Below, piece after piece: positions 1 through 64,000 of a stretch of 64,000 nucleotides of DNA. The notes under the pieces are model-generated. The model searched no databases. It worked only from the letters and a program-made list of their open reading frames with translations, and had not been told where the DNA came from. This DNA comes from Amycolatopsis mongoliensis. GTDB taxonomy: Bacteria; Actinomycetota; Actinomycetes; Mycobacteriales; Pseudonocardiaceae. The stretch is taken from NCBI RefSeq assembly GCF_030285665.1, contig NZ_CP127295.1:7812001-7876000 (forward strand), in the 5' to 3' direction. Position 1 is the first letter of the stretch, and the number at the start of each line of letters is the position of its first letter. Position numbers and translations under genes: made by a program.

Positions 1-593
1 CCTACGACCACCGTCCGCCGCGGGGCCGGCGCCAGTGGCTGCTGGGCCGGATCGCGGCGAAGGACGCCGTCCGCCACCTGCTGTGGGCCGGCGGCGAATC
101 CGAGATGTTCCCGGCCGAGCTGCGGATCGGCAACGACGACGTGGGCCGTCCGCACGCGACCGGGGCGTACGGCCGCGAGCTGCCGTCGCTGACGGTTTCG
201 CTGGCCCACCGCGGCGAAGTCGGGGTGGCGATCGCCCGGCACGGGCGCTGCGGCATCGACGTCGAAGAGGTCGGCCCGCGCGCGGGGTCCACTGTGGACG
301 CCGCACTGGGTGCCGGTGAACAGGCCCTGTTCGCCGGCCTGACCGGCGACCCGGAGCGCTGGTTCGCCCGCTTCTGGACCGCCAAGGAAGCCGTGGCGAA
401 GCTGCTCGGCACCGGCCTGCGCGGTGAGCCCCGGGACTTCGAGGTCATCGCCGCGGCGCCGGACGCGCTCACCGTCCGCGCGGCCGGAGCCGACCACGCC
501 GTGCACTGCGCCGACGTCGACAGCCTTCCCGGCGCGCCGCCGCGCCGCTACGTCGTCGCCTGGACCGAAGAGACGAAGGAGACCGCCGAATGA
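1..593 (+). CDS. 4'-phosphopantetheinyl transferase domain, 5'-truncated (probably the C-terminus of a polyketide synthase)
   Basis: The open frame enters from the left edge (first full codon at position 3) and gives about 196 visible residues. The Sfp/AcpS-type signature is clear: GIDVEEV, then WTAKEAVAK about 40 residues on, supplying the Mg-binding Asp/Glu and the KExxxK lysine. An upstream QWLLGRIAAKDAVR segment resembles the PPTase region fused to the C-terminus of iterative type I PKSs. The stop overlaps the start of a free-standing ACP by 4 bp, so this domain probably loads that ACP (and any PKS carrier domain) with phosphopantetheine. Whether it is a fused domain or a separate protein cannot be decided because the start lies outside the window. 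Confidence 0.85.
   Translation, partial: YDHRPPRGRRQWLLGRIAAKDAVRHLLWAGGESEMFPAELRIGNDDVGRPHATGAYGRELPSLTVSLAHRGEVGVAIARHGRCGIDVEEVGPRAGSTVDAALGAGEQALFAGLTGDPERWFARFWTAKEAVAKLLGTGLRGEPRDFEVIAAAPDALTVRAAGADHAVHCADVDSLPGAPPRRYVVAWTEETKETAE
288..298. repeat. TCCACTGTGGA iterated palindrome, copy 1
   Basis: Perfect 11-bp palindrome (extends to GTCCACTGTGGAC at 287-299) inside the PPTase coding region, encoding Ser-Thr-Val-Asp with the uncommon Thr codon ACT. Four further copies lie at 4283, 7674, 22339 and 42919. Confidence 0.6.
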
Positions 594-895
594 GCATCGA
601 GACCACGGCCACGGACGAGGCGACCGTCCTCGCGCAGCTCAGCGGCATGCTGCAGGAGCTGCTCGAGGAATACGGCCTCGACGACGCCGAGATCACCATG
701 GAGACGACCTTCCACGACGACCTCGAGCTGGAGAGCGTCGACCTGGTGGCCCTGTCCGGGCAGCTGCGCGAGCACTACGGCGAGCGCGTCAACTTCGCGA
801 CGTTCATCGCCGAGCGCGACCTCGAGGAGATCATCGCGCTGACGGTCGGCGAGCTCGTCCGCCACATCGTCGCCTCGCTGCGGGCGACGGCGTGA
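590..895 (+). CDS. Free-standing acyl carrier protein
   Basis: 101 residues, acidic, with the carrier-protein fold pattern. The phosphopantetheine site is Ser49 in LELESVDLV, a variant of the DSL motif in which Glu replaces Asp. Its ATG overlaps the preceding PPTase stop (ATGA) and its own stop overlaps the next gene (GTGA), so it is translationally coupled on both sides. It is expected to carry the growing or finished acyl chain for the upstream synthase and to present it to the hydrolase encoded next. The C-terminal half (FATFIAERDLEEI) is typical of discrete PKS/NRPS-type ACPs rather than of the housekeeping fatty-acid AcpP. Confidence 0.88.
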   Translation: MSIETTATDEATVLAQLSGMLQELLEEYGLDDAEITMETTFHDDLELESVDLVALSGQLREHYGERVNFATFIAERDLEEIIALTVGELVRHIVASLRATA

Positions 896-1698
896 GCCGG
901 ATCCGCGCGGGCGAGCTGGACGTGCACGTCCAGCGCCTGACCCCGGAGGTGCCGCTCGACGGGGACGCGCCGATCGTCGTGTGCGTGCACGGGCTGCTCA
1001 CCGACAGCCTCGCCAGCTACTACTTCACGCTCGGCCCGGCGTTCGCCGAGCGCGGGCTCGACGTGCTGATGTACGACCTGCGCGGGCACGGCCGCACGAC
1101 CCGCCCGGAGTCCGGCTACCACCTGGAGGAGTTCGTCGGCGACCTCGTCGCGGTCCTCGACGCGACGGGCGTCACGCGGCCGGTGCACGTCGTCGGCAAC
1201 TCGTTCGGCGCGTCGGTGGCGTTCGGGCTGGCCGCGGCCCGGCCGGACCGGGTCGCCAGCGTCATCGTGATCGAAGGCGAACCGCCGACGCAGGAGTGGA
1301 CGCGGCACATGGCCGACGGGCTCGCCGACGCGAAGACCCGGCTGGCGATCGACGAGGTGATCGGCTGGATCGCCGACAACCACGGCGCGCACACCGCGCG
1401 GCTGTCGAAGGCGGCGAACAAGATCCTCCAGACCACCACGATCGCCGAGGACATCCCGCGCAGCGCGACGATCGCCGCCGACCTCTCGGCCGTGCGCTGC
1501 CCGGTGTTCGCGATCTTCGGCGGCGATTCGGGACTCTCCGCGCAGGTGCCGCACTTCGAGTCGCACCTGGACCCCTGCCGCTGTGTCGTGCTGCCCGACC
1601 AGGGTCACTCGGTACTGGTCGAGCGGACCGCCGAGACGATCGACCTGATCTTCGACTGGGTCCGCGACACCTCGCGCGTCCCGGCCCGGGTGCGGTAG
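892..1698 (+). CDS. Alpha/beta-fold hydrolase (thioesterase-like), PKS cassette
   Basis: 268 residues from a GTG that overlaps the ACP stop by 4 bp. Oxyanion-hole HG at about residue 33, nucleophile elbow GNSFG with Ser104, acid in the FGGDSG segment and a late GHSVLVE histidine make a complete Ser-Asp-His triad. The position directly after PPTase and ACP suggests a role as chain-releasing or editing thioesterase for the ACP-bound product; this is inference from context. No signal peptide is visible, so it is cytoplasmic. Confidence 0.85.
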   Translation: MSRIRAGELDVHVQRLTPEVPLDGDAPIVVCVHGLLTDSLASYYFTLGPAFAERGLDVLMYDLRGHGRTTRPESGYHLEEFVGDLVAVLDATGVTRPVHVVGNSFGASVAFGLAAARPDRVASVIVIEGEPPTQEWTRHMADGLADAKTRLAIDEVIGWIADNHGAHTARLSKAANKILQTTTIAEDIPRSATIAADLSAVRCPVFAIFGGDSGLSAQVPHFESHLDPCRCVVLPDQGHSVLVERTAETIDLIFDWVRDTSRVPARVR

Positions 1699-2867
1699 TG
1701 GCCCGGTTCCTGTTCGTCGTCCCGCCGCTGGTCGGGCACGTCAACCCGGCCGCCGGCGTCGCGGCCGAGCTCGCCGCGCGCGGGCACGAGGTCGCCTGGG
1801 CCGGCCACGAGGAGCTGCTGTGGCAGCTGGCCGGCCCGGCCGCGCTCGTCTTCTCCTGCGGCGTGCCGGCCGGCGCCCCGGAGCGCCCGGCCGGGCTCAA
1901 GGGACCGGCCGCGCTGCGGTTCCTCTGGGAGGACTTCCTCGTCCCGCTGGCCGACGCGATGGCCCCCGGCGTGGACGCCGCGATCGACGCGTTCGCGCCG
2001 CACGTCGTGGTCGCCGACCAGCAGGCGCTGGCCGGCGGGCTGCTGGCCGAGGCCCGTGGCCTGCCGTGGGTGACCTCGGCGACGACGTCGGCCGAGCTGA
2101 TCGACCCCCTTTCGGGCATGCCGAAGGTCGCGGAGTGGGTCGATGCGCTGGTCGATGATCTGCGCGCGCGGATCGCCGATGGCCGTGGCTCGGCGGACCC
2201 CCGGTTCTCGCCGCACGGCGTCCTGGCGTTCACCACCCGCGAGCTGCTGGGTGCGGCGCCGCTCCCGCCGCGGGTGCGGCTCGTCGGGCCGGCGCTGGGT
2301 TCCCGTCCGTCCACATCGGACTTCCCATGGGAGTGGCTCGACCCCTCTCGGCCGACGGTGCTGGTCTCCCTGGGCACGGCCAACACCGATGCGGGCGCGA
2401 GCTTCCTCGCGACCGCGGCGGAGGCGTTCGCCGGGATGGACGCGCGGGCCGTCGTCGTCGACCCCGGCGAGGTGCTTGGCGCGGTGCCGCCGAACGTCCT
2501 GGTGCGCCCGCGGGTCCCGCAGCTGCCGCTGCTGCCGCGGGTGGACGCCGTGCTGTGCCACGCGGGCCACAACACGGTGTGCGAAGCGCTGTGGCACGGC
2601 CTGCCGCTGGTGGTGGCCCCGATCCGCGACGACCAGCCGATCGTGGCGGCCCAGGTGGTGGCCGCGGGCGCGGGCATCCGGCTGCGCTTCGTCCGCGCCG
2701 GCGCGGACCGCATCGCGGCGGCGGTCGAGGAGGTGCTCACCGAGCCGTCGTACCGGCGGGCGGCCGAGACCGTGGCGACGTCGTTCCACGCGGCGGGCGG
2801 AAGTGCCGCGGCGGCCGGGCATCTGGAACAGCTCGCGCTCGAAAGCCTCGCCCGTCTGAAGCCGTGA
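1698..2867 (+). CDS. Glycosyltransferase, GT1/MGT family
   Basis: 389 residues, GTG start sharing one base with the preceding stop. The N-terminus (FVVPPLVGHVNPAAGVAAEL) has the acceptor-domain GHxxP pattern, and the C-terminal nucleotide-sugar signature HAGHNTVCEALWHGLP falls near residues 285-302, followed by DDQP. This is the usual GT-B layout of macrolide- and zeaxanthin-type glycosyltransferases. As the last gene of the PPTase-ACP-hydrolase cassette it probably glycosylates the released polyketide. No deoxysugar genes are visible nearby, so the donor may be a common UDP- or dTDP-hexose. Confidence 0.88.
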   Translation: MARFLFVVPPLVGHVNPAAGVAAELAARGHEVAWAGHEELLWQLAGPAALVFSCGVPAGAPERPAGLKGPAALRFLWEDFLVPLADAMAPGVDAAIDAFAPHVVVADQQALAGGLLAEARGLPWVTSATTSAELIDPLSGMPKVAEWVDALVDDLRARIADGRGSADPRFSPHGVLAFTTRELLGAAPLPPRVRLVGPALGSRPSTSDFPWEWLDPSRPTVLVSLGTANTDAGASFLATAAEAFAGMDARAVVVDPGEVLGAVPPNVLVRPRVPQLPLLPRVDAVLCHAGHNTVCEALWHGLPLVVAPIRDDQPIVAAQVVAAGAGIRLRFVRAGADRIAAAVEEVLTEPSYRRAAETVATSFHAAGGSAAAAGHLEQLALESLARLKP

Positions 2868-2911
2868 AAGCGGCATTTACTTCGAAAAAACACGCGGTTA
2901 CGGTGCTGGGT

Positions 2912-3376
2912 ATGACTGTTTCCGTCGATGTCACCGAAGAAGTCCCGGAACTCGTCAAGTCCGCCGAAGCGTTGTTCGCCGAGGACGCGGGGAGCCACGA
3001 CCCGCGCATGGACCTCGGCTGGCCGGCCCGTGAGGGCGCGGCCTACTACCAGGACCTCGTCGAGGACGAGAACGCCCTCTGCCTGCTGGCCCGCTCGGAC
3101 GGCGCGGTGGCGGGCCACCTGATCGGCCGCTTGCTGCCGGTCAGCTCCCTGCGTCCCGGCGCGGTGCGGGCGGTGCTGGAAAGCATGCGGGTCGCGGCGG
3201 AGCGCCGTCGCGAAGGCGTCGGGGAGGCGCTCGTGGCCGCGTTCGTGGCGTGGGCCAAGGAACGGGGGGCGAACGAGCTGGCCGTGCAGGCGTACGCGAA
3301 CAACGAGGGCGCGCTGGCGTTCTACCGCGCGCAGGGGTTCGAGCCGTTCGAGGTCAGGCTGGGCCGGGCGGTGTGA
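2912..3376 (+). CDS. GNAT family N-acetyltransferase
   Basis: 154 residues. The acetyl-CoA loop RRREGVGEALV and the later ANNEGALAFYRAQGFEPFE segment are diagnostic of the GNAT fold. ATG 2912 is the first in-frame start after the glycosyltransferase and gives a normal family length. The substrate is unknown; the family covers protein N-termini, amines and antibiotics. A 44-bp A/T-richer spacer separates it from the PKS cassette, so it may have its own promoter. Confidence 0.82.
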   Translation: MTVSVDVTEEVPELVKSAEALFAEDAGSHDPRMDLGWPAREGAAYYQDLVEDENALCLLARSDGAVAGHLIGRLLPVSSLRPGAVRAVLESMRVAAERRREGVGEALVAAFVAWAKERGANELAVQAYANNEGALAFYRAQGFEPFEVRLGRAV

Positions 3377-3416
3377 GTGGTGCGGTCCGGACCATTCGGG
3401 GGTCACACTGGGGTGC

Positions 3417-4253
3417 ATGGGACTCCTGGACGGCCGGGCCGTCGTGATCACGGGCGCTGGACGCGGACTGGGCCGGGCCTTCGCGCGGCACGCCGCCGGC
3501 GCCGGCGCCGCGGTCGTCGTCAACGACATCGACGCGGACCCGGCGCACGAGACCGTCGCCGCGATCGGGGCGGACGGCGGCACGGCCGTCGCGAGCGTCG
3601 GCTCGGTGGCCGACGCCGGTTACGCCCGGGAGCTGATCACGCTGTGCCGCAACCGGTTCGGCACGCTCGACGGCCTCGTGAACAACGCCGCGATCGGGTA
3701 CCACGCGCTTCCGTGGGAGGACGACGACGCCGAGCGCACCCGGGCCCTGATCGAGACCAACGTCCTTGGCCCGTTCCACTGCGGCACAGCGGCCGCGAAG
3801 GTGATGGTTGCCCAGGGCAACGGTGTCCTCGTCAACGTGACCTCCGGCTCCATGATCGGGCAGCGCGGGGCCGCCGCCTACTCGGCGTCGAAGGGCGCGG
3901 TGGCGTCGATGACGTACTCGTGGGCGGCCGACCTCGCCGAGCACGGGGTGCGCGTCAACGCCGTCAGCCCGATCGCCTGGACCCGGCTGATGGCCGCCGA
4001 TCCGCGCGGGAACCCGGACGCGCAGCCGCCGGAGCGAGTCGCGCCGCTGGTCACCTACCTCCTCAGCGACCTCTCGGCCGGCGTCACCGGGCAGGTGCTG
4101 CGGCTGGCGGACGGGCACCTGCACGCCGTCCGCCAGCCCGCGATCATCCGGCCGGTCCGGCACCAGGACGTCTGGACGCCCGAGGAGATCGCCGCGGCGG
4201 TCGACGGCGGGCTCGTCCTCGAGTCGCCGCCGCGCGACCGCTGGACCCTTTGA
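3417..4253 (+). CDS. SDR family NAD(P)-dependent oxidoreductase
   Basis: 278 residues. The cofactor motif TGAGRGLG occupies residues 12-19, NNAAIG follows, and the catalytic pair is Tyr155/Lys159 in YSASK. The C-terminus is about 30 residues longer than the classical 250-residue SDR and contains RHQDVWTPEEIAAAVD, as in the MaoC-associated or multidomain hydroxyacyl-CoA SDRs. A 3-hydroxyacyl-type dehydrogenase role is plausible but unproven. It lies 40 bp after the GNAT gene. Confidence 0.83.
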   Translation: MGLLDGRAVVITGAGRGLGRAFARHAAGAGAAVVVNDIDADPAHETVAAIGADGGTAVASVGSVADAGYARELITLCRNRFGTLDGLVNNAAIGYHALPWEDDDAERTRALIETNVLGPFHCGTAAAKVMVAQGNGVLVNVTSGSMIGQRGAAAYSASKGAVASMTYSWAADLAEHGVRVNAVSPIAWTRLMAADPRGNPDAQPPERVAPLVTYLLSDLSAGVTGQVLRLADGHLHAVRQPAIIRPVRHQDVWTPEEIAAAVDGGLVLESPPRDRWTL

Positions 4254-4282
4254 CCGGCGCGGACCACCGGAACGGGTGGCTA

Positions 4283-4293
4283 TCCACAGTGGA
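4283..4293. repeat. TCCACAGTGGA iterated palindrome, copy 2
   Basis: Intergenic copy, 42 bp upstream of the MFS start codon, so it could also overlap that gene's promoter. Confidence 0.6.
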
Positions 4294-4334
4294 CGGCTCG
4301 CACTAGCCTCGGAGGCCGAGCGAGGAGGGTGCGG

Positions 4335-6374
4335 ATGACGGCCACCGCGGAGGTCGCCCACGAACCGGCGCCCGCACAGCTGAGCAAGGGGCGGGTCAAC
4401 GCCGTGTTCGGCGCCGTGCTGCTCGGGATGCTGCTCGCCGCGCTCGACCAGACCATCGTCGGCACCGCGCTGCCCACCATCGTCGGCGACCTCGGCGGCG
4501 CCGGGCACCTGTCCTGGGTGGTCACGTCCTACCTGCTGGCCGAGACGATCACGACCGTCGTCGTCGGCAAGCTCGGCGACCTGTTCGGCCGCAAGCTGAT
4601 GTTCCAGCTGTCGGTGATCGTGTTCGGCATCGGCTCGTTCTGCGCGGGCTTCGCCGACAGCATGGTGTGGCTGATCGTCTGGCGCGCGGTGCAGGGCCTG
4701 GGTGGCGGCGGGCTGATGGTCACCTCGACCGCGCTGATCGCCGACGTCGTCCCGCTGCGCGAGCGCGGCAAGTACCAGGGTGTGCTCGGTTCGGTGTTCG
4801 GCGTGGTGACCGTGGCCGGCCCGATGCTCGGCGGGTTCTTCGTCGACCACCTCTCGTGGCGCTGGGCGTTCTACGTGAACATCCCGCTGGTCGTCGTCGT
4901 GCTGGTCGTCGCGTCCTCGGCGATGCCGAACGCCCGCGCGGCGATCAAGCCGGTCATCGACTACGCCGGGATCCTGCTCATCGGGCTCGCCGCGACCGGC
5001 CTGACGCTCGTGACGAGCTGGGGCGGCACGCAGTACGCGTGGGGCTCGCCGACGATCGTCGGGATGGCGATCGGGTCGGTGGTGCTGCTGGCCGCGTTCG
5101 TCTTCGTCGAGTTGCGGGCGAAGGAACCGATGCTGCCGATGCGGCTGTTCCGCAACCCGGTGTTCACCGTCGGCGGGATCATGAGCTTCGTCGTCGGCTT
5201 CGCGATGCTCGGCGCGCTGTCCTACCTGCCGACGTACATGCAGTACGTGCAGGGCACCTCGGCGACGTCCTCCGGGGTGCGGCTGCTGCCGATGGTGCTG
5301 GCGCTGCTCGTCGCGTCGATCGCCGCGGGCAACGCGGTGAGCCGTACCGGGCGCTACAAGATCTTCCCGCTGGTCGGTGCCGCGGGCATGACCATCGGTC
5401 TCTACCTGCTGTCGCGGCTCGACACCGACACCGGGTTCTGGGAGGCGTCGGCGTACATGGCCGTGCTCGGTCTCGGGATCGGGCTCGGCATGCAGGTGCT
5501 GACCATCGCCGTGCAGAACACCGTCGACTACGCCGATCTCGGTGTCGCCACTTCGGGCGTGACGTTCCTGCGGTCGATCGGCAGCTCGTTCGGCGCGGCG
5601 ATCTTCGGCACGGTGTACGCCAACCAGCTGGCCCCGAACCTGGCGGCCGCGGTGGCCGCGCACCCGGTGCCGCCGGGCGTCGACCCGCGTGCCCTGCAGG
5701 TGCCCACCGCCTTGCACGCGCTGCCGGACGCGGTGGCCGCGCCGGTGATCCAGGCGTACAGCGACTCCCTGCACGTCGTGTTCCTCGCCGCGGCGCCGGT
5801 CGGGCTGGTCGCGTTCGCCTTGGCGTTCTTCCTGAAGGAGGTCCCGCTGCGCGACACGGCGCGGGCGGCGGCGCCGGACCTCGGCGACGGCTTCGCGATG
5901 CCGGAAGCCCGCACGGACGACCGCGAGCTCGAACGCGCCGTCGCGACGCTGTTCTTCCGCGAGCGCCGCCAGGTGGCCCCGGCGATCGTTTCGCGAGCCG
6001 GGTCGGATCTCGACGAGGGCGCGATCTGGTGCCTGCTGCAGGTCCACCTGCGTCGGCGCCGCGGCGAGCCGGCGACGCTCAAGGCGATCGGGGAGTACTT
6101 CGGCGTTCCCGCGTCGGTGCTGGAACCGGCGTTCATGCGGCTGGAGCTGACCGGCCACCTGCGCTACAGCGGCGGCGGCTGGGAACTGACCGCGCCGGGC
6201 CGCGACGAGTTCGACAAGGTGGTCCGGGCGTGGCACGACTGGCTGGCCGACCGGCTCGGCGACTGGGGGACCGGCAACCGGGCCGAGCTGGACGCGGCGA
6301 TCGGCCGGGTGGCCGCGAGGTTGCTGGACCAGAGCGCGGAGGTCCGGACCTACGGCAGGCATGCCCTGGTCTGA
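4335..6374 (+). CDS. MFS drug exporter (DHA2/EmrB-QacA type) with C-terminal winged-helix-like extension
   Basis: 679 residues from ATG 4335, chosen over an in-frame GTG at 4329 because GAGGAGGG (4322-4329) is correctly spaced for it. The first about 500 residues form a 14-helix MFS permease with LDQTIVGTALPTI in helix 1 and a GKLGDLFGRK loop, both DHA2 hallmarks. Residues about 515-679 are soluble and read like a winged-helix module (LKAIGEYFGVPASVLEPAFMRL). Such tails occur in some actinobacterial exporters and may sense substrate or regulate transport. No cluster-specific substrate can be deduced. A copy of TCCACAGTGGA lies just upstream. Confidence 0.9.
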   Translation: MTATAEVAHEPAPAQLSKGRVNAVFGAVLLGMLLAALDQTIVGTALPTIVGDLGGAGHLSWVVTSYLLAETITTVVVGKLGDLFGRKLMFQLSVIVFGIGSFCAGFADSMVWLIVWRAVQGLGGGGLMVTSTALIADVVPLRERGKYQGVLGSVFGVVTVAGPMLGGFFVDHLSWRWAFYVNIPLVVVVLVVASSAMPNARAAIKPVIDYAGILLIGLAATGLTLVTSWGGTQYAWGSPTIVGMAIGSVVLLAAFVFVELRAKEPMLPMRLFRNPVFTVGGIMSFVVGFAMLGALSYLPTYMQYVQGTSATSSGVRLLPMVLALLVASIAAGNAVSRTGRYKIFPLVGAAGMTIGLYLLSRLDTDTGFWEASAYMAVLGLGIGLGMQVLTIAVQNTVDYADLGVATSGVTFLRSIGSSFGAAIFGTVYANQLAPNLAAAVAAHPVPPGVDPRALQVPTALHALPDAVAAPVIQAYSDSLHVVFLAAAPVGLVAFALAFFLKEVPLRDTARAAAPDLGDGFAMPEARTDDRELERAVATLFFRERRQVAPAIVSRAGSDLDEGAIWCLLQVHLRRRRGEPATLKAIGEYFGVPASVLEPAFMRLELTGHLRYSGGGWELTAPGRDEFDKVVRAWHDWLADRLGDWGTGNRAELDAAIGRVAARLLDQSAEVRTYGRHALV

Positions 6375-6452
6375 CACCGCAGCGCGCTCTCCCGTGAAGC
6401 GGCGCCGGGCGCTGGCCTGTCGCATTCTCTTCCGCGGGGCCGGCGCCGGGGG

Positions 6453-7289
6453 TCAGCGGCGCCAGAAGTCGTGCGGTGTCCGGCCCGGCCGGAACCCGCA
6501 GCCCTCGACCACGGCCGCCGCCTCCGCGAACCCGTGGCCGACCAGTCCCGGTTCGTGGGCGTCGCTGCCGAACGCCACCGCCTCGCCGCCCACCTCGAAC
6601 CACCAGCGCACCACCTCGCCCGGGAGCGGCACCTTCGTGTTGACCTCCAGTGCGCGGCCGCTCGACGCCAAGGCGCGCAGCACTGTCCGGAACTCCTCCT
6701 CGAAGTCCGCCGCCACGAACGGCGGTCCCTCGCCCGGCCATGAGCGCAGCGCGTAGTCGATGTGCGCCAGCACGGCGAAGCCGGCCGTCGACTCGACCAG
6801 CCCGAGCACCTCGGCCAGGTACGCCCGCAAGACGTCGCCCGGCGGCCGTCCCGTGATCACGGTGACCTCGTGGTGGTGCCCGTCGCCGGGCAGGGAGTGC
6901 ACCGAGCCGAGCACCCGGTCGAAGTCGTGGGCGGCGAGCAGTGCGTCGGCGCGGGGGCGGTGCCAGTGCGGTTCGCTCAGCTCGACGCCCGAAAGGATCC
7001 GCAGGGACGGAAAGCGTGCGCGGCACTCTTCGACGCACGCCAGGTACCCCGCGACGTCCAGGTCCGGCGGCTCGAGGACGCCGTCGGCGCGCAGCCGCAC
7101 CCGGAAGTGGTCCGGCAGCAGCGGCCGGACCGGCTCCGGGACCAGCCACGGCGTCAGGTCCGCGTGCTCGGTGAACGCGACCGACGGCAGCCCCAGCTCC
7201 AGCGCGCGTGCGCACGACCCGATCATCGACCCGGTGACCGTGTCCCACGACCATTCGGTGTGGACGTGACCGTCCGGCGGCAAGCTCAC
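6453..7289 (-). CDS. PHP-domain phosphoesterase (histidinol-phosphatase-like)
   Basis: 278 residues; GTG 7289 starts SLPPDGHVHTEWSWD directly at the first metal-binding HxH motif, and EHADL, HEVTV and GSDAHEP supply further metal ligands. This is the trinuclear-metal PHP fold used by HisK-type histidinol phosphatases and several other phosphoesterases. A role in histidine synthesis is possible, but no his gene is nearby. It is divergent from the LigD-type polymerase with only 39 bp between start codons, and convergent with the MFS gene. Confidence 0.85.
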   Translation of the reverse strand: MSLPPDGHVHTEWSWDTVTGSMIGSCARALELGLPSVAFTEHADLTPWLVPEPVRPLLPDHFRVRLRADGVLEPPDLDVAGYLACVEECRARFPSLRILSGVELSEPHWHRPRADALLAAHDFDRVLGSVHSLPGDGHHHEVTVITGRPPGDVLRAYLAEVLGLVESTAGFAVLAHIDYALRSWPGEGPPFVAADFEEEFRTVLRALASSGRALEVNTKVPLPGEVVRWWFEVGGEAVAFGSDAHEPGLVGHGFAEAAAVVEGCGFRPGRTPHDFWRR

Positions 7290-7328
7290 CAGGCCACCGT
7301 AGCGCCGGTTTCGGGCTACTGTCGGTCC

Positions 7329-8279
7329 ATGGCGCAGAAGTCGGCGGCGGTGGAACTGGAGGTCGGCCCGCACACGGTGCGGATCTCGAACCCGGACCGG
7401 GTGTACTTCCCGGCCCGCGGCGAGACGAAGCTCGACCTGGTCAACTACTACCTCTCTGTGGGCGACGGCATCGTCAACGCGCTGCGCGAGCGGCCGTGCA
7501 TGCTGCACCGCTTCCCGTCCGGGGTGGCCGGGGAGAAGGTCCACCAGAAACGCGTCCCGAACGGCGCGCCGCCGTGGCTGGAGACCGTCCGCGTGACCTT
7601 CCCGCGCTACCACCGGCACGCCGACGAGCTGTGCGTCACCGAACTGGCCCACGTCATCTGGGCGGTCCAGATGTCCACAGTGGAGTTCCACCCGTGGAAC
7701 TCGCGCCGCGGCGACACCGAGAAGCCGGACGAGTGGCGGATCGACCTCGACCCGATGCCCGACTGCGGCTTCGACCGCGTCCGCCGCGTCGCCCATGTCG
7801 CGCACGAGATCCTCGACGAGCTGGGCGCGGTCGGCTGGCCCAAGACCTCCGGCGGCCGCGGCCTGCACATCTACGTCAGGATCGAGCCCCGCTGGGGCTT
7901 CAAGGAGGTCCGGCGCGCCGCCCTGGCCTTCGCGCACGAAGTCGAACGCCGTGCCCCGGACGACGTCACCACGACCTGGTGGCGCAAGGACCGCGATCCG
8001 CGGCTGCTCTTCGTCGACTACAACCAGAACGCGCGCGACCACACGATCGCGAGCGCCTACTCGGTCCGCGGCAACCCGGAAGGCACGGTCTCGACGCCGA
8101 TCCAGTGGGAGGAGATCGACGACGTCGAGCCCGGTGACTTCACCATCGCCACCGTCCCGGCCCGCTTCGCCGAACTGGGCGACCTCCACGCGGGCATCGA
8201 CAAGGCCGTGTTCTCCCTGGACCCGCTGCTGGAGTGGGCCGACCGCGACGGCGTCGAAGAACCACCCGAACCCGACTGA
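7329..8279 (+). CDS. Stand-alone LigD-type polymerase/primase domain (NHEJ)
   Basis: 316 residues covering exactly the polymerase domain of bacterial LigD: N-terminal VRISNPDRVYFP, the metal-binding WRIDLDPMP, then SGGRGLHIYV and DYNQNARDHTIASAYS. It is an archaeo-eukaryotic-primase-fold enzyme that adds nucleotides during non-homologous end joining and takes part in translesion or gap filling. No ligase domain, nuclease domain or ku gene is adjacent, so this is one of the split LigD modules common in actinomycetes. An iterated palindrome copy lies within the gene. Confidence 0.92.
   Translation: MAQKSAAVELEVGPHTVRISNPDRVYFPARGETKLDLVNYYLSVGDGIVNALRERPCMLHRFPSGVAGEKVHQKRVPNGAPPWLETVRVTFPRYHRHADELCVTELAHVIWAVQMSTVEFHPWNSRRGDTEKPDEWRIDLDPMPDCGFDRVRRVAHVAHEILDELGAVGWPKTSGGRGLHIYVRIEPRWGFKEVRRAALAFAHEVERRAPDDVTTTWWRKDRDPRLLFVDYNQNARDHTIASAYSVRGNPEGTVSTPIQWEEIDDVEPGDFTIATVPARFAELGDLHAGIDKAVFSLDPLLEWADRDGVEEPPEPD
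7674..7684. repeat. TCCACAGTGGA iterated palindrome, copy 3
   Basis: Inside the LigD-type polymerase gene, encoding Ser-Thr-Val-Glu with the rare Thr codon ACA. Confidence 0.6.
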
Positions 8280-8332
8280 CGTGTCGGGTTGCAACGCCGG
8301 CTGAAGAACACCCGCGACGGAGGACCCGGCCG

Positions 8333-8378
8333 GTCGTGAGTGTTTAGGAGGGTTAGAACCCTCCTAAACACTCACGAC
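8333..8378. terminator. Perfect 22-bp-stem palindrome between convergent genes
   Basis: Arms 8333-8354 and 8357-8378 are exact reverse complements around an AG loop, beginning GTCGTGAGTGTTTAGG. It sits between the convergent polymerase and thiolase genes and is more A/T-rich than its surroundings. A bidirectional terminator is the simplest reading. The length and perfection also suit a dispersed intergenic palindromic repeat, testable only against the whole genome. Confidence 0.7.
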
Positions 8379-8383
8379 GGGGG

Positions 8384-9580
8384 TCAGTCCAGGCGCTCGA
8401 CGATCGTCGCGTTGGCGAGGCCGCCCGCCTCGCACATCGTCTGCAGGCCGTAGCGGCCGCCGGTCTGCTCCAGCACCGACAGCAGCGTGGTCGCCAGCCG
8501 CGCCCCGCTGCCGCCGAGCGGGTGCCCGAGCGCGATCGCGCCGCCGTTCACGTTGACCTTCGCCAGGTCGGCGCCGATCTCGGCCTGCCAGGCGAGCACG
8601 ACGCTCGCGAACGCCTCGTTGACCTCGAAGGCGTCGATGTCTCCCACCGAAAGCCCGGCCCGGGCCAGGACCTTGCGGGTCGCCGGGATGACGCCGGTCA
8701 GCATGTACAGCGGGTCGTCGCCGGCGACGGCGAAGCTGTGGATCCGGGCGCGCGGGCGCAGTCCGAGCGCCTTCGCCGTCTCGGAGCTGGTGATCATCAG
8801 CGCGGCGGCCCCATCGTTGATCGGCGAGGAGTTGCCCGCCGTGACGTGCCAGCCGAGATCCGGGAACCGCTGCTCCCAGACGTCGGCCCGGAACGCGGGC
8901 TTCAGCCCGGCGAGGATCTCCGGCGTGGTGCCCGGCCGGACCGTCTCGTCGGTCGTGACGTCGACGAGCACGCCGTCGGGACCGGGCGCCTTGAGCGGCA
9001 CGACCTCGCCGGCGAACTTCCCGTCGGCCCACGCCTTCGCGGCCCGCTGGTGGCTCTCGGCGGAGAACTCGTCCAGCTGCGCCCGGCTGAAGCCCCACTT
9101 CGCGGCGATCAGCTCCGCGCTGATGCCCTGCGGGACGAGACCGTCCGGGTAGCGCGCCGCGACCTGCGTCCCGAACGGGTCGCGCCCGGCCACCTGGCTG
9201 CCCATCGGCACCCGGCTCATCGACTCCACCCCGGAGGCGATCACGACGTCGTACGCGCCGGCGATCACGCCCTGTGCGGCGAAGTGGACGGCCTGCTGGC
9301 TGCTGCCGCACTGCCGGTCCACGGTCACCGCGGGCACCGACTCCGGCAGGCCCGCGGCCAGCGCGGCCCAGCGGGCGGTGTTCATGCTCTGCTCGCCGAT
9401 CTGGCCGACCGCGCCGCTGATCACGTCGTCGACCCGGGCCGGGTCGACGCCGGTGCGCTCGACGAGCGAGCGGAGCGCGTGGGCGTGCAGGTCGACCGGG
9501 TGCACCCCGGCCAGTGTGCCGTTCGGCTTGCCCTTGCCGATCGGGGTCCGTACCGCGTCGACGATCACCGCGTCCGTCAT
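8384..9580 (-). CDS. Thiolase / acetyl-CoA C-acyltransferase
   Basis: 398 residues. All three active-site motifs are present: Cys91 in DRQCGSSQQ, GHPLGGSGAR with the catalytic His near residue 355, and a late CEAGG cysteine. The NEAFA motif is intact. ATG 9580 is preceded by GAGGAGG at good spacing, which decides against the upstream in-frame start. The enzyme condenses or cleaves acyl-CoA in fatty-acid or ketone metabolism. It is divergent from an HxlR regulator gene, and two operator-like repeats lie in the shared promoter region. Confidence 0.93.
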   Translation of the reverse strand: MTDAVIVDAVRTPIGKGKPNGTLAGVHPVDLHAHALRSLVERTGVDPARVDDVISGAVGQIGEQSMNTARWAALAAGLPESVPAVTVDRQCGSSQQAVHFAAQGVIAGAYDVVIASGVESMSRVPMGSQVAGRDPFGTQVAARYPDGLVPQGISAELIAAKWGFSRAQLDEFSAESHQRAAKAWADGKFAGEVVPLKAPGPDGVLVDVTTDETVRPGTTPEILAGLKPAFRADVWEQRFPDLGWHVTAGNSSPINDGAAALMITSSETAKALGLRPRARIHSFAVAGDDPLYMLTGVIPATRKVLARAGLSVGDIDAFEVNEAFASVVLAWQAEIGADLAKVNVNGGAIALGHPLGGSGARLATTLLSVLEQTGGRYGLQTMCEAGGLANATIVERLD

Positions 9581-9628
9581 GGCGTCTGCCTCCTCGCAGA
9601 TCGGGGTCCCTTCGGTATACGCCGGGTA

Positions 9629-9697
9629 AGTTGGATTCCACAACTCGCCTGTTCGCCAGGTTACACGGTCCCGAAGTGCTAGGTTGGATTTTCAACC
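9629..9697. promoter_or_regulatory. Two related inverted repeats, probable HxlR operators
   Basis: AGTTG-N7-CAACT at 9629-9645 and GGTTG-N6-CAACC at 9682-9697 share the core GTTGGATT. Both lie in the 131-bp divergent region between the thiolase and the HxlR gene. Paired, similar half-site palindromes in a regulator's own promoter are what an autoregulated HxlR dimer would use; the assignment is inference. Confidence 0.5.
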
Positions 9698-9711
9698 CCA
9701 TGGGAGGTGGC

Positions 9712-10151
9712 ATGGTCCGGCGTGGTCGGGAATGTTCGGTCGCCGACGCCCTGGAAGTCGTCGGCGAACGCTGGAGCCTGCTCGCGCTGCGCGAGATCAT
9801 GCTGGGGAGCGGCGCTTCAACCAGATCGCCGAGAACACCGGCGCCAGCCGCGACATCCTGGCCGCGCGGCTGCGCAAGCTCGTCGACGCGGGCGTGCTCG
9901 AGAAGGTCCAGTACGAGGCCCACCCGCCGCGCCACGAGTACCACCCGACCGAAGCCGGCCGCGCGCTGCAGCCGATCCTGCTCGGCCTGATGGCCTGGGG
10001 TGACCGGTACGTCCACCAGGGCGAACCGCCCACGCTGTGGCGCCACGCCTGCGGTGAAGTGCTGGAACCGGCCACGGTCTGCGCCCACTGCGGCGAGCCG
10101 GTCGACGCCCCGGGCACCCGCGCGATCCGGCTGGGTGCCGTCCACTCCTGA
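9712..10151 (+). pseudogene. HxlR-family transcriptional regulator, split by a -1 frameshift
   Basis: Two frames together make one normal HxlR protein of about 146 residues. MVRRGRECSVADALEVVGER...ALREIMLG is read from ATG 9712, and RRFNQIAENTGASRDILAARL to the stop is read in the next frame. The break is at the GGGG run 9804-9807; one additional G would give LREIMLGERRFNQI, the conserved HxlR sequence. The C-terminus adds CGEVLEPATVCAHCG, a CxxC-like tail common in actinobacterial HxlR proteins. The gene is otherwise undamaged, so a sequencing error or a very recent mutation is likely. Divergent from the thiolase, it presumably controls it. Confidence 0.8.
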
Positions 10152-10163
10152 CCCGATTTCCGG

Positions 10164-10198
10164 AAAGGCCTCCTCGCATCCCCCGCGAGGAGGCCTTT
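10164..10198 (+). terminator. Rho-independent terminator after the HxlR gene
   Basis: A 14-bp perfect stem, AAAGGCCTCCTCGC (10164-10177) with GCGAGGAGGCCTTT (10185-10198), a 7-nt loop and a short T run. It starts 12 bp after the HxlR stop. Confidence 0.85.
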
Positions 10199-10476
10199 TC
10201 GGTGGTTGGACGTTGACTTGAGACCCCCGTCACTGTAACTCTTGAACGAATCAGTGCAAGAACCTGACAACAGCACGAGAAATCGCAGCAGGCGTCAGGA
10301 AGATCCCGCCCAGCCCCTCGACGAAGAGGTGCCCATGACGGCTGTCCCGTGCTGCCCGCGTGCGCCCCCGGACCGGGTCCGCACGCGTCCCCCATACCCC
10401 GGTTTCCGCCGCCCCGCCGCCCACGGGACGTGCCAGCTCGAGTCGTCTCCCCTCCTCCCCGGATCAGAGGAAACCC

Positions 10477-13400
10477 ATGAGAACGAAGCGACTTCTGTCG
10501 CGCGCGGCGACCTACGCCGCCCTGTCCCTCCTCCTCGCCGCACCCGCCGTGGCCGCGAGCGGCGCCCCGGCCGCCGCGCCCGCCGTCCAGGCCGCCGCCC
10601 AAGCCGCGGCTGCGACCTACACCGCGAGCAGCCAGCTCGCCGGCTATCCCGTGTCGAACGTCGGCGACGGGAACCAGGCCTCCTACTGGGAGAGCACCAA
10701 CAACCAGTTCCCGCAGTGGGTCCAGGCCGACCTCGGCGCGACCACGAACGTCGCCCAGCTCGTGCTCAAGCTGCCGTCGAACTGGGAAGCCCGCACCGAG
10801 ACCTTCAGCGTGCAGGGCAGCACCGACGGAACCGGCTTCAGTGACCTCAAGGCCTCGGCCGGCTACCGGTTCGACCCCGCCACCGGCAACACCGTGACCG
10901 TGGACGTCACCGGGAACACCCGTTACGTCCGGCTGAACGTCACGGCCAACACCGGCTGGCCCGCCGCGCAGCTGTCGGAGTTCGAGGTGCACGGCCCGGC
11001 CGGCGGGGACACCCAGCCGCCGTCCGCGCCCGGCAACCTCGCCTACACCCAGCCGGCGAGCGGCCAGATCCGGCTCACCTGGTCGGCCTCGACCGACAAC
11101 ACCGGGGTCGCGGGCTACGACGTCTACGCCAACGGCCAGCTCCGCGGCAGCGTCGCCGGGACCGTCCTGACCTACACCGACAACCAGCCGGACGGCACGA
11201 CGGTCGCCTACTTCGTCCGCGCTCGCGACGCGGCGGGCAACCAGTCGGGCGACAGCAACACTGTGACCCGCACCGGCACGCAGGCCGGCACGAACCTGGC
11301 GCTGGGCAAGCCGATCACGGCGTCCTCGACGGAGTTCACCTTCGTCGCGGCCAACGCCAACGACGACTCCGTGACGACGTACTGGGAGGGCGGCGGCGGG
11401 ACGTACCCGAACCTGCTGACCGTCGCGCTCGGCTCGAACGCCGACCTGAACCAGGTCGTGGTCAAGCTCAACCCCGACCCGGCGTGGGGCCCGCGGACCC
11501 AGACGATCGCGGTCGAAGGCCGTGACCAGGCTTCGAGCGCGTTCACCACGCTGTCCGCGGCGCAGACCTACAGCTTCAGCCCCTCGACCGGCAACACCGT
11601 GACGATCCCGCTGAGCGGCCGGGCCGCCGACGTCCGCCTGCGCGTCACCGCCAACTCCGGCGCCGGCGGCGGGCAGGCCGCGGAGTTCCAGGTCTTCGGC
11701 GTGCCCGCGCCGAACCCCGACCTGACGGTCTCGGGCGTGTCCTGGTCGCCGCAGAACCCCGTCGAAACCGACGCGATCACCGCGTCGGCGACCGTCCGCA
11801 ACGCCGGGACGGCGGCCTCGGGCGCGACGAACGTGAACCTCTACCTGGGGACGACGAAGGTCGGCACTGCGAACGTCGGCGCGCTCGCGGCCGGCGCTTC
11901 GACGACGGTGTCGGCGAACATCGGCACCCGGGACGCGGGCAGCTACCAGCTGACCGCGAAGGTCGACGAGGCCAACGCCGTCATCGAGCAGAACGAGGCC
12001 AACAACTCCTACACCGCGTCGACGGCACTGGTCGTCAGCCCGGTGCAGAGCTCCGACCTCGTCGCGGCCACCGCGTGGTCGCCGAACAACCCCTCCGCGG
12101 GCAACACCGTCACGTTCAGCACGACCCTGCGCAACCAGGGCACCGTGGCGAGTGCGAGCGGCGCCCACGGCGTCACGGTGACGATCACCGACCAGAACGG
12201 CACCGTCGTGAAGACGCTGACCGGGACGTACCCGGGCGCCATCGCCGCCGGGGCCACCGCGGCGCCGGTGACCGTCGGCACCTGGACCGCGGCCAACGGC
12301 CGGTACACGGTCAAGACGGTCGTCGCGAACGACGCCAACGAGCTGCCGGTCAAGCAGGCCAACAACACGAGCACGCAGGCGCTGTTCGTCGGCCGGGGCG
12401 CGAACATGCCCTACGACATGTACGAGGCCGAGGACGGCGTCGTCGCGGGCGGCGCGTCGGTGGTCGGCCCGAACCGCACGATCGGCGACCTCGCGGGCGA
12501 GGCGTCGGGCCGCAAGGCCGTGACGCTGAACTCGACCGGCTCGTCGGTGGAGTTCACCACCCGCGCGTCGACCAACACCCTGGTCACGCGGTTCTCCATC
12601 CCGGACTCCGCGGGTGGCGGTGGGCAGAACTCGACGCTGAACGTGTACGTCGACGGCACGTTCCTCAAGGCCATCGACCTGACCTCGCACTACGCGTGGC
12701 TCTACGGCGCCGAAACCGGCCCGGGCAACTCGCCGGGCGCCGGGCCGCGCCACATCTACGACGAGGCCTCCGCGATGCTCGGCACGACCGTGCCCGCCGG
12801 GCACAAGATCAAGCTGCAGAAGGACGCGGCCAACAGCACGAACTACGCGATCGACTTCGTGAACTTCGAGCAGGCCACCGCGACCGCCAACCCGGACCCG
12901 GCGCACTTCGCGGTGCCCACCGGGTTCACGCAGCAGGACGTGCAGACCGCGCTCGACAAGGTCCGGCAGGACACGACGCTCACCGGCGTCTACCTGCCGG
13001 CCGGGACCTACTCGCTGTCGAGCAAGCTGAACGTCTACGGCAAGGCCGTGACGGTCACCGGCGCCGGGCCGTGGTTCACGAAGTTCTCCGCGCCGTCGGG
13101 CCAGGAGAACACCGACATCGGCATCGACGTGCAGTCGAGCGCGAACGGGTCGACGTTCAGCGGGTTCGCGGTGTTCGGGAACTACACCTCCCGCATCGAC
13201 GGCCCCGGCAAGGTGTTCAACCTGACGAACGTCGCCAACCTGACGATCGACAACATCTGGGTGGAGCACCAGGTGGTCATGGTCTGGGGCACGAACGTGG
13301 ACAACACCACGATCAAGAACTCCCGGATCCGCGACACCTTCGCCGACGGCGTCAACCTCACGAACGGGAGCACCGGCAACCACGTCACCAACAACGAGGC

Positions 13401-14061
13401 CCGGTCCACCGGGGACGACAGCTTCGCGCTGTTCGCCGCCACGGACATCAACCAGGGCAACCAGTACGACAACGTGTTCGAGAACCTGACCTCGCTCACC
13501 CCGTGGCGCGCGGCCGGGCTGGCGGTGTACGGGGGGTACAACAACACCTTCCGGAACCTCTACATCGCGGACACGCTGACGTACTCGGCGATCACGATCA
13601 GCTCGCTCGACTTCGGCTACCCCTTCCTCGGGTTCGGGCCGCAGCCGACGACGGTCCAGAACGCCTCGCTCGTGCGGGACGGTGGCCACTTCTGGGGCCA
13701 GCAGACCTTCCCGGCGATCTGGCTGTTCTCCGCGTCCAAGGAGTTCCGCGGCATCCGGGTGTCCGACGTGGACATCCAGAGCCCGACCTACAGCGGCATC
13801 ATGTTCCAGACCAAGTACGACGGCACCACGCCGGAGCACCCGGTCGAGGACACCGTGCTGACGAACGTGTCGATCACCGGCGCGCACCGCAGCGGGGACG
13901 CCTTCGACGCCAAGTCCGGGATCGGGATCTGGGCCAACGAGCTGCCGGAACCGGGTCAGGGCCCGGCCGTCGGCTCGGCGACCTTCACCGGGCTGACGCT
14001 GAGCGACAACGACCAGGACATCCGCAACACGACGTCCACCTTCACCATCATCCGCAACTGA
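10477..14061 (+). CDS. Secreted multidomain alpha-1,3-glucanase (GH87-type) with discoidin, FN3 and CARDB modules
   Basis: 1194 residues with a Sec signal peptide (MRTKRLLSRAATYAALSLLL...AVA). Visible modules in order are an F5/8-type discoidin domain (about 45-175), FN3 (about 178-265), a second discoidin domain (about 272-408), two CARDB repeats (about 413-640), a CBM35-like segment beginning YEAEDG (about 647), and a right-handed beta-helix catalytic domain from about 808. Asp957 (TFADGVN) and Asp980/Asp981 (TGDDSF) have the same 23/24-residue spacing as the catalytic Asp trio of Bacillus Agl-KA, strong support for GH87. It should cleave fungal cell-wall or mutan alpha-1,3-glucan outside the cell. 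The 278 bp upstream hold the preceding terminator and no other recognisable site. Confidence 0.88.
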   Translation: MRTKRLLSRAATYAALSLLLAAPAVAASGAPAAAPAVQAAAQAAAATYTASSQLAGYPVSNVGDGNQASYWESTNNQFPQWVQADLGATTNVAQLVLKLPSNWEARTETFSVQGSTDGTGFSDLKASAGYRFDPATGNTVTVDVTGNTRYVRLNVTANTGWPAAQLSEFEVHGPAGGDTQPPSAPGNLAYTQPASGQIRLTWSASTDNTGVAGYDVYANGQLRGSVAGTVLTYTDNQPDGTTVAYFVRARDAAGNQSGDSNTVTRTGTQAGTNLALGKPITASSTEFTFVAANANDDSVTTYWEGGGGTYPNLLTVALGSNADLNQVVVKLNPDPAWGPRTQTIAVEGRDQASSAFTTLSAAQTYSFSPSTGNTVTIPLSGRAADVRLRVTANSGAGGGQAAEFQVFGVPAPNPDLTVSGVSWSPQNPVETDAITASATVRNAGTAASGATNVNLYLGTTKVGTANVGALAAGASTTVSANIGTRDAGSYQLTAKVDEANAVIEQNEANNSYTASTALVVSPVQSSDLVAATAWSPNNPSAGNTVTFSTTLRNQGTVASASGAHGVTVTITDQNGTVVKTLTGTYPGAIAAGATAAPVTVGTWTAANGRYTVKTVVANDANELPVKQANNTSTQALFVGRGANMPYDMYEAEDGVVAGGASVVGPNRTIGDLAGEASGRKAVTLNSTGSSVEFTTRASTNTLVTRFSIPDSAGGGGQNSTLNVYVDGTFLKAIDLTSHYAWLYGAETGPGNSPGAGPRHIYDEASAMLGTTVPAGHKIKLQKDAANSTNYAIDFVNFEQATATANPDPAHFAVPTGFTQQDVQTALDKVRQDTTLTGVYLPAGTYSLSSKLNVYGKAVTVTGAGPWFTKFSAPSGQENTDIGIDVQSSANGSTFSGFAVFGNYTSRIDGPGKVFNLTNVANLTIDNIWVEHQVVMVWGTNVDNTTIKNSRIRDTFADGVNLTNGSTGNHVTNNEARSTGDDSFALFAATDINQGNQYDNVFENLTSLTPWRAAGLAVYGGYNNTFRNLYIADTLTYSAITISSLDFGYPFLGFGPQPTTVQNASLVRDGGHFWGQQTFPAIWLFSASKEFRGIRVSDVDIQSPTYSGIMFQTKYDGTTPEHPVEDTVLTNVSITGAHRSGDAFDAKSGIGIWANELPEPGQGPAVGSATFTGLTLSDNDQDIRNTTSTFTIIRN

Positions 14062-14072
14062 GAAAGCGCGCA

Positions 14073-14106
14073 GGTGCCCGCCGGGAACCGTTTCCCGGCG
14101 GGCACC
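14073..14106. terminator. 15-bp-stem hairpin after the glucanase
   Basis: GGTGCCCGCCGGGAA (14073-14087) pairs perfectly with TTCCCGGCGGGCACC (14092-14106) around a 4-nt loop, beginning 12 bp after the stop. There is no T tract, as in most actinomycete terminators. Confidence 0.75.
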
Positions 14107-14147
14107 GCCGTGCCAGGATGGCGGTGATCGCGGACGGAGGTGGGCTC

Positions 14148-14927
14148 GTGCGGATCCTGGTCACCGGCGGGACCGGCCAGCTCGGCAGGCCGGTCGTGGA
14201 ACGCCTGCGCGCGGCGGGGGAGGAGGTCCGCGTGCTCAGCCGCCAGGCGGGTCCGGACGTCGTCCCCGGCGATCTGCGGACCGGGCGCGGCATCGACAGC
14301 GCGGTGGCCGGGGTGGACGTCGTCGTCCACTGCGCCACCGACTTCTTCGGCCGGGAGACCGACTTCGCGCGCACGCTCGTCGAGGCGGCCCGCTGGGCCG
14401 GTGGCCCGCACCTGGTCTACGTCTCGATCGTCGGCGTCGACCGCGTCCCGCTCGGCTACTACCGGGCGAAGCTCGAGACCGAGGAGTTCCTCGCCGCGTC
14501 CGGGCTGCCGTACACGATCCAGCGGGCGACGCAGTTCCACGCCCTGGTCCGGACGCTGTTCGCCGGCGCGGCGCGGCTGCCGGTGGTGCCGGTGCCGCGG
14601 GTCTCGTTCCAGCCGGTCGACGTCCGCGACGTCGCCGGGCGGCTGGTGGACCTCGCGCTGGGCGACCCGGCCGGGCGGGTGCCCGACTTCGGCGGTCCCG
14701 AGATCCTCGCCGCGGCCGAGCTGGCGCAGGCCGTCGTGGAGGCGAGCGGCCGGCGCCGGCGGATCGTGCCGGTGAGCGTGCCGGGGGAGGCGTTCCGGGC
14801 CTACACCGGCGGCGGTCACCTGGCCCCGGACCACCTCGACGGCAAGATCACCTTCGCCCAGTACCTGGCCGAACAGCCGGACGCGGGCGTGCTGCGCTGC
14901 CGGAAGCGTCATTCCGCCGGGACGTAG
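14148..14927 (+). CDS. NmrA-like NAD(P)-binding protein (atypical SDR)
   Basis: 259 residues. RILVTGGTGQLGRPVVERL at the N-terminus is the TGxxGxxG dinucleotide-binding motif of atypical extended SDRs. The protein continues with VVHCATDFFGRE and FQPVDVRDVAGRLVDLAL, as in NmrA/YbjT-type proteins, and lacks an obvious YxxxK. GTG 14148 is preferred to the in-frame ATG 14118 because GGAGG at 14136-14140 is correctly placed for it. The role may be redox sensing or NAD(P)H-dependent quinone reduction. It converges on, and overlaps by 19 bp, the next gene. Confidence 0.8.
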   Translation: MRILVTGGTGQLGRPVVERLRAAGEEVRVLSRQAGPDVVPGDLRTGRGIDSAVAGVDVVVHCATDFFGRETDFARTLVEAARWAGGPHLVYVSIVGVDRVPLGYYRAKLETEEFLAASGLPYTIQRATQFHALVRTLFAGAARLPVVPVPRVSFQPVDVRDVAGRLVDLALGDPAGRVPDFGGPEILAAAELAQAVVEASGRRRRIVPVSVPGEAFRAYTGGGHLAPDHLDGKITFAQYLAEQPDAGVLRCRKRHSAGT

Positions 14928-15373
14928 TCACCGCCGGTGAGACTGTCGTGCGTGGACGCGTGGGTCATGAAGCGACCCTGGACGACGCGGACGTAGGAAC
15001 CGTCCAGGGGGAAGACGAGCACGAACTTCGCCCCGTCGTTCCCGCGCAGGAGGGCGCGCTGCCGCAGGTTGCCGAGGAACTCGATGATGTCGCGTTCGAT
15101 CTCGTCCGCGAACTCGCGCTGTCCGTCCTGCGAGATGTCGTACAGGTCGGTGTCGATGTCGTAGGTGGCGCGCCTGCCGGACACCGGGTCCCGCGCTTCG
15201 AACTCCAGCCCGAGCCAGCGCCGCGGCTCGACGATCACGGTGGCCTGCCAAGTCGATCCCCCGAGGTCCCACTTCGACCCGGTGCCGGTCTCGGTGACCA
15301 CCACCGTCCACGTCGTGGTCGCTCGAAGCTCGCGGAGGAAATCGAGGAGCCGGCGGCCCACTCCGGAAGTCAC
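14909..15373 (-). CDS. Hypothetical protein
   Basis: About 154 residues from GTG 15373; an alternative GTG at 15394 would overlap the TetR stop by 8 bp. The latter half shows a phosphate-poor, beta-rich pattern (TWTVVVTETGTGSKWDLGG, WQATVIVEPRRWLGLEFEA, KFVLVFPLDGSYVRVVQGR) with an acidic helical stretch between. No signal peptide, membrane segment or known catalytic motif is visible. The position right after a TetR gene on the same strand suggests co-transcription. I do not recognise the family. Confidence 0.6.
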   Translation of the reverse strand: MTSGVGRRLLDFLRELRATTTWTVVVTETGTGSKWDLGGSTWQATVIVEPRRWLGLEFEARDPVSGRRATYDIDTDLYDISQDGQREFADEIERDIIEFLGNLRQRALLRGNDGAKFVLVFPLDGSYVRVVQGRFMTHASTHDSLTGGDYVPAE

Positions 15374-15386
15374 GGATCCACCACCA

Positions 15387-15989
15387 CTAGGCACGAGGCG
15401 TCACGAGGAGCTTGAGCACGTCGCCGAAGAGCGTCGGCGGGACGGCCGACGGATCGACGCCGCGTTCCACGGCGAGGCCGTTGGACAGCGCCAGCACGAC
15501 CACCGCGAGGTGCTCCGGTGCCAGGGGGAGGTCGACGCCGTGCAGGGCGGCGGCCTTGCTGATCGCCGCGGTGACGGCGTCGCGCAGGCGGGCGCGGCGC
15601 TCGGCGAGTCCGCTGTGGACGGTGGGGTTCCGCATCGCCAGGCCCCAGTACTCGAGCAGCAGCCGGTGCCACGTGGCGTCGGAGTCGATCCCCGCCAGGA
15701 GCCGCGCGCCGGCCTCGGTGGTGGCCTCGTCGAGGTCGGCCAGCTCGGCGAACACCGTCGTGGCGCGGTCCATCCGCTCGACCATGTGCTCTTCCATGAT
15801 CGTCAGCACGAGGTCGTCGCGGCCGGTGAAGTTCGAGTAGACGGCGCCCTTGGTCAGCCCGGCCTCCGCGGCGATGTCGTTCAGCGACGTCGCGGCGATG
15901 CCCTGGCGGGCGAACACCGCGGTGGCGGCGTCGATGATCCGCCGCCGGGTCTCGGCGCGGCTCGGGCGGCGGCGCTGGGGGCCGGTCAT
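15387..15989 (-). CDS. TetR/AcrR family transcriptional regulator
   Basis: 200 residues from ATG 15989; an upstream TTG would add three. The N-terminal helix-turn-helix is canonical: RRIIDAATAVFARQGIAATS, then SLNDIAAEAGLTKGAVYSNF. The C-terminal ligand domain is unassigned. A perfect palindrome GATACCG-GT-CGGTATC lies 80 bp upstream, between this gene and the decayed lipase on the other strand, and is the likely operator. Confidence 0.9.
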   Translation of the reverse strand: MTGPQRRRPSRAETRRRIIDAATAVFARQGIAATSLNDIAAEAGLTKGAVYSNFTGRDDLVLTIMEEHMVERMDRATTVFAELADLDEATTEAGARLLAGIDSDATWHRLLLEYWGLAMRNPTVHSGLAERRARLRDAVTAAISKAAALHGVDLPLAPEHLAVVVLALSNGLAVERGVDPSAVPPTLFGDVLKLLVTPRA

Positions 15990-16068
15990 GGGGCGCAACG
16001 GTACAACCTCGCCCGCGCGGAGCCGATTCGTTGACCATGATCGATGTCACCTGGTAACCCCTTCGCTC

Positions 16069-16084
16069 GATACCGGTCGGTATC
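16069..16084. promoter_or_regulatory. TetR operator-like palindrome
   Basis: GATACCG (16069-16075), GT, CGGTATC (16078-16084) is a perfect 7+2+7 inverted repeat. It sits between the divergent TetR gene and the lipase remnant, in a position to control both. Confidence 0.65.
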
Positions 16085-16100
16085 GAAACCGGGAGGTCTC

Positions 16101-16385
16101 GTGCTCACTGTCAACGCCGACACCCGCCGCACCCTCGCCGACCTACTACCAGGGCGTCTTCGACGAGCTGACGCTCACGCCACCGGTGGACGCGCTGGTG
16201 CGGAAGTACTGCGCGGAGGGCGTGACCATGCAGTACGACCGGATCCCGGTCGGCGACCACGTGACGGTCGCGGTCCGGGGCGCGCCGGGTGCGCTGGCCA
16301 CGTCCATGACCGGCTGGCCGGGAAGCCCGTGCCGCACCACTGCCGACCGCTCGGATGTATTCGGATTAATTACGAAGAATCTTGA
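16101..16385 (+). pseudogene. C-terminal remnant of a secretory (LIP-family) lipase
   Basis: Pieces of one protein are spread over two frames. VNADTRRTLADL is in the first frame. TYYQGVFDELTLTPPVDALV, KYCAEGVTMQYDRIPVGDHV and GAPGALA are in the second. VHDRLAGKPVPHHC is back in the first. Order and content match the end of actinobacterial secretory lipases, where the DE and DHV segments hold the catalytic Asp and His. The N-terminal two thirds with the nucleophile are missing and at least two shifts are needed, so this is genuine decay rather than a single read error. Confidence 0.6.
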
Positions 16386-16459
16386 CCTCAGATCCGGATA
16401 GGTCATATGTTTGGCGGGCTGCACGCCGGTCCCCGCCTTCAACGCCGAACGGATCCGAC

Positions 16460-18769
16460 ATGTCGAACCCTTCCCTTCCGCCCTCGCGCCGCACCTTCCT
16501 CAAACTCGGCGGCGCGGTCGGCGCCGGGATCGCCCTCAGCGGCGTTCGTCCTTTCACGGCAAGCGCAGACGTCGTCCGCCCGGCCGGTGCGGAGCTCGTT
16601 CCCGACAGCCGGGCGACGACGCTGTGGTACCCGGCGCCCGCCGTCGAGGACAAGATCATCGAGCAGGGCCTGCCGATCGGCAATGGTCGGATCGGTGCCC
16701 TCGTCGGCGGGGACCCGGCCGCCGACTTCCTCTACCTGGCCGACGCGTCACTGTGGACCGGCGGCGCCAACGACGTCCTCGAGGACGACGGCCAGTTCCC
16801 TTACGAGCGCGAGAAGTTCGGCACCCTCGGCCTGCTGGCGAAGGCGCGGATCTCCGTGCCCGCGCACACCGGCGTGACGGACTACCGCCGCACGCTCGAC
16901 CTGAGCAACGGCGTCGTCGTGATCACCTACCGGCACCAGGGCGTCCGGTACCGCCGTGAGTACTACGCGAGCCACCCCGACGACGTCGTGGTCGTCCGGC
17001 TCAGCGGTGGTCCGATGACCGGGTCGGTCTCGCTGGAACCCACCCGGGGCGAGACGATGGCCGGCCCGGCGGCGTTCACCGGCACCTTCGGCAACGGCCT
17101 GAAGTACGCGTGCGCCGTGGCCGGTGGCGTGACGTTCAGCGGGAGCCGCGAGGTCGTCATCGTGCTCAGCGGCGGCACCAACTACGTGCCCGACGCGGCA
17201 CGGAAGTTCCTCGACACGTCGCTCGATCCGCTGGCGCTGGCGAAGCAGAAGGCGTCGCAGGCGTTGCGTGCCGGGGGAGGCGCGCTGCTGGCCACGCACG
17301 TCGCCGACTACCGGCGGCTCTACGACCGGATGAGCGTCGACCTGGGACAGTCGCCGCCGGCGAAGCGCGCGCTGGACACGTGGTCGCGCCTGCTGGCCCG
17401 GCACGCCGACCCGGCGACACCCGACCCCGAGCTGGAGGCGAGCTACCTGCAGTTCGGGCGGTACCTGACGATCACCGGCTCGCGCGACGGGCTGCCGATG
17501 GGCCTGCAGGGGCTGTGGCAGAACACCAACACGCCCGACTGGATGAGCGACTACCACACCGACATCAACCTCCAGATGAACTACTGGCTGGCCGACCGCG
17601 CGGCACTGCCCGGGAGCTTCACTGCCCTGGCCGACTACTGCCTCGCGCAGCTTCCCGTGTGGACGGACAGCACGAAACGGCTGTTCGACGACCCGCGCAA
17701 CAGGTTCCGGAACACCAGCGGCAAGGTCGCCGGCTGGGCGGTCGCGTTCTCGACCAACGTCTACGGGGGTTCCGGCTGGTGGTGGCACCCCGCCGGCAAC
17801 GCGTGGCTGTGCAACTCGCTGTGGGACCACTACGCGTTCACCCAGGACAAGGCGTACCTCGCACGGATCTACCCGCTGCTCAAAGGCGCGGCCGAGTTCT
17901 GGGAGGCGCGGCTGGTCCCGATGACGGTCGACGGCCGCGAGGTGCTCGTCGACGACCACGACTGGTCACCCGAGCACGGCCCGCAGGACACGCGCGGGAA
18001 CACCTACTCGCAGGAGATCGTCTGGGACCTGTTCGAGCACTACCGCGAAACCGTCGCCGCCCTCGGCCGGGACCGCGCGTACGGCGACCGGATCGCCGGG
18101 CTGCAGAAGAAGCTGTACCTGCCGAAGGTGAGCCCGGCGACCGGCTGGCTCGAAGAATGGATGTCCCCGGACAACCTCGGCGAGACGACGCACCGGCACC
18201 TGTCCCCGCTGATCGGCTTCTTCCCGGGCGACCGGATCGCCGCCGACACCGCACCCCCGGAGTTGCTCGCCGGTGTGCGCGCGCTGCTGGTCGCGCGCGG
18301 GATGGACAGCTACGGCTGGGCGTGCGCGTGGCGGTCGGCGTGCTGGGCGCGGCTCAAGGACGCCGACAAGGCGTACCAGCTGCTGCTCACGGTGCTGCGG
18401 CCGTCGGTGGCGAACGGCAACGGGACGGCGCCGAACTTCTTCGACATGTACAGCCAGGGCAGCTACACGATCTTCCAGATCGACGCCAACCTCGGCGCCC
18501 CGACGGCGATGGCGGAGATGCTCGTGTACTCGCGGCCGGGAGTGCTGGAACTGCTGCCGGCGCTGCCTTCGGCGTGGGCCCGGTCGGGCCGGGTGACCGG
18601 GATCGGCGCGCGCGGCGGCTTCGAGGTCGACCTGGCGTGGCGCGACGGGAAGGTGACGCGGGCGGTGGTCCGGAGCGTCGGCGGGACCCGCACGGAGGTG
18701 CGCGCGGGCGGCTGGCGTCGCGCGATCACCCTGCGGCCGGGGCAGTCGGTCACGGTCCAGCCAAGTTGA
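16460..18769 (+). CDS. Secreted GH95-family glycosidase (alpha-L-fucosidase-type)
   Basis: 769 residues. A twin-arginine signal (SRRTFLKLGGAVGAGIALSG) starts 9 residues in, so Tat export is predicted. After it come the GH95 N-terminal signatures TTLWYPAPA, EQGLPIGNGRIGALVGG and DASLWTGGAN. The (alpha/alpha)6 catalytic part contains NTNTPDWMSDYHTDINLQMN, DHDWSPEHGPQDTRG and TYSQEIVWDLF, and the C-terminal beta domain begins near GVLELLPALPSAW. The family hydrolyses alpha-1,2-fucosides and some alpha-galactosides of glycans and plant polysaccharides. The ATG at 16460 has only a weak ribosome site. Free-standing transcription unit. Confidence 0.9.
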   Translation: MSNPSLPPSRRTFLKLGGAVGAGIALSGVRPFTASADVVRPAGAELVPDSRATTLWYPAPAVEDKIIEQGLPIGNGRIGALVGGDPAADFLYLADASLWTGGANDVLEDDGQFPYEREKFGTLGLLAKARISVPAHTGVTDYRRTLDLSNGVVVITYRHQGVRYRREYYASHPDDVVVVRLSGGPMTGSVSLEPTRGETMAGPAAFTGTFGNGLKYACAVAGGVTFSGSREVVIVLSGGTNYVPDAARKFLDTSLDPLALAKQKASQALRAGGGALLATHVADYRRLYDRMSVDLGQSPPAKRALDTWSRLLARHADPATPDPELEASYLQFGRYLTITGSRDGLPMGLQGLWQNTNTPDWMSDYHTDINLQMNYWLADRAALPGSFTALADYCLAQLPVWTDSTKRLFDDPRNRFRNTSGKVAGWAVAFSTNVYGGSGWWWHPAGNAWLCNSLWDHYAFTQDKAYLARIYPLLKGAAEFWEARLVPMTVDGREVLVDDHDWSPEHGPQDTRGNTYSQEIVWDLFEHYRETVAALGRDRAYGDRIAGLQKKLYLPKVSPATGWLEEWMSPDNLGETTHRHLSPLIGFFPGDRIAADTAPPELLAGVRALLVARGMDSYGWACAWRSACWARLKDADKAYQLLLTVLRPSVANGNGTAPNFFDMYSQGSYTIFQIDANLGAPTAMAEMLVYSRPGVLELLPALPSAWARSGRVTGIGARGGFEVDLAWRDGKVTRAVVRSVGGTRTEVRAGGWRRAITLRPGQSVTVQPS

Positions 18770-18828
18770 GGAGTAATCTCCGGAAACTGATGTAGTGTTC
18801 AATCACTTTCTTCGGACCGGAGGTCATC

Positions 18829-19197
18829 GTGAACGTCGTCCTGTGGATCGTGGCGGGTGTGCTCGCCGCGCTGTACCTCGCTGCCGGCGGCATGAAGCTG
18901 GCGACGCCGCGGGAGAAGCTGCTGGAAAACCCGAACATGGGCTGGACGGCGGACTTCTCCGGCGCGGCGGTGAAGGGGATCGGCGCGGTCGAGATCCTCG
19001 GCGCGATCGGACTGGTCCTGCCGCAGGCCCTGGACATCGCGCCGGTGCTCACGCCGCTGGCCGCCGCCGGGCTGGCGGTGATCCAGATCGGTGCGATCAT
19101 CGTGCACGCACGGCGCAAGGAGACCAAGGCGCTGCCGATGAACGTCGTGCTGCTGGTGCTGGCGGCGTTCGTGGCGGTGGGCCGGTTCGCCGGCTGA
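18829..19197 (+). CDS. DoxX-family membrane protein
   Basis: 122 residues with four predicted membrane helices and the DoxX pattern (YLAAGGMKLATPREKLLENP, then GAVEILGAIGLVLP). GTG 18829 is preceded by GGAGGTC. These proteins are often linked to redox homeostasis or to small oxidoreductases, but their molecular function is unsettled. The following hydrolase starts 20 bp later with its own Shine-Dalgarno, so the two are probably co-transcribed. Confidence 0.88.
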   Translation: MNVVLWIVAGVLAALYLAAGGMKLATPREKLLENPNMGWTADFSGAAVKGIGAVEILGAIGLVLPQALDIAPVLTPLAAAGLAVIQIGAIIVHARRKETKALPMNVVLLVLAAFVAVGRFAG

Positions 19198-19217
19198 GAC
19201 TCTTGCGGAGGTTCCCC

Positions 19218-19985
19218 TTGCTCGTTCCCGGTGGCCGGGAAGTGGCGTACACCGACCACGGCGGGTCCGGCCCGGTGGTCGTGCTGCTGCACAGCTTCCT
19301 GATGGACGGCCGCATGTTCGCCCCGCAGCTCGCGGCGTTCGAGGGCTTCCGGTGCATCACGGTGGACGAACGCGGCCACGGCGGCACACCCGCGACCGGG
19401 CCCTTCGACTACTGGGACGTCGCCCGGGACGTCCTGGCCGTCCTGGACGCGCTCGGCGTTCCGCGCGCGGCGGTCGTGGGGACCAGTCAGGGCGGGTTCG
19501 TCGCGCTGCGGATGGCGCTGCTGGCGCCTTCGCGGGTCACGGCGCTCGCGGTGCTCGGCACGTCGGCGGCCGCCGAGGACCCCGCGGTGGCCGCCGGGTA
19601 CCGGGCGGTGCTGGACGCGTGGGTGAGCGGCGGTGCACCACCCGAAGTGCTCGACGGCGTCGCGCGGATCTGCTTCGGCGGCTTTCCCGTGGACGAGTGG
19701 AAGGAACGGTGGGCCTCGGTGTCGCCGTCACAGCTGACGCCGGCGATGAACGCGCTCGTCGACCGCGACGAGGTCCTCTCGCGGGCGGGCGAGATCGCGT
19801 GCCCTGCCCTGGTGCTGCACGGCTCGGCGGATCTCGCCTACCCGGTCGAGCGGGCCGCCGAGCTGGTGGAGGCGCTGCCCGCGGCCGAGCCGCTGGTCGT
19901 CGTCGACGGCGGCGCCCACTTCCTCAGCTACACCCACCCGGACGAGGTGAACCCGGCGCTGACGGAGTTCTTGCGTTCGGTATAA
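19218..19985 (+). CDS. Alpha/beta hydrolase (3-oxoadipate enol-lactonase/esterase-like)
   Basis: 255 residues from a TTG at 19218; GGAGG at 19207-19211 is ideally spaced and no ATG or GTG fits. Complete triad: Ser90 in GTSQGG, Asp in LHGSADLAYP and His in GGAHFLS. HSFLMDGRMF forms the oxyanion loop. It resembles enol-lactonases and chloroperoxidase-like esterases, but nothing nearby indicates aromatic catabolism. Second gene after DoxX. Confidence 0.85.
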   Translation: MLVPGGREVAYTDHGGSGPVVVLLHSFLMDGRMFAPQLAAFEGFRCITVDERGHGGTPATGPFDYWDVARDVLAVLDALGVPRAAVVGTSQGGFVALRMALLAPSRVTALAVLGTSAAAEDPAVAAGYRAVLDAWVSGGAPPEVLDGVARICFGGFPVDEWKERWASVSPSQLTPAMNALVDRDEVLSRAGEIACPALVLHGSADLAYPVERAAELVEALPAAEPLVVVDGGAHFLSYTHPDEVNPALTEFLRSV

Positions 19986-20005
19986 CCGTATATCAGACTG
20001 ACGGT

Positions 20006-20668
20006 ATGACTCGTTGGGCGACATTCGACTGCTTCGGCACGCTGGTGGACTGGCGCCACGGCATCGCGACCGGGATCGAGCTGCTGTTCCCCGGCCGGGG
20101 CGCGGAGCTGCTGGAGGTCTACAACCGGATCGAACCGCAGGTGCAGGCCGAACAGCCGGTCCGGCGGTACCGGGAGGTGCTCGCCGAGTCGCTGCGGCGG
20201 ACCGCGGCCGAAGCGGGTGTCGAACTGGTGCCCGACGACGCGTCCGTGCTCGGGACCGGGCTGCCGTACTGGCCGGTGTTCCCCGACGTCCGGCCGGCGC
20301 TCACGGCGTTGCGCGAAGCCGGCTGGCGGCTCGCGCTGCTGACCAACTGCGACCGCGACCTCATCGGCGAGACCCAGCGGCGGCTCGCCGTGCCGATCGA
20401 TGTGACCGTGACCGCCGAAGACGTCGGGTCGTACAAGCCCGGGCATGCGCACTTCACGCGCTTCGCGTCGTCCTTCGATGCCACGCGCGAGAACTGGGTC
20501 CACATCGCGCAGAGCCACCTCCACGACATGGTGCCGGCACAGGCGCTCGACATCCGCCGGGTCTGGATCAACCGGCACGCCGAAGACCACGACCCGTCGA
20601 TCGCCGACGCCGTGCTGCCCGGTCTCGGCGACCTGGTCGCGACGGTGGAGCGGGTGCACGCGTCCTGA
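20006..20668 (+). CDS. Type II haloacid-dehalogenase-like HAD hydrolase
   Basis: 220 residues. Nucleophile Asp8 in TFDCFGTLVDW, then Thr/Ser motif II in LLTNCDRD and Lys in VGSYKPGHAHF. The overall length and DCFGTLVDW motif fit L-2-haloacid dehalogenase-type HADs, although many members are phosphatases. It starts 21 bp after the hydrolase and its stop shares one base with the GntR start, so regulator and enzyme are coupled. Confidence 0.87.
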   Translation: MTRWATFDCFGTLVDWRHGIATGIELLFPGRGAELLEVYNRIEPQVQAEQPVRRYREVLAESLRRTAAEAGVELVPDDASVLGTGLPYWPVFPDVRPALTALREAGWRLALLTNCDRDLIGETQRRLAVPIDVTVTAEDVGSYKPGHAHFTRFASSFDATRENWVHIAQSHLHDMVPAQALDIRRVWINRHAEDHDPSIADAVLPGLGDLVATVERVHAS

Positions 20669-21300
20669 TGGTGCTGCAGACGACGAACACCCGCGACGCG
20701 CTGGTCGCCGAGGTGCGCCGCCGGATCCTCAGCGGCGAGCTGGCACCGGGGACGCCGCTGACCGAGCAGGGCCTGGCGACGACGTTCGGCGTGGCGCGCC
20801 CGACGGTGCGGTCGGCGTTGCAGGAGCTGGTCGCCCGGCACCTGGTGGAACGGTCCGACAGCCGGTCCCTGCGGGTACCGGTCCTGACCGGCGACGACGT
20901 CCGGGACCTGTTCACCGTCCGGCTTCCCCTGGAGCTGACGGCGGCGCGGCTGATCGTCGGGCAGCGGCGGTCGCTGGACGGGGTGTCGGCGGCCCTGGCG
21001 GTGCTGGAGGCCCTGCCGGCGACGGCGGGCTGGAGCGAGCGGGTGGAGGCGCACACGGCGTTCCACCTGGCCCTCGTCGACGCGGCGGGGAGTGTCCGGC
21101 TGAGCCGGATCTACCCGCCGCTGCAGGAGGAGATGCAGCTCTGCCTGGCCCGGTTGCGGGGGTCGTACCCGGATCCGGGCGAGCTGGCGGTGGAGCACCG
21201 GCGGCTGCTGGAGGCGATCGCTTCGGGGAACCCGGCGAGCGCGGAGGCGGAGATGCGCGACCATCTCGAGCGGGCCCGGAGCGGGCTGCTCGACCTCTGA
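20668..21300 (+). CDS. GntR/FCD family transcriptional regulator
   Basis: 210 residues. The winged helix (RRRILSGELAPGTPLTEQGL, then ATTFGVARPTVRSALQEL) is followed by an all-helical FCD ligand domain with metal-binding pattern (FHLALVDAAGS, then EHRRLLEAI and MRDHLERA). FadR-subfamily proteins of this type usually respond to organic acids. Overlap with the HAD gene suggests that they share a pathway. Confidence 0.9.
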   Translation: MVLQTTNTRDALVAEVRRRILSGELAPGTPLTEQGLATTFGVARPTVRSALQELVARHLVERSDSRSLRVPVLTGDDVRDLFTVRLPLELTAARLIVGQRRSLDGVSAALAVLEALPATAGWSERVEAHTAFHLALVDAAGSVRLSRIYPPLQEEMQLCLARLRGSYPDPGELAVEHRRLLEAIASGNPASAEAEMRDHLERARSGLLDL

Positions 21301-21343
21301 GTCCTCCTGAGTAGCGCACGCCGGCGCGATCCGGTCCTCGCCG

Positions 21344-21529
21344 TCAGCAGCCTGCCGCGGGACTGCCGTGCTGCACCTCGGCCCGGCCGCCCGGGAACAA
21401 CCCGGCCCGCAAGGCCGCCCAATGCCGCGGCGCCGGGCGCGGCTCCCGCGGCCGGCGCACCGCCGGGGGCGGCCCCGCCCGGTACTCCATCTCCACGCGC
21501 ACCCAGTCGTAGATCCAGTCGCCTCGCAT
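21344..21529 (-). CDS. Small hypothetical protein
   Basis: 61 residues, starting MRGDWIYDWVRVEMEYR and continuing arginine/proline-rich. ATG 21529 is preceded by GTGAGGAACGACC, a fair ribosome site. The N-terminal aromatic/acidic block looks like real coding sequence, while the rest could be low-complexity GC-driven reading frame. No homologue recognised. Confidence 0.4.
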   Translation of the reverse strand: MRGDWIYDWVRVEMEYRAGPPPAVRRPREPRPAPRHWAALRAGLFPGGRAEVQHGSPAAGC

Positions 21530-21651
21530 GGTCGTTCCTCACCTAGGTTCTGCCGAGGAACCCCACGTTCGTCCTGAGGGGACCGCCGCCGCATCGGGTG
21601 AACGCGCACTCCGCGCCCCACCGGCCCCTTACCCGCCCTTAGGCTGGGTCC

Positions 21652-22407
21652 GTGCCCGCGACCACGTTCCTGTTCGTGCCCGGCGACCGGCCCGACCGCT
21701 TCGGCAAGGCCGTGGGCAGCGGCGCCGACGTCGTGATCCTGGACCTGGAAGACGCCGTCGCCCCGGCGGACAAGGACACCGCTCGCGGCCACGTCGAGGC
21801 CTGGCTCGAGACCAGCCAGGCCTTGGTCCGGATCAACGCCCCGGGCACGCCCTGGTTCGACGCCGACGCCGCCTTGGTCACCGCCCGCGGAGTCCCGGTG
21901 GTCGTGCCGAAGGCCGAGACGCCCGGGGTACTTGCCGCCTTCCGCGAGGTCGTGGCCCTCGTCGAGACCGCGCGAGGCGTCGAACGCGCGGGTGAGCTGG
22001 CCGCCGTCCCGTCGGTGACGCGCCTGGCGTTCGGCAGCGTCGACCTGGCCGCGGAGCTCGGCGTCGCGCCCGAAGACCCGGAGCCGTTCGCCTACGCGCG
22101 CTCGCGGCTGGTGATCGCGTCGGCGGCGGCCGGGCTGGCACCGCCGGTGGACGGCGTCACGACGGACCTGCGCGACGACGAACGGCTCGAGGCCGACGTC
22201 CGCTGCGCGCGCCGCATGGGCTTCGGCGGCAAGCTGTGCATCCACCCGCGCCAGGTGGAGCCGGTCCGTGCGGGCTTCGCGCCGACTGAGGCCGAGCGCG
22301 AGTGGGCCCGCAGCGTCCTCACGGCGGGCGCGTCGGCGTCCACTGTGGACGGCCGGATGGTCGACAGGCCGGTGCTCGTCCGGGCCCGGCGGATCCTGGG
22401 GGAGTGA
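21652..22407 (+). CDS. HpcH/HpaI (CitE-like) CoA-ester lyase
   Basis: 251 residues from GTG 21652. FLFVPGDRPDRFGKAVGSGA and DVVILDLEDAVAPADKD are the N-terminal CitE signature (Arg and Asp/Glu for the acyl-CoA carboxylate and Mg). PKAETPG, FGSVDLAAELG and GGKLCIHPRQV complete the TIM-barrel motifs. These enzymes cleave or form malyl-, citramalyl- or related CoA thioesters. The GNAT gene follows after 4 bp. An iterated palindrome lies near its 3' end. Confidence 0.9.
   Translation: MPATTFLFVPGDRPDRFGKAVGSGADVVILDLEDAVAPADKDTARGHVEAWLETSQALVRINAPGTPWFDADAALVTARGVPVVVPKAETPGVLAAFREVVALVETARGVERAGELAAVPSVTRLAFGSVDLAAELGVAPEDPEPFAYARSRLVIASAAAGLAPPVDGVTTDLRDDERLEADVRCARRMGFGGKLCIHPRQVEPVRAGFAPTEAEREWARSVLTAGASASTVDGRMVDRPVLVRARRILGE
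22339..22349. repeat. TCCACTGTGGA iterated palindrome, copy 4
   Basis: Near the 3' end of the CoA-ester lyase gene (extends to GTCCACTGTGGAC, 22338-22350). Encodes Ser-Thr-Val-Asp, as copy 1 does. Confidence 0.6.
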
Positions 22408-22411
22408 GCGC

Positions 22412-22870
22412 ATGGCCCGCAAATCGCACAAGGTCGCGTTGCGCCGGCTCAGGTCCGGCGACGACGAGTTCTGCTTCCAGCTGCACCGCAGCGCGCTCGG
22501 CGAGTACGTCGAGGCGATCTGGGGCTGGGACGAGCCGGCGCAACGTGCGCACCACGAGAAGAACTTCGACGTGGAGCACACGCAGATCATCACCGTCGAC
22601 GGCCACGACGCCGGCGCGCTGACCGTCGAAGACACCGGGACCGACGTCGTCCTCGGCCGGATCGAGCTCGACCCGGTGTACCAGGGCCGCGGTTTCGGCG
22701 GGCACATCGTCCTGAGCCTGGTCACCGAAGCGGCGTCGCGCGGACAGGCCGTCGTGCTCGAAGTCCTCGACGTCAACAAGCGCGCGAAGATCTTCTACGA
22801 GCGGATCGGCTTCGTCGAGACCGGCCGCCCGCGGGTGCACAAGATCGCCATGCGCTACCCGCCGCCCTGA
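22412..22870 (+). CDS. GNAT family N-acetyltransferase
   Basis: 152 residues. It opens with LRRLRSGDDEFCFQLHRSAL and contains the acetyl-CoA loop VYQGRGFGGHIV, then VLDVNKRAKIFYERIGF, all standard GNAT elements. It starts 4 bp after the CoA lyase and overlaps the convergent CaiB-type gene by 16 bp at the 3' end. The acceptor is unknown. Confidence 0.85.
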   Translation: MARKSHKVALRRLRSGDDEFCFQLHRSALGEYVEAIWGWDEPAQRAHHEKNFDVEHTQIITVDGHDAGALTVEDTGTDVVLGRIELDPVYQGRGFGGHIVLSLVTEAASRGQAVVLEVLDVNKRAKIFYERIGFVETGRPRVHKIAMRYPPP

Positions 22871-24033
22871 CCTCGCCGCAGTGCTTCCGCGTCGAAGCCG
22901 AACTCCGCCAGCACCGCGTCGGTGTGCTCGCCCAGCGCCGGCACCGGGTCCATCCGCGGCGCGCGGCCGGGCACCGTGATCGGCGGCAGCGTGGCCCGGA
23001 TCGGCCCGCCCGGCGTCGAAACCTCCGCGAAGCGGTCGCGTGCGGTGAGCTGCGGGTGCGCCAGGACGTCGGGGAGCTCGCGGCGGCGAGCGTGCGCGAT
23101 CCGGCCCGCGCTCAGCCGTGCCTCCAGCTCGGCGCCGGTCAGGCGGGCGAAGACCGCGTCGATCTCGCGTTCCAGCACCGGCCGGTTCGCGACGCGGGCG
23201 CTGCCGGTGGCGAACCGCTCGTCGGTGACCCAGTCCGGCCGGTCGACCGCGTGCTCGCAGAACGCCGCCCACTCGCGCTCGTTCTGCACCGCCAGCACCA
23301 GCTCGGTCCCGTCGCCCGCGGCGAAGGTGCCGTAGGGCGCGATCGCCGGGTGGCTGGTGCCGGTGCGCGGCGGGGGCGTGCCGCCGTAGCCGGCGTAGTA
23401 GAGCGGGAACCCCATCCACTCGACCAGTGAGTCGAACAGGCTGACTTCCAGCTCGGTGCCCTGCCCGGTGCGCTCGCGGTCGTAGAGCGCGGAGAGGATG
23501 CCGGAGAACGCGTACATCCCGGCGCCGATGTCCGCCGCCGGGATGCCGCTCTTGGCCGGCTCGGATGCGGACCCCGTCACCGAGACCAGTCCGGCCTCGG
23601 ACTGGATGAGCAGGTCGTACGCCTTCGCGTCGCGGTACGGGCCGCTCGAGCCGTAGCCCGACACCGAGCACGTGATGAGCCGGGGCCGCGTGGCGCGCAG
23701 GGCCGCGGCTCCGAGGCCGAGCCGCTCGGCGACGCCGGGTGCGAAGTTCTGCACGAACACGTCGGCCCGGTCCAGCAAGGCCGCCATGACCGGCGCCGCC
23801 GCCTCGCTCTTGAGGTCGAGCGTGACGCTCTCCTTGGACCGGTTCAGCCAGACGAAGTGGCTGGACTGGCCGTGCACGGTTTCGTCGTACGCGCGGGCGA
23901 AGTCGCCGCTGCCCGGCCGCTCGATCTTGAGCACCCGGGCGCCGAGGTCGGCCAGGTGCCGGGTGGCCAGCGGCGCGGCGACCGCCTGTTCGCAGGACAC
24001 GACCGTGACGCCGGCGAGGGGCAGGGAACGCAT
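22855..24033 (-). CDS. CaiB/BaiF family CoA-transferase (type III)
   Basis: 392 residues with the class III signature: LADLGARVLKIERPGSGD, FVWLNRSKESVTLDLK, then PAADIGAGMYAFSGILSALY. Asp168 aligns with the catalytic aspartate that carries the acyl anhydride in formyl-CoA transferase. RTGQGTELEVSLFDSLVEW follows. It transfers CoA between carboxylic acids in catabolism. The substrate cannot be named; the convergent CitE-like lyase could use its product. Confidence 0.92.
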   Translation of the reverse strand: MRSLPLAGVTVVSCEQAVAAPLATRHLADLGARVLKIERPGSGDFARAYDETVHGQSSHFVWLNRSKESVTLDLKSEAAAPVMAALLDRADVFVQNFAPGVAERLGLGAAALRATRPRLITCSVSGYGSSGPYRDAKAYDLLIQSEAGLVSVTGSASEPAKSGIPAADIGAGMYAFSGILSALYDRERTGQGTELEVSLFDSLVEWMGFPLYYAGYGGTPPPRTGTSHPAIAPYGTFAAGDGTELVLAVQNEREWAAFCEHAVDRPDWVTDERFATGSARVANRPVLEREIDAVFARLTGAELEARLSAGRIAHARRRELPDVLAHPQLTARDRFAEVSTPGGPIRATLPPITVPGRAPRMDPVPALGEHTDAVLAEFGFDAEALRRGQGGG

Positions 24034-24055
24034 GGCCGCATCCTGCCACCCGGGG

Positions 24056-25036
24056 TCAGACCGCGCGGGCGATGGCGATGTTCCCGGCGAGCCGCTCGCC
24101 GGCTTCGTAGATCATGTACTCGCGGCCCTGGTAGGTGCCGAAGCTGGGGGCCGCCGACCGGCCGTGGTCCGGCGCGCCGGCGAGCGGGGTGTGGAACGTC
24201 CCGAGGTGGACGCGCTTCGAGAAGTCGTTGCCGACCTCGGTGATCATCAGCTTCCCGCCGTGCGCGATGTCGGTGTTGTAGACGACGTACGTGCTGTTGT
24301 TGCGGTACAGCAGGTGCGGGCCGCCGATGTCGGACGCGCCGACGTCGGTGTGGCGCACGAGCGGGGTCGGGGAGAACGTCCAGTTCAGCGCGTCGGGCGA
24401 CCAGCCCCAGCCGATGTCGCGGTGGTTCGTGGTGTTGTTGAGCATGAAGACCATGACGTAGCGGGCGTTCTTCGCGGGCAGGTCCTGGCGGAACACCCGC
24501 GCGTACGACGTTTCGGTGGTGCCCGCGGGCTGCAGCCGGGTCGACAGCACTTCCTTTTCGTAGGTGAAGTGGATGCCGTCGGCGGAGCTGGCGAGGCGCG
24601 TGACGGTGTTCTCGCCGTGGAAGTACAGGTAGATCCGGTCGACGTCGTCGTTCCACAGCGCGTGCGGGGAAGAGACGTGGCTGACCGAGTACTCGCCGGG
24701 CCAGGAGTTCCCGATGATCGGGTTGCCCGCGTACTCGGTGAACTCCTCGTCGAGGGAGTTCGCGTAGGCCAGGCAGATCCCGCCCGGGGCGTCGTGCGGC
24801 GCGTAGTAGAGGTAGTAGGCGCCGAGGGCGCCGGGGATGCGGTCCTTGGTGCCGCGCACACAGGGGAAGATCAGTTCGCCGGTCGGGTTGTAGCGCAGCT
24901 TGCTCTTGACGAGGGCGAGCCGCTGGTAGCGGTAGTCGGGGAAGCCGGCGGGCGCGGCGGTGGCGGCGGACGGGAGCATCGCGCCGGCGCCGAGCGCGGC
25001 CGCGCCGGCCAGCAGGCCGCGTCGGGTGAGGGTCAT
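24056..25036 (-). CDS. Secreted five-bladed-propeller glycosidase-like protein
   Basis: 326 residues with a twin-arginine type leader (MTLTRRGLLAGAAALGAGAM...ATAAPA). The mature part shows repeating propeller strands (YYLYYAPHD, DRIYLYFHGE, YVMVFMLNN, HLLYRNNSTYVVYN, EYMIYEAGE) like the GH43/GH62/GH117 clan. I cannot place it in one family or identify all three carboxylates. AAGGAGCGGTC sits before ATG 25036. It is divergent from a LacI regulator with a perfect palindrome between, so it is very probably the regulator's target in saccharide use. Confidence 0.7.
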   Translation of the reverse strand: MTLTRRGLLAGAAALGAGAMLPSAATAAPAGFPDYRYQRLALVKSKLRYNPTGELIFPCVRGTKDRIPGALGAYYLYYAPHDAPGGICLAYANSLDEEFTEYAGNPIIGNSWPGEYSVSHVSSPHALWNDDVDRIYLYFHGENTVTRLASSADGIHFTYEKEVLSTRLQPAGTTETSYARVFRQDLPAKNARYVMVFMLNNTTNHRDIGWGWSPDALNWTFSPTPLVRHTDVGASDIGGPHLLYRNNSTYVVYNTDIAHGGKLMITEVGNDFSKRVHLGTFHTPLAGAPDHGRSAAPSFGTYQGREYMIYEAGERLAGNIAIARAV

Positions 25037-25101
25037 GACCGCTCCTTCGAGGTCTCGGATGCGGCGACGGTGGCACGCGTCAGGCGACGTGGTCAATGAA
25101 G

Positions 25102-25113
25102 TAATACGTATTA
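25102..25113. promoter_or_regulatory. LacI-type operator palindrome
   Basis: TAATACGTATTA is a perfect 12-bp palindrome with the central CG typical of LacI/GalR operators. It is A/T-rich in a GC-rich context, 66 bp upstream of the secreted glycosidase and 104 bp upstream of the lacI-like gene. Confidence 0.7.
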
Positions 25114-25216
25114 GTACGGTCGGGACAGGTTTGCTGGAGTTTCGGGCAAAACGGTTGACGAGCCCCGGGGAGGCCCGCACTCTGAATCGGATCAGCTGAC
25201 TCCGGGCGAGGTGGCG

Positions 25217-26227
25217 ATGGGCAAGGTGCGGCAGGCCGACATCGCCCGCGTGGCCGGGGTTTCGCAGGCGACGGTGTCGGTGGTGCTGGGCGGCAACCGC
25301 ACCGGGGTCCGGCTGTCGGAACGGACGCGGCTGCGGGTGCTGGAGGCGGCCGAGCAGCTGGGGTACGTGCCCGACCCGGTGTCCTCGCGGCTGGCGGCCA
25401 CGCGCAACAACCTCCTGGGCGTCTACACGTTCACGCCGGCGTTCCCCGTCGACGTCGCCGATGCGTACTACCCGATCTTGGCCGGTGTCGAGGCGGAGGC
25501 GGCGGCGCTCGGCAAGGACCTGATCATGTTCACCGCGTCCAGCGCGGCACCGGACCGGATCCGCCGGACCCGGCTGGCCGACGGCTGCCTGTTCCTGGGC
25601 CGGCACGTGCCGGTGGACGGGATCGCCGACCTGCTGGCCGCCGGCTTCCCGATCGTCTACATCGGACGCCGCACCGAGCTGGGCGGCCGCATCCCGCACG
25701 TGGGCGCGGACTACGTGTCCGCCTCGGCCGAGGTGATCACGCGGCTGGCGCGGGCGGGCCACACGCGCGTGCGGTACCTGCGCGAGCCGGACGACGCGCC
25801 TTCCTCGGGTGACCGCGAACGCGGAGTGCGCGCGGCGGCGGCCGCCGCGGGGCTGTCTCTCGTGGTGGTCCGCACCGACGGTGCGGACCTCGACGGGCCT
25901 TCGGTCCGTTGCTGGCTCGACGACGGCGTGACGGCGCTGGTGGTCGAGGAGACCGACACGGGCGCGGTGTTCCACGCGACCTGGCGGGCCCTGGGCGAGG
26001 CCGGCGTCTCGGTACCGGGCGACGTTTCGCTGGCCGTTCTGGGCCGGCCCCCGGCCGGGACGGCGGGGCCGGTGATCAGCGGGTTCGAGGTCCCGCGCCG
26101 GGCGCTCGGCCGGGCGGCGGTGCGGCTGCTGGCGTCGCTGGTCGAGCCGGGCTCGGGCGAGCCGTCCCTGCACCGGCTGCTGACGTGCCCCCCGGTGGCG
26201 GGGGAGACGATCGCGACGCTCGCCTGA
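25217..26227 (+). CDS. LacI family transcriptional regulator
   Basis: 336 residues. The N-terminal HTH is complete (ADIARVAGVSQATVSVVL) with hinge region PDPVSSRLAATR. It is followed by a periplasmic-binding-protein-like sugar domain (LLGVYTF, VGADYVSASAEV). ATG 25217 is chosen over GTG 25211 because GAGGTG (25208-25213) serves as its ribosome site. Expected ligand is a mono- or oligosaccharide released by the divergent secreted glycosidase. Confidence 0.92.
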   Translation: MGKVRQADIARVAGVSQATVSVVLGGNRTGVRLSERTRLRVLEAAEQLGYVPDPVSSRLAATRNNLLGVYTFTPAFPVDVADAYYPILAGVEAEAAALGKDLIMFTASSAAPDRIRRTRLADGCLFLGRHVPVDGIADLLAAGFPIVYIGRRTELGGRIPHVGADYVSASAEVITRLARAGHTRVRYLREPDDAPSSGDRERGVRAAAAAAGLSLVVVRTDGADLDGPSVRCWLDDGVTALVVEETDTGAVFHATWRALGEAGVSVPGDVSLAVLGRPPAGTAGPVISGFEVPRRALGRAAVRLLASLVEPGSGEPSLHRLLTCPPVAGETIATLA

Positions 26228-26250
26228 GCGCCGGTGCCGGTTCGCGAGCG

Positions 26251-26340
26251 CCCCAATGTGGCCTTCGGTGCGTTCGACGCACCCAAGGCGGCCTTCGGTG
26301 CGTTGAGCGCAACCAAGGCCGCCTTGGGGCGCTCAGAGGC
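26251..26340. repeat. Three 30-bp tandem repeat units between convergent genes
   Basis: Units 26251-26280, 26281-26310 and 26311-26340 share the theme CCAA-GYGGCCTT-GGTGCGTTCGACGC with substitutions. The third unit contains the palindrome AAGGCCGCCTT. The array fills the 105-bp gap between the LacI and serine-hydrolase genes and runs into the latter's stop codon. It may act as a bidirectional terminator or be a mobile intergenic repeat. Confidence 0.7.
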
Positions 26341-27379
26341 ACCCGGCCAAGGCCTCCAGCAGCAGCGAACCCCGCCGGTCGGTGTCCTCGGGTTGCAGCT
26401 CGCTCGTCGTGAACGAAAACCCCAGTTCCGCCTCCGGCCACGCGCCGTGCCGCCCGCCGCCCGCGCCGGAGTGGCCGAACGCCGCTCGCGCCGGCCCGTA
26501 CGTTCCCAGCGAGTCGGGCAGCTCGTACCCCAGGCCGAAATGGACCGGGCGGTCGTTGATCGCGTCGATGCCCGACGACCACGTCGACGTCGCCGCCGAC
26601 AGCACCGGACGCGGGAGCAGGCCCGCGCAGATCCGGTCGTACAGCCGGGCCATCGCCGCCGCCGTGCCCGTCGCGCCGCCCGCGGCCAGCTCCGCCCGGC
26701 GGTACGCGGCCGAGTTGATCGTGTCCGGCTCCAGCAGCCCGCGATACATCTTCTCCACGACGCGACGCCGGCCGGGATCGCGCAGGAACGTGCTGATCCG
26801 GTAGTCCGGCGACCGCGTCAGCCGCGCGACGCGGTGGTCCTCCGACGCCGGTGTGCCGAGGTGGATGTCGGCGTCGCCCAGCAGCGAGCGCACCACCGCG
26901 CCCGCGGACCGGCCCGTCACCCGCCGGATCAGCTCCGTGCACAGGTACCCGTAGGTCGCCGCGTGGTAGGCGACCCGGGAACCGGGTGTCCACAAGGGAC
27001 GTTGCGCCGCGAGGGCGCGGGCGTTCGCCCGGTTGTCGAGGAAGGACACGTCCGCCTCGACGTACGGCAGGCCCACCGTGTGGGACAGCACGTGCGACAC
27101 GTCCCCCGAGGGGAACTCCGGCCAATACCGCGAGACCGGCGAGGCGGGGTCGATCAGCCCACGGGCGTGGAGCAACGCCATCACCGTGGCCACGACCCCC
27201 TTGGTCCCGGAGAACAGCACGACGAGAGTGTCCCGCGCCCAGCCCGGCCCGCCCCACAGCTCGACGAGCACCTCGCCCCGCCGCACGACGCTGAACGCCG
27301 CCCCGCCGGCGGTCCGCTCCAGCACGGTGGCGAACGCGTCCCGCACCGGCTCGAACCCCGGCGCCACCGAACCCTTCAC
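26333..27379 (-). CDS. Serine hydrolase, beta-lactamase/EstB-like family
   Basis: 348 residues. Catalytic SxxK motif is Ser57-Gly-Thr-Lys60 (LFSGTKG), the second motif is YHAATYGYL, and FGHSGAGGG stands for the KTG box, as in class-C-like esterases. No signal peptide, so it is intracellular and not a resistance enzyme. GTG 27379 overlaps the ABC ATPase stop by 4 bp, making it the last gene of the carnitine-type operon. It could hydrolyse an ester of the imported substrate, such as an O-acylcarnitine, before oxidation; that is inference from position. Confidence 0.85.
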   Translation of the reverse strand: MKGSVAPGFEPVRDAFATVLERTAGGAAFSVVRRGEVLVELWGGPGWARDTLVVLFSGTKGVVATVMALLHARGLIDPASPVSRYWPEFPSGDVSHVLSHTVGLPYVEADVSFLDNRANARALAAQRPLWTPGSRVAYHAATYGYLCTELIRRVTGRSAGAVVRSLLGDADIHLGTPASEDHRVARLTRSPDYRISTFLRDPGRRRVVEKMYRGLLEPDTINSAAYRRAELAAGGATGTAAAMARLYDRICAGLLPRPVLSAATSTWSSGIDAINDRPVHFGLGYELPDSLGTYGPARAAFGHSGAGGGRHGAWPEAELGFSFTTSELQPEDTDRRGSLLLEALAGCL

Positions 27380-28935
27380 AAGCGCGGCGTCGCGGCCAGC
27401 AGCTCCCGCGTGTAGGCGTGCGACGGCGCGCTCAGCACCGTCCGGACCGGGCCCTCCTCGACGATCGCCCCACCCTGCAGCACGGCGATCCGGTCCGCGA
27501 CCTCGCCGGCCAGCGCGATGTTGTGCGTCACGAACAGCATCGCCATCCCCAGCTCCCGGCGCAGCTCGCCGAGCAGTTCGACGATCGTCGCCTGCACCGA
27601 GACGTCCAGGGCGGACGTCACCTCGTCGCACACCAGCACGTCCGGCGTGGTGACCAGGGCCCGCGCGATCGCGGCGCGCTGGCGTTCGCCGCCGCTGAGC
27701 TGGTCCGGCAGCCGGTCGGCCAGCGCCCGGCCCAGCCGGACCCGGTCGAGCATTTCGCCGACCCGCGCACGACGTTCCGCGCGCGACATCGACGTCAGCC
27801 GCTTGAGCGGCACCTCGATCGACTGCGCCACCGTCTTGCGCGGGTTGAGCGAGGAGAACGGGCTCTGGAACACGTACTGGATCCGGCGCCGCTGTTCGTC
27901 CGATCGCTGCCGGGTGGACACCGCCAACCCGGTACCGGCCAGCGAGACCGTCCCGGTGTAGGACCGCGTGAGCCCGGCGATGCACTGCGACAGCGTCGTC
28001 TTCCCGGAGCCCGACTCGCCGAGCAGCATCAGGCACTCCCCGCGGGCGACCGAGACGTCGACCCCGCGCAGCACGACCTGCCGGCCGTAGGAGACGGCCA
28101 CGCCCTTCGTGGTGAGCAGCGGGTCTTCCGGAGGCGGTGGCACGGACGTGGCGTCCGGATCCGGCACCGCGTCCAGCAACCGCCGCGTGTAGGCGTGCGA
28201 CGGCGTCCGCAGCACGGACGACGCGGGCCCGCACTCGACGATCGCGCCCCGGTACATCACGGCGACCCGGTCGGCGATCTCGGCGACCACTGCGAGGTCG
28301 TGGGTGATGTACAGGGCCGCGACGCCGTGCTCGGCGGTCAGCGACCGGACCGTCTTCAGGACCAGGGACTGCGTGACCACGTCCAGCCCGGTCGTCGGCT
28401 CGTCCAGCACCACGACGGCCGGGCGGCACGCGAACGCCATCGCGATGCCGACGCGCTGCTGCTGCCCGCCCGAGAGCTGGTGCGGGTAGCGGCGCCGGTA
28501 CGCCGGGTCGGCCGGCAGCCCGACCTCCTCCAGGACCTCGCCGACGCGCCCGCCGACCGGGCCGGGGTAGCCGTGGGTCTCGAGCACCTCGGCGATCTGC
28601 AGCCCGATCCGCAGCGCCGGGTTCAGCGACAGCGCCGGGTCCTGGGGGATGTAGGCGACCGTGCTCCCGCGCAGTCGCCGGCGCGCCGCGACATCCGCCG
28701 AAAGGACGTCCACCGGGTCCGCGTCCCGCGGGCACACGGTGATCCGCCCGCCGGACAGCGCGAGACCGCGCCGGAAGTGGCCGAGCGCGGCGAGCCCGGC
28801 GGTGGTCTTGCCCGACCCGGACTCGCCGACCAGCGCGAGGACCTCACCGGGCGCGACGGCGTAGGACACATCGGACAGGACCGCGGTGCCGGCGGTGGTC
28901 GACACCGCGAGCCCGGTGACTTCGAGGGCGTTCAT
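27376..28935 (-). CDS. Dipeptide-type ABC transporter, fused double ATPase
   Basis: 519 residues with two complete ATP-binding domains. Walker A GESGSGKTT occurs near residues 38 and 300, signature LSGGQQQRVGIA and LSGGERQRAAIA, and Walker B VVVLDEPTTGLD and VLVCDEVTSALD. It is the DppD-DppF fusion found in many actinobacterial Opp/Dpp importers. It overlaps both the permease before it and the serine hydrolase after it by 4 bp. Confidence 0.95.
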   Translation of the reverse strand: MNALEVTGLAVSTTAGTAVLSDVSYAVAPGEVLALVGESGSGKTTAGLAALGHFRRGLALSGGRITVCPRDADPVDVLSADVAARRRLRGSTVAYIPQDPALSLNPALRIGLQIAEVLETHGYPGPVGGRVGEVLEEVGLPADPAYRRRYPHQLSGGQQQRVGIAMAFACRPAVVVLDEPTTGLDVVTQSLVLKTVRSLTAEHGVAALYITHDLAVVAEIADRVAVMYRGAIVECGPASSVLRTPSHAYTRRLLDAVPDPDATSVPPPPEDPLLTTKGVAVSYGRQVVLRGVDVSVARGECLMLLGESGSGKTTLSQCIAGLTRSYTGTVSLAGTGLAVSTRQRSDEQRRRIQYVFQSPFSSLNPRKTVAQSIEVPLKRLTSMSRAERRARVGEMLDRVRLGRALADRLPDQLSGGERQRAAIARALVTTPDVLVCDEVTSALDVSVQATIVELLGELRRELGMAMLFVTHNIALAGEVADRIAVLQGGAIVEEGPVRTVLSAPSHAYTRELLAATPRL

Positions 28936-29825
28936 GCGCGGGCCTCCCGCTTCCGGCCGGCGGCGGCCGAGGCCAGTGCGTCGGCCACCAGGTTGGTTCC
29001 CACGGCCAGCGCGGCGATCGCCAGCACCGGCAGCAGCACGCCCCAGGGCTGGACGACCAGCGCGATCCGGTTCTCGTTGATCATCAGGCCCCAGTCGGCC
29101 GACGGCGGCTGGATGCCGAGACCGAGGAACGAGAGCGACGCGACGTACCCGATCGAGTAGGTCAGCCGCAGCCCGATCTCGACCATGAGCGGGCCGGTGA
29201 TGTTCGGCAGGATCTCGCGCAGCAGGATCCGCGACCGCGGCACGGCGTACATCTCGGCCGCCCGGACGTAGTCCTGGCCGGCCACCGCGACCGTGGCCTG
29301 GCGCGCGACGCGGGCGGTCCGCGGCGCGTGCGTCAGGCCGATGACCAGCACCAGCAGCCAGCCTTCCGGTCCGATCACCGCGATCGCCAGCAGCGCGATC
29401 ACCAGCTGCGGGAAGGACAGCAGGACGTCGTTGCCGCGCATGAGCAGGCTGTCGAGCCGGCCGCCGCCGTACCCGGTGACCATGCCGAGCAGCGCACCCA
29501 GCACGATCCCGAGCGCGGTGGCGAGCACCGCGTAGAGCAGCAGCGTCGTGCCGCCGGCGAGGAACCGGGTCAGCACGTCGCGGCCGAGGCCGTCGGTGCC
29601 GAAGACGCCGTCGTGCTTGAACGGCTTCCCGGCGAAGTCGGTCGTGGTGTGCCCGGTCAGCACCGGCCCGAGCCAGGGGCCGAGCAGCGCGATGAGCACC
29701 ACGACGAGGGTGAGCGCCGTGCCGATCTTGGCCTGCGGGAACGTCCACGCGGTGCGGAACAACCCGCCGGAGCGCGCGGGCGGCGCGGCCTCGGTGACGC
29801 TCCCGGGGAGTTCGACGGCGGTCAT
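28932..29825 (-). CDS. Dipeptide-type ABC transporter permease (DppC-like)
   Basis: 297 residues, six predicted helices, with HDGVFGTDGLGRDVLTR before the core and RAAEMYAVPRSRILLREILP as the EAA coupling loop. It pairs with the DppB-like permease that it overlaps by ATGA. Confidence 0.94.
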   Translation of the reverse strand: MTAVELPGSVTEAAPPARSGGLFRTAWTFPQAKIGTALTLVVVLIALLGPWLGPVLTGHTTTDFAGKPFKHDGVFGTDGLGRDVLTRFLAGGTTLLLYAVLATALGIVLGALLGMVTGYGGGRLDSLLMRGNDVLLSFPQLVIALLAIAVIGPEGWLLVLVIGLTHAPRTARVARQATVAVAGQDYVRAAEMYAVPRSRILLREILPNITGPLMVEIGLRLTYSIGYVASLSFLGLGIQPPSADWGLMINENRIALVVQPWGVLLPVLAIAALAVGTNLVADALASAAAGRKREARA

Positions 29826-30778
29826 CGGCCCGCCTCCGTCCTGAGTTTCGGGTTGGCGAGGATGCCGACGACGTCGGCGAGGAGGTTCACCACGATGTAC
29901 ACCGCGGCGATGAGCAGCGTGATCGCCTGGACGACTTCGACGTCGCGCTTGGCCACCGCGTCGATGAGCGCCTGGCCGATCCCGGGGTAGCGGAACAGGA
30001 ACTCGACGACCACGACACCGCCCGCGAGCCACGCCAGCTGCAGCGCGACCACCTGCGCGACCGGGCCGATCGCGTGCGGCAGTGCGTGCCGGACCAGCAC
30101 CGTCCGCTCGCGCACGCCCTTGAGCCGCGCCATCTCGACGTACCCGCTTTCGAGGACCTCGTTCATGGTCGCCCGCATCATCCGGGTGATGTAGGGCGTC
30201 ACGACCAGCACGAGCGTCAGCACCGGCAGCACGAGCTGGGCCGGCTGGCGCCACACCGCCTCGCCCGGCGGGGTGATCGTCACCGACGGGAAGATCTTGA
30301 CCACCGTCGTCGACAGCAGCACGACCAGCGCGACGCCGATGACGAACTCCGGCAGGGCGGCGATCACCAGGCTGACGCCGGAGATCACCTGGTCGGTGGC
30401 GCGGTCGCGGCGGATCGCGCTCCACGTGCCGAGCCCCAGCCCGAGCGGCGTGGCCAGCACCGCGGCGACGACCAGCAGCACGAGCGAGGCCGAGATCCGG
30501 TCGCCGATCAGCGCCGTCACCGGTCCCTGGGTGGACGTCGACGTGCCGAGGTCACCGGTGACCAGCCCGCCGAGCCAGTCGAGGTAGCGCTGCCACACGG
30601 GGAGGTCGAGGTGCAGCTGGTGCTGCAGCGCGGCGACCCGCTCGGGCGTGGCCTGCTGGCCGAGGATGGCTCGCGCGGGGTCGCCGGGCAGCAGCAGCGT
30701 CGCGACGAACACCAGCAGGGACACCACCCACAGCACGAGGACGCTGACGAGCAGCCGCCGCAGGATCAGCCGGGTCAT
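29822..30778 (-). CDS. Dipeptide-type ABC transporter permease (DppB-like)
   Basis: 318 residues, six helices. The N-terminus MTRLILRRLLVSVLVLWVVS and ARAILGQQATPERVAAL are characteristic of DppB/OppB, and the coupling loop is YVEMARLKGVRERTVLVRHA. Starts one base after the substrate-binding protein stop. Confidence 0.94.
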   Translation of the reverse strand: MTRLILRRLLVSVLVLWVVSLLVFVATLLLPGDPARAILGQQATPERVAALQHQLHLDLPVWQRYLDWLGGLVTGDLGTSTSTQGPVTALIGDRISASLVLLVVAAVLATPLGLGLGTWSAIRRDRATDQVISGVSLVIAALPEFVIGVALVVLLSTTVVKIFPSVTITPPGEAVWRQPAQLVLPVLTLVLVVTPYITRMMRATMNEVLESGYVEMARLKGVRERTVLVRHALPHAIGPVAQVVALQLAWLAGGVVVVEFLFRYPGIGQALIDAVAKRDVEVVQAITLLIAAVYIVVNLLADVVGILANPKLRTEAGR

Positions 30779-30779
30779 C

Positions 30780-32339
30780 TCACACCTCCCCGCTCGTGCC
30801 GAGCCACGCGTTCCGGAACTGGTAGCCGCTCAGCGAGATCCCGGTGCGGTCCGGGACGAGCCCGGCGACGTACCTCTGGTGGGCGTCGACCTGGTTGACG
30901 AAGCCCCACACGATCAGGCCGCCACGCTCGTACTCGATCTTCTGCGCCTGTTCCAGCAGGCCCGCGCGCGCGACGGGGTCCACGGTGGCCCCCGCGCGGG
31001 TGACCAGGTCGACGAACTCCGGGTCCTGCCAATGGGTCTCGTTGTACGGCGACTTCGGCAGCGAGCCCGCGGCGACCTGGGGGAGGTAGTTGCGCGTATA
31101 CCAGAAGTCCTGCGCGAAGTCCCAGGACAGGTAGTTCTCGCCGTAGAACGTCGTGGTGTCGAGCTTGCGGATGCGGACGGTGATGCCCGCCGCCTTGGCC
31201 TGCTGCTGGAACACCTGGGCCGCCTCCACCGCACCCGCCTGGATCGGCGCGGTGACCAGCTCGACGTCCAAAGTGGAGTGACCGGCCTCGGCCAGCAGCC
31301 GCTTCGCCGCGTCGAGGTCCTGCCTGCGCTGGGGGAGGTCCTTCGCGTACGCGGGGTCGAACGGCGCGTAGAGGTCGTTGCCGAGGCGGCCCTGTCCGCT
31401 GAGGACCTGGTTGATCATCTGCTCCCGGTCGACGACCAGCCGCATCGCCTGGCGCACGCGGACGTCGTCGAACGGCGGCCGGTCGACGCGCATGGTGAAC
31501 GGCAGCCACGTGCCCGTCTCGGCCGCGAGGACCTCGATGCGCGGGTCGCTGCGCAGGACGTCGACCAGGGCCACCGGCACCTGGTCGATCGCGTCGACCT
31601 GGGCGGAGAGCAGCGCGTTGATGCGGGCGTCGTCGTCGGCGAAGTTGATCAGCACCAGCTCGTCGAGGTAGGGCTGCCCCGGTCGCCAGTAGTGTTCGTT
31701 GCGGCCGAACGTGCTCTGCCGCCCGGCGGTGAACGAGCCGGCCTTGAACGGGCCGGTCCCGATCGGGCGCTTCAGGTCGAAGTCCGCCGGGACGATGCCG
31801 AGGGAGTACTGGCCGAGCAGGTCGTCGAAGCCCGCGTTCGGCGTGTTCAGCCGGAACTCGACGGCCCGGTCGCCGCTCGGCACCACCTCGGCCAGCATGG
31901 TCAGCCCGGCCGCGCCGCTCTTGGGGTCCTTCGGGTCCATGATCCGCTTGAACGTGGCGACGACGTCGGCCGGTGTCACCGGGCGGCCGTCGTGGAACTT
32001 GACCCCGTCGCGCAGGACGGCGGTCCACGTCCGGGCGTCCGGCGACGCCGTCAGCGACCGCGCGACCAGGAACTCCGGCCGGTAGTCGTGGTCGCGGTTC
32101 AGCAGGGGCTCGTAGAGGTTGATCACCCGCGCGATGTCCGGGTTGGTCGCGGGAGTGTGCGGGTCGAGGGTGTCGGACGCGCCACCGCCGGTGACGCCGA
32201 CGCGCAGCCGGCCGCCTGAGCGGGGTGGCCCGGTCGGCACCGGCGCGGCGTACGTCGTGCCGCACCCGGCGGCCAGCAGCGTGACCCCGGTGGCGGCGAG
32301 AAACCTGCGGCGGGTGAAGGGACTGCATCGCTCTTCCAT
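30780..32339 (-). CDS. Substrate-binding lipoprotein of the Dpp-type ABC importer
   Basis: 519 residues, SBP_bac_5 (cluster C) family. FTRRRFLAATGVTLLAAGCG combines a twin-arginine with an LAAGC lipobox, so Tat-exported lipoprotein anchoring is predicted. Family landmarks are LYEPLLNRDHDYRPEFLVAR, WTAVLRDGVKFHDGRPVT, then RPIGTGPFKAGSF. It sits 33 bp after the thioesterase and immediately before its permeases. Its genetic partners are carnitine-pathway enzymes, so the ligand may be carnitine, an acylcarnitine or a carnitine-containing compound instead of a peptide. Confidence 0.93.
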   Translation of the reverse strand: MEERCSPFTRRRFLAATGVTLLAAGCGTTYAAPVPTGPPRSGGRLRVGVTGGGASDTLDPHTPATNPDIARVINLYEPLLNRDHDYRPEFLVARSLTASPDARTWTAVLRDGVKFHDGRPVTPADVVATFKRIMDPKDPKSGAAGLTMLAEVVPSGDRAVEFRLNTPNAGFDDLLGQYSLGIVPADFDLKRPIGTGPFKAGSFTAGRQSTFGRNEHYWRPGQPYLDELVLINFADDDARINALLSAQVDAIDQVPVALVDVLRSDPRIEVLAAETGTWLPFTMRVDRPPFDDVRVRQAMRLVVDREQMINQVLSGQGRLGNDLYAPFDPAYAKDLPQRRQDLDAAKRLLAEAGHSTLDVELVTAPIQAGAVEAAQVFQQQAKAAGITVRIRKLDTTTFYGENYLSWDFAQDFWYTRNYLPQVAAGSLPKSPYNETHWQDPEFVDLVTRAGATVDPVARAGLLEQAQKIEYERGGLIVWGFVNQVDAHQRYVAGLVPDRTGISLSGYQFRNAWLGTSGEV

Positions 32340-32372
32340 GGCGGGGACTTCCGGTGGGAGCGGGCGTTCGGG

Positions 32373-32801
32373 TCAGGCGATGGCGCGTCCCGCGTAGTCC
32401 GGGACCGGGGTGAGGTATCCGCGCAGCCGCTCGGCGACATCGGCCGGGAGCGGCGAGGCTCTGCTCCCGGTGACGTGGACGGCCAGGATCTCCTCGGTGG
32501 CGGCGAGGGCCCCGGCGACGCGCAGTTCGTGGCAGAGGCGGACCTTCTTCCCGCCGACGTCGAGCACCCTGGTCGTGACGTCCAGCTCGGCGTCCGGACC
32601 GACCTCCCGCAGGTACCGGATGTGGGCTTCGACCGTGTAGAGCGACGATCCCGTTTCGCGGTATTCCGGGCCCAGCCCGACGGTGTCCATCAGGAACGTC
32701 GTCGCGTCGCCGAAGACCAGGACGTAGTAGGGCTCGGAAAGGTGGCCGTTGTAGTCGATCCACTCCGGGCGGACGCGGTCGCGGTAGGACAGTTCAGCCA
32801 T
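32373..32801 (-). CDS. Hot-dog thioesterase, probable betainyl-CoA thioesterase (CdhB-like)
   Basis: 142 residues of 4HBT fold: VRPEWIDYNGHLSEPYYVLV has the usual acidic/asparagine active-site loop of this branch. It overlaps the carnitine dehydrogenase gene by 8 bp. In proteobacteria the equivalent domain is fused to or adjacent to carnitine dehydrogenase and releases glycine betaine from betainyl-CoA. The same role here follows from the BKACE-dehydrogenase-thioesterase order. Confidence 0.85.
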   Translation of the reverse strand: MAELSYRDRVRPEWIDYNGHLSEPYYVLVFGDATTFLMDTVGLGPEYRETGSSLYTVEAHIRYLREVGPDAELDVTTRVLDVGGKKVRLCHELRVAGALAATEEILAVHVTGSRASPLPADVAERLRGYLTPVPDYAGRAIA

Positions 32802-33723
32802 CGCGGGCCTCCCCGACCGCGCGCTGGACGGCGATGATCGCCCGGTCGCGCTCGGCGATGAGGTCGGCGATCGTGCGGTCCCCGGCCTCGTCGTCGCAGC
32901 CCGCGACGACGGCGTCGCGCAGCCCGGGGGTGAGCTCGGGTGCTTCGAGCCGCGTCCACGGTGCTTTGAGCGACGGCCCGAAGTGGTCGAGCATGTGGGC
33001 CATGCCGCCCTCCCCGCCGGCGAGGTGGAAGGTGAGCATGGGGCCCTGGACCGGCCAGCGCAGCCCGGGCCCGGCGGTGATGGCGGTGTCGATCTGCTCG
33101 ACGGTGGCCTCGCCGTTCGCGACCATGTGCAGGGCCTCGCGCCAGAGCGCCTCCTGCAGGCGGTTGGCGATGAAGCCGGGGACCTCGCGGTCCATGGTGA
33201 TCACGGTCTTGCCGACGCGCCGGTAGAAGTCCGCGGCCCGCTCGGCGGCCCACGCGCCGGTGCGTTCGCCGCCGACGACCTCGACCAGGGGGATCAGGTA
33301 GGGCGGGTTGAACGGGTGCCCGACGACCAGGCGCTCCGGTGTCGCCGCGTCGGCCTGCATCTCGGTCATGCCGTAGCCGGACGTGGAGGACGCGATGACG
33401 ATCCCGGGCGGGGTGGCGGCGTCGATCTCGGCGAGCAGCTTCTGCTTGAGGGGGAGGTCCTCGGGGGCGCTTTCCTGGACGAACACCGCGTCCGCGACCG
33501 CTTCGGCGAGCGTGGCGGTGACGACGAGGTTGTCGCGGCTCGCGCCGTCGGCCAGGCCGAGGGAGGTGAGGGCGGGCCAGGCGGCGTCGACGAGCCGGCG
33601 GAGCTTCGCCTCGGCGTCCGGTGCCGGGTCCCAGGCCCGGACGTGGAAGCCGCGGGCGAGGAAGTGCGCGACCCAGCCGCCGCCGATCACGCCGGCGCCG
33701 ACGCACGCGACCGTCTCAGGCAT
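32794..33723 (-). CDS. L-carnitine dehydrogenase (3-hydroxyacyl-CoA dehydrogenase family)
   Basis: 309 residues from ATG 33723, chosen over GTG 33729 because AAGGAG lies 7 bp before it. NAD motif [17 protein letters not shown], then [42 protein letters not shown] and [19 protein letters not shown]. The last third ([20 protein letters not shown] and [14 protein letters not shown]) matches carnitine dehydrogenases and not FadB-type enzymes. It oxidises L-carnitine to 3-dehydrocarnitine. Overlaps the BKACE gene by 8 bp and the thioesterase by 8 bp. Confidence 0.9.
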
Positions 33724-34609
33724 GGACACGCTCCTTCAGGCCGAGGATCTCGCGGGCCCGGGAAGCGCTTACCACCGTGGCGCCGAGATCCTGGACGATG
33801 CCGACGGCGCGTTCGACGAGCTGGCCGTTGGTGGCTTTGACGCCCTTCGCCAGGTAGAGGTTGTCCTCCAGGCCGACCCGGACGTGCCCGCCGAGGAGCA
33901 CCGACTGCGCCACCCACGGCATCTGGTCCCGCCCGATCGCGAACGACGCCCACTGCGCGCCGCCGGGCAGCAACCGCACCATCGCCTGCAACAGCCCGGG
34001 GTCGGCGGGTGCGCCGTAGGGGATGCCCATGCAGAGCTGGAACAGCGGGGGAGCGTCGATCAGGCCCTCTTCGACCATTTTGGACGCGAACCAGAGGTGC
34101 CCGGTGTCGAAGATCTCCAGCTCGGGTTTGACGCCCAGCTCCTGGATCCGCTTGGCGCCGGTGCGCAGCATGTCCGGAGTGGACACGTACAGCTGGCTGC
34201 CCTCGCCGAAGTTGAGGGAGCCGCAGTCGAGGGTGCAGATGTCCGGCAGCAGCTCTTCTACGTGCGGCAGGCGATCCATCGCGTTGACGAGGTCGGTGCC
34301 GTCGACCGGCTTGAGCGGGTCTTCCTGGTCGATCACCAGGTCACCGCCCATGCCCGCGGTCAGGTTGACGACGACGTCCACATCGGACTCCTTGACCAGC
34401 CGCACGACCTCGCGGTAGAGCGCGACGTCCCGCGAGGGTCCGCCGGTTTCCGGGTCGCGGACGTGGATGTGCACGACGGCGGCACCGGCGTTCGCGGCCT
34501 CGACGGCGCTCGCGGCGATCTGCGCTGGCGTGACGGGGACGTGCGGGCTCCGGCCGACGGTGTCCCCGGCCCCGGTGAGGGCACAGGTGACGATGACCTC
34601 GTGGTTCAT
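33716..34609 (-). CDS. BKACE / dehydrocarnitine cleavage enzyme (CdhC-like)
   Basis: 297 residues of the beta-keto acid cleavage enzyme family: [13 protein letters not shown], then zinc-binding [33 protein letters not shown] and [20 protein letters not shown]. With acetyl-CoA it would convert 3-dehydrocarnitine to betainyl-CoA and acetoacetate. Directly upstream of carnitine dehydrogenase and only 8 bp after the regulator gene. Confidence 0.92.
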
Positions 34610-34617
34610 CAGGCTCC

Positions 34618-35481
34618 CTAGGCTCCCTTGACGATCGAGCTTTCGATGAAGTCGTGCAGGTGTTCTCGCATGCTTTCGACCGAGCTGCCGGGGCGTCCGG
34701 TCATCACCTGGATGCCGAGACCGTCGATCAACGCCGTGAGCAGCGTGGTCGCCGCGTCCGCGTCGGTCACGGCGAACACGCCCTGCTCGCGGCCGGTGCG
34801 GATGGTCATCGCGATCGTGCGGTACCAGCGGTCGATGGAATCGGTGTAGAGCGCGCGGAACCCCGGGTCGAGCGCGACCTCGTTCCACACCTGCAGCCAC
34901 ACCGACCATTCGGCGCGCAGGACGCCTTCGGTCGGCAGTTGCAGCTCGACCAGGCGGTGCAGCCGCTCCTGCGCGTCCTCGATGGAGTGCAGCTCGGCGA
35001 CCTGGCGGTCGAACGCCAGCTTCACGTTGCGCCGCAACGCTTCGTTGAGGACTTCGGTCTTGCTGGGGAAGTGGTAGTGGATGGTGGCGGTGCTGGTGCC
35101 GCACGCTTCGGCGATGTCGGCGATGCGCACCTTGTGGTAGCCGCGTTCGGCGATCAGCGCCCAGGCCGTCTCCAGGATGCGGCGGCGCGGCTCGGACTGG
35201 GCGAGGTGGTCGGGATCGTCGCTCGCCGGGCGCGCGGCCGGCGCGGGCACCGCGGTGACGGTGATCGCGTCGTCGCTGCCGTTGAGCAGCCAGTTGACCG
35301 TGACGCCGCAGTACTCGGCGACACGGACCAGTTCGTGCGGCGAGAACCGGCGGGTGCCGTTCAGCGCCTTGGACAGCTTCGTCTCGTCGAGCCCGATCGC
35401 GGCGGCGAACTCCCGCTGGGCTCCCGGCATGGCCTTGACCAGACCGCGGACCCGGTCCCGCAGCTCGGCGGTTTCGTCCAT
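34618..35481 (-). CDS. XRE-TetR hybrid transcriptional regulator of the carnitine operon
   Basis: 287 residues. Residues about 8-66 form an XRE/Cro-type HTH ([40 protein letters not shown]). A linker of about 25 residues leads to a full TetR HTH near residues 99-147 ([40 protein letters not shown]) and a TetR C-terminal domain. Two DNA-binding modules in one chain are unusual. Two palindromes precede the gene. First gene of the operon and probably autoregulated. Confidence 0.9.
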
Positions 35482-35503
35482 GCCAGGAGACGGTAACCCG
35501 ACG

Positions 35504-35518
35504 TTGCGATAATCGCAA
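35504..35518. promoter_or_regulatory. Operator-like palindrome 1 upstream of the XRE-TetR gene
   Basis: TTGCGAT-A-ATCGCAA, a perfect 7+1+7 inverted repeat ending 23 bp before the start codon, placed where a repressor would block initiation. Confidence 0.65.
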
Positions 35519-35566
35519 TATCCAAGAGGAAAACGTTGTGGTTGAGCGGAGTTGCGACGGGGACTT

Positions 35567-35582
35567 GACTGATGGGTCAGTC
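35567..35582. promoter_or_regulatory. Operator-like palindrome 2 upstream of the XRE-TetR gene
   Basis: GACTGA-TGGG-TCAGTC, a perfect 6+4+6 inverted repeat of the kind bound by TetR proteins. It lies between the nitrilase stop and palindrome 1 and is unrelated to it in sequence. Confidence 0.5.
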
Positions 35583-35584
35583 GG

Positions 35585-36379
35585 TCAGCGGGGCACCACC
35601 GTGAACCGCCGCAGCTCGAGGGCCGGGTTCTTCGCCCGCACCTCGCTGATCCGCTCCGCAGACACTTCGCCCACGGCCACCCCGGTCTGCTCCCCGAGCG
35701 ACGTCACCACCACGCCCATCGGGTCGACGAGCATGCTGGTGCCCGACCCGGTCGGCGCGGCCTGGCCCGCCGCCGCGACGTACACCGTGTTCTCGATCGC
35801 GCGGGCCCGCACCAGCGTGCTCCAGTGGTACTCCTTCAGCGGACCGGGCACCCATTCCGCGGGCAGCAGCACGACCTGCGCACCCGCGTCGGCCAGCCGG
35901 CGGGTGACCTCGGGGAAGCGGAGGTCGTAGCAGGTCTGGAGGCCGAAGCGGACGCCGTCGACCTCGAACGTCTCCGGTTCGGTGATCTCGCCGGCGCGCA
36001 CGACGGCGGACTCGCGGAAGCCGAAGGCGTCGTACAGGTGGATCTTGCGGTAGAGCGCGGCCACCGCGCCGTCCGGTCCGGCCGCGACGAGCGTGTTGGA
36101 GATCCGCGAGCCGTCCAGGCGCTCGTTCATCCCGCCCACGACCGTGACGCCCCGGTTCGCGGCGAGCGCGAGCAGCCCCGTGACGAACTCGCCGTCGAGG
36201 TCCTCGGCGGAGTCGACGAACCGCCGGTCCATCGCCGGGACCGTGAACATCGCGTACTCGGGCAGCACCACCACCCGCGCGCCGCGGTCGGCCGCGTCGC
36301 CGGCCAGCCTCGTGATCAGCGCGAGGTTGGCGGCCTTGTCGTCTCCGGGCGCGAACTGCGCCAGTGCCACGTGCGTCAT
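35585..36379 (-). CDS. Carbon-nitrogen hydrolase (nitrilase superfamily amidase)
   Basis: 264 residues with the complete Glu-Lys-Cys triad: Glu41 in VVLPEYAMF, Lys112 in YRKIHLYD, Cys150 in LQTCYDLRFPE. This pattern is that of omega-amidase/N-carbamoyl or general amidase members, not true nitrilases. Overlaps the MFS gene by ATGA. It probably hydrolyses an amide taken up by that transporter. Confidence 0.92.
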   Translation of the reverse strand: MTHVALAQFAPGDDKAANLALITRLAGDAADRGARVVVLPEYAMFTVPAMDRRFVDSAEDLDGEFVTGLLALAANRGVTVVGGMNERLDGSRISNTLVAAGPDGAVAALYRKIHLYDAFGFRESAVVRAGEITEPETFEVDGVRFGLQTCYDLRFPEVTRRLADAGAQVVLLPAEWVPGPLKEYHWSTLVRARAIENTVYVAAAGQAAPTGSGTSMLVDPMGVVVTSLGEQTGVAVGEVSAERISEVRAKNPALELRRFTVVPR

Positions 36380-37697
36380 GCAGTTTCCTTCCGGGGAGCG
36401 GCGGGCATGCGGTCGAGCTTGCCGAGCACGACCGTGTAGCAGAAGATCCCGGCGAGCAGCACCACGCCGGTGACGAGGAACGCCCCGGCGAACGAGCCCG
36501 TCACGTCCACGACGGCACCGGTGACGATCGGCGCGGCGATGCCGATCATGTTGGCCACGAAGTTGACCAGGCCGCCGAGGGTGCCGGAGCAGCCTTCGGG
36601 GGCGATGACCGCGACGATGCTCGATCCGGCCGGCACCGACACGGCGAGCCCGGCGGCGCCGACCGACAAGAACACCAGCGCCACCGCGACCGACCCGGCG
36701 TAGGCGGCGCCGGCGACGGAAAGCGAAACCAGCATGCTCACCACGAGCACGATCCGCCGTGCCTTCGTCTCGTCGCCGGTGCGGGCGATCAGCCGGTCCA
36801 GCACGACCCCGCCGACGAGGAACTGCGCGAGCACCGCGACCAGCCACGGGATCATCGTGTAGAAGCCACCGGCGAGGAGCTTCACGCCGAACTGCTTTTC
36901 CAGGTAGCCGGGCAGCCAGGTCAGCAGGACGTAGTACGCGTAGGTGTAGGACGCGTACCCGAGTGCGAGGCCCCAGGTCTTGCGCCGGCGCAGCAGGTGG
37001 CCCAGGCCGGTCAGCGAACTCGGGGTGGGCGCGTCTTCGTCGTCCGCGCCGCCGTCGCGCAGGTACGCGAACTCCTCGGGGACAGCCGCCCGCGGGCCAG
37101 GGCCTGCTTCGGCGTCAGGTACAGCAGCCACCACACCAGCAGGTAGCCGACGCTGAGGACGCCGGTGAAGACGAACGCCGCGTGCCAGCTGAACGCGGTC
37201 ACGAGGAACGCCATCACCGGGATGCCGAGGACGTTGGAGATCTTGGCGCAGCCGTCGAAGACCGCGGTGGCGCGGCCGCGTTCGGACCGCGGGAACCACT
37301 GCCCGATCGCCTTCCACCCGGCCGGGATGGTGGGCGCCTCGCCGAATCCGAGGACCAGCCGGGAGAACAGGAGCAGGCCGAGTCCGCCCGCCGACGCCGT
37401 CAGGAACGACGCGATCGCCCACAGCAGGGCGGCCGTGCGGTTGACCCAGCGGACGCCGATCCGGTCGATGATCGCGCCGATCGGCAGCTGCAGCACCGCG
37501 TAGGTCCAGAGGAACGCCGAGGCGACGACGCCGAGCTGGGCCGCGCTGAGGTGGAACTCGCGCATCATCTCGGGGCCGGCGATGGAGAGGTTGACGCGGT
37601 CGACGTAGTTGACGAAGGAGCCGACGCCGAGCACGCCGGCGATCGCCCAGCGGGTGCGGCCCGCGGTGCGGGTCCTGGTTCGTGCCGTGGTCGTCAT
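36376..37697 (-). pseudogene. MFS transporter (ACS family-like), split by one missing base
   Basis: From ATG 37697 the first half (RWAIAGVLGVGSFVNYVDRV, then FGEAPTIPAGWKAIGQWFPR) reads to LTPKQALARGRLS. The second half (EEFAYLRDGGADDEDAPTPS, then helices 7-12 to the stop at 36376) is in another frame. The break is at GGGG 37078-37081 on the plus strand; a fifth G would give RLSPEEFAYLRDGG, standard for anion:cation symporters of this group. Both halves are well preserved and overlap their neighbours by ATGA. It may be a sequencing artefact, or a fresh null mutation that disables uptake for the operon. Confidence 0.85.
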
Positions 37698-38449
37698 CGC
37701 GCCTGCTTCGCGAGCGACGTGGTCTCCTCGAAAGCCGCCGTGAGGCCGGCGGCGAGTGCGCCGTGCTGCATGGTCAGGGCGAGCTGCCCGGCGCCGTGGG
37801 CGAGGGCGAACTCCTTCTCCTCGCGGCTCCACGCGGGCAGGATCCACGGCTTCCCGGCCATGCGGGCGGCTTCGGCGACGCGCCGCAGGTCGGCGAAGTC
37901 GCCTTCCTGCCGCGTGTAGGCGCCCCGGTCGCGGCGCAGGGACAGGTCGGACGGGCCGACGAACACGCCGTCCACGGTGTCCAGCGCCAGGATCTCGCCG
38001 ATGTCCTCGAGCGCACCCGCGTCCTCGATCATCGGCAGGCAGCGGGTGCCGCGGTCCTGCTCGGCGACCCATGCGTCGGTGAACCCGCGGTAGCCGGTGG
38101 TGCGCCCGCCCGCGAAGCTGCGGTCGCCCAGCGGCGGGAACTTCGCGAACGCCGTGACGGCCTTGGCGTGCGCCGCGTTCTCGACGTGCGGGATGACGAC
38201 CGCGTCGGCGCCGAAGTCGAGGGCCTGCTGGATCGGGCCGCGCTCGGGCCCGAGGACCTTGGCGAGCACCTCCAGGCCGAGCGCCCGCAGGAAGGGGACG
38301 AACCGCTCGATGTCGGCCAGGTCGAACGCGCCGTGCTCGATGTCGAGGACGGCGGCGCCGTAGCCGATCCCGCGGGCGATCTCGGCCGCCGCGAACGAGG
38401 GATCGGAAAGCCAGACGGCGTAGCGCCGGTCGGCGGGGACTGGGGACAT
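37694..38449 (-). CDS. HpcH/HpaI family aldolase
   Basis: 251 residues. DRRYAVWLSDPSFAAAEIAR, then GAAVLDIEHGAFDLADI, VIPHVENAAHAKA, PMIEDAGALEDIGE and DGVFVGPSDLSL are the metal-dependent class II aldolase signatures. These enzymes cleave 2-keto-3-deoxy or 4-hydroxy-2-oxo acids. First gene of the aldolase-MFS-nitrilase operon, opposite a GntR regulator; the pathway is unknown. Confidence 0.92.
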   Translation of the reverse strand: MSPVPADRRYAVWLSDPSFAAAEIARGIGYGAAVLDIEHGAFDLADIERFVPFLRALGLEVLAKVLGPERGPIQQALDFGADAVVIPHVENAAHAKAVTAFAKFPPLGDRSFAGGRTTGYRGFTDAWVAEQDRGTRCLPMIEDAGALEDIGEILALDTVDGVFVGPSDLSLRRDRGAYTRQEGDFADLRRVAEAARMAGKPWILPAWSREEKEFALAHGAGQLALTMQHGALAAGLTAAFEETTSLAKQAR

Positions 38450-38498
38450 CGGGAACCTCCTGCGCGCTCACGACGGTAGCTCCGGTCGTTGTGTGCAC

Positions 38499-38522
38499 CG
38501 TGTATACACGATGGATATCCAT
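38499..38522. promoter_or_regulatory. Two abutting perfect 12-bp palindromes, probable GntR operators
   Basis: CGTGTATACACG (38499-38510) is the FadR/GntR-type TGTATACA core and is followed without a gap by ATGGATATCCAT (38511-38522). Both lie in the 118-bp region between the divergent aldolase operon and GntR gene, 45-70 bp from either start codon. Confidence 0.75.
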
Positions 38523-38567
38523 GGGTCCAGACGCTAAGCTGGCCGCTGGGACGACGAGGGGAGAGGC

Positions 38568-39221
38568 ATGACGACCAGCGCACCGGCCGGGCCGGCGCGG
38601 GACCGCGTGTACGCCTGGCTGCGCGACGGGATCATCGCGGGCGAGCTCGAAGGCGGCCGGTTCCTGGACGAGCAGTGGGTCTCGGGCGAAACCGGGGTGT
38701 CCCGGACGCCGGTGCGCGAGGCGTTCCACCGCCTGGAGGCCGAGCGCTTCATCAGCCTCCTGCCGCGCAAGGGTGCGCAGGTCCGCACGGTCACCGCGCG
38801 CGAGCTGGAGGAGGTCTACCAGAGCCGCCGGCTGATCGAGGGCCACGCGATCGCGGAAGTGTGCGCGGTCCGGGCGGGAGCGCCCGCGGAGATGGCCGGC
38901 CTGATCGAGGAGATGGACCGCGCCGGGAAGGCCCGCGACTGGTTCGCGGTCTCGGGCCTGGACCGCTCCTTCCACCGCGCGATCGTGAACGCGGCGGGCA
39001 ACAGCGTGCTGACGGAGTTGTACGACACGCTGCGGTCGCGCCAGCAGCGGGTCGCCGTGCGCGCACTGGAGGCCCGGCCGGAACGGCTGCCGGTGATCGA
39101 CGCCGAGCACCGTGCCCTGGTGGCCGCGTTGGACGCCCACGACGCCGAGGAGGCGCTGAGGATCCTCAACCAGCACCTGCGCCCGGTGTCCGAAGTGGTC
39201 TCGGCGCTGGATCACGGCTGA
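38568..39221 (+). CDS. GntR/FCD family transcriptional regulator
   Basis: 217 residues. The winged helix (RDRVYAWLRDGIIAGELEGG, then SGETGVSRTPVREAFHRLEA) precedes an FCD domain with YQSRRLIEGHAI, FHRAIVNAAGNSVLTELYD and EHRALVAALDAHDAEEAL, which carry the usual Asp/His metal ligands. It probably controls the divergent aldolase-MFS-amidase operon through the two palindromes. Confidence 0.93.
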   Translation: MTTSAPAGPARDRVYAWLRDGIIAGELEGGRFLDEQWVSGETGVSRTPVREAFHRLEAERFISLLPRKGAQVRTVTARELEEVYQSRRLIEGHAIAEVCAVRAGAPAEMAGLIEEMDRAGKARDWFAVSGLDRSFHRAIVNAAGNSVLTELYDTLRSRQQRVAVRALEARPERLPVIDAEHRALVAALDAHDAEEALRILNQHLRPVSEVVSALDHG

Positions 39222-39276
39222 CCGCACGCGCGGACGCGGAAACCGCGGCGGCCGGACCGGCCGGGACTGGTCCGAG

Positions 39277-39582
39277 GTGCGCTGCGAGATCGCCAGCGAA
39301 CTGGGGGAGATCTTCTACTACCTCGGATTCCCGGGCGCCGGCGGCGCGCGCGGCTGGCGGCGTCTGCCGCAGCCGCTGCTGACCTACCGGCGGGTGCTCG
39401 CCAAGCTGGACGTGCTCACCGGCCGATGGCGCTACATTCCGCGGCTGTCCGCGGACGCCGACCACGTGGCGCTGCGCGACTGCGTGGCCTGCGGGGGTTC
39501 CGGGCTGGTGCGGACATCTCCAGCGCGGGTGTGCGTCTGCGTCCGCCCGTTCGACGCCGCGACGGGTGGAATAGGGCTGTGA
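39277..39582 (+). CDS. Hypothetical protein with C-terminal CxxC pairs
   Basis: 101 residues from GTG 39277. The middle (EIASELGEIFYYLGFPGAGG, WRRLPQPLLTYRRVLAKLDV) looks globular. The end has CVACGGSG and CVCV, similar in spacing to a half DnaJ-type zinc finger. The frame stays open further upstream (RTGRDWSEVRC), so the true start may lie within or before the GntR gene's end. Family not recognised. Confidence 0.5.
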   Translation: MRCEIASELGEIFYYLGFPGAGGARGWRRLPQPLLTYRRVLAKLDVLTGRWRYIPRLSADADHVALRDCVACGGSGLVRTSPARVCVCVRPFDAATGGIGL

Positions 39583-39742
39583 ACAGGGTGAACACCGACT
39601 CCGGCGTCGGGAGCCACACGGAGGAGGCTGCCTGGACCGGCGATGCCAGCAAACCCAGCCGGGCCGGCCCAGGCCGCGCCGCGGCCGGTGAGGCCGTCTC
39701 GATGAGTTGTGGTCGGTACGCGGCGGACGGCCGGTGGCTCGA

Positions 39743-40159
39743 TCAAGTGGTTGTGGGGCCCTGCGGCTTCGCCGGGTTCGTGGCCTCCGGGATGAAAGTC
39801 AGCCGTGGTGCCGCCCTCGAGAAGATCCGGACGTGGCCCCAGTCTCCGAAGATCTCGTAGTGATCGGCGTGACGCTGGAGGCTGTCGATGTTGCCGAGGT
39901 CTTCTTCGCCGGTGGCGTCGCGGTAGGTCTGGGACGACCGCGTGATCCATTCGATCTTCGTGGCGTCGGCGATGGTCAGCACGGCGTCCGCATAGCAGTG
40001 CGCTTCACCCGGTCGCGGCTGGTGATAGCGCGGGTGTGCCTGGGTCAGCACGGCTTCCAGCCGGAAGGACAGCGAGGTGGGTGTCTCGTCGATGCCGAGG
40101 ACGAAGCTGTCTTCGAGGTAGACGTTGGCGAGGTCGGGGAAGTCGGTGTAGTTCGTCAT
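39743..40159 (-). CDS. Probable immunity protein of the polymorphic toxin
   Basis: 138 residues, acidic, no signal peptide. It opens MTNYTDFPDLANVYLEDSFV, then LSFRLEAVLTQAHPRYHQP and HYEIFGDWGHVRIFSRAAPR, a beta-rich small protein. The start is 3 bp after the toxin stop, and the gene is last in the SseB-WXG-toxin operon, the standard place for an immunity gene. Assignment rests on position and size. Confidence 0.7.
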   Translation of the reverse strand: MTNYTDFPDLANVYLEDSFVLGIDETPTSLSFRLEAVLTQAHPRYHQPRPGEAHCYADAVLTIADATKIEWITRSSQTYRDATGEEDLGNIDSLQRHADHYEIFGDWGHVRIFSRAAPRLTFIPEATNPAKPQGPTTT

Positions 40160-40162
40160 GTG

Positions 40163-41380
40163 CTAGTGGTCCCAGGTGATCGGTGTGTGGTTTCCCAGGC
40201 TCTTCCTGGTGACCGGGTTGCCTTGCGGGTCGATGCGGACCCCGTCCTCGTTGCGCAGTTCGACGTGGGGGTTCTCGCTCCCCGGGGCGCGGCCGCTGCC
40301 TTCCTTGAGGGTCATCCGTACGATGCCGTTCTCGTCGACGTATTTCGGCGGGCCGTTCGGGGTCTGCTGTTTCGTCCAGCCCTTGGACTCGGCGTAACGC
40401 GCCAGATCGGAGGCCTTCGGCGGTGCACCCTGGTCGAAGTACTCGTTCAGGGCAGCCTTCACCGGCGGTAGTTTCGGCGCGGCCGGGTCGGCTCTTTCTC
40501 CTGCTCGGGTGCCTTTGAGCAGCTTGCCTGCCGCGCCGCCGATGAGCAGGCCGCCGAGGATCTGGCCGGTGGCCCGGCCGGGGTGGTCGGCCCAGTCGTC
40601 CCAGGCGATGAGGTTCTTGCCGAAGTCCACGGGGTGGGTGACTTTGTGCCATGCCGCCGAGGCGATGTCGGTCAAGCCGTCGTGGTCGGGGTTGCCGGGG
40701 TCGCCGATGGCGTAGACGAGGTTCCACACGCCTTCGCCGAACCCCTTGAACGCGTTCCAGGCGCCTTCGCCGAAGTCGGCGAAGAAGCCGCCGACGTCGT
40801 CGAGCCAATCCGAAGCCGTGGGTGCGCCGCCGGCCTCGTCGGAAATGGTCTCTGTGGTCCGGTCCCCGGCTTCGGTGAGCTGCTGGCGGGCGCGGTTGAG
40901 CGTGTCCCGCGCCGCCAGCCGGTCGGCCTCGCCGGGATCGGAGAACGGCGCGACCGTCACCCGCGTGGGGTCACCGTTGGCTGCGTGCTGCCGATTCTGG
41001 GTGTCGGCGTTGGTGACGTCGCGGTCATAGCGGGCCTTCGCGTCCGCCGTTGCGGCCTGCCCCTGATTCCACAGCCGAATGGCGTCGCTCGCCTGCCCCT
41101 GCGCCCAGCGGAGCGTCTGCGCATATCCGTCGAGCGCTTCGGCGACCGCGTCGAACGAGTCGGAGGCGGCCAGCCACTTGGCCGGTTCGTAGCTGAACTT
41201 GTCGTGGAACTTGGCTGCGGCCGGACCGGCCCACGAGCCGGTGTCGATCCGGCGGAGGCTGTCCCCGGCCTGTCCGGTTCCCCGGGCCCGGCCGTGCAGG
41301 ACCCGGGCGTTCTCCTCGATCGCGGCCGGGTCGCCGGGGACCAGGGCGCGCGGATCTGCGGTCTCGCCGAGTTCGGCCAT
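40163..41380 (-). CDS. Polymorphic toxin with WXG-like N-terminus and C-terminal toxin domain
   Basis: 405 residues. The N-terminal about 130 residues (PGDPAAIEENARVLHGRARG, then DTGSWAGPAAAKFHDKF) match T7SS WXG-type export domains. A linker containing DWLDDVGGFFADFGEGAWNA and a glycine-rich GQILGGLLIGGAAGKLL segment leads to a C-terminal about 80-residue domain. Its pattern, NPHVELRNEDGVRIDPQG, NPVTRKS and NHTPI, recurs at the ends of many actinobacterial Rhs/T7 toxins. Conserved His/Arg suggest a nuclease, but the activity is unknown. Shares one base with the WXG gene stop. Confidence 0.78.
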   Translation of the reverse strand: MAELGETADPRALVPGDPAAIEENARVLHGRARGTGQAGDSLRRIDTGSWAGPAAAKFHDKFSYEPAKWLAASDSFDAVAEALDGYAQTLRWAQGQASDAIRLWNQGQAATADAKARYDRDVTNADTQNRQHAANGDPTRVTVAPFSDPGEADRLAARDTLNRARQQLTEAGDRTTETISDEAGGAPTASDWLDDVGGFFADFGEGAWNAFKGFGEGVWNLVYAIGDPGNPDHDGLTDIASAAWHKVTHPVDFGKNLIAWDDWADHPGRATGQILGGLLIGGAAGKLLKGTRAGERADPAAPKLPPVKAALNEYFDQGAPPKASDLARYAESKGWTKQQTPNGPPKYVDENGIVRMTLKEGSGRAPGSENPHVELRNEDGVRIDPQGNPVTRKSLGNHTPITWDH

Positions 41381-41703
41381 CAGTCACCGATCGCGGCGGT
41401 GCCGGGATCCGCAGGAAGTTGCCGCGCAGCCGCCTCGTCGATTCCCCGATAGGCGTCAGCGGCGTGCGTGAGGCAATCGCCGATCACGCCGGCGTCCTGG
41501 GTCAGCGTGTCCAGGCCGGCGCTCCACCGCGCGCAGTAGTCCGCCAGCGCGTTGTGCACGCCGGCATGACCGTAGAGTTCGGCATCGCCGCACAGGCCGC
41601 GCAACGCGAACGTCTCCTGGTCATGGACACTCTGGGTGATTCCCTTGCCCGCGTTGTCCAGTACGTCGACGTCGACATGGAACCCGGGCCCGTCCACACT
41701 CAC
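41380..41703 (-). CDS. WXG100/ESX-like small protein
   Basis: 107 residues, mostly helical: VDVDVLDNAGKGITQSVHD, then YGHAGVHNALADYCARWSAG and DAGVIGDCLTHAADAYRGID. The ARWSAGLD turn stands where WXG100 proteins have W-x-G. It is likely the heterodimer partner or export helper of the toxin. GTG 41703 overlaps the SseB-like gene by 4 bp, and its stop shares one base with the toxin ATG. Confidence 0.75.
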   Translation of the reverse strand: MSVDGPGFHVDVDVLDNAGKGITQSVHDQETFALRGLCGDAELYGHAGVHNALADYCARWSAGLDTLTQDAGVIGDCLTHAADAYRGIDEAAARQLPADPGTAAIGD

Positions 41704-42152
41704 TCGGCGCCCTCCTCGCGCTTGCCCCTGACCTCGTCGCTGGGCATGCCATGCCCGGTTCGTTTCTGCTCGGCTCGGCGGCGTATCGCCGCGAGAGCCT
41801 GCGGCGGCACCATCCGATTCAGAATCGGGAGCCGGTGCTCGTCATCTGGATCGAGCATCACGCCGAGACCGATCGGCAGCTGTTCGAGAAGATCGCCCCC
41901 GGTGGTCGCATAGAAGGCGCAATCTCCGAAGTGCGCGGCGAGCCGCTGCGGCGTGGAGAACACGAACGTCCATCGACCACGGCCGGCAACGTCGACCGTC
42001 TCGACACCGGGGCGAGCAGGTCGTCGCCCGTAGACCGTCGCCCGGGCGAACACCGCATCGAACTCGTGTAGACCCCGCCGACCAGACACCACATCCTGTG
42101 CGCACACGGCCACAAAAGGGTCACCTTGTGCTTCCGCGCCTCCCCCTTGCAT
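41700..42152 (-). CDS. SseB-like N-terminal domain protein
   Basis: 150 residues. The pattern TFVFSTPQRLAAHFGDCAFY, then ATTGGDLLEQLPIGLGVMLD is that of the SseB N-terminal domain family, found across actinobacteria beside T7SS effectors. First gene of the toxin operon. ATG 42152 is the first start after the low-GC segment. It may be a chaperone or targeting factor, but no function is established. Confidence 0.7.
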   Translation of the reverse strand: MQGGGAEAQGDPFVAVCAQDVVSGRRGLHEFDAVFARATVYGRRPARPGVETVDVAGRGRWTFVFSTPQRLAAHFGDCAFYATTGGDLLEQLPIGLGVMLDPDDEHRLPILNRMVPPQALAAIRRRAEQKRTGHGMPSDEVRGKREEGAE

Positions 42153-42185
42153 GGCTATGAGTGTACTAACCGCTGCAAACAGTGA

Positions 42186-42347
42186 CAGCCTGGCGGCGGT
42201 CAGCGGGGCGCCGCCGTGGCAGCGATCTGCACTGGTCGTGATCGCGTCCGCACCGGACTGGTAGCCGCGAGTACGGCACCAGCGCTGGTAGTGCACTAGC
42301 CGGTGGCGGTAGCACGCGAGCGTCTTGCTCGAGTACTCCCGCACCAT
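42186..42347 (-). pseudogene. Possible N-terminal fragment of a tyrosine recombinase
   Basis: About 50 codons reading VREYSSKTLACYRHRLVHYQ and then RWCRTRG resemble the core-binding (SAM-like) start of an integrase, where a helix with TLxxYxxxLxxF is typical. No catalytic domain follows. Low confidence, but the setting beside a toxin island and a GC drop fits integrated DNA. Confidence 0.3.
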
Positions 42348-42918
42348 CGACGGGCGCAGGTCACTATCGGAGCTCAAGAGACGCCTGCCGGATGACGGAG
42401 TTCGCGGGCCTAAACACGGATCTGGGGTGCCATCAACAGCGCGTGAAATCGACCGCCAGGTTCAACGAGGCACGTTCATCACGGGTGGCACGGAGGACAG
42501 GCATTCCCAATGTCGACTGGATATGGCTGACACCCACCAGTATCACGCCCTTCTTCTATCAAAATACCTGACATTGAGGACTTGCCCCCAGGTGTCCACT
42601 GCTGCCCGTGGGTCCTGTGCGGCAGATCGCAGCGTGGACCCCCTGCGTGGTGGGCGGGTCAACTTTGTCGAGTCGAAGCCATGGTCTGTGACGAAACTGG
42701 AAAAGCTCGTTCTTGTTCGATGTTATCTCGCCGAGATGAATAAGCTCCGGATAGCCCTCCTATCAGCGGCTCGCTGGATCACTCCATCGACGTTACCTGC
42801 ATTTCGATGGCGCCGGCGTCCTGTGCCTAGAAATTGACAAGAAAGGCATCGTGTAGCACTCGGTTGACGGCGGACGGCTCACCGGTGGCAGTTGGCTGGC
42901 CGCTGGCGTGGCATCCCG

Positions 42919-42929
42919 TCCACAGTGGA
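42919..42929. repeat. TCCACAGTGGA iterated palindrome, copy 5
   Basis: Intergenic copy within the gene-poor segment, 340 bp before the M20 peptidase. Confidence 0.6.
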
Positions 42930-43268
42930 TCGGCCGGGCCGAGTCTGGGCCATTTCGCGATCGGTTGCAACCGGCATTCATCGGTCCTGACCAGCCAAAA
43001 CGTCCCGTCGTGGGGGCCGTGGGTGTCCGCAGTGTGGATGCCGGGCCGCGACGCACCTCGGGAGCTTGTCTACCGGGTCGCCGGACCGGTCAGTTCACCG
43101 GCGCAGGCATACCTGGCCGGCCCGGCTGATCCACCCTGGTTTGCCACGGAGGGGAGCGTGGTGCGGTCGATGCGTGCCGTCATGGGGTGGCGTCTCCACC
43201 GGGGCCTGCGACCGTCCCGGCAGGCGCGCAGCCAGCGCACCGGGCCGGGCGAGTGATAGGAATGGCCG

Positions 43269-44591
43269 GTGACCGAACCGAACCTGATCGAAGCCGCCGC
43301 GGCCGAGGCCGTCACGCTGACCAGCGAGCTCATCCGCATCGACACGACCAACACCGGCGACCCCGACACCCTGGTCGGCGAGCGGGCGGCGGCCGAGTAC
43401 GTCGCGGAGAAGCTGACCGACGCCGGCTACGAGATCACCTACGTCGAGTCGGGCGGGAAGAACCGGCACAACGTGATCGTGCGGCTGGAAGGCGCCGACC
43501 GGTCCCGGGGCGGCCTGCTGATCCACGGTCACCTCGACGCCGTGCCCGCCGACCCCTCGGAGTGGTCGGTCCACCCGTTCTCCGGGGCGATCCAGGACGA
43601 CTACGTCTGGGGGCGCGGTGCGGTCGACATGAAGGACATGTGCGGGATGGCGCTCGCGCTGGCCCGCCACTACAAGATGAACAACGTCGTGCCCCCGCGC
43701 GACCTCGTCTTCGCCTTCCTCGCCGACGAAGAAGCAGGCGGCAAGTACGGCGCCCAGTGGCTCGTCGAGAACCGCCCCGACCTGTTCGAGGGCGTCACCG
43801 AGGCGATCAGCGAGGTCGGCGGCTTCTCGATCACGCTCAAGGACGACGTCCGCGCCTACCTGATCGAGACGGCCGAGAAGGGCATCCGCTGGATGAAGCT
43901 GCGCGTGCGCGGCACCGCCGGGCACGGCTCGATGATCCACCGCGACAACGCCGTGACGAAGCTCGCCGAGGCCGTCGCGAAGCTCGGCAACCACCGCTTC
44001 CCGCTGGTGCTCACGGACTCGGTCAAGGAGTTCCTCGCCGGCGTCACCGAGATCACCGGCTGGGACTTCCCCGAGGACGACCTCGAGGGCTCGGTCGCCA
44101 AGCTGGGCAACATCTCCCGGATGATCGGCGCGACCCTGCGCGACACCGCCAACCCGACCATGCTCACCGCCGGCTACAAGTCGAACGTCATCCCGTCGGT
44201 CGCCGAGGCCGCGGTGGACTGCCGGATCCTGCCCGGCCGGCTGGAGGCGTTCGACCGCGAGCTCGACGAGCTGCTCGGGCCGGACATCGAGAAGGAGTGG
44301 ATGGAGCTCCCGCCGGTCGAGACGACCTTCGACGGCGCTCTCGTCGACGCCATGACCGCGGCGGTGCTGGCCGAGGACCCGGGCGCGAAGACGTTGCCGT
44401 ACATGCTGTCCGGCGGCACCGACGCGAAGTCCTTCCAGGACCTCGGGATCCGCAACTTCGGGTTCGCGCCGCTCAAGTTGCCGGCCGACCTCGACTTCTC
44501 GGCGCTGTTCCACGGTGTCGACGAGCGCGTCCCGGTCGAAGCGCTGAAGTTCGGCACCCGCGTGCTGGACCGGTTCCTGCGCACGTCCTGA
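43269..44591 (+). CDS. M20/M25/M40 family metallopeptidase (DapE/ArgE-like)
   Basis: 440 residues from GTG 43269. Di-zinc motifs are LLIHGHLDAVP (His88, Asp90), GRGAVDMKDM (Asp120), FLADEEAGG (Glu154/Glu155) and a C-terminal HGVDERV histidine. The layout is that of dapE2-like proteins of actinobacteria, which remove acyl groups or dipeptide residues. Substrate unresolved. Its stop shares one base with the following hydrolase start. Confidence 0.92.
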   Translation: MTEPNLIEAAAAEAVTLTSELIRIDTTNTGDPDTLVGERAAAEYVAEKLTDAGYEITYVESGGKNRHNVIVRLEGADRSRGGLLIHGHLDAVPADPSEWSVHPFSGAIQDDYVWGRGAVDMKDMCGMALALARHYKMNNVVPPRDLVFAFLADEEAGGKYGAQWLVENRPDLFEGVTEAISEVGGFSITLKDDVRAYLIETAEKGIRWMKLRVRGTAGHGSMIHRDNAVTKLAEAVAKLGNHRFPLVLTDSVKEFLAGVTEITGWDFPEDDLEGSVAKLGNISRMIGATLRDTANPTMLTAGYKSNVIPSVAEAAVDCRILPGRLEAFDRELDELLGPDIEKEWMELPPVETTFDGALVDAMTAAVLAEDPGAKTLPYMLSGGTDAKSFQDLGIRNFGFAPLKLPADLDFSALFHGVDERVPVEALKFGTRVLDRFLRTS

Positions 44592-45484
44592 TGACCGCGT
44601 TCGCGCTCGCCGACGGCACGTCCCTGCAGGTGGTCCGCAGGGGCGACCCGGCCGCGCCGGTGACCGTGGTCTTCGTCCACGGCTACGCGCTCGACCAGCG
44701 CAGCTGGGGCCGGATCGCGCCGTTGGTGCCGGACGCGGCCGACGGGCCGGTGGCCGTGCTGACCTACGACCAGCGCGGCCACGGCGGGTCCGGGCGGGCG
44801 CGGCGCGGAACCGCGACGATGACGCAGCTCGGCGACGACCTCGCGGAGCTGCTCGAGCGCGAGGTCCCGGAGGGCCGGGTTGTGCTCGTCGGGCACGACA
44901 TGGGTGGCTTGGCCATCATGTCGCTGTCCCAGCGGCACCCGGAACTGTTCGCCGCGCGGGTGTCGGGGCTGGTACTGCTCGCGACGTCGTCCGGAACGCT
45001 GGCCACCGAGGTGTCGGCGACCTGGCCCAACGCGCTGGGGAAGCTGGCCCGCGACCTCGAAGCGGTGCTCGGCTCGAAGCTCTTCGGCGTGGTCCGGGAG
45101 CACACGAGCCGGGCGGTGAGCGCGGGCCTGCGGTGGTGGCTGTTCGGGGACGACCCGGACCCGGAACTGGTCGAGCTGACCGTGAAGATGATCCGCGGCA
45201 ACTGGCCGCACACGGTCTCGCTGTTCCGCCCCGCGCTGGACGCCTACGCGCGTGACTCGGCCTTGACGCAGGTCAGCGGCCTGCCGGTGACGGCGATCGT
45301 GGGGGAGCGGGACCGGATCGTGCGCGCGTCCGACGTCGAGCAGTGGGCCGCCGGCCTCGGCAACGGGACGGCGGTGGTGCTGCCCGGCGTCGGGCACGTC
45401 GTGCCGCTGGAAGCCGCCGCACAGGTGCTGCCGCGGGTCGTCGCCCTGGTGAACGGCAGTTCCCGACAAGAAGAGAGTTCTTGA
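44591..45484 (+). CDS. Alpha/beta hydrolase with an Asp in the nucleophile elbow
   Basis: 297 residues. VVFVHGYALDQRSW oxyanion segment, DQRGHGGSG, acid in VGERDRIV and His in GVGHVVPLE. The nucleophile elbow reads VLVGHDMGG with Asp103 (codon GAC) where esterases have Ser. An Asp nucleophile is the hallmark of haloalkane dehalogenases and epoxide hydrolases, which form an ester intermediate. An epoxide- or halide-directed activity is therefore likelier than an esterase, though the overall sequence looks like a general hydrolase. Coupled to the M20 peptidase gene. Confidence 0.85.
   Translation: MTAFALADGTSLQVVRRGDPAAPVTVVFVHGYALDQRSWGRIAPLVPDAADGPVAVLTYDQRGHGGSGRARRGTATMTQLGDDLAELLEREVPEGRVVLVGHDMGGLAIMSLSQRHPELFAARVSGLVLLATSSGTLATEVSATWPNALGKLARDLEAVLGSKLFGVVREHTSRAVSAGLRWWLFGDDPDPELVELTVKMIRGNWPHTVSLFRPALDAYARDSALTQVSGLPVTAIVGERDRIVRASDVEQWAAGLGNGTAVVLPGVGHVVPLEAAAQVLPRVVALVNGSSRQEESS
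45467..45483. promoter_or_regulatory. ArsR-type operator candidate
   Basis: CAAGAA-GAGAG-TTCTTG, a perfect 6+5+6 inverted repeat at the 3' end of the hydrolase gene and 33 bp before the ArsR-like start codon. Confidence 0.55.
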
Positions 45485-45515
45485 CAACTTCTCTGTTCGG
45501 AACGAAGCTGGCCTC

Positions 45516-46103
45516 ATGTTCTCCGTGGCGGTGATCGAAGACGCGTCGGCGGCCGAGGTGTCGCTGGACCCCATCCGCGCCCGGCTGCTGGCCGAGCTGG
45601 CGGAGCCCGCGTCCGCGACGATGCTGGCCGGGCGGGTCGACCTGCCGCGCCAGAAGGTCAACTACCACCTGCGGGCGCTGGAGGCGCACGGTCTGGTGGA
45701 GCTGGTCGAGGAGCGCCGGAAGGGCAACGTCACCGAGCGGATGATGCAGGCGACGGCGGCGTCGTACGTCATTTCGCCGGCCGCGCTGGCGGCGGTGCAG
45801 CCGGACCCGGCCCGGTCACCGGACCGGCTCTCGGCGCGTTGGCTGCTCGCGGTCGCCGGACGCCTGGTGCGCGACGTCGGCCTGCTCATCACCGGTGCGG
45901 CCCAGGCGAAGCAGCGGGTCGCGACCTTCGCCCTCGACGGCGAGGTGCGGTTCGCCTCGGCGGCCGACCGGGCCGCGTTCGCCGAGGAGCTGGCGACGGC
46001 GGTCACCACGCTGGTGGGGAAGTACCACGACGAGACGGCCGAAAAGGGCCGCAGGCACCGGGTGGTGGTCGCCGTCCACCCGAGCGTCCCGGCGGGATCC
46101 TGA
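45516..46103 (+). CDS. ArsR-like winged-helix regulator
   Basis: 195 residues. The N-terminal wHTH (DPIRARLLAELAEPASATML, then AGRVDLPRQKVNYHLRALEA, HGLVELVEERRKGN) precedes a C-terminal domain (WLLAVAGRLVRDVGLLITG) typical of the longer ArsR proteins paired with SRPBCC enzymes. Followed after one base by an AHSA1-type gene. An inverted repeat just upstream is the probable operator. Confidence 0.88.
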   Translation: MFSVAVIEDASAAEVSLDPIRARLLAELAEPASATMLAGRVDLPRQKVNYHLRALEAHGLVELVEERRKGNVTERMMQATAASYVISPAALAAVQPDPARSPDRLSARWLLAVAGRLVRDVGLLITGAAQAKQRVATFALDGEVRFASAADRAAFAEELATAVTTLVGKYHDETAEKGRRHRVVVAVHPSVPAGS

Positions 46104-46104
46104 G

Positions 46105-46851
46105 ATGGGCCGCGAATTCGAGCAGTCCGAAGTCGCCGAAGTCGGCGCGACGCCGGAACAGCTGTGGGAAGCCATCGCGACCGGACCCGGCATCGACTCG
46201 TGGTTCATGGGCCGCACCGAGGTCGAGGGCGGCACCGGCGGTGTCGTCCGCGGCGCGTTCGGCGGCTACCGGCCCGAGTACCGGATCCGGGAGTGGGACC
46301 CGCTGGAGAAGTTCGTCTACGGCAGCGACCCCGCGCCGGACGGGCGCAAGATCGCCTACGAGTTCCTCATCGAGGGACGCGACGGCGGGAGCTCGGTGAT
46401 CCGCTGCGTCACCAGCGGTTTCCTGCCCGGCGACGACTGGGAGGACGAGTTCGAGGCGATGACCGGCGGCAACGCGATGTTCTTCCGCACCCTGGTCGAA
46501 TACGTCACGCACTTCGCCGGACGCACGGCGGTGCCGGTCACCGCGTTCGGCCCGCCGGTGGGGGACTGGCCCGCCGCGTGGGCGCGGCTCGGCACCGCGC
46601 TCGGGCTGCCCGCACGGCCCGCCGAGGGCGACCGGGTGCGGATCTCGCTCGACGGCCGGGCACCACAGGAAGGCGTCGTCTACACCGTGAACGACCAGAA
46701 CGCCGGAGTGCGGACCGCCGACGCGATGATCAGGTTCCTGCGCGGCTTCCGCGGCCCGATGATCGCCGCCCACCACGTCTTCACCCCCGGCGCTGACGCC
46801 GAGGAAGAGGAGAAGGCCTGGAGCGACTGGCTCGGCCACGTGTTCGGTTGA
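46105..46851 (+). CDS. SRPBCC (AHSA1-like) domain protein
   Basis: 248 residues. The first about 140 (VGATPEQLWEAIATGPGIDS, then WDPLEKFVYGSD) are a START/Bet v1-like AHSA1 fold with a hydrophobic cavity. The remainder (PAAWARLGTALGLPARPAEG, then DDAMIRFLRG-like helices) forms a second half seen in the longer members. Ligand and role are unknown. Co-transcribed with the ArsR-like regulator. Confidence 0.85.
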   Translation: MGREFEQSEVAEVGATPEQLWEAIATGPGIDSWFMGRTEVEGGTGGVVRGAFGGYRPEYRIREWDPLEKFVYGSDPAPDGRKIAYEFLIEGRDGGSSVIRCVTSGFLPGDDWEDEFEAMTGGNAMFFRTLVEYVTHFAGRTAVPVTAFGPPVGDWPAAWARLGTALGLPARPAEGDRVRISLDGRAPQEGVVYTVNDQNAGVRTADAMIRFLRGFRGPMIAAHHVFTPGADAEEEEKAWSDWLGHVFG

Positions 46852-46882
46852 CAGTCGAGCGAAACACATTGACTATCGATAT

Positions 46883-47380
46883 ATGCCTCGCTTCCTCGTC
46901 GGTGTCCTCCAGGCGCTCGTCGCCGCCGCGTTCCTCATCGGGCTGTACGCGCAGTTCGTCGTGATCCCGATGACCGCCGCCGACCAGGTCGAGCTGTTCC
47001 CGCCGTACGCGCCGATCCGGGTCCCGCTGGTGACCGCCGCGATCGCGTTCGTCGCGTGCGGGCAGGCCGCCCTGGTCGGGCTGAGCATGCTGCTGCGCCG
47101 GGCGGGCCGCGGCACGGTCTTCAAGCCGTCCACGCTGACCTGGGCGAACGTCGTCGTGGGCGCCACGGCGGCGGCGACCGTCGTCACCGCCGCCGTGTTC
47201 GGGTACGTGACCCTCGCCGACATCCCGTCCCCGGTGGACGGGATGGACGTGCTCGGCCTGTGGCTGGGGACGGCCGCGGCCGTGGTCGCGGGTACGGCGG
47301 CGGTGTTGCTGCTGGTCGCGGGGCGGCACCTGCCGGCGAAGGCGATCGGGCTGCGCACCGAGCTGGACGGCGTGGTCTGA
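46883..47380 (+). CDS. DUF2975 family membrane protein
   Basis: 165 residues, four helices: LVGVLQALVAAAFLIGLYAQ, then IRVPLVTAAIAFVACGQAAL, ATAAATVVTAAVFGYVTL and LGTAAAVVAGTAAVLLLVAG. No Shine-Dalgarno precedes ATG 46883; the ATG follows TATCGATA directly. Translation may be leaderless. DUF2975 genes are usually followed by a small XRE regulator, which is missing here. Confidence 0.82.
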   Translation: MPRFLVGVLQALVAAAFLIGLYAQFVVIPMTAADQVELFPPYAPIRVPLVTAAIAFVACGQAALVGLSMLLRRAGRGTVFKPSTLTWANVVVGATAAATVVTAAVFGYVTLADIPSPVDGMDVLGLWLGTAAAVVAGTAAVLLLVAGRHLPAKAIGLRTELDGVV

Positions 47381-47393
47381 AACGAATTGCGCG

Positions 47394-47626
47394 TTGCGGC
47401 TCCGCCCCGAGGTGATGCGGTACCTCGCCGGCCGGGCCATGACGCGCGCGGAAATCCAAGCCACGCATCGGCGGCGGCTGGCCGCGGCGCGCGACGGGTT
47501 CGGGTTTCTGGGCCGGCCGGGCTGTAGTTCGCCCGTGTGTTCGCCTCCGCGGGGACCTACGACGACCCGATCCCGGGCACCGAGCAGGCGAGGTCGAGGA
47601 CTACCTCACCCGGGCGGCGTGGCTAG
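47394..47626 (+). pseudogene. Possible decayed coding fragment
   Basis: Short stretches that read like protein (RLRPEVMRYLAGRAMTRAEI, then FASAGTYDDPIPGTEQA and VEDYLTRAAWL) occur in different frames and end in a stop at 47624-47626. One or two shifts would join them. No family recognised; low confidence. Otherwise this 240-bp gap holds nothing. Confidence 0.25.
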
Positions 47627-47847
47627 GTCGGCAGCGTGCCGGGAAGGCTCTCCGCCGTCTTCTTGCGGCGCAGCCAGACCCGGCGCGTGCCGTCGGCGTA
47701 GAGCCGCACGGTGCGCAGTTCCCAGCCCGCGAACTCCGCGTGGATGGAGAGCTGGATCGCCGCCGCACGCCGGGACACGCCCGGGGGGAGGTGCAGACGG
47801 CGATACTCCCAATCCCCTTCGACCACCGCCTCGCTGACCGTCGTCAT
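47623..47847 (-). CDS. DUF5703 family small protein
   Basis: 74 residues: WEYRRLHLPPGVSRRAAAIQ, then EFAGWELRTVRLYADGTRRV and WLRRK. This basic, beta-rich small protein family is conserved in actinobacteria near YncE-like lipoproteins. Start overlaps the lipoprotein stop by ATGA. Function unknown. Confidence 0.85.
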   Translation of the reverse strand: MTTVSEAVVEGDWEYRRLHLPPGVSRRAAAIQLSIHAEFAGWELRTVRLYADGTRRVWLRRKKTAESLPGTLPT

Positions 47848-48851
47848 GGCTGGATCACCTGGGTCCCTTCTCCGGTGGCCGAGCCCACGATCACCCGGCC
47901 ACTGGTCTCGTCCACCCCGACCGAGTCCGGCTGGCGCACGGTGGGGAACCGGTACTTCTCGACGGGCTCGCCGCCGCGGACGTCGAATCCGACCACCTCG
48001 TTGCGCTCGGTCAGCGTCACCCACGCCAAGCTCCGCCGAGCGTCGTACGCGATCCCGTACGCACCACCGGGCACCGGGTACCGCTGCCGCATGATCAGCG
48101 GCGAAGCCGAGAACGCGATCAGCGCACCCGCCCGCGCGTCCGTCACCAGCACCCGCCCGTAGGAATCCGCCACGGCGTTGGCGGCACCGTCACCCGCACG
48201 CAGGCCTTCGTTGACCTTCCCGGCGGCGACGTCGACCGAGAACACCGCCGTGCGCAGCCGGTCCAGCACCACGACACCCCTCCCGGTGTCGACGACGTCG
48301 TCGGCGCTGTAGAGCTGCCCGCCGATCGTCCGCGCCGGACCACTCGCCGGCAGCAGCTGAATGTCCTTCGCGGCCCCCATCGCCACCAGCCGATCGGCGC
48401 CGTAGGCGATGCTCGACGCCGGCTGCCCGCCCGTCTTCGTCTCCGTGAGCTTCCGGTCCGGCAGCGTCAGCTGCTGCACCACACCCCGATCCGGCTCCGC
48501 GATCTCGACCCGCCCGGGCGCCACGGTCAGCTTCTCGGCCTTGCTGTATAACGGCATATTCACCGGGGGTGACGCGAGCGCGTTCAGGTCGTAAAGCTGC
48601 AAAGACGGCGGTTGAGCGAGAGCGACGACCAGGGTTCCCTGGGCGACGGCGAGCGCGGAGACGGCTCCGGTGGTGAGCACCTGACCGGCGGGCCGCACGG
48701 TCACCGCGGGGGAGACCGCCGGCTTCGCTGCCACGGGGTTCGCGACGATCTGCAGGTCGTCGCCGTCGGACTTGGCCGAGGAGCAGCCCGAAAGCGCCAG
48801 GACACCGGCGAGCGGGATCGCGATCCACGACACGGCGGCGAACCGACGCAC
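47844..48851 (-). CDS. YncE-like beta-propeller lipoprotein
   Basis: 335 residues from GTG 48851, chosen because GGAGG lies 7 bp before it. VLALSGCSS is a lipobox with Cys near residue 24, so it is a surface lipoprotein. The mature chain repeats propeller strands such as GQPASSIAYGADRLVAMG, GRGVVVLDRLRTAVFSVD, GRVLVTDARAGALIAFS, and YGIAYDARRSLAWVTLTERN. Probable binding or scaffold protein. Translationally coupled to the DUF5703 gene. Confidence 0.85.
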   Translation of the reverse strand: MRRFAAVSWIAIPLAGVLALSGCSSAKSDGDDLQIVANPVAAKPAVSPAVTVRPAGQVLTTGAVSALAVAQGTLVVALAQPPSLQLYDLNALASPPVNMPLYSKAEKLTVAPGRVEIAEPDRGVVQQLTLPDRKLTETKTGGQPASSIAYGADRLVAMGAAKDIQLLPASGPARTIGGQLYSADDVVDTGRGVVVLDRLRTAVFSVDVAAGKVNEGLRAGDGAANAVADSYGRVLVTDARAGALIAFSASPLIMRQRYPVPGGAYGIAYDARRSLAWVTLTERNEVVGFDVRGGEPVEKYRFPTVRQPDSVGVDETSGRVIVGSATGEGTQVIQP

Positions 48852-48942
48852 GTTGCTGCCTCCAGGTGTCCCTCGGCGGGCGGTCTTCACCAGCATCCTC
48901 CACGATCGTCTTGCCGTCACGTGCATGTCACCCAACAGACAC

Positions 48943-49911
48943 CTAGCGCGGCCAGCGCTCCGGATAACCGACCTCGATCGCGCTGACGTCGTCGAGCGCC
49001 GAGCGGATGGCCGGCGGCAGGGTGATCTCCTCCGCCGTCAGCGATCCGGTGAGCTGGCCGGTGTCCCGCGCCCCGACGACCGGGGCCACGACCCCGGGCC
49101 GGTCGCGGACCCAGGCCAGGGCGACGGCCAGCGGCGACGTGCCCAGCCCGTCCGCCGCGGTGGCCACCGCCTGCACGATCCGGGCGGCCCGGTCGGTGCG
49201 GTGGTGCTCGACGTAGCCGGCGTACGCGCTGTTCGCGCCGCGCGAGTCGGCGGGCGTGCCGGTGCGGTACTTGCCCGTCAGCACGCCGCGACCCAGCGGC
49301 GCCCAGGGCAGCAGCCCGATGCCGTGGTGCTCGGCGGCCGGGACGACCTCGCGGTCCACCCCGCGTTCCAGCAGCGAGTACTCGACCTGGGTGGAGACGA
49401 TCGGCGCGACCGCCGCGGCGCCCGCGGCGGCCGTCGCCAGCTGCCAGCCCGCGTAGTTCGAGACGCCGACGTACCGGGCCTTCCCGCTGGTCACGGCGTA
49501 CTCGAGGGCGGCGAGGGTCTCCGCGATCGGCACGCAGGAATCCCAGGCGTGCAGCTGCCACAGGTCGACGTGGTCGGTACCGAGCCGCTTGAGCGAGCCG
49601 TCGAGCGCGGTGAGCAGGGCACCGCGCGAGGCGCCGCCGCCGAACGGGCCGTCGGTGCGCCGGGCGACCGCCTTCGTCGCGAGCACGACGTCGTCGCGGG
49701 GCACGAGGTCGCCGAGCAGGGAGCCGAGCACCCGCTCGCTCTCGCCCTCGCCGTAGATGTCGGCCGTGTCCACCAGGGTGCCGCCGGCGTCCACGAAGGC
49801 GACCAGCTGGCTGGCCGCCTCCTCCGCGTCGGTGTCGCCACCCCAGGTCATGGTGCCGAGCGCCATCCGCGAGACGCGCAGTCCCGAGCGGCCGAGCAGT
49901 CGCTTTTCCAC
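48943..49911 (-). CDS. Aldo/keto reductase
   Basis: 322 residues. LVDTADIYGEGESERVLGSL holds the catalytic Asp and Tyr, LATKAV the Lys and LWQLHAWD the His of the AKR tetrad; GVSNYAGWQL and VALAWVRDRPGVVAPVVGAR bind NADPH. GTG 49911 gives the usual short N-terminus. Substrate unknown. Divergent from the LLM gene with 87 bp between. Confidence 0.92.
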   Translation of the reverse strand: MEKRLLGRSGLRVSRMALGTMTWGGDTDAEEAASQLVAFVDAGGTLVDTADIYGEGESERVLGSLLGDLVPRDDVVLATKAVARRTDGPFGGGASRGALLTALDGSLKRLGTDHVDLWQLHAWDSCVPIAETLAALEYAVTSGKARYVGVSNYAGWQLATAAAGAAAVAPIVSTQVEYSLLERGVDREVVPAAEHHGIGLLPWAPLGRGVLTGKYRTGTPADSRGANSAYAGYVEHHRTDRAARIVQAVATAADGLGTSPLAVALAWVRDRPGVVAPVVGARDTGQLTGSLTAEEITLPPAIRSALDDVSAIEVGYPERWPR

Positions 49912-49998
49912 GACCGCCGAGCCTAGTGGGCTCCCCCGTCCGGACCTGACCAAGGTGAGTCGTGTCGCCCCCAAGGGCCCCCGTTAGGGTCTGGCCCC

Positions 49999-51036
49999 GT
50001 GCGACTCGGACTGAATCTCGGCTACTGGGGATCGGGGAACGACCCCGCCAGCCTGGCCCTGGCGAAACAAGCGGACGAACGGGGCTACGCCGTCGTGTGG
50101 GCGGCGGAGGCGTACGGCTCGGACGCCGTGACCGTGCTGACCTGGATCGCGGCGCAGACGTCGCGGATCGACGTCGGCGCCGCCGTGCTGCAGATCCCGG
50201 CCCGGACACCGGCGATGACCGCGATGACCGCCGCGACCCTCGACACGCTCTCGGGCGGCCGCTTCCGGCTCGGGCTCGGCGTGTCCGGCCCGCAGGTGTC
50301 CGAAGGCTGGCACGGCGTGCGGTTCGCTTCCCCGCTGGAGCGCACCCGCGAGTACGCCGAGATCGTGCGGAAGGCGCTGCGGCGCGAACGGCTGGCCCAC
50401 GAGGGCGAGCACTTCACGCTGCCGCTGCCGGACGGGCCCGGCAAGGCGCTGCGGCTGACCGTCCGGCCCGCCCGCAAGCACATCCCGCTCTACCTGGCCG
50501 CGATCGGCCCGAAGAACCTGGAGCTGACCGGCGAGATCGCCGACGGCTGGCTGCCGGTGTTCTTCTCGCCGGCGCACGCGGGGGAGCAGCTGGCGCGGCT
50601 GCGGGCCGGTGCCGAACGGGCCGGCCGCACCCTGGAGGACTTCGACGTCGTGCCGACCGTGCCGCTCGTGCCGGGCGACGACTGGAAGACGTGCGCGGAC
50701 GCCGTCCGCGGGTACGCGGCGCTCTACCTCGGCGGGATGGGCAGCAAGGAGAAGAACTTCTACAACCGGCTGGCGTGCCGGATGGGCTTCGAAGCCGAAG
50801 CCGCCGCAGTGCAGGAGAAGTACCTGGCCGGCGACCGGGCGGGGGCGATGGCGGCGGTGCCGCTGGAGTTCCTCGACGCGACGTCGCTGCTGGGCCCGAA
50901 GGAACGGATCGCGGAGAAGATGACCGAATACGCCGAGGCCGGCGTGACGACCCTGTCGGTGGCGCCGTACACCCCGGACCCGTCGGCCGCGCTGACCACC
51001 GCCGTCGAAGCGCTCGAGAAGGCGGGGGTGGCCTGA
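49999..51036 (+). CDS. LLM-class F420-dependent oxidoreductase
   Basis: 345 residues of luciferase-like fold: [20 protein letters not shown], then [57 protein letters not shown] and [14 protein letters not shown]. These match mycobacterial F420-binding LLM proteins of the same neighbourhood. GTG start. uppP follows after one base. Confidence 0.92.
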
Positions 51037-51037
51037 C

Positions 51038-51880
51038 GTGGGCTGGTTCGAAGCACTCGTCCTGGGCCTGGTCCAGGGCCTGACGGAGTTCCTCCCGATC
51101 TCCTCCAGCGCGCACCTGCGGATCGTCGCGGCGCTCGTCGGCTGGGACGACCCGGGCGCGGCGTTCACCGCCGTCACCCAGATCGGCACCGAGCTCGCGG
51201 TGATCATCTACTTCGGCAAGAAGATCGGCCGGATCCTGCAGGCCTGGTTCTTCTCGCTGTACAAGCCGGACTGGCGCCGTGACCCGGATGCCCGCCTGGG
51301 CTGGCTGATCATCGTCGGCTCGCTGCCGATCGTGGTGCTCGGGCTGCTGCTGCAGGATCAGATCGACAGCGCGTTCCGCGACCTGCGGATCACCGCCACC
51401 GTGCTCATCGTGTTCGGCCTGATCCTGCTGGTCGCCGACCGGATCGGGAAGCAGGAGCGGACGCTGGACCACCTGACCGTGCCGCACGGCCTCGGGTTCG
51501 GCTTCGCCCAGGCGCTGGCGCTGATCCCGGGCGTCTCGCGCTCGGGTGGCACGACCAGCGCGGGCCTGCTGCTGGGCTACACCCGCGCCGAGGCGGCGGA
51601 GTACTCGTTCCTGCTGGCGCTGCCCGCGGTGTTCGGCTCGGGTGTGTACAAGCTCAAGGACATCGGGTCGGGCGGCGTGCCGGCCCAGTGGGGCCCGACG
51701 ATCCTGGCCACGCTCGTCGCCTTCGGCGTCGGCTACGCGGTGATCGCCTGGCTGATGGCCTACATCAAGAAGCGCAGCTTCGTGCCGTTCGTGATCTACC
51801 GGCTGGTCCTCGGTGTGCTGCTGTTCGTGCTGATCCTCACCGGCGCGCTGGACCCGAACGCCGGTCCGGTCAGCCACTGA
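51038..51880 (+). CDS. uppP: Undecaprenyl-diphosphatase
   Basis: 280 residues, eight predicted helices. Catalytic motifs are [21 protein letters not shown] (first half) and [17 protein letters not shown] (second half) with the catalytic Ser/Arg, as in BacA/UppP. It dephosphorylates undecaprenyl diphosphate to recycle the peptidoglycan lipid carrier. The order LLM-uppP-histidine phosphatase is conserved in mycobacteria. Confidence 0.96.
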
Positions 51881-51929
51881 TCCGCCCGCGTGGGGACCGC
51901 TTGATCGGTCCCCACGTAGGGTGGGCCCC

Positions 51930-52637
51930 GTGAGTACGGTCATTCTGCTCAGGCACGGCAAGTCGACGGCCAACGGCTCCGGCGTCCTGGCCGGGCGTTC
52001 CCCGAAGGTCAACCTCGACGACACCGGCCGCGCCCAGGCGGAGAAGCTGGTGGAACGCCTCGACGGCGTCCCGCTGGCGGAGCTGGTCGTGTCGCCCATG
52101 CTGCGGTGCAAGCAGACGGTCGGCCCGCTGGCCGCCGCACGCGGGCTCCGGAAGGTCGTCGAACCCGGGCTGTCCGAAGTGGACTACGGGGACTGGACCG
52201 GCAAGGAGCTCAAGCACCTGGCGAAGGAGCCGCTCTGGCAGGTCGTGCAGGCGCACGCCTCGGCCGCGGTGTTCCCCGGCGGCGAAGGGCTCGCGGCGAT
52301 GCAGGCCCGGTCGGTGGCCGCCGTCCGCGCGCACGATCGGCGGATCACCGCCGAACACGGCGACCACGCCGTCTGGCTGCTGTGCAGCCACGGCGACGTG
52401 ATCAAGTCCATCCTCGCCGACGCGCTCGGCCAGCACCTCGACGCGTTCCAGCGGATCGTCGTCGACCCCGCGTCGATCTCGGTCGTGCGCTACACCGAGA
52501 CACGGCCGTTCGTGATGCGCGTCAACGACCACAGCAGCGACCTGCGCGGCATCGTGCCGCCGGAACCCAAGCCGAAGCGGGGCAAGAAGGCCGCCGGGAC
52601 CAGCGACGCCGTCGTGGGCGGTACCACCGGCCGGTGA
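51930..52637 (+). CDS. Histidine phosphatase family protein (MSMEG_4193-like)
   Basis: 235 residues from GTG 51930. ILLRHGKSTANGSGVLAGRS contains the phospho-acceptor RHG, and the partner is LLCSHGDVIK. VVSPMLRCKQTV and EVDYGDWTGKEL are family landmarks. It follows uppP at 49 bp. Substrate is unknown. Confidence 0.92.
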   Translation: MSTVILLRHGKSTANGSGVLAGRSPKVNLDDTGRAQAEKLVERLDGVPLAELVVSPMLRCKQTVGPLAAARGLRKVVEPGLSEVDYGDWTGKELKHLAKEPLWQVVQAHASAAVFPGGEGLAAMQARSVAAVRAHDRRITAEHGDHAVWLLCSHGDVIKSILADALGQHLDAFQRIVVDPASISVVRYTETRPFVMRVNDHSSDLRGIVPPEPKPKRGKKAAGTSDAVVGGTTGR

Positions 52638-52731
52638 GCTCGGCCACCTCCGGAAAGCGCTGACGTCCGCACAGGTGGACCACGTAGGGTGGCGGGACCG
52701 AGTGTTGGACCCCGACCAGGAGCCTGCCCCG

Positions 52732-54786
52732 ATGATTTCGCCGGACAACCCGTTCGCCGCACCCAGCGAACTGCCCTACGCCCTGCCGCCCTTCGACCGG
52801 ATCGGCGACGAGCACTACCGGCCCGCGTTCGAGGCGGGCCTGGCCGAACACTCGGCGGAGATCGAGCAGATCGCGGCGCAGGACGCCGAGCCGACGTTCG
52901 AGAACACCATCGTCGCCCTCGAGCGCGCCGGCGAACTGCTGGGCCGCGTGGCGAGCGTGTTCTACAACCTGTCCGGCTCCAGCAGCACCGACGAGATCCA
53001 GGCCATCCAGGCGGAGTTCGCGCCGAAGCTGGCCGCCCACCACGACGCCATCCACCTGAACCCGAAGCTGTTCGCCCGGATCGACGCCCTCCACGCGCGG
53101 CGCGACGAGCTCGGCCTGGACGAGGAGTCCCGGCGGCTGCTGGAACGGCGCCACCTCGACTTCAGCCGCGCGGGCGCCGGGCTCGGCGAGGCGGAGCAGG
53201 CCCGCCTGCGTGAGCTGAACGGGCAGCTGTCCACCCTGCAGACGAAGTTCCAGCAGAACCTGCTCAAGGACACCAACGACCTCGCCGTCGTCATCGAGGA
53301 CCGCGCCGAGCTGGCCGGCTTCGGCGACGGCGCGATCGCCACCGCCGCCGAAGCGGCGGCCGCCCGCGACGAGGACGGCAAGTACGTCCTCACCCTGACC
53401 CTGCCGACGAGTCAGGCGTCGCCGCTGGAGACGCTGCGCGACCGCGACGTCCGGGCGCGGATCCACACCGCGTCGATGGCGCGGGGCAACCGCGGCAACG
53501 AGTTCGACAACAACGCCCTCGTCGCCGAGATCACCCGCCTGCGGGCCGAACGGGCCGTCCTGCTCGGCTACCCGAACCACGCGGCGTACGTCATCGCCGA
53601 CGAGACGGCCAAGACCGCCGAAGCCGCCGCCGGGCTGCTCGAGCGCCTGGCACCCGCCGCCGTCGCGAACGCCCGCACGGAAGCCGCGGAACTGCAGCAG
53701 CTGCTCGAAGCGGACGTTCCCGGCGCGACACTGCGCCCGTCGGACTGGCCCTACTACGCCGCCCAGGTCCGCCGCGAACGCTTCGAGGTCGACACCGAAG
53801 CCCTGCGCCCGTACTTCGAAGCCGACCGCGTGTACCTCGACGGCGTCTTCTTCGCCGCCACCAAGCTCTACGGCCTCACCTTCACCGAGCGGACCGACCT
53901 CCCGAAGTACCACCCGGAGGTCCGGACCTTCGAGGTCTTCGACACCGACGGCACCCCGCTCGGGCTGTTCCTGCTCGACCTGTACACCCGCGACGCCAAG
54001 CGCGGTGGCGCGTGGATGAACACCTTCGTCGACCAGTCGGAGCTGCTGGACCGCAAAACGGTCGTCGTCAACGTGCTCAACGTCAGCCGCCCGCCGGCGG
54101 GGGAGCCGACGCTGCTCACCTTCGACGAGGTCGTCACCGCGTTCCACGAGTTCGGCCACGCGCTGCACGCCCTCCTCTCGTCGGTCCGCTACCCGACGTT
54201 CTCCGGCACCAACGTTCCCCGCGACTTCGTCGAGTACCCCTCCCAGGTCAACGAGATGTGGATGCTGTGGCCGGAGGTCCTGGCCAACTACGCCAAGCAC
54301 CACGAGACAGGGGAGGCCCTGCCGCAGGAGCAGGTCGACAAGCTCCTCGCCGCCCAGCAGTACGGCGAAGGCTTCTCCACCACCGAATACCTCGCCGCGT
54401 CCCTGCTCGACCAGGCCTGGCACCGCCTCGGCGTCGACGACAGCGTGGAGGAGGTGCAGCGGTTCGAGACCGACGCGCTCGTCAAGGCGGGCGTGGCCCT
54501 CGAAGCGATCCCACCGCGCTACCGCACGACATACTTCGCGCACATCTTCAGCGGCGGCTACAGCGCGGGGTACTACTCCTACATCTGGAGCGAAGTCCTC
54601 GACGCCGACACCGTCCAGTGGTTCCGCGAGAGCGGGGGACTGACCCGCGACAACGGCGACCACTTCCGCCGCACCCTCCTGGGCAGGGGAGGGAGCATCG
54701 ACCCGATGGACGCCTTCCGCGCCTTCCGCGGCCGCGACCCCGAGATCGAACCACTCCTGGCACGCCGCGGCCTCACCGGAGTCTGA
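52732..54786 (+). CDS. M3 family oligopeptidase (Dcp/OpdA type)
   Basis: 684 residues. Zinc site His472-Glu-Phe-Gly-His476 in AFHEFGHALHALLSS with the third ligand Glu about 25 residues later in PSQVNEMWMLWPEVL. The N-terminus (NPFAAPSELPYALPPFDRIG, then YRPAFEAGLAEHSAEIEQIA) is the long helical M3A segment. ATG 52732 avoids an unlikely upstream extension. Intracellular degradation of oligopeptides. Confidence 0.95.
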   Translation: MISPDNPFAAPSELPYALPPFDRIGDEHYRPAFEAGLAEHSAEIEQIAAQDAEPTFENTIVALERAGELLGRVASVFYNLSGSSSTDEIQAIQAEFAPKLAAHHDAIHLNPKLFARIDALHARRDELGLDEESRRLLERRHLDFSRAGAGLGEAEQARLRELNGQLSTLQTKFQQNLLKDTNDLAVVIEDRAELAGFGDGAIATAAEAAAARDEDGKYVLTLTLPTSQASPLETLRDRDVRARIHTASMARGNRGNEFDNNALVAEITRLRAERAVLLGYPNHAAYVIADETAKTAEAAAGLLERLAPAAVANARTEAAELQQLLEADVPGATLRPSDWPYYAAQVRRERFEVDTEALRPYFEADRVYLDGVFFAATKLYGLTFTERTDLPKYHPEVRTFEVFDTDGTPLGLFLLDLYTRDAKRGGAWMNTFVDQSELLDRKTVVVNVLNVSRPPAGEPTLLTFDEVVTAFHEFGHALHALLSSVRYPTFSGTNVPRDFVEYPSQVNEMWMLWPEVLANYAKHHETGEALPQEQVDKLLAAQQYGEGFSTTEYLAASLLDQAWHRLGVDDSVEEVQRFETDALVKAGVALEAIPPRYRTTYFAHIFSGGYSAGYYSYIWSEVLDADTVQWFRESGGLTRDNGDHFRRTLLGRGGSIDPMDAFRAFRGRDPEIEPLLARRGLTGV

Positions 54787-54820
54787 CCAGACTCCGGTAC
54801 TAAGTGTATAACGACCTATA

Positions 54821-54854
54821 CCGCGGGGCAGTTCTGCAGAAAACTGCCCCGCGG
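54821..54854. terminator. 13-bp-stem terminator between convergent M3 and clpP genes
   Basis: CCGCGGGGCAGTT (54821-54833) pairs with AACTGCCCCGCGG (54842-54854) around an 8-nt loop. It sits between the two convergent genes, so it may serve both. Confidence 0.82.
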
Positions 54855-54895
54855 AGTCGTCTCTGCACCTCGAACAACCGCAAAGACGGAGGGAG

Positions 54896-55492
54896 TCAGG
54901 CCGACGCGGTCTGCTCGCCCGCGACGATGTGGTCGACGAATCCGTAGGCGAGGGCTTCGTCCGCGTCGAACCAGCGGTCGCGGTCGGCGTCGGCGGTGAT
55001 CCGCTCGACACTCTGGCCCGTCTGGCGCGCGGTGATCTCCGCGATCCGGCGCTTCATCTTGCCGAACACCTCGGCCTGGATGGCGATGTCGGTCGCGGCG
55101 CCGCTGATCCCGGCCGACGGCTGGTGCATGACGATCCGCGTGTTCGGCAGCAGGTAGCGCTTTCCGGGCGTGCCGGAGGAAAGCAGGAACTGGCCCATGG
55201 AGGCGACGAAGCCGAGGCCGTAGGTGGAGACGTCGGGTTTGACGAGCTGCATCGTGTCGTAGATGGCCATGCCGGCGGTCACCGAGCCGCCGGGTGAGTT
55301 GATGTAGAAGGTGATGTCCTTCGCCGGGTCGTCGGCGGCCAGCAGGAGGAGCTGGGCGATGATCCGGTTGGCGACTTCGTCGTTGACCTCGGAGCCGAGG
55401 AAGACGATGCGGTCGCGCAGGAGCTGTTGGTAGACCGAGTCTTCGGGTGCGGTGCTCGGTGCCTGCATGTCGGGTACGGCGAGAAGGGTCAT
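54896..55492 (-). CDS. clpP: ATP-dependent Clp protease proteolytic subunit
   Basis: 198 residues. Catalytic triad Ser98 (FVASMGQ), His123 (VMHQPSAG) and Asp172 (DADRDRW). NSPGGSVTAGMAIYDTMQ is the conserved handle region. It is monocistronic with no clpX or second clpP beside it, so it may be one of the accessory ClpPs of actinomycetes, not the main clpP1P2 pair. Confidence 0.94.
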   Translation of the reverse strand: MTLLAVPDMQAPSTAPEDSVYQQLLRDRIVFLGSEVNDEVANRIIAQLLLLAADDPAKDITFYINSPGGSVTAGMAIYDTMQLVKPDVSTYGLGFVASMGQFLLSSGTPGKRYLLPNTRIVMHQPSAGISGAATDIAIQAEVFGKMKRRIAEITARQTGQSVERITADADRDRWFDADEALAYGFVDHIVAGEQTASA

Positions 55493-55606
55493 GGCCCGAC
55501 GGTAGGGCGGGCGATGGCCGCGCTTGGGGCGATTTCGCTGTGAGCGTGCGGCGTTCGCTGGGAGCGGAGCGAACTCGGGTCTTGCCGAGGTGATCGGCGA
55601 TCGTTA

Positions 55607-55630
55607 ATGTACAACCACATGGTTGTACAT
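55607..55630. promoter_or_regulatory. Perfect 24-bp palindrome overlapping the ArsR start codon
   Basis: Arms 55607-55617 (ATGTACAACCA) and 55620-55630 (TGGTTGTACAT) are exact reverse complements around CA. The ArsR gene's ATG 55619 is inside it, so binding would block transcription or translation of its own gene. Very strong candidate autoregulatory operator. Confidence 0.8.
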
Positions 55631-55960
55631 CGGGAAGAGAGTGAGGAGTCGCTCAACCAGCTCTTCCGCGCCTTGGCCGACGGGACACGCCGCGACATCC
55701 TGGCGCGGTCGATCACCGAGACGCCGTCGGTGTCCGAGCTCGCCGCGCACTACGAGATGAGCTTCGCGGCCGTGCAGAAGCACGTCGCCGTGCTCGAGCG
55801 GGCGGGTCTCGTCCGGAAGCGTGCCAAGGGCCGCGAGCAGCTGGTCTCGGCCGACCGCGTGCGGCTCCGGCGGGCGAGTGCGCTCCTCGATTTCTACGAG
55901 TCCGTTTGGCGCCGGCGCGTGGCGCAGCTCGATGATGTCCTGCTACCGAAAGAAGACTGA
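55619..55960 (+). CDS. ArsR family transcriptional regulator
   Basis: 113 residues from ATG 55619 (an in-frame ATG at 55607 would lie in the first half of the operator). SLNQLFRALADGTRRDILAR, then SELAAHYEMSFAAVQKHVAV and LERAGLVRKRAKGREQLV are the canonical ArsR wHTH without a cysteine metal site. Two bases precede the AHSA1 gene. Of the type that regulates SRPBCC enzymes. Confidence 0.93.
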   Translation: MVVHREESEESLNQLFRALADGTRRDILARSITETPSVSELAAHYEMSFAAVQKHVAVLERAGLVRKRAKGREQLVSADRVRLRRASALLDFYESVWRRRVAQLDDVLLPKED

Positions 55961-55962
55961 CG

Positions 55963-56433
55963 ATGCCCGTCACTTCGGTGACCAAAGATCCGGAAGCGCT
56001 GACCCTGACGCTGGTGGCCGACTTCCCGGTTCCGCAACGACGGCTGTGGGAGGCCTGGGCTGATCCGCGGCAGCTGGAGCGCTTCTGGGGGCCGCCGTCC
56101 GCACCCGCGACGTTCACGCACCACGACTTCCGGGTCGGCGGCCGCGCGGAGTACTTCCTGACCCTGCCGGGCGGGGAGAAGTGGAGCGGGGCCTGGAAGT
56201 TCACGGCGGTGAGCCCGATCGACTCGTTCGCGGCGGACGACGGTGAGGCCAACGCCGAGGACGGGGACATGCCGATGTCGATGAGCTTCGCCTTCGAGGC
56301 GACACCGACGGGGTCGCGCATGGTCAGCGTCACCCGGTTTTCGAGTGTTGAAGCCATGGAAGAGACAACGCCGGGCATGGAAGCGGGTCTTCGTGCCGCG
56401 ATGCCCCAACTGGACGAGGTGCTGGCCGGATGA
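55963..56433 (+). CDS. SRPBCC (AHSA1-like) domain protein
   Basis: 156 residues: LTLVADFPVPQRRLWEAWAD, then FWGPPSAPATFTHHDFRVGG and MSMSFAFEATPTGSRMVSVT match the AHSA1/Aha1-like family. Directly after its ArsR partner and overlapping the next gene by ATGA. Second ArsR-AHSA1 module of the window, unrelated in length to the first. Confidence 0.92.
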   Translation: MPVTSVTKDPEALTLTLVADFPVPQRRLWEAWADPRQLERFWGPPSAPATFTHHDFRVGGRAEYFLTLPGGEKWSGAWKFTAVSPIDSFAADDGEANAEDGDMPMSMSFAFEATPTGSRMVSVTRFSSVEAMEETTPGMEAGLRAAMPQLDEVLAG

Positions 56434-57011
56434 GAACTCTCAAGATCATCGAGCACGTGTCGCTCGACGGCGTGATCCAGAACTCCGCCGACGGGGACGG
56501 TTTCCCGTACAGCGACTGGACGGGGGCGTACCGGACTCCGGCCGGCGCGGAGATGATGCTGTCCGCGCACGGTGACCGGTTCGATCTGCTGCTCGGTCGG
56601 CGCACCTATGACATCTTCGCGGGGTTCTGGCCGACGGTGTCCGGTATCCCGATGGCGGATCGCCTCAACGCGGCGAAGAAGTACGTCGTGACCCATCGTC
56701 CGGACGATCTCGGCTGGGGCCCGGCCGAAGGTGTCGGCCCGGACCTCGTCGAGGGTGTCCGGCGCATCAAGGCGGAGGACGGTCCGGGGCTGGTCGTGAC
56801 GGGCAGCTCGACGCTGACGTCGGTGCTGCTGGAACACGGGCTCGCGGACGAGGTCGTGCTGGTCGTCTATCCGGTGCTGGTGGGGACGGGCAAGCGGCTC
56901 TTCGCGGAGGGGACTCCGGGGCAGGCGTTCGAGTTCGCCGGGACGACGCCGACCCCGACCGGTGTCCTGCTCAGCACCTACAAGGTCGCCGGGCCGCTGA
57001 AGACCGATTGA
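56430..57011 (+). CDS. Dihydrofolate-reductase-like (RibD C-terminal fold) protein
   Basis: 193 residues: IIEHVSLDGVIQNSADGDGF, LLGRRTYDIFAGFWPTVSG, then TGSSTLTSVLLEHGLADEVV and VYPVLVGTGKRLFAEG. This is the DHFR/RibD-like family usually paired with ArsR/AHSA1. It lacks convincing evidence for folate reduction. Last gene of the operon. Confidence 0.9.
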   Translation: MRTLKIIEHVSLDGVIQNSADGDGFPYSDWTGAYRTPAGAEMMLSAHGDRFDLLLGRRTYDIFAGFWPTVSGIPMADRLNAAKKYVVTHRPDDLGWGPAEGVGPDLVEGVRRIKAEDGPGLVVTGSSTLTSVLLEHGLADEVVLVVYPVLVGTGKRLFAEGTPGQAFEFAGTTPTPTGVLLSTYKVAGPLKTD

Positions 57012-57057
57012 CGCGATCGGGGCCGCCGTCCACCCGGGACGGCGGCCCCGATCGCGT
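57011..57057. terminator. 20-bp-stem bidirectional terminator
   Basis: Arms 57011-57030 and 57038-57057 pair perfectly around a 7-nt loop, beginning at the last base of the DHFR-like stop and ending 12 bp before the mdh stop. It serves both convergent genes. Confidence 0.88.
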
Positions 57058-57068
57058 TCGTGCCGGGC

Positions 57069-58589
<1,521 letters not shown>

Positions 58590-58620
58590 CTACCGCAGAA
58601 GCTGAGGGACCTAAGCGTTT

Positions 58621-58644
58621 GACATCTAATGGTTAGACATCTAA
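58621..58644. promoter_or_regulatory. Repeated GACATCTAA sites, probable MarR operator
   Basis: GACATCTAA occurs at 58621-58629 and 58636-58644, 15 bp apart. The second copy lies in the inverted repeat TTAGA-CA-TCTAA (58633-58644). It is A/T-rich between the divergent MarR gene and the SnoaL-type gene, 33-56 bp from the latter's start. Confidence 0.7.
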
Positions 58645-58676
58645 CGTTGTGCTCGTCGAACCGGAAGGGGAACGCG

Positions 58677-59081
58677 ATGAGCACCGAAGAGCAGGTCCGC
58701 GAGTTCGGCCGGGTCTGGGCCGCCGCGGAGGAACGTGGGGACACCGAAGTCCTGGCCGGCCTGGCCGCCGACGGCTTCCGTCTGGTCGGCCCGCTCGGCT
58801 TCGTACTGGACCGCGACCAGTGGCTGGCGCGCTACGGCGCCGGTGGGCTGGTGACCGAAAAGCTGGACTGGGACGACGTCGAGGTCCGCGACTTCGGCAC
58901 GACCGCCATCGCGATCGGCGTGCACGCCCAGGTCGCCGAGCACCAGGGCAACCCGGTGAACGGCCGGTTCCGCGCCACGCACGTGCTGGTCCGCACCGAG
59001 GACCGCTGGTGCCTGGCCGGCATCCACCTGAGCCCGATCGGCGGCCCGCCGCCGTTCGCGTCCGGCGGGGCCGCGCGATGA
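58677..59081 (+). CDS. SnoaL-like/NTF2-fold protein
   Basis: 134 residues from ATG 58677, preceded by GGAAGGGG. VREFGRVWAAAEERGDTEVL, then FVLDRDQWLARYGAGGLVT and GRFRATHVLVRTEDRWCLA match the DUF4440/SnoaL-like NTF2 fold. Enzymatic or ligand-binding role unknown. Overlaps the VOC gene by ATGA. Confidence 0.85.
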   Translation: MSTEEQVREFGRVWAAAEERGDTEVLAGLAADGFRLVGPLGFVLDRDQWLARYGAGGLVTEKLDWDDVEVRDFGTTAIAIGVHAQVAEHQGNPVNGRFRATHVLVRTEDRWCLAGIHLSPIGGPPPFASGGAAR

Positions 59082-59443
59082 GCATCGAGCTGGACCACAC
59101 GATCGTGTGCGTGACCGACCGCGAGAAGTCGGCGCAGTTCCTCGCCGGGATCCTCGGCCTGCGGACCGAGCCGGTCGCCGGCCCGTTCGTGCCGATCCGG
59201 CTGGCGAACGGGGTGACGCTCGACTACCTGCGGGTGGACCGCGTGACGAGCCAGCACTACGCGTTCCTCGTCGGCGAAGACGACTTCGACGCCGCGATGG
59301 CGCGGATCGAGCGGGCCGGCATCACCTACTGGGCCGACCCGTTCCACGAGCGGACGGGCGAGGTCAACGACCTGAACGGCGGCCGCGGGGTCTACTTCGA
59401 GGACCCCGACGGCCACAACATGGAACTGCTCACGAGGGGGTAG
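59078..59443 (+). CDS. VOC family (glyoxalase/bleomycin-resistance-type) protein
   Basis: 121 residues: IELDHTIVCVTDREKSAQFL, then YAFLVGEDDFDAAMARIERA and GRGVYFEDPDGHNMELLT. His near residue 7 and the final Glu in NMELL are the metal ligands of the two beta-alpha-beta-beta-beta modules. Function may be dioxygenase, lyase or resistance. Middle gene of the MarR-controlled operon. Confidence 0.9.
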   Translation: MSIELDHTIVCVTDREKSAQFLAGILGLRTEPVAGPFVPIRLANGVTLDYLRVDRVTSQHYAFLVGEDDFDAAMARIERAGITYWADPFHERTGEVNDLNGGRGVYFEDPDGHNMELLTRG

Positions 59444-59445
59444 TC

Positions 59446-60300
59446 ATGCGGTTGAGCATCGGGGTCACGGACTTCTCGTGGCCGGACAAGGCGACCGAAG
59501 AGCTGACGGCCGTCGCGGTGGCGGCCGACGACGCCGGGCTGGACACGCTGTGGGTGGCCGACCACCTGCTGCAGGCCGACCCGCACAGCACGCCGGATTC
59601 GGCGATGCTCGAGGCGTACACGACGCTGGGGTTCCTGGCCGCGCGGACCAGCCGGATCGGGCTGGGCACGATGGTTTCGGCGGTGACGTTCCGGCCGCCC
59701 GCGCTGCTGATCAAGGCGGTCACGACGCTCGACGTCCTCTCCGGTGGGCGGGCACGGTTCGGGATCGGCACCGGGCACCACGACGGCGAGGCGCGGGCGA
59801 TGGGCCTGCCGTTCCCGCCGGTGGGCGAGCGTTTCGAGCGGATGGAGGAGACCATCCGGCTGGCGCTGCGGATGTGGGCCGGGGACGACTCGGCGTTCGA
59901 GGGTGCGCACTACCACCTGGACCGTCCGATCGGGATTCCGCTGCCGGTGCGCCGGCCGCGGGTGCTGATCGGCGGGGCGGGTGAGCGCAAGACGCTGCGC
60001 CTGGTCGCGCGGTACGCGGACGCGTGCAACGTGTTCGACGTCCCGGACGGGGGGAAGACGGTGCGCCACAAGCTGTCGGTGCTCGCGCGTCACTGCGAGG
60101 ACGCCGGACGGCCGTACGGGGAGATCGAGAAGACGATCAGCGCGCGGCTGGAGCCCGGTGAGTCCGCGGAGTCGTTCGCGCGGCGGTGCACGGGGTTCGC
60201 GGAGTGGGGGATCGACCACGCGGTGGTGCTCACGGCCGGGCCGTGGTCGGCGGCCGGGGTGGCGACGCTGGGGCGGGTCGCGGGCCTGCTGGCGGAGTGA
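59446..60300 (+). CDS. LLM-class F420-dependent oxidoreductase
   Basis: 284 residues: MRLSIGVTDFSWPDKATEEL, then TLWVADHLLQADPHSTPDS, LGTMVSAVTFRPPALLIKAV and LSGGRARFGIGTGHHDGEA. This is the luciferase-like fold with F420-type family features. Two bases after the VOC gene; forms a detoxification-like operon with it. Confidence 0.92.
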   Translation: MRLSIGVTDFSWPDKATEELTAVAVAADDAGLDTLWVADHLLQADPHSTPDSAMLEAYTTLGFLAARTSRIGLGTMVSAVTFRPPALLIKAVTTLDVLSGGRARFGIGTGHHDGEARAMGLPFPPVGERFERMEETIRLALRMWAGDDSAFEGAHYHLDRPIGIPLPVRRPRVLIGGAGERKTLRLVARYADACNVFDVPDGGKTVRHKLSVLARHCEDAGRPYGEIEKTISARLEPGESAESFARRCTGFAEWGIDHAVVLTAGPWSAAGVATLGRVAGLLAE

Positions 60301-60542
60301 AACGATCAAGCCCGGACGTCGCGGGGTGATCGCGGACGGCGGGCGGCGGTCCGGCGGCGCGAAATCGTTTTCCGGTCGAATTTCTCCGTGGTCACCGGAA
60401 TGGCGGCTCGAAATTATCGGTATACCGCGTGGTGGGACGGCTACTGCGCGTTGCTCCGTTCAGCGGGGTTTCGGACCATGATCCTTTCGCTACCATGGTC
60501 GGCGCCCCCGTACCCAATTCGAATGTATTGGGAAGGATTCCG

Positions 60543-61172
60543 ATGCTTTCTGCGGTCGTTGCTGCCGTGATGGCGCTGTCCTCTGTGGTCACCCCGCATT
60601 CATGGAACACTCCTCCGCCGCCCGACAGAATCGTCATCGACGTCGTGAACGCCAATGGCACGGGCTGCCCGGCCGGCACGTCCGCGGTGGCGGTGTCGCA
60701 GGACAACACGGCGTTCACCGTGACCTACAGCGCCTACACGGCGTTGGTCGGGGTCGGCGCGGGCCCGCTGGACGCCCGGAAGAACTGCCAGATCGGCCTG
60801 CGGGTGCACGTGCCGCAGGGGTTCACCTACGGAATCGCGCAGGCGGACTATCGCGGGTTCGCCCATCTGGAGCGGGGCGCGACCGGCCTGGAAAGAGCGA
60901 ACTACTATTTCCAGGGTAATTCTCCGACGGCGTACGTCCAGCATCCGCTGACCGGTGCTTTCGAGGACGACTGGCATTTCACCGATTCCACGGAGGTCGG
61001 TGCGATCGTGTTCAAGCCGTGCGGCGAGGAACGCAATCTGAACATCAACACGGAATTGCGGGCCGCGGCCGGGACGTCGGATCCGAAGAAGACGACGAGC
61101 TACGTCACGATGGACTCGACCGACGGCAGCATCACGACCACGTACCACTTCGCGTGGTTGACCTGTCCCTGA
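60543..61172 (+). CDS. Secreted DUF4360 protein
   Basis: 209 residues. Short signal MLSAVVAAVMALSSVVTPHS followed by VIDVVNANGTGCPAGTSAVA, a paired-Cys protein (CPAG, KNCQIGLRVHVP, KPCGEE, WLTCP) with four cysteines likely in two disulfides. ATG 60543 is preceded by GGAAGG. Function unknown; eukaryotic and bacterial members are extracellular. The 242 bp upstream hold only an A/T-richer promoter region and no gene. Confidence 0.85.
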   Translation: MLSAVVAAVMALSSVVTPHSWNTPPPPDRIVIDVVNANGTGCPAGTSAVAVSQDNTAFTVTYSAYTALVGVGAGPLDARKNCQIGLRVHVPQGFTYGIAQADYRGFAHLERGATGLERANYYFQGNSPTAYVQHPLTGAFEDDWHFTDSTEVGAIVFKPCGEERNLNINTELRAAAGTSDPKKTTSYVTMDSTDGSITTTYHFAWLTCP

Positions 61173-61187
61173 TCGGAGCGGCGTGGA

Positions 61188-61222
61188 CCGGGGCGGCGCG
61201 GCTTGGCACCGCGCCGCCCCGG
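61188..61222. terminator. 14-bp-stem terminator between convergent genes
   Basis: CCGGGGCGGCGCGG (61188-61201) pairs with CCGCGCCGCCCCGG (61209-61222) around a 7-nt loop, between the DUF4360 and FUSC genes. Confidence 0.8.
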
Positions 61223-61225
61223 CGG

Positions 61226-63316
61226 TCACTTCTTCGCGGGGGCGCGGGGATCGGTGGCCTGGAGGCCGAAGACGCGGGCGAGGGAGACGAGGGCTTCGTC
61301 GAGGTGGCTGAGGCTGGAGAGGACGGCCCGGGTTTCGGCCTGCTCGACGCGGTCGCTCACCGGGGTGCCGTCGTCGCGCACGAGCGTGCCGGGTGGGGGG
61401 CCACCCGGCGCGTCGAGGGCTTTGCGGAGGACGTCGATGTTGGCCAGCAGCCGTCCGGTGAACTGGCGCAGGCGGTCGGCGGTCGGGCCGGCGAGCTGCC
61501 CGGGCTGGGCGCGGGCGGCGACGTGGCGGGCGCGGAAGGCGATGGTCTCCAGTGTGGTGAGCACGTGCCAGCCGTAGTCGCGGCGGGCGCTGCGCAGGTT
61601 GACCGGGTGGGTCAGCGGCTCGATGGTGGTCCGGACCTGTTCGACGGCGCGGTCGAGGTCGCGGGAGAGCTCGATGATGTTGACGTTCTGCTCGCCGGCG
61701 AGCAGGTCGCGGGCGTGCTCGAGGAACTCCGCCAGCTCGTCGAGCACGGCGGAGATGTCGTCGAGCATGACCGAGCGGGTGCGGACGGGGACGATGACGA
61801 CGGCGGCGAGGATGCCGGCGGCGGCGCCGACCGCGGTTTCGGCGACGCGGATCCAGAGCACTTCGAGGCTGAACGTGCCGAGCAGGCTGTAGAGCAGGCC
61901 GAGCATGCTGGTGATGAAGAAGGCCATCACCACCTGGGAGACGCGGGCGGAGTAGACCATCCCGAAGACGCACACCAGGATCAGCGCGAGCGTGGCGGGG
62001 GTGCTGCCGCCGACCAGGAGGGCGAGCAGGACACCGCCGACGATGCCGATGAGGGTGCCGCCGAGGCGGCGGACGCCCTTGACGAAGGTGGCGCCGGCGC
62101 TGGAGGCGCCGATGAACACGACGAAGACGGTGAGGACGGCCCAGTACCAGCGCTGGTGGGAGACGAGTTCGCCGCCGAGCACGGCCAGGCCGCCGCCGAC
62201 GACGGCCTGGATGGCGCTGCGGGTGCGGTTGTCGTAGGCGAACGCGGGGGTCGGCTCGTCGTCGTCGTCGCCGGAGTCGAGGGGGCCGGGGGCCGACTCG
62301 GGTGCGGCGGCGCGCTGGGCGCGGTCGTCGGCCAGGGCCAGCTCGGCGAGGGCCTTCCGGACGCCGTCGCCGGGGGCGGCGTGTTCGTCGATGCGGCTGC
62401 CTTCGACGAGCATGCGGCTGTACTCGCCGGTCTGGCTGATCAGCGGGAGCTCGCGCGGGTCGCGTTCCATGAGGGCGCGGAAGCGGGCGAGCCGGGCGAT
62501 GAGGTCGTCGCGGACGTCGGTGGTGAGCTCGTCGGAGCAGGTGCGCTGGACGGTGATGGCCAGCCATTGGACGGCGAGCTCGACTTCGATGGCGCGGCGG
62601 CGGAGGCGGTCGGCGGCGCGGGCGTCGACGACGTCGGGGGCGGCGTCCTCGATGAGCAGGACGCATTCGTGGAGGCGGCTGATCGCGCTGCGCAGCTGCT
62701 TGCGGGTGCGTTCGCTGCCGTTGACGGCGAGGTGGGCCTCGGTGGCGCGGACGACCGCGGCGAGGCGGGCGCGGAAGGCGCGGCGGACCCGGAGGAACTC
62801 GGCCTCGGCGTTGTGGCGCAGCAGGACGAACCGGACGACGGCGTTGGCGAGGACGCCGACGCCGAGTGCCATCAGCAGCTGCGGGACCTGGGCGAGGTGG
62901 GCCTGCAGGAACATCGGGAAGAAGAACAGGAAGAAGCCGATCGAGCCGAGGGCGGTGCCGCGGGCGCCGAAGCGCTGGGCGTAGACCGCGACGAAGATCA
63001 GCAGGACGAACACGACGCTGTCCAGCGGCGGCATCGCCGAGCCGAGGCTGGCGACGGTGATCGACGCGGCTCCGGTGAGGAAGGCGAGCACGAGCGTGAC
63101 GGCTTGGGCTCCGGGCGTCGGGTCGTTGACGGTGAACGCCGTCATCATCGCGGCGATGGCGCCGACCAGCATGACGGTGAGCGGGACGTGGGTGGGCAGC
63201 AGCGCGGCCACGGCGAGGACGATGCCGAGGACCGCGGACCCGGCCAGCCGCAGCCGGACGAGGCCGGGGTCGGCCGCCGCCAGCCGGTCGAGCGCGGCGG
63301 TGCGGTAGTGGTTCAT
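61226..63316 (-). CDS. FUSC family membrane protein
   Basis: 696 residues: an N-terminal bundle (LRLAGSAVLGIVLAVAALLP, then VLLIFVAVYAQRFGARGTAL), a cytoplasmic helical part about residues 180-360, and a second bundle (FAYDNRTRSAIQAVVGGGLA, then FVVFIGASSAGATFVKGVRR). This is the two-bundle layout of YccS/AaeB-like FUSC transporters exporting aromatic acids or lipids. ATG 63316 overlaps the mannosidase stop by ATGA, an unusual partner. Confidence 0.88.
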   Translation of the reverse strand: MNHYRTAALDRLAAADPGLVRLRLAGSAVLGIVLAVAALLPTHVPLTVMLVGAIAAMMTAFTVNDPTPGAQAVTLVLAFLTGAASITVASLGSAMPPLDSVVFVLLIFVAVYAQRFGARGTALGSIGFFLFFFPMFLQAHLAQVPQLLMALGVGVLANAVVRFVLLRHNAEAEFLRVRRAFRARLAAVVRATEAHLAVNGSERTRKQLRSAISRLHECVLLIEDAAPDVVDARAADRLRRRAIEVELAVQWLAITVQRTCSDELTTDVRDDLIARLARFRALMERDPRELPLISQTGEYSRMLVEGSRIDEHAAPGDGVRKALAELALADDRAQRAAAPESAPGPLDSGDDDDEPTPAFAYDNRTRSAIQAVVGGGLAVLGGELVSHQRWYWAVLTVFVVFIGASSAGATFVKGVRRLGGTLIGIVGGVLLALLVGGSTPATLALILVCVFGMVYSARVSQVVMAFFITSMLGLLYSLLGTFSLEVLWIRVAETAVGAAAGILAAVVIVPVRTRSVMLDDISAVLDELAEFLEHARDLLAGEQNVNIIELSRDLDRAVEQVRTTIEPLTHPVNLRSARRDYGWHVLTTLETIAFRARHVAARAQPGQLAGPTADRLRQFTGRLLANIDVLRKALDAPGGPPPGTLVRDDGTPVSDRVEQAETRAVLSSLSHLDEALVSLARVFGLQATDPRAPAKK

Positions 63317-64000
63317 CGGGCGAGCAGCTCCCACTGGGCGAGGGTGGCGCGGCGGCCGCGGGTGGCGGTGATCCGCAGCCGGTAGTGCGGGTGTGCGGCC
63401 GGGGTGGCGAGCACGAACGGGCGGGTCTGGCGGCGCCAGCGGAACAGCTCGTCGGTGCGTTCGTCCAGGGTGGTCCAGTCCTCGCCGTCGTCGGAGCCTT
63501 CGAGGACCCACGCACCGGGGTCGCCGCCGCGGGTGCCGGAGGTGAGCGTGTACATCGTGACTTCGCGGGGTTCTCCGGTGACGGTGAACTCGATCGCCGG
63601 GGTGGCGCCGCGGAAGGTGACCTGGGTGCGGGTGGTGTCGTCGAAGAGCGCGTCGACGCCGGTGCCGTCGGAGGCGGTCGCGGTGCCGGTGAGGTCGGTG
63701 GCCGGGTCCGGGTGCTCGGCGGGTGGCGGTGGCGTGCCCCATGCGGTCGGTTCGGCGGCCATGGCGAAGACCAGCTCGGCGCCGCCGGCGAGGGTGGCGT
63801 GGGCGATGGTCGTCTTGTCGTGGGGTTCGCCGTCGACGGTGAGTCCGCGGACGTAGACGGTCTCGTCGGTGTTGCCGGGGGCGCGGACGACGAGCTTCTT
63901 GCCCTCGCCCAGGTGGACGGTCGCCTTCTCGAACAGCGGCGAGCCGATCGCGTAGCGCGGGCTGCCGACGGCCAGGGGGTAGAAGCCGAGGGCGCTGAAC
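63313..64000 (-). CDS. GH92-family alpha-mannosidase, 5'-truncated by the window edge
   Basis: About 228 C-terminal residues are visible. FSALGFYPLAVGSPRYAIGS, then SPLFEKATVHLGEGKKLVV and AHATLAGGAELVFAMAAEPT are typical of the end of GH92 exo-alpha-mannosidases. A further discoidin-like domain (about 140 residues, VTGEPREVTMYTLTSGTRGG, DWTTLDERTDELF) ends the protein. The catalytic part lies outside. GH92 enzymes are usually exported and calcium-dependent. Translationally coupled to the FUSC gene. Confidence 0.85.
   Translation of the reverse strand, partial: FSALGFYPLAVGSPRYAIGSPLFEKATVHLGEGKKLVVRAPGNTDETVYVRGLTVDGEPHDKTTIAHATLAGGAELVFAMAAEPTAWGTPPPPAEHPDPATDLTGTATASDGTGVDALFDDTTRTQVTFRGATPAIEFTVTGEPREVTMYTLTSGTRGGDPGAWVLEGSDDGEDWTTLDERTDELFRWRRQTRPFVLATPAAHPHYRLRITATRGRRATLAQWELLAR

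Follow-up and report, generated by a model that had tools for sequence, protein, structure and literature searches.

The window analyzed here, a 64-kb stretch of the Amycolatopsis mongoliensis genome, carries the 11-bp core of a 13-bp site, GTCCNNWGTGGAC, at 13 places. A sequence-only reading had reported five exact copies of the palindrome TCCACWGTGGA, three in genes and two intergenic, at a number far above chance; all five were found where it had put them, and 100 dinucleotide shuffles of the window averaged 0.03 copies, with a maximum of 1. Conservation of the window sites was scored against 14 relatives, counting only alignable counterparts for each site. The three genic palindromes share the frame TCC ACW GTG GA. 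The copy at 288..298 (TCCACTGTGGA, 13-mer GTCCACTGTGGAC) is read as TCC ACT GTG GAC in gene 3-593 and is identical in 7/7 alignable relatives; the copy at 22339..22349 (TCCACTGTGGA) has the same codons in gene 21652-22407, with the motif in 7/7, two of them as TCCGTTGTGGA; and the copy at 7674..7684 (TCCACAGTGGA) is read as TCC ACA GTG GAG in gene 7329-8279, which we take to be LigD-like, with the motif in 9/9 (centre A in five, T in four). This LigD-like locus bears the palindrome in 20/39 Pseudonocardiaceae and 3/41 other genomes, leaving 19/39 Pseudonocardiaceae without it. Both intergenic copies are TCCACAGTGGA: one at 4283..4293, about 30 bp past one gene and 35 bp ahead of the next, is identical in 8/8 alignable relatives, and the other, at 42919..42929, lies in a 1.5-kb stretch without a called gene and has an alignable counterpart in 0/14 relatives.

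The remaining window places are wider sites, as in TCCACATCGGA at 2310..2320 (half-site TCCAC, then W, then GGA), which is weakly conserved (motif kept in 2/7 alignable relatives). Conservation is also poor for TCCAAAGTGGA at 31267..31277 (1/4), and the motif is kept in 7/10 for TCCCGTGTGGA at 17653..17663, in 2/2 for TCCGCTGTGGA at 15609..15619 and in 4/4 for the second TCCACATCGGA at 34377..34387. At 34173..34183, TCCGGAGTGGA is identical in 4/4, and at 26989..26999 (TCCACAAGGGA) TCCACA..GGA is kept in 4/4, with AG, AC, GT and GA at the two free positions. The site at 52173..52183 (TCCGAAGTGGA, encoding Ser-Glu-Val-Asp in gene 51921-52637) is identical in 13/14 relatives, with GAG replacing GAA in the most distant one, G087.

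TCCACWGTGGA qualifies as a genuine highly iterated motif. The 10.81-Mb genome holds 350 exact copies and 0 of the reversed-word control, all 79 same-genus genomes searched hold 84-485 copies each, and a 1.664-Mb sample contains 52 palindromes against 0.30 expected under an order-4 Markov model, which gives this word the top z-score among 11-mers with at least 20 copies. The earlier likening to HIP1 was thus borne out by iteration far beyond the Markov expectation combined with spread over the whole genome, and by the selection described below. The palindrome as first described is real, and it is the strong form of the longer, partly asymmetric 13-bp site GTCCNNWGTGGAC, whose 11-bp core occurs at 1434 places genome-wide versus 28 for the reversed word. 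Two 6-bp half-sites flank a single A/T, and one half may decay to TCCNN; no conservation of the flanks was seen around the sites beyond the 13-mer.

That the motif is real and under selection we regard as virtually certain. Over 339 pairwise comparisons, between species at about 80-92% identity, 258 palindromes stayed the same, 70 swapped A and T at the centre and 11 changed to G/C. Loss from close relatives, which the sequence-only reading had named as evidence against itself, was not what we found: the motif was retained in 318/339 comparisons versus 26/184 for G/C-centred look-alikes, with non-palindromic wider sites as a class kept less well (477/714). Motif centres at third codon positions kept A/T in 51/55 cases versus 33% of 6331 ordinary third-position A/T. 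Wobble positions within the 13-mer change at 0.066-0.089 per comparison, compared with 0.15-0.28 at flanking wobbles, and the centre position changes at 0.27, A/T swaps making up 112 of 284 changes. The rare Thr codons pointed out earlier are present, but they are one case of a wider rule by which the central A/T is mostly the wobble base of a codon, with GAT, GAA, ATT and TAT as further cases. The tetrapeptide Ser-Thr-Val-Asp/Glu (STV[DE]) is encoded by the palindrome 34/54 times versus about 0.38% expected, and STVD is the most over-represented tetrapeptide among those tested (40 vs 11.7). As judged from these sequence comparisons, purifying selection holds the sites, both at synonymous positions and by favouring Ser-X-Val-Asp/Glu.

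Along the chromosome the sites are spread everywhere, mostly within genes, with Poisson-like spacing and without clear polarity. In the binned sample, every 0.8-Mb bin has 90-222 wide sites per Mb, including the near-terminus bin that holds the window, which contradicts matS-type confinement to the terminus, and restriction to oriC or terminus was not seen. Polarity of the Chi or KOPS type was likewise rejected, since asymmetric sites were co-oriented in 99 cases versus 82 (a manual count over the bins that places oriC at 2.38 Mb), and sites in the same absolute direction numbered 52 vs 28 in one chromosome half and 54 vs 47 in the other. Seven palindromes clustered at 850-868 kb are taken to mark no special locus; they fall within two modular polyketide synthase genes, where GTCCACTTCGGAC sites repeat at about module spacing. 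Three sites at an lsr2/hupS locus are shared by some of the relatives but not by all.

A candidate reader is encoded outside the window, at G000:C1:1085023-1085517 on the minus strand. This 165-aa PadR-family protein is encoded beside prfB-ftsE-ftsX-smpB, with a hairpin-like sequence between padR and prfB. It contains the Pfam PF03551 winged-helix domain (32.2 bits, above the cut-off of 27), and its AlphaFold2 model (pLDDT 85) has the PadR fold, with 28 Foldseek matches in the PDB (E <= 0.001) and the PadR-operator complex 5x11 at their top, albeit at modest TM-scores of 0.42-0.60 for the 28 best. The best PDB matches also include Rv0047c, or NapM (8jxk), which is unlikely to be an orthologue: it matches at an E value of 0.02 only, though the fold agrees. 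PadR regulators act on their own promoter and a few others. Upstream of the A. mongoliensis padR lie GTCCACTGTGGAC, about 106 bp away, and, closer to the start, GACCACTGTGGAC and AGCCACAATGGAC, 22 bp apart. Near-matches, with up to two mismatches and A or T at the centre, occur upstream of padR in 16/21 genomes versus a background of 4-7%, and two or more in 11/21 versus 0.4% or less; in G103 and G562 no site upstream of padR is convincing, and G083, G101 and G139 also miss the near-match test. Three genomes with only 2-4 palindromes each hold one palindrome pair 33-41 bp apart, in 3/3 cases next to a divergent gene for a PadR protein of the same subfamily.

The orthologue and the motif also occur together. 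Among 110 genomes, 33 have both the PadR orthologue and at least 10 palindromes, 1 has the palindromes alone, 14 the orthologue alone and 62 neither (Fisher p 8e-16, uncorrected for kinship). Thus, 33/34 genomes with at least 10 palindromes possess the orthologue, and 62/63 genomes without it hold fewer than 10. The orthologue alone fails to predict the strength of iteration, because 14/47 genomes with the gene fall below 10 palindromes; seven of those 14, counted with the wider motif, reach 3.0-16 times the control. The orthologue was not found in G102 (17 palindromes, 82% complete) or in G095 (a fivefold wider-motif ratio on small numbers), both of which have wider-motif ratios above 2.6-fold. 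We infer physical binding, and consider the 165-aa PadR protein very probably the reader of the motif.

We propose that GTCCNNWGTGGAC is the operator of this protein acting as a winged-helix dimer. In the Pseudonocardiaceae, and in part of the other Mycobacteriales, this operator would have been multiplied until a genome held exact palindromes by the tens or hundreds, and in several genomes over a thousand wider sites, all of them kept by purifying selection. Bound to these sites as a sequence-specific nucleoid-associated protein of the NapM kind, the dimer would coat the chromosome, and it would control its own promoter via the tandem sites. We hold this explanation as a whole, an operator iterated genome-wide with a nucleoid-type reader, to be probable, and rate the chances as even that the main role is architectural rather than regulatory or titrating. 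The sequence-only reading had offered a nucleoid, segregation or restriction-modification protein as binding partner. A protein binding site is supported, and a nucleoid-type DNA-binding protein, now with a concrete PadR candidate, fits best among these classes; a restriction-modification enzyme is disfavoured because two 6-bp half-sites round one A/T resemble a dimer operator, and segregation in the narrow sense, with sites only near oriC or terminus or strand-polar, found no support in the sample.

Other roles for the same protein are unlikely but deserve weighing. PadR might be a nucleoid-occlusion or division factor whose bound sites mark DNA and, much as with Noc or SlmA, obstruct or position the septum, perhaps together with FtsEX; padR adjoins prfB-ftsE-ftsX, and NapM, of the PadR family and similar in fold, is described as going to the septum under stress and interacting with DivIVA (PMC13340245). 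Against this stand the hairpin-like sequence separating padR from prfB, the doubtful orthology of NapM and the presence of wide sites in every bin, the near-terminus one included. The nucleoid-occlusion sites known to date avoid the terminus. A Noc-type ParB paralogue was rejected as reader, since G000 has just one PF17762 (HTH_ParB) match, at 2.383 Mb and next to the parS sites (2.380-2.381 Mb). The prospect that PadR is a conventional global transcription factor, its numerous targets lying within and between genes, is equally slim: PadR proteins are regulators and the own promoter bears sites, but only 15/200 genic sites are found 100 bp or less from a gene start, showing no pull towards starts, and 31/231 classified sites are intergenic, a fraction near that of non-coding DNA (12.5%). 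Slightly less plausible still is a titration device in which PadR is sequestered by the chromosomal sites and its autorepression thereby reports DNA content, which would suit the even spread, the tandem-site promoter and the large site number, but needs that number only and not site-by-site conservation across species.

We give little credence to a HIP1-like word made and kept by DNA methylation or repair bias, with the PadR link secondary. Cyanobacterial HIP1 (GCGATCGC), an iterated palindrome for which a link to orphan methyltransferases is described (PMC4390886), offers a precedent, and some phage-like contigs bear the word too; half-sites round W, one of them decaying to TCCNN, nevertheless resemble a dimer operator rather than a 4-8 bp methylase site, and the PadR promoter sites, the 3/3 operator pairs and the co-occurrence would be left unexplained. 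A composition or codon-bias artefact, or mobile-element remnants, can be practically dismissed, for although genic sites favour one reading frame, the reversed word is absent, Markov expectation falls far short, sites occur between genes too, no flank is conserved past the 13-mer and the centre swaps A and T.

Set beside known systems, the iterated PadR operator that we favour shares with HIP1 its shortness, palindromic form and genome-wide iteration within one lineage, and differs from it in sequence, phylum, odd length, W centre and tolerance of one degenerate half; its candidate partner is a PadR-family protein where HIP1 is tied to methyltransferases. We know of no agreed protein reader or function for iterated palindromes such as HIP1. 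Mycobacterial NapM shares the PadR fold and is a homodimer, and a NapM-like role for the candidate is possible; the motif counts cover genomes other than those of named mycobacteria. Extensive genome-wide binding at 573 ChIP-seq sites is reported for NapM in a paper whose main text contains neither "palindrom-" nor "sequence-specific" (PMC13340245). Gbn of Streptomyces, compared here by its binding site, resembles the proposed system as a nucleoid-associated protein of actinobacteria that recognizes a consensus; the site itself, GATC then (A/T)T, is a different one (PMC9239103). The IclR-family NdgR has an operator, GTCCAC-N3-GTGGAC, reported at 19 binding loci in Streptomyces coelicolor (PMC4340878), with identical 6-bp half-sites but a spacing of 3 instead of 1; as a reader it has the wrong spacing, with 57 sites at spacing 1 versus 1 at spacing 3. 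PadR/LmrR-type regulators share the candidate's fold, and LmrR is described with a palindromic site and autoregulation (PMC4534193), but theirs are local operators at one or two promoters. A literature search found no publication on the motif/PadR system and returned the exact word in 27 papers, under titles unrelated to bacterial genomes. The PadR/LmrR consensus is ATGT-N8-ACAT, unlike the Amycolatopsis motif.

Here, a HIP1-like motif comes with a candidate reader from one small gene in cultivable bacteria, and the reason for a word being retained in hundreds of genes can thereby be put to a direct test. Both codon choice and protein sequence show the selection acting on a DNA site, which bears on gene design in Amycolatopsis and on synonymous sites habitually read as neutral. 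Tentatively, a local autoregulator may have turned chromosome-wide in the Pseudonocardiaceae, the family of vancomycin- and rifamycin-type producers, its operator multiplied under selection to more than a thousand places and bending codon and amino-acid choice, to form a new sequence-specific nucleoid or DNA-content-sensing system imitated by some phages. A viral collection was scanned with a 14-base seed, copies being counted within single contigs. When two phage-contig proteins were compared with named phages by tblastn, matches stayed below 60% identity and the phages matched had other bacteria as their best-listed hosts. The motif is not confined to chromosomes, because phage contigs also carry the palindrome, one of them with 12 copies in 68.6 kb.

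The palindrome TCCACWGTGGA, which the sequence-only reading had proposed as a HIP1-like iterated word and a possible protein-binding site, is present in the window in five exact copies (at 288, 4283, 7674, 22339, and 42919; shuffles expect 0.03), and its excess extends to the complete Amycolatopsis mongoliensis genome, with 350 palindromes in the 10.81-Mb single contig and 0 copies of the reversed word used as control. In line with the genus, one conserved gene of the window scores best against Amycolatopsis records, with 98% protein identity to A. iheyensis. In a 1.664-Mb sample made up of 80 stretches of 20 kb (L026-L105) and the window, 52 sites were found versus 0.30 expected from an order-4 Markov model, under which the palindrome has the top z-score among 11-mers with at least 20 copies. 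TCCAC and GTGGA keep a strict distance of 1 bp (57 sites; all other spacings from 0 to 20 give 0 to 7 each). Of 51 sites, 37 have a preceding G and 37 a trailing C, and wobble positions show reduced substitution rates across 13 bp. Among 362 strand-wise matches to TCC..[centre]GTGGA, 285 (79%) have A/T at the centre, as do 104 of 114 in the palindrome context, compared with 28% for GTGGA alone. Given the fixed spacing, flanking G/C, 13-bp drop, and A/T centre, the full site is GTCCNNWGTGGAC, with one half allowed to be degenerate. Genome-wide, its core TCCNNWGTGGA occurs 900 and 884 times on the two strands (reversed word, 12 and 16), or at 1434 distinct places once doubly counted palindromes are removed.

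Genes in the sample were called with a custom script and contain 43 of the 52 palindromes, 34 of these in the single frame TCC ACW GTG GA. Among 231 classified wider sites, 200 were genic and 31 intergenic, in a sample with a non-coding share of 12.5%, and no pull to gene ends was seen. Palindrome spacing is Poisson-like (CV 0.96; 95 palindromes, first 2.9 Mb), and wider sites occur at 90 to 222 per Mb in every 0.8-Mb bin of the sample; palindromes alone are patchier, at 0 to 70 per Mb on small numbers. With oriC put at 2.38 Mb by the parS sites and the GC skew turning over at ~8 Mb, the window lies near the terminus; asymmetric sites showed no clear replication orientation (99 versus 82, summed by hand over sample bins). 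Palindromes were scarcer in DNA aligning to at most one relative (6 in 209 kb) than in DNA shared with at least seven (34 in 388 kb), although sites in shared DNA were counted in several genomes. Seven palindromes fall in a pair of polyketide synthase genes encoding 1765 and 5274 aa (G000:C1:847658-868773), where GTCCACTTCGGAC sites recur at ~5.1 kb. Three motif sites lie within 1 kb between hupS and a divergent lsr2 paralogue (L031:1500-3250), one of them ~71 bp before lsr2.

The site also leaves an imprint on codons and proteins. STV[DE] is spelled TCC ACW GTG GA in 34 of 54 cases, against a codon-usage expectation of 0.38%, an effect that is strong with Asp, Glu, or Tyr as second residue and weak with Ala, Arg, or Leu. 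Asp or Glu follows Ser-Thr-Val in 54 of 177 cases and other X-Thr-Val in 310 of 2680 (p 1e-10). Among the tetrapeptides tested, STVD is overrepresented most strongly (40 versus 11.7). A conserved LigD-like gene encodes STVE in 78 of 80 named genomes, and this is written as the palindrome in 20 of 39 Pseudonocardiaceae versus 3 of 41 others; the former comprise 15 of 21 Amycolatopsis, 4 of 4 Kibdelosporangium, and 1 of 1 Actinocrispum. All 22 Pseudonocardiaceae counted genome-wide hold 61 to 382 palindromes, including those without one at this locus, and among 12 of the 41 others, the three with the LigD palindrome hold 253, 28, and 27 and the remaining nine 0 to 8. The record with 253 (L210, titled Rhodococcus rhodnii NRRL B-16535) spans 12.4 Mb, carries a padR with 79% identity to the window genome's own, and is probably mislabelled. 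L233 (Streptomyces sp. SID13031) shares the codon pattern of Kribbella records in the LigD-like gene and is ranked with them; its name is possibly wrong.

Persistence in close relatives, on which the iterated-word proposal depended, was borne out. We compared the window region with 13 genus mates plus a single, more distant relative. In the set formed by the window genome and the genus mates, palindromes stayed wider motifs in 318 of 339 pairwise comparisons (centre unchanged in 258, A/T swapped in 70, lost to G/C in 11); non-palindromic wider sites were kept in 477 of 714 and G/C-centred look-alikes in 26 of 184, all such comparisons sharing ancestry and not being independent. From the window genome alone, 51 of 55 comparisons preserved A/T at motif centres in third codon positions, as against 33% of 6331 for ordinary third-position A/T. 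At window site 7674 the centre alternates between A and T and the motif is present in 9 of 9 alignable relatives; at 26989, TCCACA..GGA is constant and the two free bases vary four ways among relatives; sites 2310 and 31267 are poorly conserved.

All 79 genus mates searched hold 84 to 485 palindromes. Ten genomes of other genera in the family hold 4 to 717, the picture is mixed in the order's remaining families, and in a phylum draw of 396 genomes every listed genome except the window's own had 0 to 5. Some phages of such hosts, the virus contigs suggest, carry the site too. Among 35 contigs found with a W-centred seed, the phage-like G572 (IMGVR_UViG_3300045391_001876; 68.6 kb) has 12 palindromes, the phage-like G598 (IMGVR_UViG_3300044446_000019) has 5, all within 2.1 kb near one contig end, and another has 4; of 15 found with a G/C-centred seed, one contains 3 palindromes and the other 14 lack them. 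As long contigs and four already known to hold several copies were deliberately picked, the counts are examples, not rates.

A candidate reader emerged from listings of low-copy genomes, in which three places, picked by spacing before any gene was known, hold two palindromes 33 to 41 bp apart (close pairs in virus contigs G572, G597, and G620 were kept outside this comparison). Each of the three pairs adjoins the beginning of a divergently transcribed gene, and all three genes belong to a single PadR subfamily; Pfam identifies two as PadR, and the third shares 53% identity with the first (185 columns) and was found with the window genome's own PadR (E 1e-27). That protein, the one close relative in the window genome, has 165 aa (1085023-1085517, minus strand) and scores 32.2 bits against Pfam PadR (cut-off 27). 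Its gene adjoins prfB, ftsE, ftsX, and smpB (names read from translations), with hairpin-like sequence between padR and prfB and GTCCACTGTGGAC ~106 bp upstream. When the protein was aligned with 37 homologues (78% mean identity per column), TRSQVYREL, at the recognition-helix position of PadR proteins, proved invariant. An AlphaFold2 model (pLDDT 85, pTM 0.72) gave as best Foldseek PDB matches, with modest TM-scores, the operator-bound PadR of B. subtilis (5x11) together with M. tuberculosis Rv0047c (8jxk) and Rv1176c (8ioi).

Gene and motif co-occur across two pooled searches (40 and 70 genomes; orthologue limit E <= 1e-37, fixed after a gap from 1e-37 to 1e-31 was seen). Genomes with at least 10 palindromes comprise 33 with an orthologue and 1 without (G102, 82% complete), and those with fewer than 10 comprise 14 with and 62 without, although nine of these 62 carry a more distantly related protein of the subfamily (E 1e-24 to 1e-31). 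Fisher's test gives p 8e-16, which overstates the significance, since the genomes are related and the limit was chosen after seeing the gap. The ratio of wider motif to control is 3.0 to 102 in 29 orthologue-bearing genomes and 1.0 to 2.6 in 7 of 9 without, the exceptions being G095 (5.0) and G102 (6.4). Within 271 bp upstream of padR, A/T-centred 13-mer matches with at most two mismatches gave at least one site in 16 of 21 genomes (background 4 to 7%) and at least two in 11 (0.4% or less); this stretch held no qualifying site in genomes G083, G101, G103, G139, and G562. In Amycolatopsis and several other genera, paired sites 21 to 22 bp apart lie just upstream of the padR coding start.

The most economical account of the motif is that it would be the operator of a predicted PadR dimer, spread across the chromosome under selection. 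The bound network may shape the nucleoid, guard division, regulate broadly, or count DNA. Our literature search, with most subscription journals outside its reach, found no publication on this motif or PadR protein. Precedents are NapM, for a nucleoid protein of the PadR family (PMC13340245), and Gbn, for one that binds a consensus site in actinobacteria (PMC9239103).

Other repeats were observed alongside the palindrome. The word AATGACTCATT, flanked by TGAATGACTCATTC, has 41 copies in the 1.664-Mb sample versus ~0 expected, and a family with AACGCCACATTG / CCCAATGTGGC has 39 to 47; both are possibly intergenic repeats or terminators. A long inverted repeat, CGTGAGTGTTTAGGAGGGTT...AACCCTCCTAAACACTCACG, lies between two genes at 8333-8379 of the window, and a sample of another genome (G087:C2, L150-L159) carries GGAAACC-type repeat units with enrichment equal to that of the palindrome.
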